64,000 nt of DNA, from assembly GCA_037043015.1 (NCBI GenBank), contig CM073321.1, forward strand, positions 24,813,510 to 24,877,509. Direction: 5' to 3'. The translations under genes and the position numbers were made by a program. The notes beneath the pieces were generated by a model. The model saw only the letters and a program-made list of their open reading frames with translations, was not told the origin of the DNA and ran no database searches. Each line of letters starts with the position of its first letter. Within the stretch, counting starts at the first letter, position 1. This DNA is from Bryum argenteum (taxonomy: Eukaryota > Streptophyta > Bryopsida > Bryales > Bryaceae). Shown here in pieces: positions 1 to 64,000 of the stretch.

Positions 1-190
1 TCGGTAATGAGTTATGGAGTCAAGGTGGGTTGGACACCTTAACTTAGAATGGTCCTAACATTGTGTGTGTTGTCACATGCAAGTGTTAACAAAGTCGTGG
101 CCGTTTGCTACCAACTAAGTGAGCCGTAATTCCGCTACCAAGTAAGGCTCAATAAGAAAAAAATGAGTTAAAGTAATTAGGGTCCCGACA
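1..190 (+). repeat. Family A LTR, 3' end fragment
   Basis: This stretch matches the last ~190 bases of the family A LTRs that end at 2472 and 4162. It is cut by the window edge and ends in a GACA-type tip like the others. It is read as an old gypsy LTR end. Confidence 0.75.
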
Positions 191-955
191 GATGAATATA
201 GGCCAAGCACCACGCAAGTCTTGAGAGTGATGTATGCGGGAGAAGGTGATTTGGCAAAGCGGATAAGGGAGGCATATATGAAAGACACCGAGGCTCAAAA
301 GTTCTTAGATGAACTTAGGTGTGGCAAGAAGCCCAAAGGTATCCGGCTTCATTAAGTTATGATCAAGTTAAAGCAAAATAGGGTACATGTTCCAAAGGGC
401 AAGTAGAGGTTGAGTGTGCTCAAGGAGGAGCATGACAACCCCTTGGCCGGGCATAGGGGGGAGAAATCCACCATATGCTCGGTTTCAAAGAGGTTCTATT
501 AACCCGGGATGAAGGAAGACGTTGCCCATTATGTGAAAACTTGTATCACTTGTCAAGCCAACCGGGCGTCATATCGAAAGCAAGTGGGTTTGTTAAGGCC
601 TTTGCCTATCTCGGATGGTCCATGGGAGTGTGTCTCTATGGATTTCATTACAAGCCTTCCCCAAGGATGGAGCCAAGAAAAGGGACGGCGACCGCCTTTG
701 AAACCGCGGTGCTCTTTTTCAACATTTGGTGGCGGCACCATGGATTGCCAAAGTTGATTGTATCCGATAGAGACCCCAAGTTTACAAGTGCATTTTGGAG
801 GCACTTGTTTAGGAGGATGAAGAGAAAGTTGACATTTAGTACGGCTTTCATCCTCAAACCGATGGGCAAACGGAACGGGTGAATGGGGTCTTGAATCAAT
901 ACCTTCGCAACTATCTGAGTGCAAACGAAAGTGATTGGATTGAGTACTTGAGTTT
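191..955 (+). mobile_element. Family A gypsy internal fragment (pol: RNase H end and integrase)
   Basis: This is a piece of a Ty3/gypsy pol region related to the chromoviruses later in the window. The integrase zinc-binding part is visible around 430-620 (matching HDSPIAGHRGEKAT and VKCQLNRASYQKQ in family B). The start of the integrase core follows around 620-900 (SMDFITSLP, then HHGLPKLIVSDRDPKFTSAFW). It is an old, broken fossil with several breaks. An LTR of the same family abuts it at 956. Confidence 0.75.
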
Positions 956-2472
956 TGTCACATCCCTTTCCAAAGGATGCCCAAACACCGTGGTGAGCCG
1001 AGAGGACCCCGGGAGTGACGCCCCGGGCTTGGCAAGAGACATGGTGAGGTGACCAAGGAGAGTCCCGAGCAAACAGAACGCAATGGCGTTGGCTCGGGAC
1101 GAACTTGGTGGTGTGCCTTACAATGGTTTGAAACCATGTTCAAGCACGCACCCATGGGTCTAAGGAACTCGCGATTTGGAGTTGTGAGTCATGAGATATG
1201 ACTCTCCAAAGTTGGAGCGCGTTCCGGGACACTCCGGGACTCGGGAGTGTTGTTTTTCGGGACTCAATGTGTCGACCTTCGTGGAGGGCGGCATATTGCA
1301 TGTTGCTACAAAGCTAATGACAAGTGCTTTCTAGAATGCTAAAGCTCATGATGAGCAAAGAATACTTTAGGAGATATGGCTCCTCAAAGTGGTCGGGACT
1401 TCGGGAGTCGAGAATGTTGCCTCCCGGGACACCGAATGTTCAGAGGGGCATATCTCCCTTGGGACAGATCCGATTGAGGCAAGTAGGTAGTCCATCGAGA
1501 TCTAATCAAAGAGTAGATGTCAAAAATGGGCTCGCACGTCCCATTTGGATACCAAAGCTAGGAGCTAACCCGAAGAGAAGTTACGGCCCATTTTTGAGGC
1601 GAAGACAAAAACGGGTGGTCTTCCAAAATGAAAGTGTGTCACGGAAGGCCCCTCAACACCACAGGAGGGGGGGCTACCAAAGACTCCAGAAAGTACTATG
1701 AGGACAGGTGGTCCCCCTTCTCACTTGCACATGGTGCCTTGAGGAGCCGGGGTGGCTTCAAGGGGGGAGGCTTGGGATGGGCCTCACTCCCGCACCTTGT
1801 GGAAAGTAGAGAGTGCTTTGGAGCATCTCTAAACATGGGGTTGGGAAGTGTCCCTCTCCAAGTTAGTCCCCGTGATAAGTAGTGCCGGTTCTCGGGAGTG
1901 ACCGGGAATGGCTCAAGAAGGTGAGGCATGGAAAGGAAGCCTCACTCCTACATCTTGGGCATTGTGGGATGCTCTTGAGCATCCCGCAACATTGGGTTGG
2001 AAAGAGTCCCGCTCCAAACTAGTCCTCGTGAAAACTAGTGCCGGATCCCAGGAGGATTTCCGGAAATGTCCCGAATGGAGTGAGAGACAACAGTGGAAGG
2101 GGACTAGTGGGAAGTTGGACAATGGATAAGGCGGTTAGCTCCGGGGGTGATTGGTAGCACCCTTGGGAGCTTGGACATTTGTGGAAGGCCGCCCCGTGCC
2201 ACCAAGTGGCATGCCTATGTGTTGGTGGGAGTTCCGGGTTGGCATGCCCATGTATTGGAAGAAGTTCCGGGTAATGAGTATCCGGTAATGAGTTATGGAG
2301 TCAAGGTGGGTTGGACACCTTGACTTAGAATGGTGCTAACATTGTGTGTGTGGGCACATGCAAGTGTTAGCAAAGTCGTGGTCGGTTGCTACCAACTAAG
2401 TGAGCCGTAATTCCGCTACCAAGGAAGGCTTACTAAGGAAAAAAATGTGTTAGAGTTATTGGGGTCGTGACA
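956..2472 (+). repeat. Family A LTR, copy 1
   Basis: An LTR of about 1.5 kb that starts TGTCACATCCC and ends GGTCGTGACA. Its start and end align with the copy at 2846-4162, but the two differ at many positions, so the family is old compared with family B. No matching 5-bp target copies were seen at its edges. Confidence 0.8.
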
Positions 2473-2845
2473 AAAGAGGGCTTGGTGTTGCGACCAAGAA
2501 TGTATTGGTTAGCCTTGAATTCATTCCTAAGTCATGTGAGTATGATACGCTAGTTGAGCCTAACTTGGGGCCATTGGGGGCATTCCAAGTAAGTCTCAAA
2601 GTAGATAGGTCTAGATTTTGTAGGTTCTTTGAAGGCAAACTCTAGGGTGCCAAGGACCTTAGACCTTTCTAATGCCACCTTTGAAGACTTAGCCAATTTT
2701 TAAGTGGAAGGAAACTTAGAGCATTGCGGGGCTAGCTACCCTGGAACGCAATGCAAGTGCCAAGGAGGAGGCTACCTCAAGAACCTGGTACTGCCGACAA
2801 GAGAGATTGTCGATGAGGGCATCGACGCTCTTTGGTGGGGGTGAG
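2473..2845 (+). mobile_element. Family A internal remnant between two LTRs
   Basis: A short internal remnant of the family A element. Its end (a GTCGATGAGGGCATCGA stretch followed by a G-rich tract, GGTGGGGGTGAG) matches the end of the internal region of B3 just before its 3' LTR at 49837, so it holds the polypurine tract. No recognisable coding domain remains. Confidence 0.65.
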
Positions 2846-4162
2846 TGTCACATCCCTTTCAAAAGGATGTCCGAACACCGTGGTGAGCCAAGAGGACCCC
2901 GGGAGAGACGTCCCGGGCTTGGCAAGAGACAAGGTGAAGTGACTAAGGGGAGTCCCGAGCAAACAGCACGCAATGGCGTCGTGCTCGGGACGAACTTGGT
3001 AGTGTGCTTTACAAGGTTGGAAACCTTGTTCAAGCACGCACCCATAGGTCCAAAGAACGCGCGATTTGGAGTTATGAGTCATGAGATATGGCTCTCCAAA
3101 GTTGGAGCGCGTTCGGAAATACTCCGGGACTCGGGAGTGTTGCCTTTCGGGACTCAAAATGTCGTCCTTCTTTGATGGCGGCATGTTGCATGTCTATGGA
3201 AAGCTCTGAACAACAGCTTTCCAAATTGCTAAGGCTCGTGAGGAGAAAAGCAATGCTTTAGGAGATATGGCTCTCCAAAGCTTTGAGACTTCGGGACTCC
3301 GGGATTGCTGCGTCCCGGGACTCCCGAATGTTCAGAGGAGCATAGCTCCCACATAGAAGCTCCAATTGGAACAAGTGAGGAGTCTATCAACATCTACTCA
3401 AAGAGTAGCTGTCAAATATGGGCTCGCACGTCCCATTTGGATATTTGAGCTACAAGTTAGCCCGAGAAGAAGATACGTTTGTTTTTAGGCTAAGGCAAAA
3501 ACGGGTGGTCTTCCAAAACAAAAGTGTGTCACGGAAGGCCCCTCAACACAAGACGGGGGGGGCCTACCGAAGACTCCAGAGATTACTATGAAGAGGGGTG
3601 GTCTCCCTCCTCACTTCCACATGGTGCCGAGGAGAGCCGGGGTGGCTCTAAGGGGTGAGGCTTGGGATGGAGCCTCACTCCCGCACCTTGGGTACTATGG
3701 GATGCTTGTGGTGTGCATCCCGAAACATTGGGTTGGAAAAGTGTCCCGCTCCAAACTGTCCCCGTGAAAAGTAGTGCTCGTTTCCGGTAATGTCCCGAAT
3801 GAAGAGTGTAGACATGAATGGAAAGGGACTAGTGGGGATTTGGACAATATGCAAGGGCGGTTAGCTCCGGGGGTGAGTAGTGCTACCCTCGGAAGCTTGG
3901 ACATGTGTGGAAGGCTGCCCCGTGCCACCAAGTGGCATGCCCATGTGTTTTGTGGGAGTTCCGGTTTACGGGTTCCGGGTAATGAGTTGGGGGAGTCAAG
4001 GTGGGTCGAACACCTTGACTAGAAATGGTGCTAACATTGTGTGTGCTTGGCATGTGAAGTGTTAGCTAAGTTGTGGCCGGTTGCTACCAACAAAGTGAGC
4101 CGGGATTCCGCTACTAAGGCTTACTTGAAGAAAAAGATTTCAGAGTAATTAGGGCCGCGACA
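2846..4162 (+). repeat. Family A LTR, copy 2
   Basis: The second family A LTR, about 1.3 kb, starts TGTCACATCCC and ends GGCCGCGACA. It is followed at once by an inverted piece of the same LTR. Confidence 0.8.
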
Positions 4163-4167
4163 CTTCG

Positions 4168-4362
4168 TCGCGACCCTAATATTTCCAACTGTCTTTTTTT
4201 CTTTCATACTAAGCCTTACTTGGTAGCGGAATCCCGGCTCACTTAGCTGGTAGCAACCGGCCACGACTTTGCTAACACTTGCATGTGCCCACACATACAA
4301 TGTTAGCACCATTCTAAGTCAAGGTGTCCAACCCACCTTGACTCCATAGCTCATTTCCAGAT
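4168..4362 (-). repeat. Family A LTR piece in reverse, interrupted by element X
   Basis: The reverse complement of the last ~190 bases of a family A LTR. The same LTR resumes at 63536 in the same orientation and at the exact next position, so this piece and 63536-64000 are the two sides of one LTR split by element X. With the LTR end at 3978-4162 it forms a near-palindrome. Confidence 0.85.
4355..4362. repeat. 8-bp target-site copy, left side of element X
   Basis: TTCCAGAT lies directly before the CAGGG tip. It pairs with TTCCGGAT at 63536-63543, with one mismatch. Eight bases is the normal hAT target duplication. Confidence 0.8.
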
Positions 4363-4390
4363 CAGGGATGTCACAGCGTCCGGACGTCCG
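4363..4390 (+). repeat. Left terminal inverted repeat of hAT element X
   Basis: It starts CAGGGATGTCA and has TCCGGACGTC about six bases further in. The right tips at 26049 and 63535, read inward, begin with the same CAGGGATGTCA and carry TCCGGACGTC (or a close variant) at nearly the same distance. CAGGG is a common hAT tip. Confidence 0.85.
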
Positions 4391-4479
4391 GCAGGGGTCC
4401 GGGGACCGTCCGTGACTTAGAAAATCTGGTCGTTTTACTAAGGGTAAATGACCAACGGGGTGCGTTCATTCGTCGAACC

Positions 4480-4690
4480 ACCCCGTCGACCGGTCCCCGA
4501 CCTCTCCGTCGGCCCGACCGACCGGTTGGGTGGCCAGGGCGACCGGCCGTCGGCCAGGGCGACCGGCCGTCGGCCGCGGGTGACCGGCCTTGGGTCCGGC
4601 CGTCGGCCCGAGCGACCGGCCGTCGATCCGGCCGTCGGCCCGGGCGACCGGTCGTCGGCCACGGCGACCGGCCCTCGCATCCGGCGACCG
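4480..4690. repeat. GC-rich near-palindromic array 1 (left subterminal)
   Basis: Repeats of CGACCGGCCGTCGGCC-type units, 15 to 20 bases long and nearly self-complementary, lie about 120 bases inside the left tip. Open frames across it on both strands are Arg/Pro/Gly-rich and are taken as artefacts. Subterminal repeats are known transposase-binding regions in hAT elements. Here the array also sits directly upstream of a TATA box. Confidence 0.8.
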
Positions 4691-4776
4691 CCAATGGCCA
4701 GATGGCCCTTTTGAGCATCCAACGGTTTAGGAGCATTTCAACTTCAAATTGCAACGGTCATATTCGGAGTTGGATG

Positions 4777-4785
4777 GTATATAAG
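4777..4785 (+). promoter_or_regulatory. TATA box of the hAT transposase
   Basis: GTATATAAG lies about 90 bases after the GC array. Leaving out the nested element F, the transposase ATG at 9555 would be only about 210 bases downstream. Confidence 0.65.
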
Positions 4786-4853
4786 AGAAGAGACATTGAG
4801 TCTCATTTCACTTCCGAATTTTGAACACTTTCCAAGAGCTTTGAGCCACATAA

Positions 4854-5137
4854 TGTCATGGGCCAAGGCCTCGTTGATAAGCTCGGATGTTCACTCGCTA
4901 TTAATTTTATAAATAGAACATTGGCAGTAGAGCTAAAGTATAGCCTCGGCAGTAGAGCTAAAGTATAGCCTCGGCAGTAGAGCTAAAGAATAGCCTCAGC
5001 AGTAGAGCTAAAGTATAGCCTCGGCAGTTGAGCCATGAGATTAGTATATAAGGGACTCTTATTCATTGTAAACCTAAGTCTTGGATCAATATATTTCTTT
5101 TGTAGTTTTTGCTTGTTTTGACAGCTAGACTCTTACA
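4854..5137 (+). repeat. 5' LTR of element F with internal 25-bp tandem repeats
   Basis: It starts TGTCATGGG and ends TCTTACA. Between about 4918 and 5035 it holds four to five copies of a 25-base unit (GCAGTAGAGCTAAAGTATAG and the next bases). A TATATAAGG box follows. Confidence 0.85.
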
Positions 5138-8100
5138 TAATCCAAGACTTCTCTTGATTTTCTGAAGGGCTTCATCCTCCCTTGTTTTTTCAAACGACAA
5201 AAGTAGGACATTGATTAGATTGAGGAACTTATCCACCCTCGTGGTAGTGATTGAAGATAGCCGAAGAATCGGGACGCATTTGAAGGCTTTGCGAAGCCTG
5301 AAGAGTTGATTGAGAGGTGTTGCTTTTTGAGATGGAGAACGCCCGAGATGATCGATGATGAGATCTTCCAGCAGAAGAAGAAGCAGCGCAAGGAGAAATT
5401 ACGGCGGAGGACTATCAACAAGAGATCGTGAGGTTGCGCACACAACTTCAAGCTTCTCAAAGAAGTCGAGAAGTTGGCTATCAGCGATTGGTTGCACAAT
5501 GATCGCGAGTGGATCAAATGGGCTGGACAATTCACGAGTTTAGTAGGTCCGTCTTCATCGCGAGATGATGCCGCAATCGATGCAAAGAACAATATAGAGG
5601 AAGCGCCGTCGCATTGCGCAAGCGATTGCCGATATTTCAAAGTTTGACGGGAGTCGCAAGGGCTACCCGATATGGAAGGTCGAAGCGGATAACAAGCTTG
5701 AATTGATGGAGTCAGTCTTGGTACACCTCAAGATCAAGCCGCATACTTGTTTTCGAGGATGGATGCGAAGGCGCGAGATGATGGTAGTATGTTTCTACCA
5801 AAATCAACGTGGTTGCAATGCGGCGACTTTTATTCAACATCTTGACAAAGCGTTTACATCGACCGAATGCAAAGAAATACTGGCATTGAATCGGCTTCAA
5901 GCAATGAAGCAGGGTAGGGAGTCATTCGCAACATTCTTGCCCAAGTTTGAGAAGGAGCTTGGTGAGAGTCAACTTACCATGGTTCCGGATATGGTGAAGA
6001 TAGGATATCTTTGCGGTGCTCTCAACTCAGAGATGCAACGCGCGATGATTGGACTTGTGACGTACATCGATTATGGTATGTTTGTCCAAGCTTTATTGGC
6101 GGTCGGCTCTCAACTTGATTGCTTGCAATATCAGAAGGGTCGTGCAGCTCTGATCGCGACATCAAATCGCGTATGGCCAGATGGAGAAGAGATGGATTGG
6201 ATGCCTACAGTCCAAATAAGCAAGCTTCGAGACGCGTCGACTTTGGAGGAACAACAACGGTGTCGCCAAGAGGGACGCTGTTTTTTATGTTTGAAGCGAG
6301 GCCACCGTGCAAATGACTGTTCATCCAAGCAAGGTGAAGGCAATGAGAAGAAGAAGAAAGAGAGCGCGGACAAAACTTCGATAGTGCGCGCAGTGAGAAA
6401 GAAGAGCAATGTCAAGACAGAGGAGGTCAAAGAGATGGAGAGTTGTGACTCTGATGTAGAGTCGGAAAACGAGCAGCTTCCGGCATAAGACTCAGTCGGA
6501 GGCGTGGAGGCAGGTTGTCAAAGTTGAAGAATCTAGGAGACAGCTTAGACACGGGTGGTATGTATGTTGATGTTTTAATAAACTCAATTATATCTACTCG
6601 TGCTTTGTGTGATTCTGGATGCCAATATTTGGAAATTGTGCCTGAGCAATTTGTTCGACGGAGAGGGTTGGATGCGTCATCTATTCAACCTAGATCTTTG
6701 GAGCAAGTTACGACAATGAAGAAGCGGCCTATGATTTGCCAAATTGTAAATTTTATGGCCGATATTGATGGTATGGAGGAGAAGATTGTTGCCTATGTTA
6801 TTCCATGACAGATAGATGATATAATCTTGGGAAAAGGTTGGATGGAGCGACATGATGCAAGTGTTCGACCTGCTAAAGAAGAGGTTTGCATTCGAAAACC
6901 TTTCAAGATGATTGTGAAGACTCGACCGATTACGTTGGAGCCAATGCAAGAGATACGTGCATCAGTGATTCAAACTTTGCAGAGAAGCGGTGAAACGGTA
7001 GAGGTTTTTAGTGCCAGCTTGGTTGACATCCAGAAGGCACTACAACAGAAGGTGTATAGGGACCCGGCACAACATGCTCCCCGATCGGCTCATGCCGATT
7101 ATTGACGCTTTTAATCGACAAGATGCAAAGTCGTTGCCCCCGTGATAGGAAAAGGGTTGATCACGAGATCAATCTTATTGAAGGAAGACTAATGATGACA
7201 TCCCCGCCATGCCGCAGACGATGTCCAAGGATCAATTATTAGTTTTGCGCAAGACCCTTACGGAGTTGTTGGATAATGGATTTATTCGCGTAAGTAATTC
7301 ACCGCAGCAGACTCCGGTCATATTTGTGAAGAAAACTGGCGGAGGATTGCGATTCTCGTGTTGACTATCGGCGATTGAACAAGATGAGTCGGAAGGATGA
7401 CTATCCGATTCGCGCATTGATGAGACGTTAAGATCCATTGCTGCTGACCAAATATATCTCCAAGGTTGATGTAATCTCTGCGTTTCATCGGATACGTGTG
7501 AAAGAAGGTGACGAGTGGAAGACGGCGTTCAAAACACGCTTTGGCTTATATAAGTGGTTGGTCACACCGTTTGGACTGACGGGCGCACCTGCAACTTTTC
7601 AGCGATATATCAATTGGATACTTCGCGACGAATTGGATATATGCTGCTCCACATATAGTGATGACGTGGTGATCTATAATGATACTCAAAAAGAACATCG
7701 TGATGCAGTTCTCAGGATCATCCGTAAGCTTGCTAACGCAGGGCTTCAACTTGATTTTGATAAGAGCGAGTTTGAAGCAGGCACTATTAAGTATCTTGGA
7801 TATTTGGTGAAGACGGTTGGGGTTTGCGGTCGATCCAAGCAAAACTTGAGGCAATTCGTCAATGGGAGCCGCCAACAAAAGTGAAAGGAGTTCGTGGATT
7901 TTTAGGTTTCTGCAATTATTATCGACAATTCATGGATGGATATTCTAACATTGCAGAACCTCTTACTCGACTAACGCGGAAAGATCAACCTTTCCATTGG
8001 ACATCGAAATGTCAACATGCCTTTGATCGATTGAAGGAGACATTAATTCATGCGCCGGTGCTCGTTAAATGGACTCCAGGTTTGGAAACAACCATTGAAT

Positions 8101-9264
8101 GTGATTCCTCTGGTTATGCTGTTGGTGGCACCTTAATGCAAAAGGTGGACGGACTTTGGCATGCGGTTGCTTATTTCTCGAAGAAACACAGTCCAGCGGA
8201 GTCCAATTATCCAATTCATGACAAGGAAATGCTAGCAGTTGTACATTGCATCCGCGAGTGGCGTGCATTACTTGTTGGCCAATATTTTGAAGTGAGTTCA
8301 CATCATCGCAATTTGACTTATTTTCAGAAGAAGCAACATTTGAGCGAGAGGCAAATGCGTTGGGCCTACGAGTTGAATGATTTTGACTTTGAGATCGTGC
8401 ACAAGCCTGGCAAGGATCAAGTTCAATCAGATGCACTTTCTCGTCGGGAACAGGATCTTCCCCAACACGCAGATGATGATCGAATCATGAATCGATATCA
8501 TCAGCTTTTGGACGGAGATGATGGCGCTTTGAAGGTTGTCGCTAAATCCGCATGGATCATAGATGGTGATGCAGATTCAGAGAAAGAGGCTCCTGCTACA
8601 GAGTCGATAATGACCCCGCGTCCCATATGTCCATTTATTGACGCAGAGATGATTGCATTATGGGATGTTGCCCTGCAAACAAATCATCGTTATTGGAAGA
8701 TGCGAAAGGCGGTTATGGATAGTGAGCGCCGACTACCTAAAGAATGGGGCTTACCTATCACGATTAGTGATTGTTCTGTAGATTCAGGTCATCGATTGCG
8801 TTGGCGTGGACGAATATGGATTCCGGCGCACGAACCTCTTCGGACGCGTTTGATCCAATCTACTCATGATTCACCACTAGCAGGACATCCAGGTCGTGAG
8901 GGTACGCGTGACTTGATTGCACGTGAATATACGTGGCCTGGGTTGACACAAGATGTTCGGAGATTTGTACGGAACTGCAACGTGTGTGGAAAATCGAAGA
9001 TTTGGCGGGAGCAGAAGCAAGGGTTGCTAAAACCTTTGCCAATTCCGGCACGGATTTGATCTGAGCTCTCCATTGATTTTATTACCGGATTGGCACCACG
9101 CAGCGACTGTACAAATATCATGGTTGTGACAGACCGTTTGTCCAAATCTATCATTGCTGTGCCTATGAAGACAATTCGTGCACTTGATGTGGCTCACAAA
9201 CTTTTAGAGCAAGTTTTTCAGCATCACGGATTGCCTACAGCAATTGTGTCGGATCGTGGTAGTC

Positions 9265-9417
9265 AAAGAATAGCCTCGGCAGTAGAGCTAAAGTATAGCC
9301 TCGGCAGTTGAGCCATGAGATTAGTATATAAGGGACTCTTATTTATTGTAAACCTAAGTCTTGGATCAATATATTTCTTTTGTAGTTTTTGCTTGTTTTG
9401 ACAGCTAGACTCTTACA
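9265..9417 (+). repeat. 3' LTR of element F (short copy)
   Basis: It matches the second half of the LTR at 4854-5137, including the 25-base repeats and the TATATAAGG box, with very few differences. It ends TCTTACA and is followed by the target copy CATAA. Confidence 0.8.
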
Positions 9418-9554
9418 CATAATTCACTTTATGTGTACATTGCTTGGTAGGTATTGAGTTCGGAAGTGAGGATTTCCGTAAGGAACTCTTGCCATTTTTT
9501 TCCCCGTCACGGTCCCACCATTGTTTAAGACTTTGAGGCGTCCTATTTATCAAA

Positions 9555-12452
9555 ATGGGCCCTGCTCCACATGAGCCTTGGTTTAGAGACATCGAGAAGG
9601 AAGGCAAAGCGTATGGGTCCTTCTTACAGTGCTCACTATGTCGTGTAATTCTTTCGAAGAAGAAGAGTCGGAATTCGAGTCATTATGGGTACGAGAAGAT
9701 TCCTGGACATAGGGATTCGAGTTCTGTCCTTTGCCCAAAGCTGCCTAGGGAAATTAGGCAGTTATTTTTAAGATGTGGTGGGGAGTTCCCTCCATATAAC
9801 GGAGAATTGGAACTATTTCTCGGTGAATGTTCTCTCACTCCATCCACGGACGTTCCAGGTGCTTCAAAACATGACATTCCTGAAACCCCCAGGAGTGACT
9901 CTTGTGTAGGGTCCTCGCTAGGCACCCCCATGAATTCAACAAATCTTTTGGTAGGGTCAACCTCTGCTTCTTCCATGCATATGAGGGGAATAAGGGATAC
10001 TCGCCCGATGTTTGGATCTATGAAGCAAACGAAGCAATCTTCAATTGAAGCTACTTTTGCAGAAGCGGATAGGCAGGAGTTGGATAAACTCTGGGCGAAA
10101 TTTTTTTACGAAGCAAATATACCATTCTTAGTAGCCCGCAATGATGCGTTCAAAGCTGCCGTGATGAAGACTGCGGGATTTCAAAAATCCTATGCTCCAC
10201 CATCCTACCATGACATTCGGACAAGGTTGTTAGGAGAAGTAAAGACGGAGTTACAAAAGAAACTAGATAGTAGACTCTCTGAGAGCCTTCGGAAGTTTGG
10301 AGAAACTTTGACTATGGATGGATGGTCATCTGTGACTAGTCGCCCTTTGGTGAATGCGATGCTCGTGACTCAAGCCGGAGAGCTTTTTCTTGGTCTTTGT
10401 CGATACCATCGCCAGAAAAAAAATGTGTACATGTCAACTCTCATGTTGAAGTACATAGAACAAGTTGGACTAGAGAACATTGTTCAAGTATGCGAGACAA
10501 TGCTTCAGAATGCTCAATGCCTCAAGAATAGTCCTTGAGAAATATCCGCACATTTTCATGCAAGGGTGTGCGACACATGCAATGGACTTGTTGTTGGAGG
10601 ATTGGGGAAAGGCTGGATGGATGGCGAATATTTTGGTCATGGCGAAGAAAATGGTCAAGTTTATCAAGAGGCGACAAATGCCCTTAGCTGTGTTTCGTAA
10701 ACACGAGGCAAAATTCAGCCTACTGATGCCTGGGAAAACAAGATTTGCTAGTCAATTCATAATGATAGATCGCTTGTTGGAGGTCAAGGAATCATTGGAG
10801 CAAGTTGTTGTCGACCCTCTGTTCACAGCCTATGCCTCGAAGAAGACGGTATCTGCTAGAGATAAGCTTATATTCTCACGTAAGGTCAAGAAGGTGGTGT
10901 TGAGCGATGAGTTTTGGAAGCAATGCAAAAGACTACGGGATATGGTTGCCCCCGTGGTGTACGCTCTGAGAGAATTCGACGGCAAGGCTCCTAGTACGGG
11001 CAAGGCATGGCATATCATGCGTGATCTTGAGAGACATGTCCATACTTTGCACGCACCGCCCATCTCATTGGAACCACTTGAGGTGGCCACCACAAAAGAG
11101 GAGTTTTACCATCGGAAACGGCTCATGACAACGGATTTACATGGCGCGCGCTTTTGCACTTTTAAATCCTTATTTACTACACGACCAAGAGTTAGCTGAC
11201 GATCCCGATCTTACAATAGCTTGCAAGCGTGTTTTACAAAAATTATGTCCCGCGGAGGATTACGCTGACGTGGTGAGTGAATTTCTTGCGTTTCGAGTAA
11301 GGGGTCTACCATTCCATGACATCTTTGGAGCCTAATACTCAAAAACTAGCTCCACATGCATGGTGGGAGTTTGAAGGTGCTTGTGCTAAGCTCCTCTCTC
11401 CAATTGCAAAGCGAATACTAGCATGCACCGTGTCCTCGTCGACCATGACAACGCAATCGAGTAGCTACTCTTATGTTCACGACAAGAAACAGAATCGGTT
11501 ACTACCGGGCGGAGTGATGACTTGGTCTACATATATTCCAACTCGAAATTGCTCGCGAATGATAAGTTGAGTGATGATGGGCGGTGGTATAGAGAGAACT
11601 TGGATTTAGAGGAAGACCAAGTACATGAGAATGATGAGGAAGTCATCGAGGACGAATCGAGTCGATGACAATGATGTTTTTGAATTTGGCGATGAAGATG
11701 ATGATATGACTTTCTTCCCGCTTCAAATGATGAAGATGCTTCAAATGTTCATGATGCTAATGGTGATTTTATCGCTCATGGTCTTTCAGCGGATGATCTA
11801 GATGATGAGCAGCCGTTAGCCCGGTTAATGACACAAGGCGGCATGGACAAATCAAATAACGTTGTACTTGTTATCGCTCTTGGTTTTACGGTTGGAAAAG
11901 GAGGCGATAGATGCAAAGACAGCTGCGTGCAATACAATCTGCGGGCACTATGAGCTCGATCCGGTCGCGGAGAATATTGCATCCGGTAGTAAGGATCAAG
12001 TATCGATCAATGTGCTACTCCCCCCGCTTTATTTCAACCCTCTACTACAAGGGTTACGACAACCTTGGAGAAATCGTCTAAGGGTTTAGTATCCCTTTCA
12101 AGAGCCAAATATGGGAGCATCTCTAGTGACTACGATGTACCGTTGGGCGGGTATTTAAAGAATGCCAATGTTCTTCGTCTTGCCACGGGGTTCTGAGACA
12201 TGCTTGGCACTTCCAAGTCGCATAAACGGAAATCGCAACGGTTCCAATTGTTCCGCCTAAAAAGCCGAAGATCCCTGTTAATCTCCCGAATTTGATACTT
12301 GGCATAAGTATGGGAATATACAATGTCCAGAGAATAAACCCAAGATCAAAGAGGAGGTTCCAAGCGATTATGAATATGATCCTACGGGATCTAGTGGAGC
12401 TGAAGTGAAGGGAGATAGCAATTATGAGCAATCTTCTGGTCCTGAGGAGTAG
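9555..12452 (+). pseudogene. hAT transposase with BED-like finger and DUF659-like domain (frame-broken)
   Basis: This is the transposase of element X. The first 327-codon stretch (9555-10538) has a BED-like zinc motif (C26, C29, H43, H52). A DUF659/hAT core follows, with the first catalytic Asp in MDGW (D255). The DNAS motif lies in another frame at about 10498-10535. The next stretch (about 10510-11199) has YPHIFMQGCATHAMDLLLED and TRFASQF. The C-terminal hAT dimerisation part has APHAWWEFEGACAKLLSPIA (about 11355), then SSYSYVHDKK, then an RN[RW]L-like step and DDLVYIYSNSKLL (about 11515), followed by an acidic tail. The last acidic frame ends at a TAG at 12450. At least three or four frame steps are needed, so the gene is decayed, or the assembly has indels, or there are unseen introns. 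ATG 9555 is chosen because the BED-like domain starts right after it. Confidence 0.8.
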
Positions 12453-13030
12453 TTGAATTTCGCATCTTTATGTAGTATAGGTTCATAGGACTTATACTTA
12501 TTATAGAAATTGTAGTTATAGTTTACTGCAGTACTTTATTGTTATACTCCAAATGCATTTGGAGATTCTATTGTTTACATGACTACATTTAATGTTTTGA
12601 AAAATATTACATATATTTTTACATACTTGTCGTACGATAGTCTTCACTCTCAAGCATACAAAAGAAATGCACATTAAATCAAAAAGATTGTAACCCTTTA
12701 CTTCAAAAATAAGGCCCCATGGATCAATGGTGGCATTTTCCTCAATTTTAAAACAACAACCATACAATCTAAAAAAAGCATATATATATATATGTGGAAC
12801 TTAAGGTCCAACATCTGTTTCTAACTTCAAATCAAGATCCATCCGATTGGCCAATCCCGAGCTACATCTGCCGCGATACGCGGTCTTTGACTTGGACGGG
12901 CAATTCGACCGCCCTCTTCATACTCTCGATCCACCACCGCGATTTCGCCTCTCATACCGCCGCCAACTATCCTCCCCATCGTCGCCCGATTGCCTCTTCC
13001 GCTTTTTGCTCGGATCCACTTGTTTGTTAC
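12453..13030. other. Spacer between convergent genes
   Basis: An AT-rich spacer between the ends of the transposase (plus) and the RING gene (minus), with a short (TA)n run at about 12780-12792. I see no coding domain in its first 400 bases. The last part may still hold the tail of the minus-strand gene. Confidence 0.5.
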
Positions 13031-13645
13031 TTAAGATTTCCATGGCCTTCTCGATCTTTGCAATGACATCTGTACAACACCTTCAAACTCATCCAATAAT
13101 AGAAGTTGTGTGTCTTTTGGGTTTAAAAGACATTCTCTCCAAAATGTAATGGCGTCATCGATACGCGTATCAAACTTCTTCACCGCATCCCAATAAGAGA
13201 CCTCCACATCTTCAAAAGAATTTTCCGGTATCGAAATCCGGTATATTGCGGCCTCCTCCAATTTCGCGAGTACCAGAGCTCTTCCAATTGGAGTATGATC
13301 GTACTTCTTGTACTCCTCACCAAAGCCTGTTGAATCGCTTATTTCGTGCCACGAACCATCTTCTCCCTTTTCCACTTTCTTTGGAGGAAATCGAAAGAAA
13401 CGGTTGTGTTTGACGCTCCAATGCCCTCTCGAAATTACGACAAAACAACTCTCGTTGCTCATCACCTTCAATATTCCTCGCCCGATCTCTATTTCGTAAT
13501 CTCGTGTCATCCAAAATAATCGATCATGATCCCCACCAAATTGAATGGCTAGTTGGTGTTTTGATTCGGATGTACTCGGTAAGAGCATTTCCCCAATCGA
13601 GTAGTTTAGAAATTTCTTCGGTATTGATCCAATGGAAGATTCCAT
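13031..13645 (-). CDS. C-terminal part of the RING-type gene of element X
   Basis: A 204-codon open frame downstream of the RING finger on the same strand. It is acidic and mixed-charge, with WxxR/FxxF-like aromatic patches (RGHWSVKHNRFFRFPP), and I recognise no family. Between it and the RING frame, a third frame holds a stretch starting CRSPF that would fit after the RING motif. The simplest reading is one gene with two small frame breaks or short introns. No promoter-like sequence separates the parts. Confidence 0.5.
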   Translation of the reverse strand: MESSIGSIPKKFLNYSIGEMLLPSTSESKHQLAIQFGGDHDRLFWMTRDYEIEIGRGILKVMSNESCFVVISRGHWSVKHNRFFRFPPKKVEKGEDGSWHEISDSTGFGEEYKKYDHTPIGRALVLAKLEEAAIYRISIPENSFEDVEVSYWDAVKKFDTRIDDAITFWRECLLNPKDTQLLLLDEFEGVVQMSLQRSRRPWKS

Positions 13646-13708
13646 CGGTTGAACTCGTGCCCTGGTGGCATAAGATCTCGAATGCCTATCATCTCGTAGA
13701 ATCTCGTG

Positions 13709-16222
13709 CTAAATGGGGAGCGACATCTTTGGACATACCGATTTTGTCATCGCATATCGGCATATGCAAGTAACATGAAAGTTATGGCCACATTGGCCTA
13801 ACGTGTATGCACCCTCCGGACCAAAATTATGTAGGCACACCGCACATTTGTCTTTAAGTATTGCGGGAGGAGGGTCGCATGTGTTGATTACTATGCGAGC
13901 TGACTCTTGGAGGTGCGATGAGAATCTACTATACGGCGCCCATCCTTCCTCTATCTCCATAGTCCAATCAACATCATTGTTTCGTCCCATCTTAGAGTAG
14001 TTTGTACGCTCCATCATCTCTTCAATATCCCCCCAAAAAGTGACCTCTATGGGGTCATATCGTTTTTTCGATCTGTTCGTAACGAACTTCTCCAATGAAG
14101 CATCTACAACTTCACGTGATTCCTTTGATGTAGATGCAATCGATTTCAGATCTTCTTTTGCTCTCGAAACCAAGCTCCTCTTATCTTGAAGTCGATGAAC
14201 CCATCCCAACCATGGTAGTATGCGTAGGTGAAGGTGGATTGCTGCCTCTGTAGAATCTACCGTTTTGAAGGTTTTCCGTAATGCCTCCAATTCAGCGACT
14301 GCCTCATCTCTCTCTTTACTTGTAGCCTCCAACTTCATTGAGCATGCTTTTGCTTCCTCCTCCAATTTCGCAACTGTAACATCTCTCTCCTTCTTCACTG
14401 CCGCGAACTTCATCGCCCATGCTCGTTGTCGCTCAATCTGTCCATCATCTACCTCCTTTTGTGATCTTAACTTCAATTCCTCCGGAAGTTCATCATCGTC
14501 ATCATCGTCTAGTTCGATAATGGTTTTTCCCTTATCTTCTTTACCATCCTCTTCACCAACCTCTTTGAGAGGAGATAAATCCCTGATATACGTCTTTCTC
14601 TTCTCTTCTTCACCATCCTCTTTACCACCCCCATCAATTTGTGAAAGAAAAAGACTATCAGAAGTCCCGATAATGGTCTTCCCCTTATCTTTATTACCAT
14701 CCTTTTCACCATCCTCTTTACCATCGTCTTTACCACCCGCATCACATTCTGGAACAACATAACTACATGAAGCCCCCTGAGTGTCATCCTGTGGTGGAAA
14801 TAAGTTGAAATACTTATATCGGTTATCTTCTAAGTCTTCTACCGCCTGCCTTTGGCGCATTGCTTCTTCGTACTTTGCCACATACTCGCTAGCAGGACCT
14901 TGGCCAAACAACCGCAATTCCTTGTAAAACTCGTCAAGGAGACGTTGCGTAATTTGGTGTTGTTTCTGCAGTTTCTCAATGATTAGCTCATTCTTCGCTC
15001 GCTCATTCAGTAGAGGGTGGAATCGATCTATGATTGCCTCATAATTCACCGCAGCTTGTATAATGCCAGACAACATCGTTGCCAAAGCGTGACTCATTGA
15101 TACTAAACTGGGAGATATAGTAGCAAGTCTTTCTGACACCTCTTTGAAGTCGACGCCTACAGCAACTATTGAACCGCCTGAGGCTTTATGCCTAACCTCC
15201 CCTGGCAAACCTTCGTCTTTATCTACCTTATTGCACCAATCAGCCATCATTTCTGCGGTTTTCAACCACTCCACCAATCTCTTATTGCTCGGTACCGTAT
15301 GCAGATAGTCCAAGAAATTTTCCACCATACTACTTTCCGTATGAATGACATCTACGGCATCTGTAGGTGATCTGGTTTCTCGTCGTTCACTTGGCCCTGC
15401 CTCCTCTGATGTTGGTACTGGGGTTACACTTGGCCCTGCCTCCTCTGATGTTGGTACCGGGGTTACACGAGGTTCTTCAACTACGTTTGCACCTTCGAGC
15501 CTATCAGTTATAGTTGGTTCTACGATTGGGGCATCCGTAGGAACCATATTCCTTCCATCCTCCTGATGTGTCGTGGTTGTTGGAGGAGATTTCTTCTCCG
15601 CCGTCTCATGAGTTTTCCTCCTCAAGTACTGCAATAAGGCCTTTGTAGAGTTTGATTCTGGATCAAACCTATCAGGGATATCCTTTTGATTTCTCCCGAT
15701 TCGAAGAGGATATGCACTACTCGCCGTGAATGTGCTCCAGTTCACCTTGCGCTTCATTATGAGCTCAGCATACACCATGCTCAAGAGCGTATAGGAAAAA
15801 TAACCCTTGCTCTTGGGACGAGTTCCAAACAATGCCACCCACACTTCTTCAGCACGATGAAGGAAGTGATCATCCTTGCATGTTTGAGGGTTGCAAGTAA
15901 AATTATTGGTATTAACTTTGTGACATTCTCGAGGCCAAAGTTTCCCAATGTGATACATCTTCACATATTTCTTGCACGTTGCCATTCTCCAATATTCCTC
16001 CGTTTCATTGGCCCAACCGATCTCAGCTTTGATGGCCTCATTATCCAAGATGTCGTAGTGCAACTCATGTCTTGCTCCTTTTGGTTTCACTCTCTTTGAC
16101 GGTGTCTCATGTAAAACCAACTCAGTCCCCACCAATCCTGCGTTTGTGTTTTCTGTCGCAGGTGACCTCAAGGTCTGTTCAAAATCAGCTTCCATGTTCG
16201 TGTTATCAATATCCGTCGCCAT
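13709..16222 (-). CDS. KYVKMYH-domain protein with SUMO-interaction-like motif and RING finger
   Basis: An 837-codon frame. ATG 16222 is preferred over the open codons upstream because the conserved domain starts soon after it and a TATA box lies about 195 bases upstream. Residues 70-180 hold a Cys/His-rich domain (C83, KYVKMYH at 85-91, KLWPR at 94-98, C100-H101, C110, C115, H119) ending KRKVNW. A Pro/Thr linker follows with two VTPVPTSEEAGPS copies. Then come coiled-coil-like stretches and three acidic Lys/Asp/Glu repeats, each with KT(I/Y)I. The last, TIIELDDDDDD near residue 566, fits a SUMO-interacting motif. The end (about 790-837) is a RING-H2-like finger (CAVC, then CGHNFH, C, CPK) whose last Cys is lost at a frame step. 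SUMO-targeted ubiquitin ligases join these two features; the function here is inferred. Confidence 0.7.
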   Translation of the reverse strand: MATDIDNTNMEADFEQTLRSPATENTNAGLVGTELVLHETPSKRVKPKGARHELHYDILDNEAIKAEIGWANETEEYWRMATCKKYVKMYHIGKLWPRECHKVNTNNFTCNPQTCKDDHFLHRAEEVWVALFGTRPKSKGYFSYTLLSMVYAELIMKRKVNWSTFTASSAYPLRIGRNQKDIPDRFDPESNSTKALLQYLRRKTHETAEKKSPPTTTTHQEDGRNMVPTDAPIVEPTITDRLEGANVVEEPRVTPVPTSEEAGPSVTPVPTSEEAGPSERRETRSPTDAVDVIHTESSMVENFLDYLHTVPSNKRLVEWLKTAEMMADWCNKVDKDEGLPGEVRHKASGGSIVAVGVDFKEVSERLATISPSLVSMSHALATMLSGIIQAAVNYEAIIDRFHPLLNERAKNELIIEKLQKQHQITQRLLDEFYKELRLFGQGPASEYVAKYEEAMRQRQAVEDLEDNRYKYFNLFPPQDDTQGASCSYVVPECDAGGKDDGKEDGEKDGNKDKGKTIIGTSDSLFLSQIDGGGKEDGEEEKRKTYIRDLSPLKEVGEEDGKEDKGKTIIELDDDDDDELPEELKLRSQKEVDDGQIERQRAWAMKFAAVKKERDVTVAKLEEEAKACSMKLEATSKERDEAVAELEALRKTFKTVDSTEAAIHLHLRILPWLGWVHRLQDKRSLVSRAKEDLKSIASTSKESREVVDASLEKFVTNRSKKRYDPIEVTFWGDIEEMMERTNYSKMGRNNDVDWTMEIEEGWAPYSRFSSHLQESARIVINTCDPPPAILKDKCAVCLHNFGPEGAYTLGQCGHNFHVTCICRYAMTKSVCPKMSLPI

Positions 16223-16414
16223 GAAGAGTAGGGAGTATTTAAAATACCCCGAAGATATCCCAAGTATGCAAAAATTCGATGCAGCAGCCGCAAGTATCAC
16301 GCTGACTTCCCCCCGCCACCACAAATGCAGCACACGAGAAGCTAATGCTTACGGTTGCAGCTCAGTTGAGATGGATGAGTACAAGGAGAAGTGAGGGGAA
16401 ATGAGGCCCCAAAG

Positions 16415-16424
16415 CCCTTTTATC
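16415..16424 (-). promoter_or_regulatory. TATA box of the RING-type gene
   Basis: Read on the minus strand this is GGATAAAAGG, lying between GC array 2 and the ATG at 16222. Confidence 0.55.
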
Positions 16425-16439
16425 CCCTCTCCTTCCCAA

Positions 16440-16630
16440 CCCTAGGGACCGGCCGCACGGACCGGTGGCTCGGCCAATCACGGCCGCGGCCGTCTTTGGC
16501 GGCGGTCCGGCCGACGATCGTGGCGGTCGATCCGGTCGACCGATCGTGGCGGTCGTTGCCGACCAATGTGGCGGCTAATCGCGGCCGCTCGATCTTTCGG
16601 TCGACCAACGCGCCGACCGATGGCGGGCGG
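16440..16630. repeat. GC-rich near-palindromic array 2
   Basis: Repeats of GATCGTGGCGGTCG and CCGGTCGACCGAT-type units, upstream of the minus-strand RING gene in the same TATA-proximal position as the other arrays. It is followed by a poly-T tract. Confidence 0.75.
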
Positions 16631-16695
16631 CGTTTTTTTTTTTTTTCAATTTTTTTCAATTTTTTTAAAAATAAAATAAATAAATAAATAAATAA

Positions 16696-16757
<62 letters not shown>

Positions 16758-18469
16758 GAGAGATCTTACATAGCATAGGATCCTTTTTTATTTCGCAAAG
16801 TTTTTGTTATTTGATTCTCAAAGTGATTATTACACACTTTGAAAAAAGTAATCCTATGTTGATTTCTGAAATGCAATATATTATTTCTCACGGATACATC
16901 TTAACCCCTAAAAATCCACAATGTTTCGGGAGCTTGAAATCCCAACACAGACCACTATGTACTAATGGGGGTACGTCCAATATTTTTGGAAATTATTGAT
17001 AATTCCAACCGTAGGATCTTGAAGTAGACTACCATCGGTAGTACTGTGAATATTTTTAACCGTTGGATCATCACTAGATGTGAGATCATAACGTTTGAAG
17101 TTATTTGTAAATTATTTTTTTTCCTTCATCGTAAACGCCGAATCGGTGGCCGTGGTCGTTTAGGGGTTAACTCTAAATTTTAAGTTCATAACCATTTTGA
17201 GTGGACTCTTTAAAGTGTAAATCTTCACAAATTCATAGATGTTTCAAACATAAGGCATTCATTTGGTTTCGAATCAATATCTTTCTTCTCTATTTTCTTT
17301 TTGTAATTTAATTGACCATTGGCTTCATGAATCTAACTTTTAACCACATGACCTACAACAGTAACTCTATTCCAATATTGCATGGTTGAGAATGTCAATT
17401 GGAGTATCCTAATCTTAATGTAGGACACTTATTTTGGAACTCATCCTAAAGAGTTATTCATACATCCTAAAGCATAAACCACAAATCCTATCCACGAGTG
17501 ATTTTATCCACTAGATACTCTAAATGAAGAAGAGATGCCTATTTAAAATTTTATATTTTCAAAACAATCAATCGAAGAAAGAGTTATATGACTTATATCG
17601 GAAATTACTAGAAATTGTGAAGATTATTTTTGTAATCTCTCAACGGTACCCTTGTGAAATAGACAAACATTTTGACTTGGGTCACTTTGGAACTGAAGTA
17701 GTAAATTGTTCATGAACATATTTCCAAAAAAGAATTTCAAACAAAGACTAAATTTAACTACCCTTAATGGACTTCAAACGTAAATATTATAGATGTAGGT
17801 TGTAAATTTGGAATTTGGATATGCAAATTTTACCACATGCACTTTGCGGTGTAAGGACCACCTAGAAAAAATTTAATAAAAAATTATTACTTTTGACCTC
17901 TTCATATAAGCTGCCCGAAATAGGAAACCTCCACTTTGGTGTCCATGGATCTTTAGGGGTTAAGAAGGAATATTTTAACAGTAATAAATTAAGGTGTACA
18001 ATCAAAAGCATGGTCTTTAACTTATAATAAGAATTGGCCCCATTGCCTTTGCTTTCCTTATAAACAAGGGCATGAACTCTTAATGCCTTCACAAATGAGA
18101 AAATTGACCACACTATACTGATTGTTAAATGTTTACTTCGATTCGAGCCAATTGGGCACAACAACTCAAAAAGTGAGTGTATTGGCGTGGAGATTTGCTC
18201 GCCTTAACTCCCCTTGAAGAAAGTCCATTACTATGGATATATTTAAAGCCAAGAGTATCTTTGTCATAAAACATTCTCGCGTGGGACAAAGAGATATTCC
18301 CGACATTCTCTTGTCAGAAAATTCCCTGTCCATATTTAGACGCCACGTGGATCATAAAGACTAAATATAGTACTTTTGAAAATGCAGGTATGCAAGGCGA
18401 GGAAGTGATCGAAGTTGTGCAAACGGGGAGTTTGGGGGAGAGCAAGAGGAGGAGGGGGGGGGGGGACGG
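16631..18469. repeat. AT-rich unit 1: poly-T, (TAAA)n/(TA)n, then promoter-like repeat
   Basis: A poly-T run (16631-16670) is followed by (TAAA)n and a (TA)n tract to about 16752. The next ~1.7 kb has no convincing gene. Two parts recur later: about 16960-17110 matches 20585-20720, and about 18000-18469 matches 20845-21310. The latter includes a stretch with CATTCCCGACATTC and GACGCCACGTGG (a G-box-like core). Confidence 0.65.
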
Positions 18470-18603
18470 AAGGAGCGACCGACCGGTCGCCCGGGGGACG
18501 TGGTCGGTCTGCAGGCCGGTCGGCGGTCGCCGGGCCGGTCGCCGGACGCCGGACGCCGGCCGATCGTCGCGACGCCGCCGATGGCGGCCAACCGAAATGG
18601 GGC
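18470..18603. repeat. GC-rich near-palindromic array 3 (no gene downstream)
   Basis: GACCGGTCGCCGG-type repeats. It follows a copy of the same upstream sequence as array 4, but instead of a TATA box and a gene a poly-T tract and another AT-rich unit follow. It is read as an orphan copy of the promoter unit. Confidence 0.75.
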
Positions 18604-21309
18604 CTTGATCTGATTTTTTTTTTTTTTTTTTTTTATTTTTTAAAAATTTTTTTTCTGAAATATATAACTAAAATAAGATAAAATTGCATAGGATCCTTTT
18701 TTATTTCTCAAAGATTTACATTACTCGATTTTGATAATTACTACACAATGAAAAGGGAATCCTATGTTGATTTCGAAATGCTAAGTATTCTTTTTCACGG
18801 ATACATTTGAACTTTAAATTTTAAGTTCATAACCATTTCGAGTGAACTCCATAAAAGTATAGATCTTCACGAATTCAAAGATGTTTCGTCTGGACACTAC
18901 TTGAGACTCATACGTTATGATCTATGAGGCTCTATGAATTAAACTCTGAGCCACATGACCTACAATAGTAACTCTATTCCAATATTGGTTTAAAATAGGC
19001 TATGAGATTGAAGACTCTGGAATCATAATTCGTATGTTGATGTTTAATATTGTACCTATATATTCTTTGCAATAAATGTGTGATTTATTCCATGTCAATA
19101 ACATCTTCAATCAAAAATGATAAATACAAAATAGATTATTTTGCACACATTAACTATGCGATGTAGAGAAGTGCAACTTGTATCCATGTAAAATATAATT
19201 GAGAACTACACCATACATACAGTAATCCATTATTTTACATCCACACACAATTGTGTTTGCAAAGCTTTGCAACACAAAAACTAGGATTAAAATGAAATCC
19301 ACCCCAAATCCTCAAGACCATAAACCCTAAACCCTAAACCCTATACCCTAGAGGCCTACATAGTAATTCATACATCTTTAACCAAGAACTTAAAGTTTAT
19401 CCACAAGAGAATGTATCCATTACATACAGTAAATGAAGAAGTGATGGCTCTTGAAAATATTCTATTCCCAAATCAATCAATCATAGTATACGAATAATCA
19501 ATTTGATATAACATCTAATCCTAGTACTAATGTACTATACTTGTACAATATCAAATATGCTTAAAAATTTAGAAGTTGATGCCATTATTGCCATATGTTA
19601 AACACTTATAGGGTGGGATATTTTTTAAAATTTATTTGTCTCCCTATTTATTTCTCTTATTTTATGATTGCAAAAATAGTAACAATGAAAACTTATTTCA
19701 ATTACCTTTGTAAGAGGGGAATAAGTAACTATTCAAATCCATACAATAAGAATAATGCTACAATTAATCATATGTACTAGATTATATATATTCTCCTAGG
19801 TTAGTTGAAGGTTGTCAAACAAAAAATAGCGAATAATAGAATTAATTGTTTATGCACCATATTTTTTATATTAAGTATTACTAATCAGAATACACAACGA
19901 CGGAGTAATTTCCAAATACCCATCAATTAATATAGACCATACAATGTGGAAATGTTAAGGCCCAAATAGAAAGTCTAAATATTGACAAACTCAGTAAGAC
20001 CAAAGTTATGAAAAGTAAATGCTCACACATGATCACCTACATTTCATATATACTTGGATCTCTCCAATGTGAGACATCAATATACTCTCACCAAGGACTA
20101 GGTAAAATTTATGGAATGTAATCAGAGGGGATTTAGGGCCACCTCAGGGTACACAGCACGGGGCAAGTCATGAATGGGGGCCAAGACATGGCAAAATCTC
20201 CTAGTGAGAATGGATAAATTTTGACAAAAGTTGGGAGATAGAAGAAATGAATGTGAATCGGGGGACGGAGCTTGCAATACTAGCACTCACCACTATGAAC
20301 TATGATGAAAGCACCTAAAGGCGCGAGGCAAAGATTCTTGACTTTATAAAGATCTCACCTCCCTTGCATTTACATTATGCGTACATATTTAGGGTGCCCG
20401 CCTTTAGGCTTCTCCTTATAAAATTTGTATTTCTTTATGTGTGTGCTTTAAAAAAGCACATAAATAGGGTTAGCTTGTCTTTTTCTATTTCCTATCCGTG
20501 AAAAATAGTAACCCACTCCTTTCTCACACCAAGTATATAGATTCCCTCAATTTTCCTTAAGTGTACGAGAATAGGTGGTTTCACTACAAAGGGGCTATGT
20601 CCAATATTTTTGGATATACTTTATAATTTCAACCATAGGATCTTGAGTAAACTACCATATGTAGTAGTGTGAAATCTTCAACCGTTGGATCATCACTAGA
20701 TGCGAGATCATTACATTTGAAATTGAATATGAAAACATTTTTTGGCCGTGACGATAAAAGACGAAATGGTGGCCATGGTTGTTAAGGTGTTAGGGAAGAA
20801 TAATTCCAAAAAATAAAAAATAAAAAATAAATGTGTACAAAAAAAAAACATGGACTCTAGTTAATAATAAGAATTGGCCCCATGGCCTTGGCTCTCCTTC
20901 TAGACATGGGCTTCAACTCCAAAGGACTTCACGACTCGGAAAATTGGCCCCACTAAATTGGTTGTTAAATGTATTGTTCAATTAAAGCTAATTGGGCAAC
21001 ATAACTCAAAAAGTGCGTGAATTGGATTGGAGATTTGTTGGCCTCCCCTCCTCTTGCAAAGAGTCCCTTATTATAGGTTTATTTAAAGCCGATAGTATCT
21101 TTGTCATAAAACATTCCCGTTTATGACGAAAAGACATTCCCGACATTCCCTTGTCAGAACATTCCCTGTCCTTATTTAGACGCCACGTGGACCAAAGAGG
21201 CTAAATATAGAACTTTTGAAAATGCAGGTATGCAAGGCGAGGAAGTGTTCGAAGTTGTGCAAACGGGGAGTTTTAGGGTGAGGCAAGAGGAGGAGGGGGA
21301 AGGGGAGAC
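18604..21309. repeat. AT-rich unit 2
   Basis: A poly-T run (about 18615-18650) starts the second unit. About 18675-18890 matches 16750-17260, and 20585-21309 matches parts of unit 1 at roughly 80% by eye. In between (about 18900-20580) I see AT-rich sequence without gene-like domains. The short open frames there are treated as chance. Confidence 0.6.
19321..19350 (-). repeat. Short interstitial plant-type telomere repeat
   Basis: About four units of CCCTAAA, the last ones imperfect (CCCTATA). This matches the Arabidopsis-type telomere unit and supports a plant host. Confidence 0.6.
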
Positions 21310-21645
21310 GCGGAAGGAGCGACCGACCGGTCGCCCGGGGGACGTGGTCGGTCGCCGGCCCGGTCGTCGGTCTCCGGCCCGGTCGCCGGTCGCCCTACCG
21401 GTCGTCGGTCTCCGGCCCGGTCGCCGGTCGCCCTACCGGTCGTCGGTCTCCGGCCCGGTCGTCGGTCTCCGCCCGGTCGCCCGGTCGCCGGTCGCCGGAC
21501 GGTCGCCGGTCGGCCGGATCGGTCGGCCAGGATCGGCGGCCCCGATCGACCGATCGGACGTGCGACCCCGATCGGTCGTACTGGCCGGTCGCCGGCCGGG
21601 ATCGGACGGCCAATGCCAGCTGGCCAATGGCGTCCGATCCCGGTC
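21310..21645. repeat. GC-rich near-palindromic array 4
   Basis: A long run of GGTCGCCGGTCGCC and GGTCGTCGGTCTCCGG-type units, in part in exact tandem (about 21360-21460). It sits directly before a TATA box and the gene at 21795. Confidence 0.8.
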
Positions 21646-21647
21646 GG

Positions 21648-21656
21648 CATAAATAG
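21648..21656 (+). promoter_or_regulatory. TATA box of the gene at 21795
   Basis: CATAAATAG lies right at the end of GC array 4 and about 140 bases before the ATG. Confidence 0.6.
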
Positions 21657-21794
21657 GAGGGGAGGGGCTCATTGTCCCTCACTCTGGTGAACGAGCTGTG
21701 CGTTGCGGCTTTTTTTAAAGCTGCATCGACTGTGTTACTCAGAGTCCGCGTGGGTCACCCACGCCCACACTGTGCATACTTGTCGCTGCTGGAA

Positions 21795-23005
21795 ATGGCG
21801 CCGAAGTTTTCACGTTCGAGGGGCGAGGCCAAGTCTCCACGACCAAAGGGCGACCCTCCAAAAATGGATTGGGAAGCATGGAGTGACCCAAATTGTGTTG
21901 CAGAGCCGGGTTGGCGAGAGGAGAGGGCGGACATTTGGAATTGCACCATGTGCAAGAAGTACGTGAAGATGTACCACATCATGAAGTTATGGCCGCGGCA
22001 CAAAGCAGAGAAATATGGTCCTCGTCGTGAAGGCCCAGTGAAGAGTTGCAAGAGCGACCATTTTGCGCCTGGATATCACGAAGTCACAAGTGCAGGTGGA
22101 ATCAAGAACACAAGGCGAGAATTGATGTTGTATTCTACCATGGCCATGGTGTGGGTGAAATAGTCTGCACAAGGACATTGACTGGACCACTGTGATAGGT
22201 TTGAACGTGCATTTATTGGATCGCAGCAACCGATTCATTCCCACAAATTGGATGGGACCAAGCGATTGTTATACTACGTATTCGAACGTTCGTGATGATA
22301 TGGATGCCCAACTTCAACAACATGGAACTCCAAGGGCATATGGGGGCACTCAAAGAAGACTCAAACCATGACGATCGTCAAGCACCGGTATCCTTTGGCG
22401 GGAAGTGAGGGGTATTACCATGGAAACCACCAATTGGTACTCCGGTGAGTTATATGCCACCTCATCAAAGAAAACACGACGAGCCGAACGCGAGTACGGT
22501 AGAGGTGGATCTAGTTCGAACTACCCATCTCCAATGTATACAGGAGGTACACATGGTTTAGGAGGTGAGCAGGGTAGCGGATCCAATGCTCAATGCAACT
22601 CAAGCCCAACTCATCCTATAAACCCATACAATCGTGGGAACCAATACGGTACAACATTCGGAAGTCCCAGTACCGTAGGCCATCACACCGAAGGAAACAT
22701 ACGAGTATGGAGGTCAATATGATAGAAGATCAGACATTGTTGGCTACACAAATTATGGATATGGTCAGAATGCATACGGAAGTAACGACCTGCCTTCAGC
22801 ACCTTATCTATCTCCGGATGATGAAGAGGCGAGGTACCAACAAGATCTGCAACAAGCCACACTTCTAAGTCAGCAGGAATACATTGAACAGCTTGAAGCC
22901 GAAAGAAACTTTAGGCAAACGTACTTGTTTGGAGAATCTTCTCGAGGACCACCTTCTTTACGTGCTGCGCCAAGTCGTAAACACGATGATGAAGAATCGG
23001 ATTAA
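21795..23005 (+). pseudogene. KYVKMYH-domain paralogue with Tyr/Gly/Ser-rich tail
   Basis: ATG 21795 opens a basic N-terminus and then the same Cys/His domain as the RING-type gene: GW, W, CKKYVKMYHI, KLWPR, CKSDHF. This frame runs to 22163. The domain then goes on in another frame (KDIDWTTVIG at about 22170, matching KVNWSTFTA in the paralogue) to about 22368. From 22405 on there is a Ser/Gly/Tyr-rich, low-complexity tail (SSNYPSPMYTGG; GYTNYGYGQNAYG). A Gln/Glu-rich stretch (DLQQATLLSQQEYIEQLEAE) follows and ends at TAA 23003-23005. At least three frames are needed, so it is decayed, spliced or carries assembly indels. There is no RING finger. Function unknown. The gene converges on the kinase gene. 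Confidence 0.6.
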
Positions 23006-23720
23006 GAATGACAAATCATCATACATAGTGTCATTGTAGTGAAGGTTATGTAGTTTTTGGCAACGGATAATGTCTACACCATTATCGCCTTGCTAGGGGC
23101 CAATTTTGAGGATACAGAAATCCATATTTTGTTTATGAATGGATTATCCAATATCGGACTATATCGTTGTATATTAATATACTATGTAATTTGTTATTTC
23201 AAGGATTTTATGGCGATGTCTTTGTATTTTATACTATAAGTTCACTTGGTGGTAATAATTTCTTTGTTTGGCTTTAAGCCTTTTTCATGATCTCACACTC
23301 TCACCTAACATATAATATGTTCATCAATTCATTCAAAAAAAAGCATATGTAAGAGAAGTCATATTATGCTTTAGCTGACTTCGGAAAAACTATTAATATC
23401 GCAACTACGCAAGGTTGATGTAATGAAGAAGTTCCACAATTCATTATACATTCTCAAATATTGTTCATGAAGATTTGGAGATATTTCTATTGAAGGTAAG
23501 AAGTAATAAAATAAAATAACAAACAATGGAGAAGAAGTCATTCATTAGAATCAGTGCAAGGTATATATAAACAAGAATGTACTTGAAGCCGATACATATA
23601 GAAGGCATGTAATACATTTTACTACAAAAAATTTGCCTACATCTACATCAGAACTTCAATGAAGAATCTAAAAATCTAATAAAGCCGCAAGAACTAAAAG
23701 AAATGCGCATAACTAATTTG
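23006..23720. other. Spacer between convergent genes
   Basis: AT-rich sequence between the Tyr/Gly-rich gene (plus) and the kinase-like gene (minus). It presumably holds the 3' untranslated parts of both. I see no further coding feature. Confidence 0.5.
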
Positions 23721-25213
23721 CTAATCATACTTGGTGCGATAATGATCATTTGGCACCGGCCAATGGAATGATTCCATGAAGCGGTTGACAACGTGGGTCA
23801 ACGTATACTTTGCATCAGCCACCATCTCCAAGTATTGGTCAAAAGCATTTGCCAAGTCTTGATTGCACCACCGGTCAGGCCCCGTTGTACTTTGGCAATT
23901 CTCGTAGGCCTTCGACATGCTCTTCTTGAGGATGCGTTGTGCTATTCGTGCCGTAGCAAACTCCTCCGAAGCGCAATCAAGAAGGGGAATAATGTGAATG
24001 TCATCACTCCGTTTGTACAAGTACGCCACCCGAGGATCTACCCAATATCGTGCTTGTAGAGTATCAATTCGCTCTTGGGGTTTTGTGAACGTATACAAGG
24101 ACCTCATTTTATCATCCATGCTCGTAGTTAGCCCCCAATCACATACTCCAATATACACCCGTGATTCATCTTGAGGGAAGTGAAGAAGTATGTTGTCTGG
24201 AGACACATCGTTGTGGAGGTAGTTCAACCGGTGGACTTCACACATGATATGCACTAAAGCCCAAGCAAGCTCTGTTCGTTTTTTGCGGAACCGAACCAAC
24301 TGCCAAGCTCGAATAAGCTCATCATCAGAATGAGGTGAGAGTCCGATCTCTCCATGAACATCATCTCCATATCTTGCATCAAGGGCCAACATCGATCGAA
24401 TCGTGCCGCCATTCCACCAATACGTATAGCCTTGGAATTTATTTGCATGAATGGCTATAAAACGAATAACACCTGGATGTTGTATCCTCACAGCAAGCGC
24501 CTCATTCTGATGCTCCACCTTGGCGAAGTCTGGTCGTGTCACAGCATGGATGGGAGTCTTTGCAGCAAATTCCCAAAACTCTTCAATACCCACAACCCCT
24601 CTTATGTGAACTTTGGAAATTGTGCCGTATCCTCCCCTTAGAGTCCTCTTCTCAAGCTCGATGATACGGGCCGTCATAGGAATTACTACCAAATTATTCG
24701 TGCACGAACCGACTCCATTAACCTTCCTTGTTCCGTGCGCCACCATCCTATGGAACCAACCCGGTTTTTATTATTGGAATACGGCCTCTCACTTCTTGAA
24801 AAGCCTCCGTCCTCAATACCACATCCCTGAACTCCTCATCACCCGCTCGAGTGGTTCTCTCATACCTCTTCAATATGTCGATGACATTCCAAAGAGCATC
24901 AATTAATCTATCCTCCATTCGATCCGTAGAAACCACGCTTATCGGTCTCCGTTCTCCACACCGGATCTTGGAGCGCTTCCATCATGAGGTCCATCATGTC
25001 CTCCTTGAATTTGGCCACAACTTCCTCTTTGTATCTCACGTATTTGCTAAACAAACGTGGAAGACTATTAGCCTCATAAAATCACACGATTACATTCTCC
25101 CGAAGAAAGTTCTTGCACTTATTGGATGGGTGCTCCCACTTCTCCAAATGTCTAACAACCCTTGGTCTCCGGCCTCGATTCCCCCACAACCCCCCAACCC
25201 TATGTTTGGGCAT
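23721..25213 (-). pseudogene. Protein-kinase-like gene, copy 1 (right end of hAT copy Y)
   Basis: A serine/threonine-type kinase fold can be read in the frame 24746-23721. It has the Gly loop GGYGTISKV (residues 38-46), a Lys in AAK (63) and a helix-C Glu (82). The catalytic loop is HNDVSPDN (178-185) and DWG (203-205) takes the place of DFG. All key catalytic residues are present, although HRD is HND. Upstream parts (ATG at 25213, MPKHRVGG, then a HLEKWEHPSNKC stretch and MEDRLIDALWN) lie in other frames or behind an in-frame stop. The N-terminal part is therefore broken here. Copy 2 at 61404 keeps a longer unbroken frame. The gene lies next to a TATA box, a GC array and a hAT tip. The natural substrate is unknown. 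Confidence 0.75.
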
Positions 25214-25379
25214 CTTTGTGAAAAAAAAAGCAAAATCTCCCCCCTTACAAACGAAAAGACTTCTTCCCTCCGCAGGATAAGGAGCCAGTGGATGAAAATT
25301 AAAAAAATTTCCAACCTACAGCTACTCCGCACCCTGATAACGAAGGAAAGAAGTGAGGAGAGTGGAGGACCGGTCGGCC

Positions 25380-25387
25380 TTATATAG
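25380..25387 (-). promoter_or_regulatory. TATA box of kinase copy 1
   Basis: Read on the minus strand this is CCTATATAAGG, directly after the GC array and about 165 bases before the ATG at 25213. Confidence 0.7.
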
Positions 25388-25389
25388 GC

Positions 25390-25855
25390 CGCGGTCGCAT
25401 GGCCGACCGGCGACCTAGATCGGACGGCCGATGGCCGACCGGCCCGACCGATCTGACGGCCGGCGCCGACCGGCGCGACCGATCAGCCGCGGCCGACCGA
25501 CCGATCGGACGGCCGGCGCCGATCGGACGGCCGGCGCCGACCGGCCCGACCGATCGGCCCGGCCCGACCGACCGTCGCGGCGGCCCGACCCGACCGTCGG
25601 ACGGCCGGCGCCGACCGGCCGGTCGCGGCGGATCGGACGGCCGACGGAGACCGCGGCCGATCGGTCGGCCGACGCCGACCGCGACCGATCGGACGGCCGA
25701 CGCCGACCGGGGCCGATCCGACGGCCGACCGAAACCGCGACCGATCGGACGGCCGGTGTCCGATCAAGCGACCGATCCGTCGGCTACTACCGATCCGACG
25801 GCGTCGACCGGTCGGTCGGCAAGGCCAATCGGACGGTCCTGGGCCGCCCGATTGA
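25390..25855. repeat. GC-rich near-palindromic array 5
   Basis: About 460 bases built from CCGACCGATCGGACGGCCG-type units with many perfect short palindromes (CCGATCGG, CGGCCG). It lies between the right tip of copy Y and the kinase TATA box. The array at 62968-63350 is a shorter version. Confidence 0.85.
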
Positions 25856-26019
25856 ATCCAACGGTAATCACCTACACTCACAACAATATTTGAACGGCTA
25901 CGATGCGATTTTCAATACGATCTGACGGTTAAAAAATTTACTACATGCATAGTAATCCCGATTTACCCCCCGGACGGACGTTCGGACGGTCCTGGACGGA
26001 CGTCCGTCCGACCAAAAAA

Positions 26020-26049
26020 ACCCAAAAGACGTCCGGATTGACATCCCTG
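26020..26049 (-). repeat. Right terminal inverted repeat of hAT copy Y
   Basis: The tip TGACATCCCTG ends at 26049, with the inner GACGTCCGGA motif as in the other tips. The next eight bases, CTCAAAAG, do not match the target copy at 4355, so this right end belongs to a different insertion from X. The sequence beyond it is coding sequence of the gene described next. Confidence 0.8.
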
Positions 26050-26211
26050 CTCAAAAGCGGTGATGATTTCTAATTCGTTGACGAGGGTCGGCTTCAAGAT
26101 CTTGTCGAGGGATTTCGTGTTGATATTCATGAAGCGTTTGACCATGGCCTCTTCAAAATCCTGAAGAAGAAAGAGCGACATCAATTCAAGAACATGACGG
26201 GATGATCATTT

Positions 26212-26335
26212 AGCTCGAGTCTTGCTAAACGCACAGAATTTAGGTCGAGTCAAGCTAAACGCATAGAATTTAGCTCGCATCGAGCTAAACACTGAAATTT
26301 AGGTCGTGTCGACCTAAACGCCACAAATCAAGCGG
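26212..26335. repeat. Short tandem repeats inside intron 2 of the DGQHH gene
   Basis: Three to four imperfect units of about 30 bases with the core GAGCTAAACGCATAGAATTT. The core GCTAAACGCA is the reverse complement of TGCGTTTAGC in the minisatellite upstream of the same gene (35989-36760). Confidence 0.6.
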
Positions 26336-26365
26336 ATGAAATTAACGAGAAAATGCGGGACTTAC

Positions 26366-27348
26366 CTCATAGTTCAATTGAGCGATAGCTTGCTCGATTG
26401 TTTCCGACCGGACTTGGGTTTTGCACCACACTTCTTGAACGACCCATATTCTATCCAAACACTTCTCGCGACCAATATGTTTGTGGCCCACGATTGTGTG
26501 AATGTTCCCGCGTTGTTGGTCTTGTTCGCCATGATAGACACGTCCATGATCATCTTCGCGTCTGAATGCCAAACAATATGCGCCCGCCAAGTCTTCAAGG
26601 CGGTAATCTTATCGGGGGAGATTCTAGCCTCCTTGATAAGCTCCTTCGCAGCTTCGACGTGATGCTGCCCATCGATCACACGGAAGTTGCACTTTGACTC
26701 GAGTAGTGCATTCCAGTCCCAAGTCGTAGGAGCCACAGTGATGATGGGCATGATGATGATGGTCTGCCTTGAATTCAAATCGATCAAATTCGTCAAGATA
26801 TTCCTGTAATGGACAACTCTAGCGGGCTCAAGCTTTCGGACGATGAACCGCGCATCAGCTTTCTCGAGGAGATCGATGTCTACGTTGACAGGAGCCGAGT
26901 CCTTGCCAAAAACGTAACAAGGCTCGCACTTTTCCCAAAAGTCCTTCAGAGTCTTACTTGCTGCTTCATAGTCGATGTCCTTCTCGGTTGTGGCATGCTT
27001 GATTGAAGGATTTATGTACGTAATTGTACTGCCTCCCAAATTACTCTTGATTCTCTTGGCCTGCTTAACTGGTGAGGGGTTCGAGTTGCGGCGTTTCCGC
27101 GAAGGCGTAGGAGTTACCTCAATGGAGGCCATACCGGACCGCGCTGTTCCTGACCCGATACCCTCCTCAAAAGCAGGCATGAGTGCCTTCTTTGCGGGTG
27201 CTTTGTCTTTCGCCTTGCTTCTCTCGTAGTCGTTCAGCGCACTCCAGATATGCATGCAATACTGCTGTTAGGTCTGCACGAATTTCTTCGGAGAGCTAAC
27301 ATTCAGTATGCCACCCACGATGTGGTCTACGAGTCCCGCCTCCGTCTT
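26366..27348 (-). CDS. Exon 2 part with the DGQHH motif
   Basis: This is the part of exon 2 downstream of the B1 insertion. It has a basic nuclear-signal-like stretch (PSRKRRNSN, KQAKRIKS), then EPCYVFGKDSAPVNVDIDLL, LEPARVVHYRNILTNLIDL and FRVIDGQHHVEAAKELI. The VIDGQHH block is typical of ParB-like domains, in which it contributes to a nucleotide or phosphate site. The assignment is from the motif only. Confidence 0.6.
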
Positions 27349-28641
27349 TGTCGCAACCCTTGCTAGCTCACCTTAGCTTACACCAACTTTTTCCCAACTC
27401 TAGCAAGTGTCACGAGCGCTAACTCTGCACATCCCCCACATGCACAAAGTTAGCTCTCCATACCAACCACCAAGCTCACCGCTTGGTTATCAATCCCTCC
27501 TACTCATGCAACCGGGACTCAACCCCTTCGTAGGTAGCCAATGGTTAGGTGCGGACTTCCACTTATGTCCAAGGCCCAACTTGGTGGCACTCCCATACCA
27601 CGCGGCCTAACCGCACTTGGTGGTGTCTCCTCACCACCGCCCATGACCACCATGGTGACCCCAAGGCCACCAAGTAATCACAACGCCGGCGGTGAGACAC
27701 CACCCCACATCGGTAGCACTCATGGTCCTCATTTTGCCCATATGAGTCCCCGTGGTGAAGCCCCAACACTAGCTCCCCACCGGGACTCACCTTGTCCTTA
27801 TGAGCCACCGTGGTGAAGCCCCAACACTAGCTCCACCCACCGTGCCTCATTTTGCACTTTGAGTCCCCATGGTGGAGCCCCAACACTAGCTCCACCCATT
27901 GGGACTCACCTTGGCTTGGGAGTCCCCATGGTGAGGCCCCAACACTAGCCACACCACTCGGGACTCCCACCTTGGTCACCACCAAGGCACCATGGGAGTG
28001 GGGAGGAGACCAGCCCTCCCCATAGTATACTCTGTGGGATTCGGCAGCCCCTGGTCCTAGGTGAAGGGCTGGACCCTCACACCTCTTAGTTTTGGAAGAC
28101 CACCCAATCTCCCAATGCCTTAGCCGCTGGAAGGCCCCGGGAGACTTCCCGAACCTTCCAGGGCTCGTATCTACCTCGTCCCGCATCCAAACGCGACGAG
28201 CGACCACTCTATCGACATCTACTCGTCAAGCAGATGCCGATAGACACCTTACTTGCCTCATTCCGACAAGTATTGAGGGAGTTATGCCCCTCTGAAGATT
28301 CGGGAGTCCCGGGCCAGCTTCCCAGTCCAGCACTGTCCCTGGACAGCACTCCCTTTAGTCCCACAATCTTCCAACTCCCATAACTTTTAGCTCACACCTC
28401 CAAATGAGGTGCTCCTTAGCATCCCGGAATCGTGGCAACATGAGCTTCCATAATCTCATGTCCATTCCGTCGTGGCTCCTAGTCTCCGTGGGTGAGAGGC
28501 GTCTCCAACGCCCGGGGTCCTCTCCCACACTAGGCCCACTTAGGTTCCCTTCACCTTGGCACCCCAAGGCCCGGGCGTCACTCCGGTGTCCCCCTTGGGC
28601 CCTTGGTGTTGCGGGCACTCCTCAAGGAGAGGTGCGCGACA
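27349..28641 (-). repeat. 3' LTR of B1
   Basis: 1,293 bp, TGTCGCAACCC to GGTGCGCGACA as read on the plus strand. It holds four to five internal repeats around CCCCAACACTAG (about 27750-27950). Confidence 0.95.
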
Positions 28642-31600
28642 CTCACCCCCACCTAATGGAGTCGATGCCCTCATCGACTATACTTGTAGTCGGTCACACC
28701 AACTCTTGGGTTGCCATCCCCATTGGTGCAGCATTGTGTTTCACCAAGGCGCGACCCCCACAATGCACTCTCAAACTTTGGCAAAGTCTCAAAGGTGTCG
28801 TCACTAGGTGGTCCGTTTAGTACCTGGACCTCTTCCAAGGCAACTAAATTACTCTAGACCCACCTACTTTGAGACCCTCTTGGATTGCCCTTACCTTGGC
28901 TCTCCAAGTTCGGCTCCACTAGCCTAACACTTCTTCCTTGACTACTAGGCTGGACCTCAATGCTTCCACCAAGTTGTCTTGGTTGCAAACCCAAGATGGC
29001 TTTTACACCACGACTCGATCGCACGGGGTAATGCCAAGTTCCGCCCAACTCGGATCCCACTATCTCTTTCGAGGCATGGGTTCATGACTCCCATGCACTA
29101 GCTTGCACTAGTTTGTGGGAGTGGCGCTTTTATGAGCACGCGCCATTACCTTGTCCCCGCCGGACAAGCCCAAGGCCAAGGGACTTCATGGTTTTATCCA
29201 CTCTTTCTCCTAGCCTTGGTCCCCATTACTCGGCCTTCCCAACTCGGTTTCACATCTCTATTCCCCCTCTTCCACCAACTTAGCACAAGTACAAGACTAG
29301 GACTCCATCTCATACTCTTCTCTTTGCACACACCAAAGCCAAACTTTATTGCCAAATCCAAAGAACAAGTACAAGTGTTGTGGATCTACGCCCAAGCTAC
29401 AAGTCATCCTCCCCACTACGGAGATTGATGTCCTCATCAATGCCTACGTTGCTTCTTGTTGGAGCTCCTATTCTTCTCAAAGTTCTCCACCACCTCCTTA
29501 GCATTCACCATGTCCTTTGCCGCCACCCACGTTGCTTCTTTCTCGTGGTATCCTCGCCACTTCACAAGGTATTCCTTGCTCTTGTTTTTGAGGTTCCTAC
29601 TCTTGAGGATGGCCTCTACCTCATATTCCAAATGTTGTCCAACCAACTCGGTGGTGGCGAATCACTTGCTTGCGATCCGGCCACAAGGTATCCTCCTTGA
29701 ATGGCTTTAACAATGAAACATGGAATGTTGGATGCACTTTGATCTCGGGTGGTAGCTCCAACTTATACACATCTTTGAACACCCGTTCCACAATGGGAAA
29801 CGGACCCGCAAACTTGGACATGAACTTTGGAGTGAGGCCTTCGGGCATGGTGAAGTTCTTCACATTCAACAACACCTTTTGTCCCACCTCATACTCCACT
29901 TCACGTCTTCGGCATTGACTTGCTTCTCATAGCGCCTTCTTGCCTTCTCCAACAACAACTTGGTTTTTTCCAACATATGTTCCCGCTTCTTGGCCAAGTC
30001 TTCACCATCTTGGTTGAACTCGGTGTTGAATGTGCCCCCTCGAGAGCTAAGTCGGCGAGGTTGGAGTGGCTCCACTCCATAGGCCACTTTGAAAGGTGAC
30101 TCCTTAGTCGCCGAGTGTGTGGCCGCATTGTAATCGAACTCCGCCAACCCCACATAGTCTACCCAATCACGTTGGTCCGCACTCACAAAGTTCCTCAAGT
30201 ATTGGTTCAAGACCCCATTCACCCTTTCGGTTTGCCCATCTGTTTGGGGATGAAAGGCGAGTGCTAAATGTCAACTTGGTTCCCACCTTCCTAAAGAAGT
30301 GTCTCCAAAATGCACTTGTGAACTTTGGGTCTCGATCGACACAATCACTCTTGGCAACCCGTGATGCTTCCACCATGCATCGAGAAAGATCTTGGCGGTC
30401 TCAAGCGCGATTGCGGTTCCTCTAGTTGGCACCATATGAGCCAACTTGCTAAACCGATCCACCATCACTAAGATGGCATCATACCCTTGCGACTCGGGAA
30501 GGCTTGTGATGAAGTCCATAGATACACTATGCCAAGGACCCGGCGGAATTGGCAATGGTTGCAACAAGCCCGCTTGCTTTTGATATGAAGCCGGTTAAGT
30601 TGGCACTTCACACAAGTCTTCACAAAGTGGGTTATGTCATCTTTCATCCCGGCCAATAGTACCTCCTTGACACCGTTGCAATGGTAGCCTTTTCTCCCCT
30701 ATGGCCGGCTATGGGACTATCATGTTCCTCCTTCAAAACCAACAATCTAAGCTTGCCTTGAGGAACATACACCCTACTTTGCTTATACTTGAGCAATCCA
30801 TTCACCAACTTGATCTCCTTGAGCTTCTTGCCCTTCCTAAGATCACCAAGCATTTGTTGTGCCTCGGGGTCCTTCATGTACCCCTCTCTTATCCGCCGTT
30901 CCCAATTGCCTTCACCCTTATACATGAGCCGCAAGACTTGGGTGGTGCTCATGGCATGAAACTCTTCCTTTCTACTTAGCGCATCCGGCACCACATTGTC
31001 ACGGCCCGGTTTGTGGATCAAGTCCACATTCATGAGCGCCAAAGCATCATGCCACCTCAATTGTTTGGCACTCATTTGTGCTTGTGTCTCAAAATACTTC
31101 AAAGACACATTATCGGTGTAGACCTTAGTCTTGTGCAACCCCAAGTAATGTTGCCATGTCTTCAAACAATGCACCACCGCAAAGAGCTCCTTCTCGTGAG
31201 TTGGCCATCTCCTTTGACACCCATCCAACTTCTTGCTCTCATAGGCAATTGGCCTACCATCTTGCATCAAGACGCCTCCAATGGCAAAGTCACTTGCATC
31301 TGTGTGGACCTCAAAGGGCTTATCAAACTCGGGGAACTTCAACACTTTGGTGGAGATGACAACTTGTTCTTGAGTTCCTCAAAGGCTTGGTAGCAAAATT
31401 CATCCCATACTTGGTTCACCCCTTTTTCAACAAGTCGGACAAAGGCTTGGCAATCTTAGAGAAGTTGCGTATGAAGCGGCGATAGTAGTTTGCTAGGCCA
31501 AGGAATGACCTAAGTCCCTTTTGTGTAGAAGGCCGCTTCCACTCTTGAATTGCCTTCACCTTCTTCATGTCCGGCTTGATTCCATCTCCGGTAACCACAT

Positions 31601-34100
31601 GGCCCAAGAACTCCATCTCAAGTTGTGCAAACTCACTCTTTTTCCCGTTAGCATAAAGCTTGTTGTCTCTAAGCTTCATGAGTCACGCCTCAAGGTGCCT
31701 TGCATGTTCCTCGGCCGTCTTGGAAAACACCAAGATGTCATCGATGTAGACAATCACAAAGTCATCCATTTCCTCTCGAAAGATGGTGTTCATAAGGGTT
31801 GTGAATGTTGAGGGTGCATTGCACAACCCAAAGGGCATCACAAGGAACTCATAAGACCCATACCTTGTGCGGCACGCGGTCTTTTCCACATCCGCATCCG
31901 CAATGCGGATTTGGTAGTAACCCGACTTCAAGTCTATGCGACTAAAGTACTTAGCTCCCGCCAATCTATCAAAGAGATCATCAATTCGAGGCAAAGGGTA
32001 GTTGTTCTTGATGGTCACCTTATTCAAGGCCCTATAATCAATGCACATCCTAAGCTTGCCATCCTTCTTGTCCACAAAGAGGACCGGTGCACCATATGGT
32101 GACTTGCTTGGTCTCACATAACCCCTTTCCAACAAGTCGTTTAGTTGCTTCTTTAGCTCCATCAACTCTTTTTGGTTTAACCGATAAGGTGCCTTAGAAG
32201 GTGGCTCGGCTCAGGTAGCACCTCGATCTTGTGATCCACTTCTCTTCTTGGGGTAGCTCTTTGGGTAACTCATTGGTAAGCACATCCTTGTACTTGGCCA
32301 ACACCTCTTGATTTCTTTGGGAAGTGGTTGTTGCACCCCCTTCCCCTCATGCCCAAGTTGCTCTTCACGAGCCATCACCACAAATTGATGTTCCAACATT
32401 TGGTCTAAAGAGACCAAGTTTAATTTGCCCCCGCTATTGAAGGGCCACGAGTTAACTTCAACACTAACTCCTTGCCATCACGGCGCACCACTAACCGTCT
32501 TGGCTTGCGCCTCACATCCTTTGTGTGCGCCTCAAAGAAGGTATCCCCTAAGATGAGGTCTACCTCATCCATCTCACATAATGTGAAATTCTCAACAAAC
32601 TCCAATGTCCCACACTTCAAGGTCACTTGCAACGCCACTTCCTCCGTCTTGTGCGGTTCGCCTTTTGCAAAACGCACATTGATGGGCTTGCTTGCTTTTG
32701 CGGTGGCAAGCCCAACTCCCTTGCTAGTTTGGGACTCATGAAGGAGTGCGTTGCCCCTGTATCAACCAAACATGAGACATCTTTGTCCTTCACTTGGGCC
32801 TCAAGAAACAAGAGGCCCGGCCTTGGCTTGAGGCTACTTGCCTTGGCCACAAAACCTCCTTCTAGTATGCGGTCTTCAACACAAGCAAGACTTGCAATGG
32901 TACTCACCTTCTTGTCGGGGCACTCCGCAATGAAGTGGCCAATCTTGCCACAACCATGGCACCTCTTGGCCTTGGTGTCATCACCTTTGTCTCCCCCTTT
33001 AGATGGCTTTCCCCCTTGGTGTTCCCTTTTGTTAGAGGCTCCACCATCCACTTGTCCCTTGTGTTTGTTGCCAAAGCAAAACTTCTTGCGCTCTTTGCCT
33101 CGAGCCGCATTCCTATTTGATCCGCTTTGTTGAGAGGGGCCACTTGACTTCCTCTCGGGTCCATCACCTCAATCCTTTCAACAATCTTGATGATGCCCGC
33201 CACATCCTCGGAAGTTTTGGGAACTTGAACAAGGCATCCACCACCCACTTTTGAAGCCCACCCAAAAAGATGCACTTCTTAGAGAACTCATCCATCTTGG
33301 GTGTGGCATTCATTTGGGCATTGAAGTCACGCACATAGGCCTTGAGAGACCCGGTGTGCCTCATTTGCACCAAGTTCATGCCTTCCCTCAACTCCCGATA
33401 CTACGGTGTGAAGCGTTCACTCAACAAGTCTTTGAAGCCACCCCAAGTCAAGTTTGCCACCAACTCCGGCTCTTGCTCCTTTTTGCTTGTCCACCATTGA
33501 AGAGCATGATCCTTGAGAAATATCACCGCAATGGAAACCTTGTCCTCCTCATCCGGCTTTTGGACATCATAGTAGTTATCCATCTCAAGAAGGAATTCCT
33601 TCACCTTCCTTGCCTTACCAAGTCCCGAGAAGGTGCTTGGCATGTTTACCTTAGCCAACTTTTTGGTGGAAGATGAAGGTCGGGACCCTTGCATCATGAG
33701 GTGTTCAATCAACCTCTCTTGGCGATCCCTTTCTTCCTTCCCACGCTTGAGCTCTTGATTCACGGAGTCCATGAACTCAAACATTCTCATTTGGAAAGCC
33801 AATTGAGGATCTTGTTTTTCCACCCCTTGGGAAGACTCTAGGCGTCTCGACCTAGAGCGCTCCTCTTCACCCAAGGGCTCCTCTTGAAGTGACAATTCCA
33901 TTTGCTCATTGCCCTCACTAGTGGCAGCTTGCTCATTGGAGTCATGAGAATGAGCCTCACTTGTAGGATCGGGGTCTTTGTTCCCCCTCGTGCGTGGCCG
34001 CTTGGAAGCTCCAGGCTCATCACCCTCAATGGTCTTCTTCTTGCCCATTGCTCCCTCACAACTTTGCACTTGGGTACTAAAAGCCTGCTCAGATACCAAG

Positions 34101-35392
34101 TGTCGCAACCCTTGCTAGCTCACCTTAGCTTACACCAACTTTTTCCCAACTGTAGCAAGTGTCACGAGCGCTAACTCTGCACATCCCCCACATGCACAAA
34201 GTTAGCTCTCCATACCAACCACCAAGCTCACCGCTTGGTTATCAATCCCTCCTACTCATGCAACCGGGACTCAACTCCTTCGTAGGTAGCCAATGGTTAG
34301 GTGCGGACTTCCACTTATGGCCAAGGCCCAACTTGGTGGCACTCCCATACCACGCGGCCTAACCGCACTTGGTGGTGTCTCCTCACCACCGCCCATGACC
34401 ACCATGGTGACCCCAAGGCCACCAAGTAATCACAACGCCGGCGGTGAGACACCACCCCACATCGGTAGCACTCATGGTCCTCATTTTGCCCATATGAGTC
34501 CCCGTGGTGAAGCCCCAACACTAGCTCCCACCGGGACTCACCTTGTCCTTATGAGCCACCGTGGTGAAGCCCCAACACTAGCTCCACCCACCGTGCCTCA
34601 TTTTGCACTTTGAGTCCCCATGGTGGAGCCCCAACACTAGCTCCACCCATTGGGACTCACCTTGGCTTGGGAGTCCCCATGGTGAGGCCCCAACACTAGC
34701 CACACCACTCGGGACTCCCACCTTGGTCACCACCAAGGCACCATGGGAGTGGGGGAGGAGACCAGCCCTCCCCATAGTATACTCTGTGGGATTCGGCAGC
34801 CCCTGGTCCTAGGTGAAGGGCTGGACCCTCACACCTCTTAGTTTTGGAAGACCACCCAATCTCCCAATGCCTTAGCCGCTGGAAGGCCCGGGAGACTTCC
34901 CGAACCTTCCAGGGCTCGTATCTACCTCGTCCCGCATCCAAACGCGACGAGCGACCACTCTATCGACATCTACTCGTCAAGTAGATGCCGATAGACACCT
35001 TACTTGCCTCATTCCGACAAGTATTGAGGGAGTTATGCCCCTCTGAAGATTCGGGAGTCCCGGGCCAGCTTCCCAGTCCAGCACTGTCCCTGGACAGCAC
35101 TCCCTTTAGTCCCACAATCTTCCAACTCCCATAACTTTTAGCTCACACCTCCAAATGAGGTGCTCCTTAGCATCCCGGAATCGTGGCAACATGAGCTTCC
35201 ATAATCTCATGTCCATTCCCTCGTGGCTCCTAGTCTCCGTGGGTGAGAGGCGTCTCCAACGCCCGGGGTCCTCTCCCACACTAGGCCCACTTAGGTTCCC
35301 TTCACCTTGGCACCCCAAGGCCCGGGCGTCACTCCGGTGTCCCCCTTGGGCCCTTGGTGTTGCGGGCACTCCTCAAGGAGAGGTGCGCGACA
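34101..35392 (-). repeat. 5' LTR of B1
   Basis: 1,292 bp and nearly identical to 27349-28641. Next to it, at about 34088-34100, lies the reverse complement of TGGTATC, an initiator-Met tRNA primer site. Confidence 0.95.
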
Positions 35393-35872
35393 GTCTTCCC
35401 CACCATGTAGCCCTTGATAGTGTTGTGCGAGTATCGCACTTCATTCGTAGGAAAGACGATGGTGAAGACGAATCCACGAACGTAGGTCACCTTAAGCGTG
35501 ATTAAAAGGTGTCACTCCTCATAGTTGACCGAGTATATGAAAGTGTTGTTGCAGAATGGGAGATGGGCTGGATTAGTTCCAGACTGTTGAAATAGGTGGA
35601 AAATTCCTTTCTCCTTCGGATACAAGGACCACGACACAATGGAATTCGGCTTAGGAGTCCACAACATGCCGTATTGCTCGACGTCCGCGACAGCAGAGGC
35701 AAGGACATCTGTGGTCTCGACAACTAGGGGCTCCAGGTATCCTTCAATAGTACTCAAGTCAAACGGTACCTGATTAAAAAGAAGCAACGAGAATTAGCTC
35801 GAAATGCACATGTCTTGGATATGAATTCAGAATTTAAAAAACAAACCATGAAAGTACAAGAAAAATTCATAC

Positions 35873-35967
35873 TTGATTGTCAAGAGGTTCATCCTCGACT
35901 TTAACGGATGTCCCTCTCTCTCGGCGGGAGCGGGAACAATTGTAGCAGTCTGCTTGGTGCGAGCCAT
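35873..35967 (-). CDS. Exon 1: ARTKQTA N-terminus
   Basis: ATG at 35967-35965 is followed by codons for ARTKQTA, identical to residues 1-7 of mature histone H3, and then TIVPAPAERE. The H3 likeness stops after the eighth codon (counting Met). Near the GA-rich run at about 35920 the frame seems to slip by one base. The shifted frame (TSVKVEDEPLDNQ) joins exon 2 cleanly through a GT-AG intron. Confidence 0.65.
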
Positions 35968-35988
35968 GTCTGCAATTCACCGCAATAA

Positions 35989-36760
35989 CTGTGCGTTTAG
36001 CAAGCAGCTACCTAAAAGCTAAGCGGTATTAGGCATCTACCTAACAGATGTGCGTTTTGGAGGCAGCTACCTAAAAGATGTGCGTTTAGCAGGCAGCTAC
36101 CTAAAAGATGTGCGTTTAGCAGGCAGCTACCTAAAAGATGTGCGTTTAGCAGGCAGCTACCTAAAAGATGTGCGTTTAGCAGGCATCTACCTAAAAGTGG
36201 TGTGTTTAGTAGGCACCTACGTCAAAGATGTGCGTTAAAAAGGCATCTACCTAAAAAATGTGCATTTAGCAGGATGCTATCTAACAGCAGTGTGTTAAGG
36301 AGGCAGCTACGTAAGAGGTGTGCGATCAGGGGGCAGCTCCCTAAAAAGTGTGCATTTAGCAGGGAGCTACCTAAAAAATGAGGGTTTAGCACGCTGCTAC
36401 CTAAAAGATGTGTGTTTAGCAAGCAGCTACCTAGAAGATATGCATTGAGAAGGCATGTACCTAACATCTGTGCGTTAAGGAGGCAGCTACGTACGAGCTG
36501 TGCGTTAAGGAGGCAGCTACCTAAAAAATGTGCATTTAGCAGGGTGCTACCTAAAAGCAGTTCGTTTAGAAAGCAGCAATATCAAAGGTGTGCGTTTAGC
36601 AAGCAGCTACTTTAAAGCTGTGCGTTTAGAAAGCAGCTACCTAAAAGCAGTGGGTTAAGCAGGCAGCTACATGAGAGCTGTGCGTTTAGGAGGCAGCTAC
36701 CTAAAAAGTGTGCGTTTAGCAGGCAGCTATCTAAAAGCTGTGCGTTCAGCTTGTGAAATT
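35989..36760. repeat. 30-bp minisatellite upstream of the ARTKQTA gene
   Basis: About 25 units of 30 bases, best seen at 36060-36180 as perfect tandem copies (core TGCGTTTAGCAGGCAGCTAC). Outer units are decayed. There are no spacers, so it is not a CRISPR array. Open frames through it, such as one repeating GSYLKDVRLA, follow from the 30-base period. Confidence 0.9.
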
Positions 36761-37395
36761 GGAGATACCAGTTTTTGCGACCTAAAAGATGTGCATTTAG
36801 CTCGTGAAATAGGATATTCCTGATTTTACGACCTAAATGCACACCCATCGACCTAAATGCACAATGTTATTCTAGTTATGGAAAATCAATCGAGCGGAGA
36901 GGTCGCAAAATGCAACATCAAATTGAAATGCAACTGCGTAACAAATTGCAATCGTGTATGGAAATTGCATACCTGAATAGAATGGAGAGAGCACAAACAA
37001 GCGCTAGGGCAGTCCGAAAGCGCAGAGACCCTAGCCGCAAATCAGGGTTAAAAACACAGCACGACCTAATCGAAAAGCTGAATGCGAAAACCCTAGCTCA
37101 AGCGGAAACTCGAAAATGCGAAGATAAAACTTGAATGCAGGAATCCCAGCTCAAGCGCAGCAGTAGAAACAAGAGCAGCAGCAGGAGCGCGCAGAAGGAG
37201 CGCGCCAACGAGGAGGACGACGTCGATCGAGCAGGAGCAGCGCGCAGCAACTGCGGAAGAACAGGACCGCGACGAGCAGGAGCGCAAACGGCGAGACGAG
37301 GGCGACGCGATAAGAATGCGACAATGAATAGCAGCACGAAGACGGCGACGATCGGCGCAAATGGGCGGGGGGAGCTGCAAACGGCGAGGACCTGC
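36761..37395. other. Upstream region of the ARTKQTA gene
   Basis: This holds two decayed outlying units of the minisatellite motif (CGACCTAAATGCACA, about 36780-36870). Purine-rich, then GC-rich sequence follows (AGCAGCAGCAGGAGCGCGC type, 37140-37380). Open frames there are Arg- or Ala/Cys-rich and unlike real proteins. It may be promoter and 5' leader. Confidence 0.4.
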
Positions 37396-37761
37396 TGTCG
37401 GACCCTTTTTTTTCGATTTTTGGCCATTAAGTTCTAATGCGCATTAAGAATAAGTATAGAGTCTAGAATCCGACCTATGAATGTGCTAGGCCGTATACTA
37501 TAAGGCAATTACATTTTTACAAATAAGTGTTATAGTTAAAATCTAATTTGTGTTAATAAGGACGGATTCGCGAATCCGTACTCTGTCACCGTACGACTAG
37601 GACGTGCTGTCAGAGGCCGGAACGGAAGTTATTACGGCGGCTGAAGGACGGAGTGGCAAAGAATTTAATAATGGCGAGAAATCCATAAGGCGACTCCGTA
37701 CGGAGATGGCAATGATGGCGGCGGAACAAGTCATGATGGTCGGACTTAACTCCGGCTCCCT

Positions 37762-37770
37762 CTATAAAAG
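37762..37770 (+). promoter_or_regulatory. TATA box of the element D gene
   Basis: CTATAAAAG lies about 165 bases before the ATG at 37934, after a GC-rich stretch but without the GRCCGGYC array seen at the element X genes. Confidence 0.7.
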
Positions 37771-37933
37771 GCCACCCGTCCGCCCTTGTCGTCACCTGCC
37801 TCCTCGCTTTCTGCGCCTTTTGTCTTCTTGCGTCCCTGCCTTCCGTCTTCTGCTTTCCATCCCTTAGTTCCGATCCGGCCCACTGGCCAATCTCAGCCCG
37901 GCCACTTTGTACTTTTTGTCGCACTTCTTTCCC

Positions 37934-39733
37934 ATGGCAGGAACGGCGTCCGCTTCCGCTCAAGCGCAGGAGGAGCTGAAGATCTCCATCAAGTTAGTAC
38001 TCCCTTGCATCCCGATCGATGAGGACGAGAAGAAGTCCTTGGCGGAGGATCTCGACAAGATGGGACTCGCCGGCCTGTTGGACACGCCTTGGGGTTTGCG
38101 CGAGGCGGAGATGGTGCGCGAGATCAAGGTCGGCGCGCCATATCAATTCGAAGGGACGGTCAGAGGGAAGCCGGCTTCCTGGACGGCTGACCTGTGGAGA
38201 GCTGTTTACGGTCTGGTCGTAATCAGCGGAGTAGGGTTGTGCGGCCGGAAACACAAATGGGCGAAAAAGGCGTTCCACGAGAGTCCGCACAAGAACAACG
38301 GCTACTCGGTGGAAGATTGCAAGGACCCGAGGGAGCGCGCCATCATCAAGTTTTTGGCGCCGATTATTCACGGGGAGAAGCCGCATCGCATAACCATCCG
38401 GCTCGCCAACACCGTCCTGGGATCCCTGCGCGGCAAACGGGAGGTCGACTGGGGAATGATCATCCGCGATCTGGTCGCCCGGCTCGCGGATAACGTAGGT
38501 AAAACCCGTCCTAGCCCTATTACTCCTTTCCTTTACCACCTGTACAAGGAGGAAGTGCTGACGGAGGAGGAGGAGTCGATCTACGAGATTGTGCTATCAT
38601 CGCAAAACAACGGAGGGTTCGAATCGGTGGAGAGCGCGGACAGCAAGGCCGTGTACTCGGACGAGGTCGGATCAGACGACGAGGACGTCCAACCGGACGC
38701 GCCACAAGAGCCGGCTCCAGAGGCAACCCCACCGCGTACGGGTCCAGAGGTAATCATCCTACCGTCCCCGTCCCCTCCTACGAACCCGACCGAGGCCGGA
38801 ACTCAGACCGAGCGAGGACAGCCTTCGAGGCCGGTGGATGAAGGGGAAGTTATGGCCGACTGGGAGAATCCCATGAATCCGTACGACCCCAGACTTCCCC
38901 CACCTCTCAGTCCGTCCGCCAACCATGCGGATCCCATGAGGCAAGCATGGCACCACTTCACGGAAGCCAGGTGCCAGTACTTCTTCTACCAAAAGCTACT
39001 GTTGCAGCTATGTAGAGAGTTTGGAGTGCAGACATTGCTGGAGGTAAAGCAGAAGTGGGACTCCAAGCCGGACGAGGAGCAGTTCCGACAGATGGAGAAG
39101 CAAGTGACCAAGCTAATCCTGGAGAATAGACGTCTTCGCGAGACGGTTAGAAGAAGGGAGGAAGAACTCTTGGTCGGACGGCAGGCCGTAATCACGGCGA
39201 ACGAGCAGGTCGTGAAGCTCGTTGAGATCTGCGAGACTCCGGTGGACGTACTGCAGAAGGCGAACCTGTACAAGGCCGGAATCCTGGAGTCGCAGGTGTT
39301 CAAGGCGGAAACTTTCAGGAAGTTTCTCTTGGCAGCGAAGACGTACGCCGCGACGGTCGAAAAGAGCAACGCCGAGGTCAAGGGGTTGCTCGACGCCGTC
39401 CGGGAGCAGATGAAGAAGGTAGTCATGCCGGCCTTCACTTCTACCCTGGCCAAGACTCCGAGGCCGGATCCGATTAAGATGGAGAGGACGGATGCTGGAC
39501 TCTTCAGTCCGACCGACACAAAGGGCAAAGCGAAGGTGAAGACGGAGGGAGACGCACCCGTCCCAGCAGATTCTCCGACCAAGAACACTCGTACCGCGAA
39601 GAGGAAGCTTACGGCCAAGGAATACGAGAAGTCTCCTGGAGCCCAGAAGCTTCACGACATCGGCCTCGAACACTCCGAAGAAGAAGAGCTGAAGACAGGG
39701 ACGACACCAACTCTAGCGAGGACGAGTACGTGA
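37934..39733 (+). CDS. Element D protein: VEDC/VDWG domain, Pro-rich linker, coiled coil
   Basis: A 599-codon frame from ATG 37934 (CCCATGGCAG). Codons before it are open but lack an ATG. Residues about 15-200 form a conserved domain shared with element C: PCIPI, LD-MG, W-A-YGL, GYSVEDCKDPRER (123-135), API-GEKP, LRGKREVDWGMII (155-167) and ITPFLYHLY. From memory this resembles the domain called putative plant transposon protein (Pfam PF20167). Residues about 215-310 are acidic then Pro/Thr-rich (PSPSPPTNP). A coiled coil follows at about 380-420 (QVTKLILENRRLRETVRRR). Two lysines fit the SUMO consensus: IKME near 514 and VKTE near 534. There is no zinc knuckle, protease or polymerase. The function is unknown; a DNA- or chromatin-linked role is a guess. 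Confidence 0.7.
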   Translation: MAGTASASAQAQEELKISIKLVLPCIPIDEDEKKSLAEDLDKMGLAGLLDTPWGLREAEMVREIKVGAPYQFEGTVRGKPASWTADLWRAVYGLVVISGVGLCGRKHKWAKKAFHESPHKNNGYSVEDCKDPRERAIIKFLAPIIHGEKPHRITIRLANTVLGSLRGKREVDWGMIIRDLVARLADNVGKTRPSPITPFLYHLYKEEVLTEEEESIYEIVLSSQNNGGFESVESADSKAVYSDEVGSDDEDVQPDAPQEPAPEATPPRTGPEVIILPSPSPPTNPTEAGTQTERGQPSRPVDEGEVMADWENPMNPYDPRLPPPLSPSANHADPMRQAWHHFTEARCQYFFYQKLLLQLCREFGVQTLLEVKQKWDSKPDEEQFRQMEKQVTKLILENRRLRETVRRREEELLVGRQAVITANEQVVKLVEICETPVDVLQKANLYKAGILESQVFKAETFRKFLLAAKTYAATVEKSNAEVKGLLDAVREQMKKVVMPAFTSTLAKTPRPDPIKMERTDAGLFSPTDTKGKAKVKTEGDAPVPADSPTKNTRTAKRKLTAKEYEKSPGAQKLHDIGLEHSEEEELKTGTTPTLARTST

Positions 39734-40360
39734 TAACCGATACGGGCAAGAGAGTGAAGGCAGGACGTATCGCGGCTACGCCACTGAAGCGGCCGAAGCA
39801 CGGGGTTAGTTCGCGAAGGAGGAGGTAGGACGTATTAGAGGTCGGCAGTCAGAGGACGGCCAGGGTTAGGAGGTCGGATTGGTATCCGGCCTAGGCCAGT
39901 ATAGTATCTTCTTTTTGGGAATGCGTGCCGCTTTTTTAGGAATAGGCCTTGTAGGCCGGCGCCGCAATCCAGTTAGGTATCTAAGTCGTTGACTTAGAAG
40001 TACTTATAGGTGGAACTTTTGCCACCTAAAACATTCCTTGCTTGAGTGTTAATCAAACCTTCTTATGCGCATATTCTGTGTGATCATTTCCCTGTCTCCT
40101 TTTCAGTTGAGTGCTTGGAAAGTCGGATCTACTGTGTTGATTTATGAGTTGGGAGTTAGGAATCCGGATTCTTTGTTAGATTGTTTCTGTGGAGTTGAAG
40201 TCGGGTTGGGCGTATTCTTGAGTGCCTTGTGTCTTGAACTGGTCTAGGTGTGCGAGAGAGAGAAAGCTGCATGTGGTAAACACTTACGGTGCAGGGAGGG
40301 CAGTGAGTAGGCGTGCGAGGCCGGATTCCAATCGACCTCCACGCCGCGAGACTTGCGTTC
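39734..40360 (+). other. 3' part of element D after the gene
   Basis: A short basic reading (KRPKHGVSSRRRR type) overlaps the first 100 bases. After that, presumably untranslated sequence runs to the LTR of B2. I see no further domain. Confidence 0.4.
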
Positions 40361-41651
40361 TGTCGCAACCCTTGCTAGCTCACCTTGGCTTACACCAACT
40401 TTTTCCCAACTCTAGCAAGTGTCACGAGCGCTAACTCTGCACATCCCCCACATGCACAAAGTTAGCTCTCCATACCAACCACCAAGCTCACCGCTTGGTT
40501 ATCAATCCCTCCTACTCATGCAACCGGGACTCAACTCCTTCGTAGGTAGCCAATGGTTAGGTGCGGACTTCCACTTATGTCAAGGCCCAACTTGGTGGCA
40601 CTCCCATACCACGCGGCCTAACCGCACTTGGTGGTGTCTCCTCACCACCGCCCATGACCACCATGGTGACCCCAAGGCCACCAAGTAATCACAACGCCGG
40701 CGGTGAGACACCACCCCACATCGGTAGCACTCATGGTCCTCATTTTGCCTATATGAGTCCCCATGGTGGAGCCCCAACACTAGCTCCACCACCGGGACTC
40801 ACCTTGTCCTTATGAGCCACCGTGGTGAAGCCCCAACACTAGCTCCACCCACCGTGCCTCATTTTGCACTTTGAGTCCCCATGGTGGAGCCCCAACACTA
40901 GCTCCACCCATTGGGACTCACCTTGGCTTGGGAGTCCCCATGGTGAGGCCCCAACACTAGCCACACCACTCGGGACTCCCACCTTGGTCACCACCAAGGC
41001 ACCATGGGAGTGGGGAGGGAGACCAGCCCTCCCCATAGTATACTCTGTGGGATTCGGCAGCCCCCTGGTCCTAGGTGAAGGGCTGGACCCTCACACCTCT
41101 AAGGTTTGGAAGACCACCCAATCTCCCAATGCCTTAGCCGCTGGAAGGCCCGGAGACTTCCCGAACCTTCCAGGGCTCGTATCTACCTCGTCCCGCATCC
41201 AAACGCGACGAGCGACCACTCTATCGACATCTACTCGTCAAGTAGATGCCGATAGACACCTTACTGCCTCATTCCGACAAGTATTGAGGGAGTTATGCCC
41301 CTCTGAAGATTCGGGAGTCCCGGGCCAGCTTCCCAGTCCAGCACTGTCCCTGGACAGCACTCCCTTTAGTCCCACAATCTTCCAACTCCCATAACTTTTA
41401 GCTCACACCTCCAAATGAGGTGCTCCTTAGCATCCCGGAATCGTGGCAACATGAGCTTCCATAATCTCATGTCCATTCCGTCGTGGCTCCTAGTCTCCGT
41501 GGGTGAGAGGCGTCTCCAACGCCCGGGGTCCTCTCCACACTAGGCCCACTTAGGTTCCCTTCACCTTGGCACCCCAAGGCCCGGGCGTCACTCCGGTGTC
41601 CCCCTTGGGCCCTTGGTGTTGCGGGCACTCCTCAAGGAGAGGTGCGCGACA
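40361..41651 (-). repeat. B2 LTR, left copy (3' LTR)
   Basis: 1,291 bp, TGTCGCAACCC to GGTGCGCGACA on the plus strand. It abuts element D directly. Confidence 0.95.
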
Positions 41652-43078
41652 CTCACCCCCACCTAATGGAGTCGATGCCCTCATCGACTATACTTGTAGT
41701 GGGTCACACCAACTCTTGGGTTGCCATCCCCATTGGTGCAGCATTGTGTTTCACCAGGGCGCGACCCCCACAATGCACTCTCAAACTTTGGCAAAGTCTC
41801 AAAGGTGTCGTCACTAGGTGGTCCGTTTAGAACCCTGGACTTCTTCCAAGGCAACTAAACTACTCTAGACCCACCTACTTTGAGACCCTCTTGGATTGCC
41901 CTTACCTTGGCTCTCCAAGTTAGGCTCCACTAGCCTAACACTTCTTCCTTGACTACTAGGTGGACCTCAATGCTTCCACCAAGTTGTCTTGGTTGCAAAC
42001 CCAAGATGGCTTTTACACCACGACTCGATCGCACGGGGTAATGCCAAGTTCCGCCCAACTCGGATCCCACTATCTCTTTCGAGGCATGGGTTCATGACTC
42101 CCATGCACTAGCTTGCACTAGTTTGTGGGAGTGGCGCTTTTATGAGCACGCGCCATTACCTTGTCCCCGCCCGGACAAGCCCAAGGCCAAGGGACTTCAT
42201 GGTTTTATCCACTCTTTCTCCTAGCCTTGGTCCCCATTACTCGGCCTTCCCAACTCGGTTTCACATCTCTATTCCCCCTCTTCCACCAACTTAGCACAAG
42301 TACAAGACTAGGACTCCATCTCATACTCTTCTCTTTGCACACACCAAAGCCAAACTTTATTGCCAAATCCAAAGAACAAGTACAAGTGTTGTGGATCTAC
42401 GCCCAAGCTACAAGTCATCCTCCCCACTACGGAGGTTGATGTCCTCATCAATGCCTACGTTGCTTCTTGTTGGAGCTCCTATTCTTCTCAAAGTTCTCCA
42501 CCACCTCCTTAGCATTCACCATGCCCTTTGCCGCCACCCACGTTGCTTCTTTCTCGTGGTATCCTCGCCACTTCACAAGGTATTCCTTGCTCTTGTTTTT
42601 GAGGTTCCTACTCTTGAGGATGGCCTCTACCTCATATTCCAAATGTTGTCCAACCAACTCTGGTGGTGGCGAATCACTTGCTTGCGATCCGGCCACAAGG
42701 TATCCTCCTTGAATGGCTTTAACAATGAAACATGGAATGTTGGATGCACTTTGATCTCGGGTGGTAGCTCCAACTTATACACATCTTTGAACACCCGTTC
42801 CACAATGGGAAACGGACCCGCAAACTTGGACATGAACTTTGGAGTGAGGCCTTCGGGCATGGTGAAGTTCTTCACATTCAACAACACCTTTTGTCCCACC
42901 TCATACTCCACTTCACGTCTTCCGGCATTGACTTGCTTCTCATAGCGCCTTCTTGCCTTCTCCAACAACAACTTGGTTTTTTCCAACATATGTTCCCGCT
43001 TCTTGGCCAAGTCTTCACCATCTTGGTTGAACTCTGGTGTTGAATGTGCCCCCTCGAGAGCTAAGTCAGCAGGTTGGA

Positions 43079-44368
43079 TGTCGCGCACCTCTCCTTGAGG
43101 AGTGCCCGCAACACCAAGGGCCCAAGGGGGACACCGGAGTGACGCCCGGGCCTTGGGGTGCCAAGGTGAAGGGAACCTAAGTGGGCCTAGTGTGGGAGAG
43201 GACCCCGGGCGTTGGAGACGCCTCTCACCCACGGAGACTAGGAGCCACGACGGAATGGACATGAGATTATGGAAGCTCATGTTGCCACGATTCCGGGATG
43301 CTAAGGAGCACCTCATTTGGAGGTGTGAGCTAAAAGTTATGGGAGTTGGAAGATTGTGGGACTAAAGGGAGTGCTGTCCAGGGACAGTGCTGGACTGGGA
43401 AGCTGGCCCGGGACTCCCGAATCTTCAGAGGGCATAACTCCCTCAATACTTGTCGGATTGAGGCAAGTAAGGTGTCTATCGGCATCTACTTGACGAGTAG
43501 ATGTCGATAGAGTGGTCGCTCGTCGCGTTTGGATGCGGGACGAGGTAGATACGAGCCCTGGAAGGTTCGGGAAGTCTCCGGGGCCTTCCAGCGGCTAAGG
43601 CATTGGGAGATTGGGTGGTCTTCCAAAACTAAGAGGTGTGAGGGTCCAGCCCTTCACCTAGGACCAGGGGCTGCCGAATCCCACAGAGTATACTATGGGG
43701 AGGGCTGGTCTCCTCCCCACTCCCATGGTGCCTTGGTGGTGACCAAGGTGGGAGTCCCAGTGGTGTGGCTAGTGTTGGGGCCTCACCATGGGGACTCCCA
43801 AGCCAAGGTGAGTCCCAATGGGTGGAGCTAGTGTTGGGGCTCCACCATGGGGACTCAAAGTGCAAAATGAGGCACGGTGGGTGGAGCTAGTGTTGGGGCT
43901 TCACCACGGTGGCTCATAAGGACAAGGTGAGTCCCGGTGGGGAGCTAGTGTTGGGGCTTCACCACGGGGACTCATATGGGCAAAATGAGGACCATGAGTG
44001 CTACCGATGTGGGGTGGTGTCTCACCGCCGGCGTTGTGATTACTTGGTGGCCTTGGGGTCACCATGGTGGTCATGGGCGGTGGTGAGGAGACACCACCAA
44101 GTGCGGTTAGGCCGCGTGGTATGGGAGTGCCACCAAGTTGGGCCTTGGACATAAGTGGAAGTCCGCACCTAACCATTGGCTACCTACGAAGGGGTTGAGT
44201 CCCGGTTGCATGAGTAGGAGGGATTGATAACCAAGCGGTGAGCTTGGTGGTTGGTATGGAGAGCTAACTTTGTGCATGTGGGGGATGTGCAGAGTTAGCG
44301 CTCGTGACACTTGCTAGAGTTGGGAAAAAGTTGGTGTAAGCTAAGGTGAGCTAGCAAGGGTTGCGACA
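43079..44368 (+). repeat. 5' LTR of B3
   Basis: 1,290 bp, TGTCGCGCACC to GGGTTGCGACA. Confidence 0.95.
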
Positions 44369-47300
44369 CTTGGTATCAGAGGAGGCTTTTAGTACCCAAG
44401 TGCAAAGTTGTGAGGGAGCAATGGGCAAGAAGAAGACCATTGAGGGTGATGAGCCTGGAGCTTCCAAGCGGCCACGCACGAGGGGGAACAAAGACCCCGA
44501 TCCTACAAGTGAGGCTCATTCTCATGACTCCAATGAGCAAGCTGCCACTAGTGAGGGCAATGAGCAAATGGAATTGTCACTTCAAGAGGAGCCCTTGGGT
44601 GAAGAGGAGCGCTCTAGGTCGAGACGCCTAGAGTCTTCCCAAGGGGTGGAAAAACAAGATCCTCAATTGGCTTTCCAAATGAGAATGTTTGAGTTCATGG
44701 ACTCCGTGAATCAAGAGCTCAAGCGTGGGAAGGAAGAAAGGGATCGCCAAGAGAGGTTGATTGAACACCTCATGATGCAAGGGTCCCGACCTTCATCTTC
44801 CACCAAAAAGTTGGCTAAGGTAAACATGCCAAGCACCTTCTCGGGACTTGGTAAAGCAAGGAAGGTGAAGGAATTCCTTCTTGAGATGGATAACTACTAT
44901 GATGTCCAAAAGCCGGATGAGGAGGACAAGGTTTCCATTGCGGTGACATTTCTCAAGGATCATGCTCTTCAATGGTGGACAAGCAAAAAGGAGCAAGAGC
45001 CGGAGTTGGTGGCAAACTTGACTTGGGGTGGCTTCAAAGACTTGTTGAGTGAACGCTTCACACCAGAGTATCAGGAGTTGAGGGAAGGCATGAACTTGGT
45101 GCAAATGAGGCACACTGGGTCTCTCAAGGCCTATGTGCGTGACTTCAATGCCCAAATGAATGCCACACCCAAGATGGATGAGTTCTCTAAGAAGTGCATC
45201 TTTTTGGGTGGGCTTCAAAAGTGGGTGGTGGATGCCTTGTTCAAGTTCCCAAAACTTCCGAGGATGTGGCGGGCATCATCAAGATTGTTGAAAGGATTGA
45301 GGTGATGGACCCGAGAGGAAGTCAAGTGGCCCCTCTCAACAAAGCGGATCAAATAGGAATGCGGCTCGAGGCAAAGAGCGCAAGAAGTTTGGCTTTGGCA
45401 ACAAACACAAGGGACAAGTGGATGGTGGAGCCTCTAACAAAAGGGAACACCAAGGGGGAAAGCCATCTAAAGGGGGAGACAAAGGTGATGACACCAAGGC
45501 CAAGAGGTGCCATGGTTGTGGCAAGATTGGCCACTTCATTGCGGAGTGCCCCGACAAGAAGGTGAGTACCATTGCAAGTCTTGCTTGTGTTGAAGACCGC
45601 ATACTAGAAGGAGGTTTTGTGGCCAAGGCAAGTAGCCTCAAGCCAAGGCCGGGCCTCTTGTTTCTTGAGGCCCAAGTGAAGGACAAAGATGTCTCATGTT
45701 TGGTTGATACGGGGCAACGCACTCCTTCATGAGTCCCAAACTAGCAAGGGAGTTGGGCTTGCCACCGCAAAAGGCAAGCAAGCCCATCAATGTGCGTTTT
45801 GCAAAGGGCGAACCGCACAAGACGGAGGAAGTGGCGTTGCAAGTGACCTTGAAGTGTGGGACATTGGAGTTTGTTGAGAATTTCACATTATGTGAGATGG
45901 ATGAGGTAGACCTCATCTTAGGGGATACCTTCTTTGAGGCGCACACGGTGGATGTGAGGCGCAAGCCAAAGACGGTTAGTGGTGCGCCGTGATGGCAAGG
46001 AGTTAGTGTTGAAGTTAACTCGTGGCCCTTCAATAGCGGGGGCAAATTAAACTTGGTCTCTTTAGACCAAATGTTGGAACATCAATTTGTGGTGATGGCT
46101 CGTGAAGAGCAACTTGGGCATGAGGGGAAGGGGTGCAACAACCACTTCCCAAAGAAATTCAAGAGGTGTTGGCCAAGTACAAGGATGTGCTTACCAATGA
46201 GTTACCGAAGAGCTACCCCCAAGAAGAGAAGTGGATCACAAGATCGAGGTGCTACTGGAGCCGAGCCACCTTCTAAGGCACCTTATCGGTTAAACCAAAA
46301 ACAGTTGATGGAGCTAAAGAAGCAACTAAACGACTTGTTGGAAAGGGGTTATGTGAGACCAAGCAAGTCACCATATGGTGCACCGGTCCTCTTTGTGGAC
46401 AAGAAGGATGGCAAGCTTAGGATGTGCATTGATTATAGGGCCTTGAATAAGGTGACCATCAAGAACAACTACCCTTTGCCTCGAATTGATGATCTCTTTG
46501 ATAGATTGGCGGGAGCTAAGTACTTTAGTCGCATAGACTTGAAGTCGGGTTACTACCAAATCCGCATTGCGGATGCGGATGTAGAAAAGACCGCGTGCCG
46601 CACAAGGTATGGGTCTTATGAGTTCCTTGTGATGCCCTTTGGGTTGTGCAATGCACCCTCAACATTCACAACCCTTATGAACACCATCTTTCGAGAGGAA
46701 ATGGATGACTTTGTGATTGTCTACATCGATGACATCTTGGTGTTTTCCAAGACGGCCGAGGAACATGCAAGGCACCTTGAGGCAGTACTCATGAAGCTTA
46801 GAGACAACAAGCTTTATGCTAATGGGGAAAAGAGTGAGTTTGCACAACTTGAGATGGAGTTCTTGGGCCATGTGGTTACCGGAGATGGAATCAAGCCGGA
46901 CATGAAGAAGGTGAAGGCAATTCAAGAGTGGAAGCGGCCTTCTACACAAAAGGGACTTAGGTCATTCCTTGGCCTAGCAAACTACTATCGCCGCTTCATA
47001 CGCAACTTCTCTAAGATTGCCAAGCCTTTGTCCGACTTGTTGAAAAAGGGGTGAACCAAGTATGGGATGAATTTTGCTACCAAGCCTTTGAGGAACTCAA
47101 GAACAAGTTGTCATCTCCACCCAGTGTTGAAGTTCCCCGAGTTTGATAAGCCCTTTGAGGTCCACACAGATGCAAGTGACTTTGCCATTGGAGGCGTCTT
47201 GATGCAAGATGGTAGGCCAATTGCCTATGAGAGCAAGAAGTTGGATGGGTGTCAAAGGAGATGGCCAACTCACGAGAAGGAGCTCTTTGCGGTGGTGCAT

Positions 47301-49836
47301 TGTTTGAAGACATGGCAACATTACTTGGGGTTGCACAAGACTAAGGTCTACACCGATAATGTGTCTTTGAAGTATTTTGAGACACAAGCACAAATGAGTG
47401 CCAAACAATTGAGGTGGCATGATACTTTGGCGCTCATGAATGTGGACTTGATCCACAAACCGGGCCGTGACAATGTGGTGCCGGATGCGCTAAGTAGAAA
47501 GGAAGAGTTTCATGCCATGAGCACCACCCAAGTCTTGCGGCTCATGTATAAGGGTGAAGGCAATTGGGAACGGCGGATAAGAGAGGGGTACATGAAGGAC
47601 CCCGAGGCACAACAAATGCTTGGTGATCTTAGGAAGGGCAAGAAGCTCAAGGAGATCAAGTTGGTGAATGGATTGCTCAAGTATAAGCAAAGTAGGGTGT
47701 ATGTTCCTCAAGGCAAGCTTAGATTGTTGGTTTTGAAGGAGGAACATGATAGTCCCATAGCCGGCCATAGGGGAGAAAAGGCTACCATTGCAACGGTGTC
47801 AAGGAGGTACTATTGGCCGGGGATGAAAGATGACATAACCCACTTTGTGAAGACTTGTGTGAAGTGCCAACTTAACCGGGCTTCATATCAAAAGCAAGCG
47901 GGCTTGTTGCAACCATTGCCAATTCCGCCGGGTCCTTGGCATAGTGTATCTATGGACTTCATCACAAGCCTTCCCGAGTCGCAAGGGTATGATGCCATCT
48001 TAGTGATGGTGGATCGGTTTAGCAAGTTGGCTCATATGGTGCCAACTAGAGGAACTGCAACTGCGCTTGAGACCGCCAAGATCTTTCTCGATGCATGGTG
48101 GAAGCATCACGGGTTGCCAAGAGTGATTGTGTCAGATCGAGACCCAAAGTTCACAAGTGCATTTTGGAGACACTTCTTTAGGAAGGTGGGAACCAAGTTG
48201 ACATTTAGCACGCCTTTCATCCCCAAACAGATGGGCAAACCGAAAGGGTGAATGGGGTCTTGAACCAATACTTGAGGAACTTTGTGAGTGCGGACCAACG
48301 TGATTGGGTAGACTATGTGGGGTTGGCGGAGTTCGATTTACAATGCGGCCACACACTCGGCGACTAAGGAGTCACCTTTCAAAGTGGCCTATGGAGTGGA
48401 GCCACTCCAACCTGCCGACTTAGCTCTCGAGGGGGCACATTCAACACCGAGTTCAACCAAGATGGTGAAGACTTGGCCAAGAAGCGGGAACATATGTTGG
48501 AAAAAACCAAGTTGTTGTTGGAGAAGGCAAGAAGGCGCTATGAGAAGCAAGTCAATGCCGGAAGACGTGAAGTGGAGTATGAGGTGGGACAAAAGGTGTT
48601 GTTGAATGTGAAGAACTTCACCATGCCCGAAGGCCTCACTCCAAAGTTCATGTCCAAGTTTGCGGGTCCGTTTCCCATTGTGGAACGGGTGTTCAAAGAT
48701 GTGTATAAGTTGGAGCTACCACCCGAGATCAAAGTGCATCCAACATTCCATGTTTCATTGTTAAAGCCATTCAAGGAGGATACCTTGTGGCCGGATCGCA
48801 AGCAAGTGATTCGGCCACCACCAGAGTTGGTTGGACAACATTTGGAATATGAGGTAGAGGCCATCCTCAAGAGTAGGAACCTCAAAAACAAGAGCAAGGA
48901 ATACCTTGTGAAGTGGCGAGGATACCACGAGAAAGAAGCAACGTGGGTGGCGGCAAAGGACATGGTGAATGCTAAGGAGGTGGTGGAGAACTTTGAGAAG
49001 AATAGGAGCTCCAACAAGAAGCAACGTAGGCATTGATGAGGACATCAATCTCCGTAGTGGGGGAGGATGACTTGTAGCTTGGGCGTAGATCCACAACACT
49101 TGTACTTGTTCTTTGGATTTGGCAATAAAGTTTGGCTTTGGTGTGTGCAAAGAGAAGAGTATGAGATGGAGTCCTAGTCTTGTACTTGTGCTAAGTTGGT
49201 GGAAGAGGGGGAATAGAGATGTGAAACCGAGTTGGGAAGGCCGAGTAATGGGGACCAAGGCTAGGAGAAAGAGTGGATAAAACCATGAAGTCCCTTGGCC
49301 TTGGGCTTGTCCGGGCGGGGACAAGGTAATGGCGTGTGCTCATAAAAGCGTCACTCCCACAAACTAGTGCAAGCTAGTGCATGGGAGTCATGAACCCATG
49401 CCTTGAAAGAGATAGTGGGATCCGAGTTGGGCGGAACTTGGCATTACCCCCGTGCGATCGAGTCGTGGTGTAAAAGCCATCTTGGGTTTGCAACCAAGAC
49501 AACTTGGTGGAAGCATTGAGGTCCAGCCTAGTAGTCAAGGAAGAAGTGTTAGGCTAGTGGAGCCGAACTTGGAGAGCCAAGGTAAGGGCAATCCAAGAGG
49601 GTCTCAAAGTAGGTGGGTCTAGAGTAATTTAGTTGCCTTGGAAGAGGTCCAGGGTACTAAACGGACCACCTAGTGACGACACCTTTGAGACTTTGCCAAA
49701 GTTTGAGAGTGCATTGTGGGGGTCGCGCCTTGGTGAAACACAATCTTTGCACCAATGGGGATGGCAACCCAAGAGTTGGTGTGACCCACTACAAGTATAG
49801 TCGATGAGGGCATCGACTCCATTAGGTGGGGGTGAG

Positions 49837-51128
49837 TGTCGCGCACCTCTCCTTGAGGAGTGCCCGCAACACCAAGGGCCCAAGGGGGACACCGGAGTGA
49901 CGCCCGGGCCTTGGGGTGCCAAGGTGAAAGGAACCTAAGTGGGCCTAGTGTGGGAGAGGACCCCGGGCGTTGGAGACGCCTCTCACCCACGGAGACTAGG
50001 AGCCACGAGGGAATGGACATGAGATTATGGAAGCTCATGTTGCCACGATTCCAGGATGCTAAGGAGCACCTCATTTGGAGGTGTGAGCTAAAAGTTATGG
50101 GAGTTGGAAGATTGTGGGACTAAAGGGAGTGCTGTCCAGGGACAGTGCTGGACTGGGAAGCTGGCCCGGGACTCCCGAATCTTCAGAGGGGCATAACTCC
50201 CTCAATACTTGTCGGAATGAGGCAAGTAAGGTGTCTATCGGCATCTACTTGACGAGTAGATGTCGATAGAGTGGTCGCTCGTCGCGTTTGGATGCGGGAC
50301 GAGGTAGATACGAGCCCTGGAAGGTTCGGGAAGTCTCCCGGGCCTTCCAGCGGCTAAGGCATTGGGAGATTGGGTGGTCTTCCAAAACTAAGAGGTGTGA
50401 GGGTCCAGCCCTTCACCTAGGACCAGGGGCTGCCGAATCCCACAGAGTATACTATGGGGAGGGCTGGTCTCCCTCCCCACTCCCATGGTGCCTTGGTGGT
50501 GACCAAGGTGGGAGTCCCAGTGGTGTGGCTAGTGTTGGGGCCTCACCATGGGGACTCCCAAGCCAAGGTGAGTCCCAATGGGTGGAGCTAGTGTTGGGGC
50601 TCCACCATGGGGACTCAAAGTGCAAAATGAGGCACGGTGGGTGGAGCTAGTGTTGGGGCTTCACCACGGTGGCTCATAAGGACAAGGTGAGTCCCGGTGG
50701 GGAGCTAGTGTTGGGGCTTCACCACGGGGACTCATATGGGCAAAATGAGGACCATGAGTGCTACCGATGTGGGGTGGTGTCTCACCGCCGGCGTTGTGAT
50801 TACTTGGTGGCCTTGGGGTCACCATGGTGGTCATGGGCGGTGGTGAGGAGACACCACCAAGTGCGGTTAGGCCGCGTGGTATGGGAGTGCCACCAAGTTG
50901 GGCCTTGGACATAAGTGGAAGTCCGCACCTAACCATTGGCTACCTACGAAGGGGTTGAGTCCCGGTTGCATGAGTAGGAGGGATTGATAACCAAGCGGTG
51001 AGCTTGGTGGTTGGTATGGAGAGCTAACTTTGTGCATGTGGGGGATGTGCAGAGTTAGCGCTCGTGACACTTGCTAGAGTTGGGAAAAAGTTGGTGTAAG
51101 CTAAGGTGAGCTAGCAAGGGTTGCGACA
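49837..51128 (+). repeat. 3' LTR of B3
   Basis: 1,292 bp and nearly identical to the 5' LTR. It is preceded by a G-rich polypurine tract. Confidence 0.95.
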
Positions 51129-52423
51129 TTGGAGTGGCTCCACTCCATAGGCCACTTTGAAAGGTGACTCCTTAGTCGCCGAGTGTGTGGCCGCATTGTA
51201 ACTGAACTCCGCCAACCCCACATAGTCTACCCAATCACGTTGGTCCGCACTCACAAAGTTCCTCAAGTATTGGTTCAAGACCCCATTCACCCTTTCGGTT
51301 TGCCCATCTGTTTGGGGATGAAGGCGCGATGCTAAATGTCAACTTGGTTCCCACCTTCCTAAAGAAGTGTCTCCAAAATGCACTTGTGAACTTTGGGTCT
51401 CGATCCGACACAATCACTCTTGGCAACCCGTGATGCTTCCACCATGCATCGAGAAAGATCTTGGCGGTCTCAAGCGCGATTTAGTTCCTCTAGTTGGCAC
51501 CATATGAGCCAACTTGCTAAACCGATCCACCATCACTAAGATGGCATCATACCCTTGCGACTCGGGAAGGCTTGTGATGAAGTCCATAGATACACTATGC
51601 CAAGGACCCGCGGAATTGGCAATGGTTGCAACAAGCCCGCTTGCTTTTGATATGAAGCCGGTTAAGTTGGCACTTCACACAAGTCTTCACAAAGTGGGTT
51701 ATGTCATCTTTCATCCCCGCCAATAGTACCTCCTTGACACCGTTGCAATGGTAGCCTTTTCTCCCCTATGGCCGGCTATGGGACTATCATGTTCCTCCTT
51801 CAAAACCAACAATCTAAGCTTGCCTTGAGGAACATACACCCTACTTTGCTTATACTTGAGCAATCCATTCACCAACTTGATCTCCTTGAGCTTCTTGCCC
51901 TTCCTAAGATCACCAAGCATTTGTTGTGCCTCGGGGTCCTTCATGTACCCCTCTCTTATCCGCCGTTCCCAATTGCCTTCACCCTTATACATGAGCCGCA
52001 AGACTTGGGTGGTGCTCATGGCATGAAACTCTTCCTTTCTACTTAGCGCATCCGGCACCACATTGTCACGGCCCGGTTTGTGGATCAAGTCCACATTCAT
52101 GAGCGCCAAAGTATCATGCCACCTCAATTGTTTGGCACTCATTTGTGCTTGTGTCTCAAAATACTTCAAAGACACATTATCGGTGTAGACCTTAGTCTTG
52201 TGCAACCCCAAGTAATGTTGCCATGTCTTCAAACAATGCACCACCGCAAAGAGCTCCTTCTCGTGAGTTGGCCATCTCATTTGACACCCATCCAACTTCT
52301 TGCTCTCATAGGCAATTGGCCTACCATCTTGCATCAAGACGCTCCAATGGCAAAGTCACTTGCATCTCGTGTGGACCTCAAAGGGCTTATCAAACTGTTG
52401 GGAACTTCAACACTGGTGGAGAT

Positions 52424-55400
52424 TGTCGTAACGTGCTTTTCCGATTCGTGCCCGGATAACCCTTTTTCACGGTAAAAGAGGTTTCCTAAACAAGAACCCG
52501 AGTATTCGTTCCACGGAGATCTGTGAAGTGCAAACGCGCATGATTTCCACTGATTAGCTAACCCGGATTTGTGCTATCCGGGTTCTATCCTATCCCCTCT
52601 GTGCCCTATATCCTCGTCTGGAAGAGCGCCGGACGGGGAGAGGAGAGGGTGTTTAGTCTTTGTGGTTTAATTTAGCCTCTGTATTCACCTCAGAGGGATT
52701 TTCCCGGACTTAGATAAGTGGGGGGATTAGGCCACTTCTCCCGTTGATTAACGTGACCGGAAAGGTCACCGAGACTCTCTCTCTCCTTACCCTGTTAGGA
52801 ACTTCCCTTATATCTCCCTCTACGCCTGGACTCTAAATCCACACGCATGTCACAAAGGTTGGTATCCGGTTCTCCTATGGTCCGGTTATCACAACTTACT
52901 ACCCGGGTTAGTAGATCCCGGTTTCTTCGGACTGGGGATGGTGCGATCGCCCGGAGTTCACCGCTATCACCTACTGAGACAAACCTGCCTACCCGGACTT
53001 CGGCGATCTAGGGGGACTCAACCGATGGTGTTCTCGGGAGTCGGTTGAGCGGCCGGAATCCCTTCCTGGCCGCTGTAATCCCAGACGCTACACGGACAGA
53101 CCGGACCGAACCCTAAGTGGCAAGTGCCGTTCGCTAGCCGCACTCCTCCCCTGTCAGCTTCTCTACCTCCCGTACTACTCTCCGTTCAAGGACGGAACCG
53201 CTCTCTCTCTTGCCCGGATAGCAAGGGTCCTCTGGACTCGCAAACACCCACCCAGTGAGACAAGACAGGGAAAAGGAGAAGGACACACAATCGACACACA
53301 CGCACACACACGAGGGAGATGAGAACGAGGCGTGCTTGCACTGGATTAGGGTATTGCAGAATCACAAAAAGACCCCGAGGGAGTATCCTCCCCTCGGCTA
53401 AGTAGCGGATCCTCCCTGGCATCCCAGAGAGGACAAAACCCTGTGCCAGGGAATCTTTCTAAATCTAGCCTCTGACACTCTAGCGCCGTCATTCTCCTAC
53501 TGCCATAAAGGCACTAAAATCTAACCCTATCCTCGGCCAGGTGCACCCGCCATCAATCAACTCGGCCCTAGTCCTTCCCCGTCGCTCATCCTACTTGCGA
53601 CCTCGCGATCTCGGCGATCTCGGCGGTCTCAACCTTCTGCGCTCCCAACCCGGGTTGGGAGGTGACCTCCTCCTCCTCGTTCCCCGTCTCTCTGGAGCCT
53701 TTGGAGCGGTCTCTTCACTCCCAAGGATCTCGGTGTCCCCGAAAGCATCGGGGGTGAGGTGTCCGGGAGTGCCTCCCGATCTCCGGGACCTTGATCAAGT
53801 CCTCGGGGATGAGGGGGACGGCCTCCGCGGTCAGCGCCTTCTTGGGGAGGACCTCGCTGTCAGAGGGCTCCGGTGGGACGGTTAAACCCGGACAGCGAGG
53901 TGCCCGCGGCTCCTTTGTTCCCAATCCGGTTGGTCGGGTATCGGCCTCACCTTCCTGTCCTGGTTGGATTGTGGCCTCTTGGGCGGGAATAGGACTCGGT
54001 CCTCGGGGTCCATGATCCGGACCGGGAAATGGGGAAGGATCCCTTACCCGGGTATCCTCCTCTCGCTATCCGAGAAGCCTCTCCTTCCACCGGGTTATGC
54101 CTCCCGGTTTGCCTCTATCTCCGGAGCGTCCTTGCAGGGGAGTGCAAGGCCCCCACCTCCCTCATGGTCTTCTCCGGGCTTGGGTTTGGTGGCGGGGATC
54201 GGCTCCTCCATGGCCACGGGATCGGTATGCTCTTCCTCCTCCGCCCCGCCCTCCTTAGTCAGCCGGGGTACCTGGATGGGGGTGTCTCTACTACCGTCGG
54301 GAGGTGCCTCCCGGGAAAGGTCCGGGCCATCTCTCCGATGAGTCCTCTCATCTCTGGAGGGCTCCTTCCATCCTTTCCGCGGCCTTCTTCATGTACGCCG
54401 CCATCCGGGTTGGGAGGTCCGATCCCGATGCACGGAATTGGGCGTCGAGCGGTGAGCCTTGTTTGTGCCTCTCCGGGTGCATACAGGAATCTCCCGAGCC
54501 CGAAAAGTCTTGCCGAGCGTACCCTACCTGCCGCTTAGACAGTTCCTCCTCCAAGCGGGCTGGATTTCCGGGCTTGCCGAAGGATGATGAGGGACCCCTC
54601 GTTGATGCTTGCCCGGCCGCCGCATTCTCTGGACTAGATCCCGCACCATGTCGGGTACCGCTCCACCTGGCGGTCCGGAGAGCTACCGATATCCCGCAGA
54701 GGCCTTATGCATTTGCGAGATGCTCTTGCGTGCATATACGCAAAGCGTGGGCGATCGGTTGCAAGGGGTGTTCCTCCGTTATCCGGAATGGGGGTACCGG
54801 GAGGCGTAGGTCGATCTCCCGCCTCCGCGGGTGAAATCCTCCCACCCGGGTAACCGATCGGTGTTGGTGGTGCCGTCTCTCCTTGTGCCGGGTAGTGGGG
54901 AGGAGAGAGTCTTGTCGATCGCCCCTCCTCCTCCGAGTCCGAGGACTCCTCCATCACCCTTTTCCCTTTCCTCCGGGCGTCTCCTTCCCGGGCGAGGTGG
55001 GTCATTTGTATGGCCGGAATAGTCCCCGACGGCGGTTCGAGGGGTTCGGCCCGACAAAGCAGGGAAGTAGCAGAGGGTCGCGGTAGTGTCCTCCCTGGGC
55101 ACGGTAAGCTTCCTCCGAATCCGGGGTCGAGGACTCTCGGAGGGGAGGTCCGCCTCCTCCTCTTCGGGCGACGTTGGGTCTCCCACTCGATTTCTCCTGC
55201 GGTGGCGGGGGCACGGGGTCACCTACGGGATCGTCGCTAGGAGAAGAAGTCCGCAGTATGCTCTCACTGTACTTCCCGGGTCGGAGTAGGTGCTTCCGGG
55301 TAGGATCTCCTCGCGGGAGTGCTCCTTCCGCCTCGGCCTCTCCCCGGTTGCGCTATAATTGCTACCTCCCGCCTTCCCGGGAGAGGAAGCCTCGGCCTCC

Positions 55401-57359
55401 ACGAACCTTAGCACCCGTCCGGATTTTCTCCGGTGTAGGACGGGAGTTCCTCTCCGTCATTTGTCGTTTCCCCGCACCGGTCCGAGAGGTGGTGGAGAGG
55501 CGATTGCAGAGGTCGTCGAGGCGTTGCCATGGCTACTGGGGAGCTCTCCTCCCGTCCGGGTAGGATCGGGCTCTGGTGGCTCGATCCGGTTGCAGCTCCA
55601 CTCCGGGTTGCCATCCGGTGGCTGGTGGTTGGCCGGGGTGTGGTGGCTCCCTCCGGGCGGGGTAGCGGGGCGACCTCCCTCTGCCGGAGGATGGCTGCTC
55701 CTCCTGCACCAGGTCCTGGCGCTCCCTCATCTCCTGGCCGGGGTGCTTCTGCTCCTGACCTCCACGGTCTCTGCTCTCCTGGGCCCGGCGGTCCTGGTGG
55801 TGCAGGAGGTGGAGGTGGTGGGAGTGCCCCTGCTCCGGGGGCGGGCACCCTGGGGAGTAGCTTGGTCGCAGCAGGAACTCCCACCTCGGGAACCTGCTCC
55901 CCGGGAAACATGTCCCGTCTGCCCTCCATGAGCATCCTGAGGAGGGTGATCTAACCCGGATTGAGGCACTCGTAATGCGCGTGTCTGGTGGTACACGTAT
56001 GGTGCCAGGGGACAGCCCTTCACACTGACGGCCTTTTTCGAGGCCCGGACGATGACCTCCTCAAGGATGTGCCCCCACCCTACGCGCTTCCGGCCCAGGT
56101 AGGACTCCATGATCGCCTTCAGGAGCCGGTTTGACACAAATTGTGGCTTCTCCGGGTTGAGGATCGGTGCGGGGGAACCGAGCAGACGCCGCTCCCGAGC
56201 ATTCGCGCAATCCTCCACTCGGTAGTAGCCGTCGTGCTCGTGCGCTGGGTTGTGGAACATCCCACCGAGGGAGGGATCGTTCCTCACTGAATGTATCCGG
56301 TGGAGGAGTCCGGAAAGCCGTATGTCGCCTCCAAAGACGCCTCCGCCAAAAGTGCGGCTTGGCCCGGACGGGGTTGTCGGCGAAAGTCGGTGGATCTGTC
56401 CGGACACGGCCTCCTCGATAATCCCTGCATCCTCCACATTCCGGGCACCCAAGACAATCCTACGCACCCCATCCGCGTCAAGTCCCGCACCAATCGCGCG
56501 CCGGGCATCCACCGCCATTGGAATGCCGGCTGGATAATCTTGCTCCTAATCCGCGAAGCTCTCTCCCGGCCATGTCTCCGTACTCCTCCTCTCCGGGCTA
56601 TGGGTGTGGGGACGGCGCGTGTCTGTGCTCGTGCGAGATTTGGGGAGCAACTCGATCGGCAATGGCGCACGAAAAACGAGGAAGAGAGGAAAGGGGGAGA
56701 AAATCAAAAGGAAGGACAACGGCCTTCCCGTGCCATTAACGACAAAAGAGAGTGGGGGAGGTGTGGTACCCTTTTTTTTGCGGCGGCGCACCTTTAATCA
56801 CGGGCTTGTCGGCCGGGATTGTCAGCGCGCCGCCGGTGGTTATACCGCCCGGACCGTCCTTCCACCCGGCGGCCTCTCCGGCCATTGATAACCGGCCGGG
56901 TTATAACCGGTCGGTCTATGTTCGGTCGGGCCATAGCCGGGCCGGGCAATGACTGTCCGGGTCGTGCCCGGACAAATCGTACCCGGGCCTCTCATGCCCG
57001 GTCGGCACATGCCCGATCGGTGCATCCCGGGTCAGTATATGCCTTCCCGGTTTGAGGCAGACCCGAGACTGGTCGGCTAAGCCCTACCCGGGCGCTCAGT
57101 GCTCGGGCTAGGCACGGTGAGTCCGTGCACGAGTTTTAAAAGCAAAGGTTACGAAGCAAAAGGCGGGTTAGAAATTCCGCTATCCTATCCTGCCCACTAA
57201 GCTTTAGGATGCTCCCGGACAGGCAGGTCCCTGGCTAAGCTAACCCTACCCGGTTATTACCCGGATAGCCGGTTACCAGGGCGTTATTTATCCTATTTAA
57301 CTACTACTAAGCACTATCCGGACCAAATTGGGGCAAAAACGAAAAAATGAGGTTTGACA
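52424..57359 (-). mobile_element. Element C: 4.9-kb LTR-like unit inserted in B2
   Basis: 5-bp target copies GAGAT (52419-52423 and 57360-57364) bound it exactly, and B2 sequence is continuous across it. On the minus strand it starts TGTCAAACCTC and ends ACGTTACGACA. These are the same kind of tips as the LTRs of families A (TGTCACATCC to GTGACA) and B (TGTCGCGCACC to TTGCGACA). I find no long direct repeat between its two ends and no polymerase or integrase. It carries a gene related to that of element D in the same direction as the proposed LTR. The best reading is a very long solo LTR with a gene inside. A non-autonomous unit with TGT/ACA tips is the alternative. Confidence 0.65.
53500..56573 (-). 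pseudogene. Element C gene, relative of the element D gene (broken)
   Basis: The ATG at 56573 opens with MAG as in element D. The conserved domain is clearest at about 56520-55950: HDGYYRVEDCANARERR, NPEKP, LGRKRVGWGHI and LAPYVYH match GYSVEDCKDPRER, GEKP, LRGKREVDWG and ITPFLYHLY in D. The rest is Pro/Arg/Gly-rich with acidic patches, and a possible helical segment (KKAAERMEGAL) lies near 54390. It is a fossil copy with several breaks. Domain name and function as for the D gene. Confidence 0.6.
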
Positions 57360-60113
57360 GAGATGACAACTTGTTCTTGAGTTCCTCAAAGGCTTGGTAG
57401 CAAAATTCATCCCATACTTGGTTCACCCCTTTTTTCAACAAGTCGGACAAAGGCTTGGCAATCTTAGAGAAGTTGCGTATGAAGCGGCGATAGTAGTTTG
57501 CTAGGCCAAGGAATGACCTAAGTCCCTTTTGTGTAGAAGGCCGCTTCCACTCTTGAATTGCCTTCACCTTCTTCATGTCCGGCTTGATTCCATCTCCGGT
57601 AACCACATGGCCCAAGAACTCCATCTCAAGTTGTGCAAACTCACTCTTTTCCCCATTAGCATAAAGCTTGTTGTCTCTAAGCTTCATGAGTACGCCTCAA
57701 GGTGCCTTGCATGTTCCTCGGCCGTCTTGGAAAACACCAAGATGTCATCGATGTAGACAATCACAAAGTCATCCATTTCCTCTCGAAAGATGGTGTTCAT
57801 AAGGGTTGTGAATGTTGAGGGTGCATTGCACAACCCAAAGGGCATCACAAGGAACTCATAAGACCCATACCTTGTGCGGCACGCGGTCTTTTCCACATCC
57901 GCATCCGCAATGCGGATTTGGTAGTAACCCGACTTCAAGTCTATGCGACTAAAGTACTTAGCTCCCGCCAATCTATCAAAGAGATCATCAATTCGAGGCA
58001 AAGGGTAGTTGTTCTTGATGGTCACCTTATTCAAGGCCCTATAATCAATGCACATCCTAAGCTTGCCATCCTTCTTGTCCACAAAGAGGACCGGTGCACC
58101 ATATGGTGACTTGCTTGGTCTCACATAACCCCTTTCCAACAAGTCGTTTAGTTGCTTCTTTAGCTCCATCAACTGTTTTTGGTTTAACCGATAAGGTGCC
58201 TTAGAAGGTGGCTCGGCTCCGGGTAGCACCTCGATCTTGTGATCCACTTCTCTTCTTGGGGTAGCTCTTTGGGTAACTCATTGGTAAGCACATCCTTGTA
58301 CTTGGCCAACACCTCTTGAATTTCTTTGGGAAGTGGTTGTTGCACCCCCTTCCCCTCATGCCCAAGTTGCTCTTCACGAGCCATCACCACAAATTGATGT
58401 TCCAACATTTGGTCTAAAGAGACCAAGTTTAATTTGCCCCCCGCTATTGAAGGGCCACGAGTTAACTTCAACACTAACTCCTTGCCATCACGGCGCACCA
58501 CTAACCGTCTTTGGCTTGCGCCTCACATCCACCGTGTGCGCCTCAAAGAAGGTATCCCCTAAGATGAGGTCTACCTCATCCATCTCACATAATGTAAAAT
58601 TCTCAACAAACTCCAATGTCCCACACTTCAAGGTCACTTGCAACGCCACTTCCTCCGTCTTGTGCGGTTCGCCCCTTTGCAAAACGCACATTGATGGGCT
58701 TGCTTGCCTTTTGCAGTGGCAAGCCCAACTCCCTTGCTAGTTTGGGACTCATGAAGGAGTGCGTTGCCCCTGTATCAACCAAACATGAGACATCTTTGTT
58801 CTTCACTTGGGCCTCAAGAAACAAGAGGCCCGGCCTTGGCTTGAGGCTACTTGCCTTGGCCACAAAACCTCCTTCTAGTATGCGGTCTTCAACACAAGCA
58901 AGACTTGCAATGGTACTCACCTTCTTGTCGGGGCACTCCGCAATGAAGTGGCCAATCTTGCCACAACCATGGCACCTCTTGGCCTTGGTGTCATCACCTT
59001 TGTCTCCCCCTTTAGATGGCTTTCCCCCTTGGTGTTCCCTTTTGTTAGAGGCTCCACCATCCACTTGTCCCTTGTGTTTGTTGCCAAAGCCAAACTTCTT
59101 GCGCTCTTTGCCTCGAGCCGCATTCCTATTTGATCCACTTTGTTGAGAGGGGCCACTTGACTTCCTCTCGGGTCCATCACCTCAATCCTTTCAACAATCT
59201 TGATGATGCCCGCCACATCCTCAGGAAGTTTTGGGAACTTGAACAAGGCATCCACCACCCACTTTTGAAGCCCACCCAAAAAGATGCACTTCTTAGAGAA
59301 CTCATCCATCTTGGGTGTGGCATTCATTTGGGCATTGAAGTCACGCACATAGGCCTTGAGAGACCCGGTGTGCCTCATTTGCACCAAGTTCATGCCTTCC
59401 CTCAACTCCCGATACTACGGTGTGAAGCGTTCACTCAACAAGTCTTTGAAGCCACCCCAAGTCAAGTTTGCCACCAACTCCGGCTCTTGCTCCTTTTTGC
59501 TTGTCCACCATTGAAGAGCATGATCCTTGAGAAATATCACCGCAATGGAAACCTTGTCCTCCTCATCCGGCTTTTGGACATCATAGTAGTTATCCATCTC
59601 AAGAAGGAATTCCTTCACCTTCCTTGCCTTACCAAGTCCCCGAGAAGGTGCTTGGCATGTTTACCTTAGCCAACTTTTTGGTGGAAGATGAAGGTCGGGA
59701 CCCTTGCATCATGAGGTGTTCAATCAACCTCTCTTGGCGATCCCTTTCTTCCTTCCCACGCTTGAGCTCTTGATTCACGGAGTCCATGAACTCAAGCATT
59801 CTCATTTGGAAAGCCAATTGAGGATCTTGTTTTTCCACCCCTTGGGAAGACTCTAGGCGTCTCGACCTAGAGCGCTCCTCTTCACCCAAGGGCTCCTCTT
59901 GAAGTGACAATTCCATTTGCTCATTGCCCTCACTAGTGGCAGCTTGCTCATTGGAGTCATGAGAATGAGCCTCACTTGTAGGATCGGGGTCTTTGTTCCC
60001 CCTCGTGCGTGGCCGCTTGGAAGCTCCGGGCTCATCACCCTCAATGGTCTTCTTCTTGCCCATTGCTCCTCACAACTTTGCACTTGGGTACTAAAAGCCT
60101 GCTCGATACCAAG

Positions 60114-61403
60114 TGTCGCAACCCTTGCTAGCTCACCTTGGCTTACACCAACTTTTTCCCAACTCTAGCAAGTGTCACGAGCGCTAACTCGCACATCCCC
60201 ACATGCACAAAGTTAGCTCTCCATACCAACCACCAAGCTCACTGCTTGGTTATCAATCCCTCTTACTCATGCAACCGGGACTCAACCCCTTCGTAGGTAG
60301 CCAATGGTTAGGTGCGGACTTCCACTTATGTCCAAGGCCCAACTTGGTGGCACTCCCATACCACGCGGCCTAACCGCACTTGGTGGTGTCTCCTCACCAC
60401 CGCCCATGACCACCATGGTGACCCCAAGGCCACCAAGTAATCACAACGCCGGCGGTGAGACACCACCCCACATCGGTAGAACTCATGGTCCTCATTTTGC
60501 CTATATGAGTCCCCATGGTGGAGCCCCAACACTAGCTCCCCCACCGGGACTCACCTTGTCCTTATGAGCCACCGTGGTGAAGCCCCAACACTAGCTCCAC
60601 CCACCGTGCCTCATTTTGCACTTTGAGTCCCCATGGTGGAGCCCCAACACTAGCTCCACCCATTGGGACTCACCTTGGCTTGGGAGTCCCCATGGTGAGG
60701 CCCCAACACTAGCCACACCACTCGGGACTCCCACCTTGGTCACCACCAAGGCACCATGGGAGTGGGGAGGAGACCAGCCCTCCCCATAGTATACTCTGTG
60801 GGATTCGGCAGCCCCTGGTCCTAGGTGAAGGGCTGGACCCTCACACCTCTAAGGTTTGGAAGACCACCCAATCTCCCAATGCCTTAGCCGCTGGAAGGCC
60901 CCGGAGACTTCCCGAACCTTCCAGGGCTCGTATCTACCTCGTCCCGCATCCAAACGCGACGAGCGACCACTCTATCGACATCTACTCGTCAAGTAGATGC
61001 CGATAGACACCTTACTTGCCTCATTCCGACAAGTATTGAGGGAGTTATGCCCCTCTGAAGATTCGGGAGTCCCGGGCCAGCTTCCAGTCCAGCACTGTCC
61101 CTGGACAGCACTCCCTTTAGTCCCACAATCTTCCAACTCCCATAACTTTTAGCTCACACCTCCAACTGAGGTGCTCCTTAGCATCCCGGAATCGTGGCAA
61201 CATGAGCTTCCATAATCTCATGTCCATTCCGTCGTGGCTCCTAGTCTCCGTGGGTGAGAGGCGTCTCCAACGCCCGGGGTCCTCTCCCACACTAGGCCCA
61301 CTTAGGTTCCCTTCACCTTGGCACCCCAAGGCCCGGGCGTCACTCCGGTGTCCCCCTTGGGCTCTTGGTGTTGCGGGCACTCCTCAAGGAGAGGTGCGCG
61401 ACA
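60114..61403 (-). repeat. B2 LTR, right copy (5' LTR)
   Basis: 1,290 bp. A primer-site remnant lies at about 60101-60113. It abuts the kinase gene copy 2 directly. Confidence 0.95.
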
Positions 61404-62791
61404 ATCTCCAAGTATTGGTCAAAAGCATTTGCCAAGTCTTGATTGCACCACCGGTCAGGCCCCGTTGTACTTTGGCAATTCTCGTAGGCCTTCGACATGC
61501 TCTTCTTGAGGATGCGTTGTGCTATTCGTGCCGTAGCAAACTCCTCCGAAGCGCAATCAAGAAGGGGAATAATGTGAATGTCATCACTCCGTTTGTACAA
61601 GTACGCCACCCGAGGATCTACCCAATATCGTGCTTGTAGAGTATCAATTCGCTCTTGGGGTTTTGTGAACGTATACAAGGACCTCATTTTATCATCCATG
61701 CTCGTACTTAGCCCCCAATCACATACTCCAATATACACCCGTGATTCATCTTGAGGGAAGTGAAGAAGTATGTTGTCTGGAGACACATCGTTGTGGAGGT
61801 AGTTCAACCGGTGGACTTCACACATGATATGCACTAAAGCCCAAGCAAGCTCTGTTCGTTTTTTGCGGAACCGAACCAACTGCCAAGCTCGAATAAGCTC
61901 ATCATCAGAATGAGGTGAGAGTCCGATCTCTCCATGAACATCATCTCCATATCTTGCATCAAGGGCCAACATCGATCGAATCGTGCCGCCATTCCACCAA
62001 TACGTATAGCCTTGGAATTTATTTGCATGAATGGCTATAAAACGAATAACACCTGGATGTTGTATCCTCACAGCAAGCGCCTCATTCTGATGCTCCACCT
62101 TGGCGAAGTCTGGTCGTGTCACAGCATGGATGGGAGTCTTTGCAGCAAATTCCCAAAACTCTTCAATACCCACAACCCCTCTTATGTGAACTTTGGAAAT
62201 TGTGCCGTATCCTCCCCTTAGAGTCCTCTTCTCAAGCTCGATGATACGGGCCGTCATAGGAATTACTACCAAATTATTCGTACGAACCAGCTCCATTAAC
62301 CTTCCTTGTTCCGTGCGCCACCATCCTATGGAACCAACCCGGTTTTTATTATTGGAATACGGCCTCATCACTTCTTGAAAAGCCTCCGTCCTCAATACCA
62401 CATCCCTGAACTCCTCATCACCCGCTCGAGTGGTTCTCTCATACCTCTTCAATATGTCGACAGCATTCCAAAGAGCATCAATTAATCTATCCTCCATTCA
62501 GTCCGTAAAACCACGCTTATCGGTCTCCGTTCTCCACACCGGATCTTGGAGCGCTTCCATCATGAGGTCCATCATGTCCTCCTTGAATTTGGCCACAACT
62601 TCCTCTTTGTATCTCACGTATTTGCTAAACAAACGTGGAAGACTATTAGCCTCATAAAATCACACGATTACATTCTCCCGAAGAAAGTTCTTGCACTTAT
62701 TGGATGGGTGCTCCCACTTCTCCAAATGTCTAACAACCCTTGGTCTCCGGCCTCGATTCCCCCCACAACCCCCAACCCTATGTTTGGGCAT
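61404..62791 (-). pseudogene. Protein-kinase-like gene, copy 2 (right end of element X), cut by the B2 LTR
   Basis: This is nearly identical to 23824-25213. ATG is at 62791 (MPKHR). A long unbroken frame from 62497 covers MEDRLIDALWN, the Gly loop GGYGTISKV, the AAK Lys, HNDVSPDN and DWG. In copy 1 the N-terminal part of this frame is broken, so copy 2 shows the family better. The C-terminus is lost: at 61403 the frame runs on into the LTR of B2 for about 20 codons. The same genomic position in copy 1 is unbroken at 23824, which marks the insertion point. A kinase role is inferred from the motifs. Confidence 0.75.
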
Positions 62792-62957
62792 CTTTGTGAA
62801 AAAAAAAGCAAAATCTCCCCCCTTACAAACGAAAAGACTTCTTTCCTCCGCAGGAAAAGGAGCCAGTGGATGAAAATTAAAAAAATTTCCAACCTACAGC
62901 TACTCCGCACCCTGATAACGAAGGAAAGAAGTGAGGAGAGTGGAGGACCGGTCGGCC

Positions 62958-62965
62958 TTATATAG
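62958..62965 (-). promoter_or_regulatory. TATA box of kinase copy 2
   Basis: CCTATATAAGG on the minus strand, as at 25380. Confidence 0.7.
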
Positions 62966-62967
62966 GC

Positions 62968-63350
62968 CGCGGTCGCATGGCCGACCGGCGACCTAGATCG
63001 GACGGCCGATGGCCGACCGGCCCGACCGATCTGACGGCCAGCGCCGACGGGCGCGACCGATCAGCCGCGGCCGACCGATCGGACGGCCGGCGCCGACCGG
63101 CCCGACCGATCGGCCCGGCCGACCCGACCGATCACCGGCGGCCGACCCGACCGGTCGCGGCCGATCGGACGGCCGACGGAGACCGCGACCGATCGGTCGG
63201 CCGACGCCGACCGGGGCCGATCCGACGGCCGACCGAAACCGCGACCGATCGGACGGCCGACGTCCGATCAAGCGACCGATCCGTCGGCTGCGACCGATCC
63301 TGCGGCGTCGACCGGTCGGTCGGCAAGGCCAATCGGACGGTTCTGTTCCG
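62968..63350. repeat. GC-rich near-palindromic array 6
   Basis: The same units as array 5, about 90 bases shorter. The flanking single-copy parts are nearly identical, so the length change lies in the repeat units. Confidence 0.85.
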
Positions 63351-63505
63351 CCCGATTGAATACAACGGTAATCACCTACACTCACAACACTATTTGAACG
63401 GCTACGATGCGATTTTCAATACGATCTGACGGTTAAAAAATTTACTACATGCATAGTAATTCCGATTTACCCCCCGGACGGACAGACATCCGTCCGACCA
63501 AAAAA

Positions 63506-63535
63506 ACCCAAAAGACGTTCGGATTGACATCCCTG
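63506..63535 (-). repeat. Right terminal inverted repeat of element X
   Basis: TGACATCCCTG ends at 63535, with GACGTTCGGA just inside. It is followed at once by the 8-bp copy TTCCGGAT and the rest of the family A LTR. Confidence 0.85.
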
Positions 63536-64000
63536 TTCCGGATACTCATTACCCGGAACTCCCACCAACACATGGGCGTGCCACTTGGTGGCACGGGGCG
63601 GCCTTCCACAAATGTCCAAGCTCCCAAGGGTGCTACTAATCACCCCCGGAGCTAACCGCCCTTATCCATTGTCCAACTTCCCACTAGTCCCCCTTCCACT
63701 GTTGTCTCTCACTTCATTCGGGACAGTTTCGGAAATCCTCCCGGAATCTGGCACTAGTTTTCTCGGGGACTAGTTTGGAGCGGGACTCTTTCCAACCCAA
63801 TGTTGCGGGATGCTCAAGAGCATTCCACAATGCCCAAGGTGTGGGAGTGAGGCTTCATTTCCATGCCTCACCCTTTTGAGCCATTCCCGGTTACTCCCGG
63901 GAACCGGCACTACTTATCACGGGGACTAACTTGGAGAAGGACACTTCCCAACCCCATGTTTGGAGATGCTCCAAAGCACTCTCCATTTTCCACAGGATGC
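63536..64000 (-). repeat. Family A LTR in reverse, right side of element X
   Basis: The reverse complement of the part of a family A LTR that corresponds to about 1800-2285. It begins with the target copy TTCCGGAT (63536-63543) and continues the LTR piece at 4168-4362. It runs off the window. Confidence 0.85.

Follow-up and report, generated by a model that had tools for sequence, protein, structure and literature searches.

A family of 17-kb hAT transposons with extra genes of their own in Bryum argenteum, and one insertion whose interior appears chimeric

DNA transposons of the hAT superfamily are generally described as small units that carry a transposase only, and the 64,000-nucleotide stretch of Bryum argenteum DNA analysed here (the window; assembly GCA_037043015.1, contig CM073321.1, C1:24813510-24877509 in a genome of 258.8 Mb and 25 contigs) raises the question of whether two hAT tips lying some 59 kb apart in it are the ends of one insertion and whether the RING-type, Tyr/Gly-rich and kinase genes between them belong to the transposon. 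A sequence-only reading had answered both parts in the affirmative and had pictured a gene-carrying element of about 17 kb, later lengthened by insertions. The explanation that we favour, with a probability of about 0.78, is the insertion of a member of a multi-gene hAT family of approximately 17 kb (element X), into which a tract from a sister element (Y) has been pasted, the further genes having an accessory role.

The left tip is the 11-bp terminal repeat CAGGGATGTCA, whose only + strand occurrence within the window is at 4363-4373 and which opens a left end (4363..4853, + strand) continuing in GC-rich GACCG-type repeats; the outer right terminal repeat, TGACATCCCTG, lies at 63525-63535 (+ strand) and occurs a second time in the window, at 26039-26049, an occurrence that the sequence-only reading does not mention. 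The flanking 8-bp copies that had been described are present, TTCCAGAT at 4355..4362 inside an LTR-A repeat and TTCCGGAT at 63536..63543, beyond which LTR-A resumes, and they are alike at 7/8 bases rather than 8/8, with one difference (chance approximately 0.0004 for one pair). When 4163-4362 is joined to 63544-64000, alignment within the window gives one unbroken LTR-A repeat, and the joined flanks align across the junction to two window copies, that at 3600-4350 and that at 1700-2480, the latter differing by some small gaps and by a length change of 33 bases just past the junction; the LTR-A copy at 1-1000 ends at the junction. In the whole genome, all 40 scored matches to the joined flanks (of 813 candidates) are single matches across the junction, 91-94% identical and running from query base 5 (in one case 2) to 367 with the junction at base 200, so that none of the 40 holds an element there, and the empty LTR-A site that the sequence-only reading had suggested looking for is thereby found. 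From the target copies, the continuity of LTR-A and these uninterrupted genomic matches we conclude that a single insertion site has its ends at 4363 and 63535.

The element belongs to the hAT superfamily on three counts: its 8-bp target-site duplication, its terminal inverted repeats (CAGGGATGTCA at both ends), which fit the pattern [T/C]AGNGNNG given for plant hAT tips (PMC6027215), and its transposase domains. The transposase gene (9555..12450, + strand, frame interrupted and end approximate) encodes DUF659 above the cut-off (1.5e-35), and the hAT dimerisation region follows after a stop in a copy on C3, just under the cut-off (9e-4, 19.4 bits vs 21.4). Most of the long transposase relatives carry both PF04937 and PF05699, and those named to an organism come from distant flowering plants, at 28-34% identity. 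On the minus strand lies the gene for a RING-H2 protein (13031..16222, frame broken near 13708), with a finger above the cut-off (zf-RING_2, 6.2e-7 in the window protein and 1.4e-8 in a relative) and the RING-H2 zinc ligands in place, so that ligase activity is predicted from sequence. Seven of its ten relatives are long (960-1140 aa) and have invariant residues in common both before and after the finger, the other three being of 485-578 aa; in the viral_contigs and genome_contigs collections 68 and 88 pattern matches to RING relatives were obtained, none of them confirmed. The Tyr/Gly-rich gene (21795..23004, + strand, frame interrupted) encodes a protein whose N-terminus is paralogous to the corresponding domain of the RING protein (32% over 112 aa, 2e-16). 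Two related stretches of the hAT, 16964-18550 and 20588-21394 (approximately 80%), the second of them upstream of the Tyr/Gly-rich gene, are apparently a partly decayed duplicate of that gene's upstream region.

The first copy of the kinase gene (23735..25100, minus strand, upper end approximate) lies in a tract common to sister element Y. The window kinase falls below the Pfam cut-off, but Pkinase is matched by 11 of the 13 sequences aligned, and the alignment shows no or almost no variation at the catalytic lysine, HND, asparagine and DWG. We class it as a protein kinase on motifs and fold, the support from fold being weak and the model of low confidence (mean pLDDT 60.9); all 50 matches listed in the fold search are kinase entries, the best at E 1.1e-3 and none at or below 0.001, with TM-scores mostly of 0.2-0.4. 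Among 57 kinase relatives the best named is from Ceratodon purpureus, as is a later one, and the third that carries an organism name is assigned to a Bacilli metagenome bin and is probably stray plant DNA. The genome itself gives five LEAFY SAM-domain matches above the cut-off, against none in 14 control genomes, which places the host among the land plants or their close allies, and the Ceratodon relatives point to a moss. Between two near-identical copies, window 9628-15205 and C1:24974500-24983200, the differences are often adjacent swaps or single-base gaps, which suggests that some of the broken frames in the window are residual assembly errors; the broken frames are therefore not proof of decay.

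Clusters of GACCG/CGGTC repeats accompany these genes. They lie at the left end, on the 5' side of the RING gene (16360..16620, GC-rich), upstream of the Tyr/Gly-rich gene (21160..21650), in a partial copy (81%) of that upstream region (18360..18600) and 5' of the first kinase copy (25400..25900). All but one of 15 comparisons between clusters yield more shared 9-mers than any of 30 shuffles does, the exception being that of the clusters at 16.4 and 18.4 kb, which share two. These repeats are possible binding boxes, candidates that we put forward on their sequence.

The sequence-only reading had proposed searching the assembly for tip pairs with 8-bp copies enclosing the same genes. Scoring the best 40 of 762 candidates for the left end gave 46 matches in the genome, and the best 40 of 465 for the right end gave 54; all copy counts given here are lower bounds, as the best candidates only were scored. 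Pairing the best 40 left with the best 40 right ends, on one strand and 2-80 kb apart, yields at least 12 pairs, eight of them at 15.2-18.9 kb and four longer (30.8, 35.3, 51.7 and, for the window itself, 59.2 kb). None of these 12 pairs is shorter than 15.2 kb, and no element with these tips bounding a transposase to the exclusion of the RING and kinase genes, the finding named beforehand as fatal to the proposal, is among them. Both flanks were read for eight of the 12 pairs; the target copies agree at 8/8 bases in six (GTGGTGTC, GTGTGGAC, TTCCAATG, ATCTTTAG, GTCTCGAA and TCCCGCTC) and at 7/8 in two, the window and a pair on C4. A search with a 13-base tip pattern was unspecific (25 matches vs 13 in the reversed control). 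On C1, a left end at 31970955 (+) and a right end at 31982815 (-) lie on opposite strands with a common target copy, GCTACAAG; the likely cause is an inversion that broke the element at one of its ends of inversion, or else a misassembly.

The genes travel with the tips. The genome holds at least 122 matches to the transposase exon, at least 54 to the RING frame and at least 111 to the kinase, and the eight pairs at 15.2-18.9 kb enclose a scored match to the kinase in every case, to the transposase in six and to the RING gene in four. Transposase, RING gene and kinase follow one another collinearly, in the orientation of the element, at no fewer than 23 loci (RING within 25 kb, kinase within 30 kb), with the transposase on the + strand and the RING-H2 and kinase genes on the minus strand; in the window the Tyr/Gly-rich gene (+) stands between the last two. 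Controls for this order gave one wrong-order neighbour per gene pair and 0, 2 and 2 neighbours on the opposite strand, and shuffled positions gave means of 0.65-1.55 neighbours, the sizes of all contigs except C1 and C3 being estimates in the shuffle. Of 121 transposase matches, 87 are without a scored RING match within 25 kb, a figure in which damaged copies are mixed with incomplete scoring. The claim that this hAT carries at least three more genes is thus borne out at the level of a family of approximately 17 kb.

Whether these genes do anything for the element is a separate matter, and the first alternative to be weighed is that the RING, Tyr/Gly-rich and kinase genes were taken from the host on a single occasion and play no part in the life of the element. 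Such capture has a precedent in Pseudocercospora fijiensis and its relatives, where a DUF659 hAT of 9.5-9.9 kb with 8-bp target copies has amplified a histone H3-like sequence to many copies (PMC6710886). That element has its DUF659 transposase, 8-bp target copies, gene cargo and many copies in common with the family described here; as reported there, however, it carries one captured gene type, inactivated by RIP, whereas the window family carries three different genes and its kinase has a mean dN/dS across copies of 0.495 (30 copies, none dropped). This value lies near that of the transposase (0.433; 28 copies, 2 dropped), with shifted-frame controls at 0.77-1.03, and argues against idle cargo. 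Between nearest copies the kinase value rises to 0.587 (transposase 0.432, controls 0.68-0.83), and for the RING gene a single testable pair gives 0.81, a weak datum; both of these lean towards capture. The fixed gene order speaks against it, as does the occurrence in a protein collection of three RING and three transposase relatives, from the same source, on contigs of equal size (8,444; 17,649; 7,321 bases) where 0.01 would be expected. Judged by these equal contig sizes, RING and transposase relatives appear to share contigs in other organisms, the RING relatives concerned being 33-54% identical over part of the protein. For kinase and transposase there is one contig of equal size (27,639) vs 0.21 expected, which is weak, and in the same collection no RING and kinase relatives were found on equal-sized contigs. 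On balance we regard single, functionless capture as unlikely.

The sequence-only reading fares less well in the interior of the interval. This is made up of 4363-26049, about 6.3 kb of an unrelated repeat that we call Z, three LTR-retrotransposon bodies, one further insertion and a separate 2.1-kb hAT right end. The first portion measures 17.1 kb once a 4.56-kb LTR retrotransposon is subtracted (4854..9417, + strand, with RNase H and integrase zinc-binding domains, a 153-bp direct repeat and target copies CATAA at 4849-4853 and 9418-9422), which is missing from sister element Y. It closes at the internal right tip already mentioned (26039..26049, + strand), after which come CTCAAAAG, a feature shared with the right end of Y, and then Z (26050..27348 and, on the + strand, 35393..40360, the second part with a 30-bp minisatellite at 35947-36846). 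Z, which is the flank of Y, is split in the window by a retrotransposon of the Gyp family (27349..35392, + strand, target copies GTCTT, LTR pair differing at 5/1291 bases). Open frames of 297 and 621 codons occur in Z, the longer in its second part, with no Pfam family above the cut-off, and most scored copies of Z are on C1. Beyond Z lies a recombinant Gyp retrotransposon (40361..61403, + strand) with its left flank from Z, its right flank from the hAT, and unlike flanking bases, CGTTC before and ATCTC after; two insertions break it up, a further Gyp on the minus strand at 43079-51128 (target copies TTGGA) and an unrelated sequence at approximately 52424-57359, which starts TTGTCGTAACG and ends TTTGACA. 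The right end that belongs to the LTR-A insertion (61404..63535, + strand) begins at ATCTCCAAGTATTGG and contains a second, C-terminally truncated kinase copy on the minus strand, together with a GACCG/CGGTC cluster at 62980-63420; the two hAT right ends of the window are 94% alike.

Sister element Y lies inverted approximately 90 kb away, flanked by Z at 98-99% identity, and its locus matches the window in the internal right end at 26049, in Z, in the Gyp at its left end and in the hAT body, here at least from approximately 13 kb onwards. Since the second right end at 26049 is followed by the very repeat that flanks Y, the interval is best described, from these alignments, as a chimera in which one portion derives by copying from the sister locus and into which retrotransposons have inserted. 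At 9416-10500 Y is no closer than another copy, both at 1.8%, and the left-tip repeats of the window element differ from those of Y. The right piece (61404-62999) is 98.5-100% identical to Y, and the best 40 matches to its first 200 bases show a likeness of 98-100%, so that the kinase end taken alone is no proof of copying from Y. The proposal that the transposase side and the kinase side form one insertion thus stands in part, as the outer ends do share one LTR-A site, but 61404-63535 and 4363-26049 are not simply one split element.

Three other accounts of this interior deserve mention. The first is that two neighbouring elements contributed one tip each, left and right respectively, to a unit that moved with the intervening DNA into LTR-A, much as the composite hAT units bounded by the tips of two elements that are documented for maize Ac, where the original is retained (PMC9910405). 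This would account for outer tips that share a target copy and for a whole element plus flank between them. The model needs a second right end at the sister locus, downstream and in the same orientation, however, and the 0.47 kb read beyond the Gyp of the sister contains none; GTTCC stands on either side of that Gyp, the model would have to invoke an additional Gyp-Gyp deletion, and the left-tip repeats differ from Y. We consider joint movement of this kind improbable. The second account, in which near-identical hAT and Gyp repeats misled the assembler into linking the X locus to the Y locus, gains some credence from repeats of 17 and 8 kb and from the signs of residual base errors, and yet the Z of the window and that of the sister differ by 1-2% and the retrotransposon at 27349-35392 is in the window only, so that they are two different copies, and the assembled path comes back to precisely the other half of the LTR-A site that it left; an artefact of this sort seems to us more improbable still. 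The third, a single 17-kb hAT split by later insertions alone, as originally pictured, explains the outer ends, target copies and LTR continuity and, unless the assembly is at fault at 26049 and 61403, is rejected as barely credible in view of the two right ends, the unlike flanks of the Gyp at 40361-61403 and the match to the inverted neighbour, to whose flank Z belongs.

Our preferred reading, that of a tract pasted from Y into X, may be set out as follows. The original element X would have inserted in LTR-A, its outer ends surviving at 4363 and 63535, and a non-reciprocal ectopic exchange, either gene conversion or break-induced copying, would have pasted the Y-locus tract into X, with hAT homology at its left boundary and Gyp homology at its right; retrotransposons would have inserted after the exchange. 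The hAT transposase would move the element by cut and paste, while the RING protein, its N-terminal paralogue and the kinase would be the element's own accessory factors, probably acting on regulatory proteins of the element or of the host via the GACCG-type repeats found at both ends and next to the genes. Their proposed output would be control of the expression, silencing or timing of transposition.

Plant hAT elements of the Ac/Ds type likewise have 8-bp target copies and a hAT transposase, and the terminal repeat CAGGGATG... of the window element presumably resembles the Ac tip; they differ from the window family, which reaches 17 kb and carries three or more genes besides the transposase. 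Among DNA transposons that encode accessory proteins is VANDAL, which belongs to a different superfamily from hAT and offers a parallel in function only. VANDAL elements of Arabidopsis encode VANC anti-silencing proteins, whose noncoding targets are rapidly diverging tandem repeats (PMC10398659). A survey of plant hAT elements gives 7,144 bp for the longest plant consensus and found no hAT in a moss, Physcomitrella (PMC6027215), and the word hAT is absent from the main text of a review of giant eukaryotic transposons (PMC6431247). Among titles and the opening lines of abstracts in the open-licence literature on large or cargo-carrying hAT elements, we found no description of a 17-kb multi-gene family.

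The distribution of the family is uneven, C1 making up 17% of the assembly but holding 53-69% of the scored hAT modules, and C1 is possibly a sex chromosome. Large, gene-rich UV chromosomes are described in Ceratodon (PMC13120521), and a cluster of 126 kinase relatives bears a Ceratodon gene name with the tag KC19_VG055000, which, from the tag alone, reads as a location on the V chromosome. We suggest tentatively, and at rather less than even odds, that mosses host an ancient multi-gene hAT clade with its own ubiquitin-ligase-like and kinase regulators, which act on shared repeat boxes, and that it accumulates on a repeat-rich, possibly sex, chromosome, where its genes can be mistaken for those of the host.

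The family itself is real and unusual, a hAT with extra genes of its own. A 17-kb hAT with a conserved set of RING, paralogue and kinase genes would extend both the size and the gene content of the superfamily, and would open to experiment a transposon equipped with ubiquitin and phosphorylation machinery of its own. The exchange between X and Y, some 90 kb apart, would be an example of large repeats rewriting one another, and the family would alert annotators to the possibility that 'gene-rich' plant chromosomes have received some of their genes from elements of this kind.
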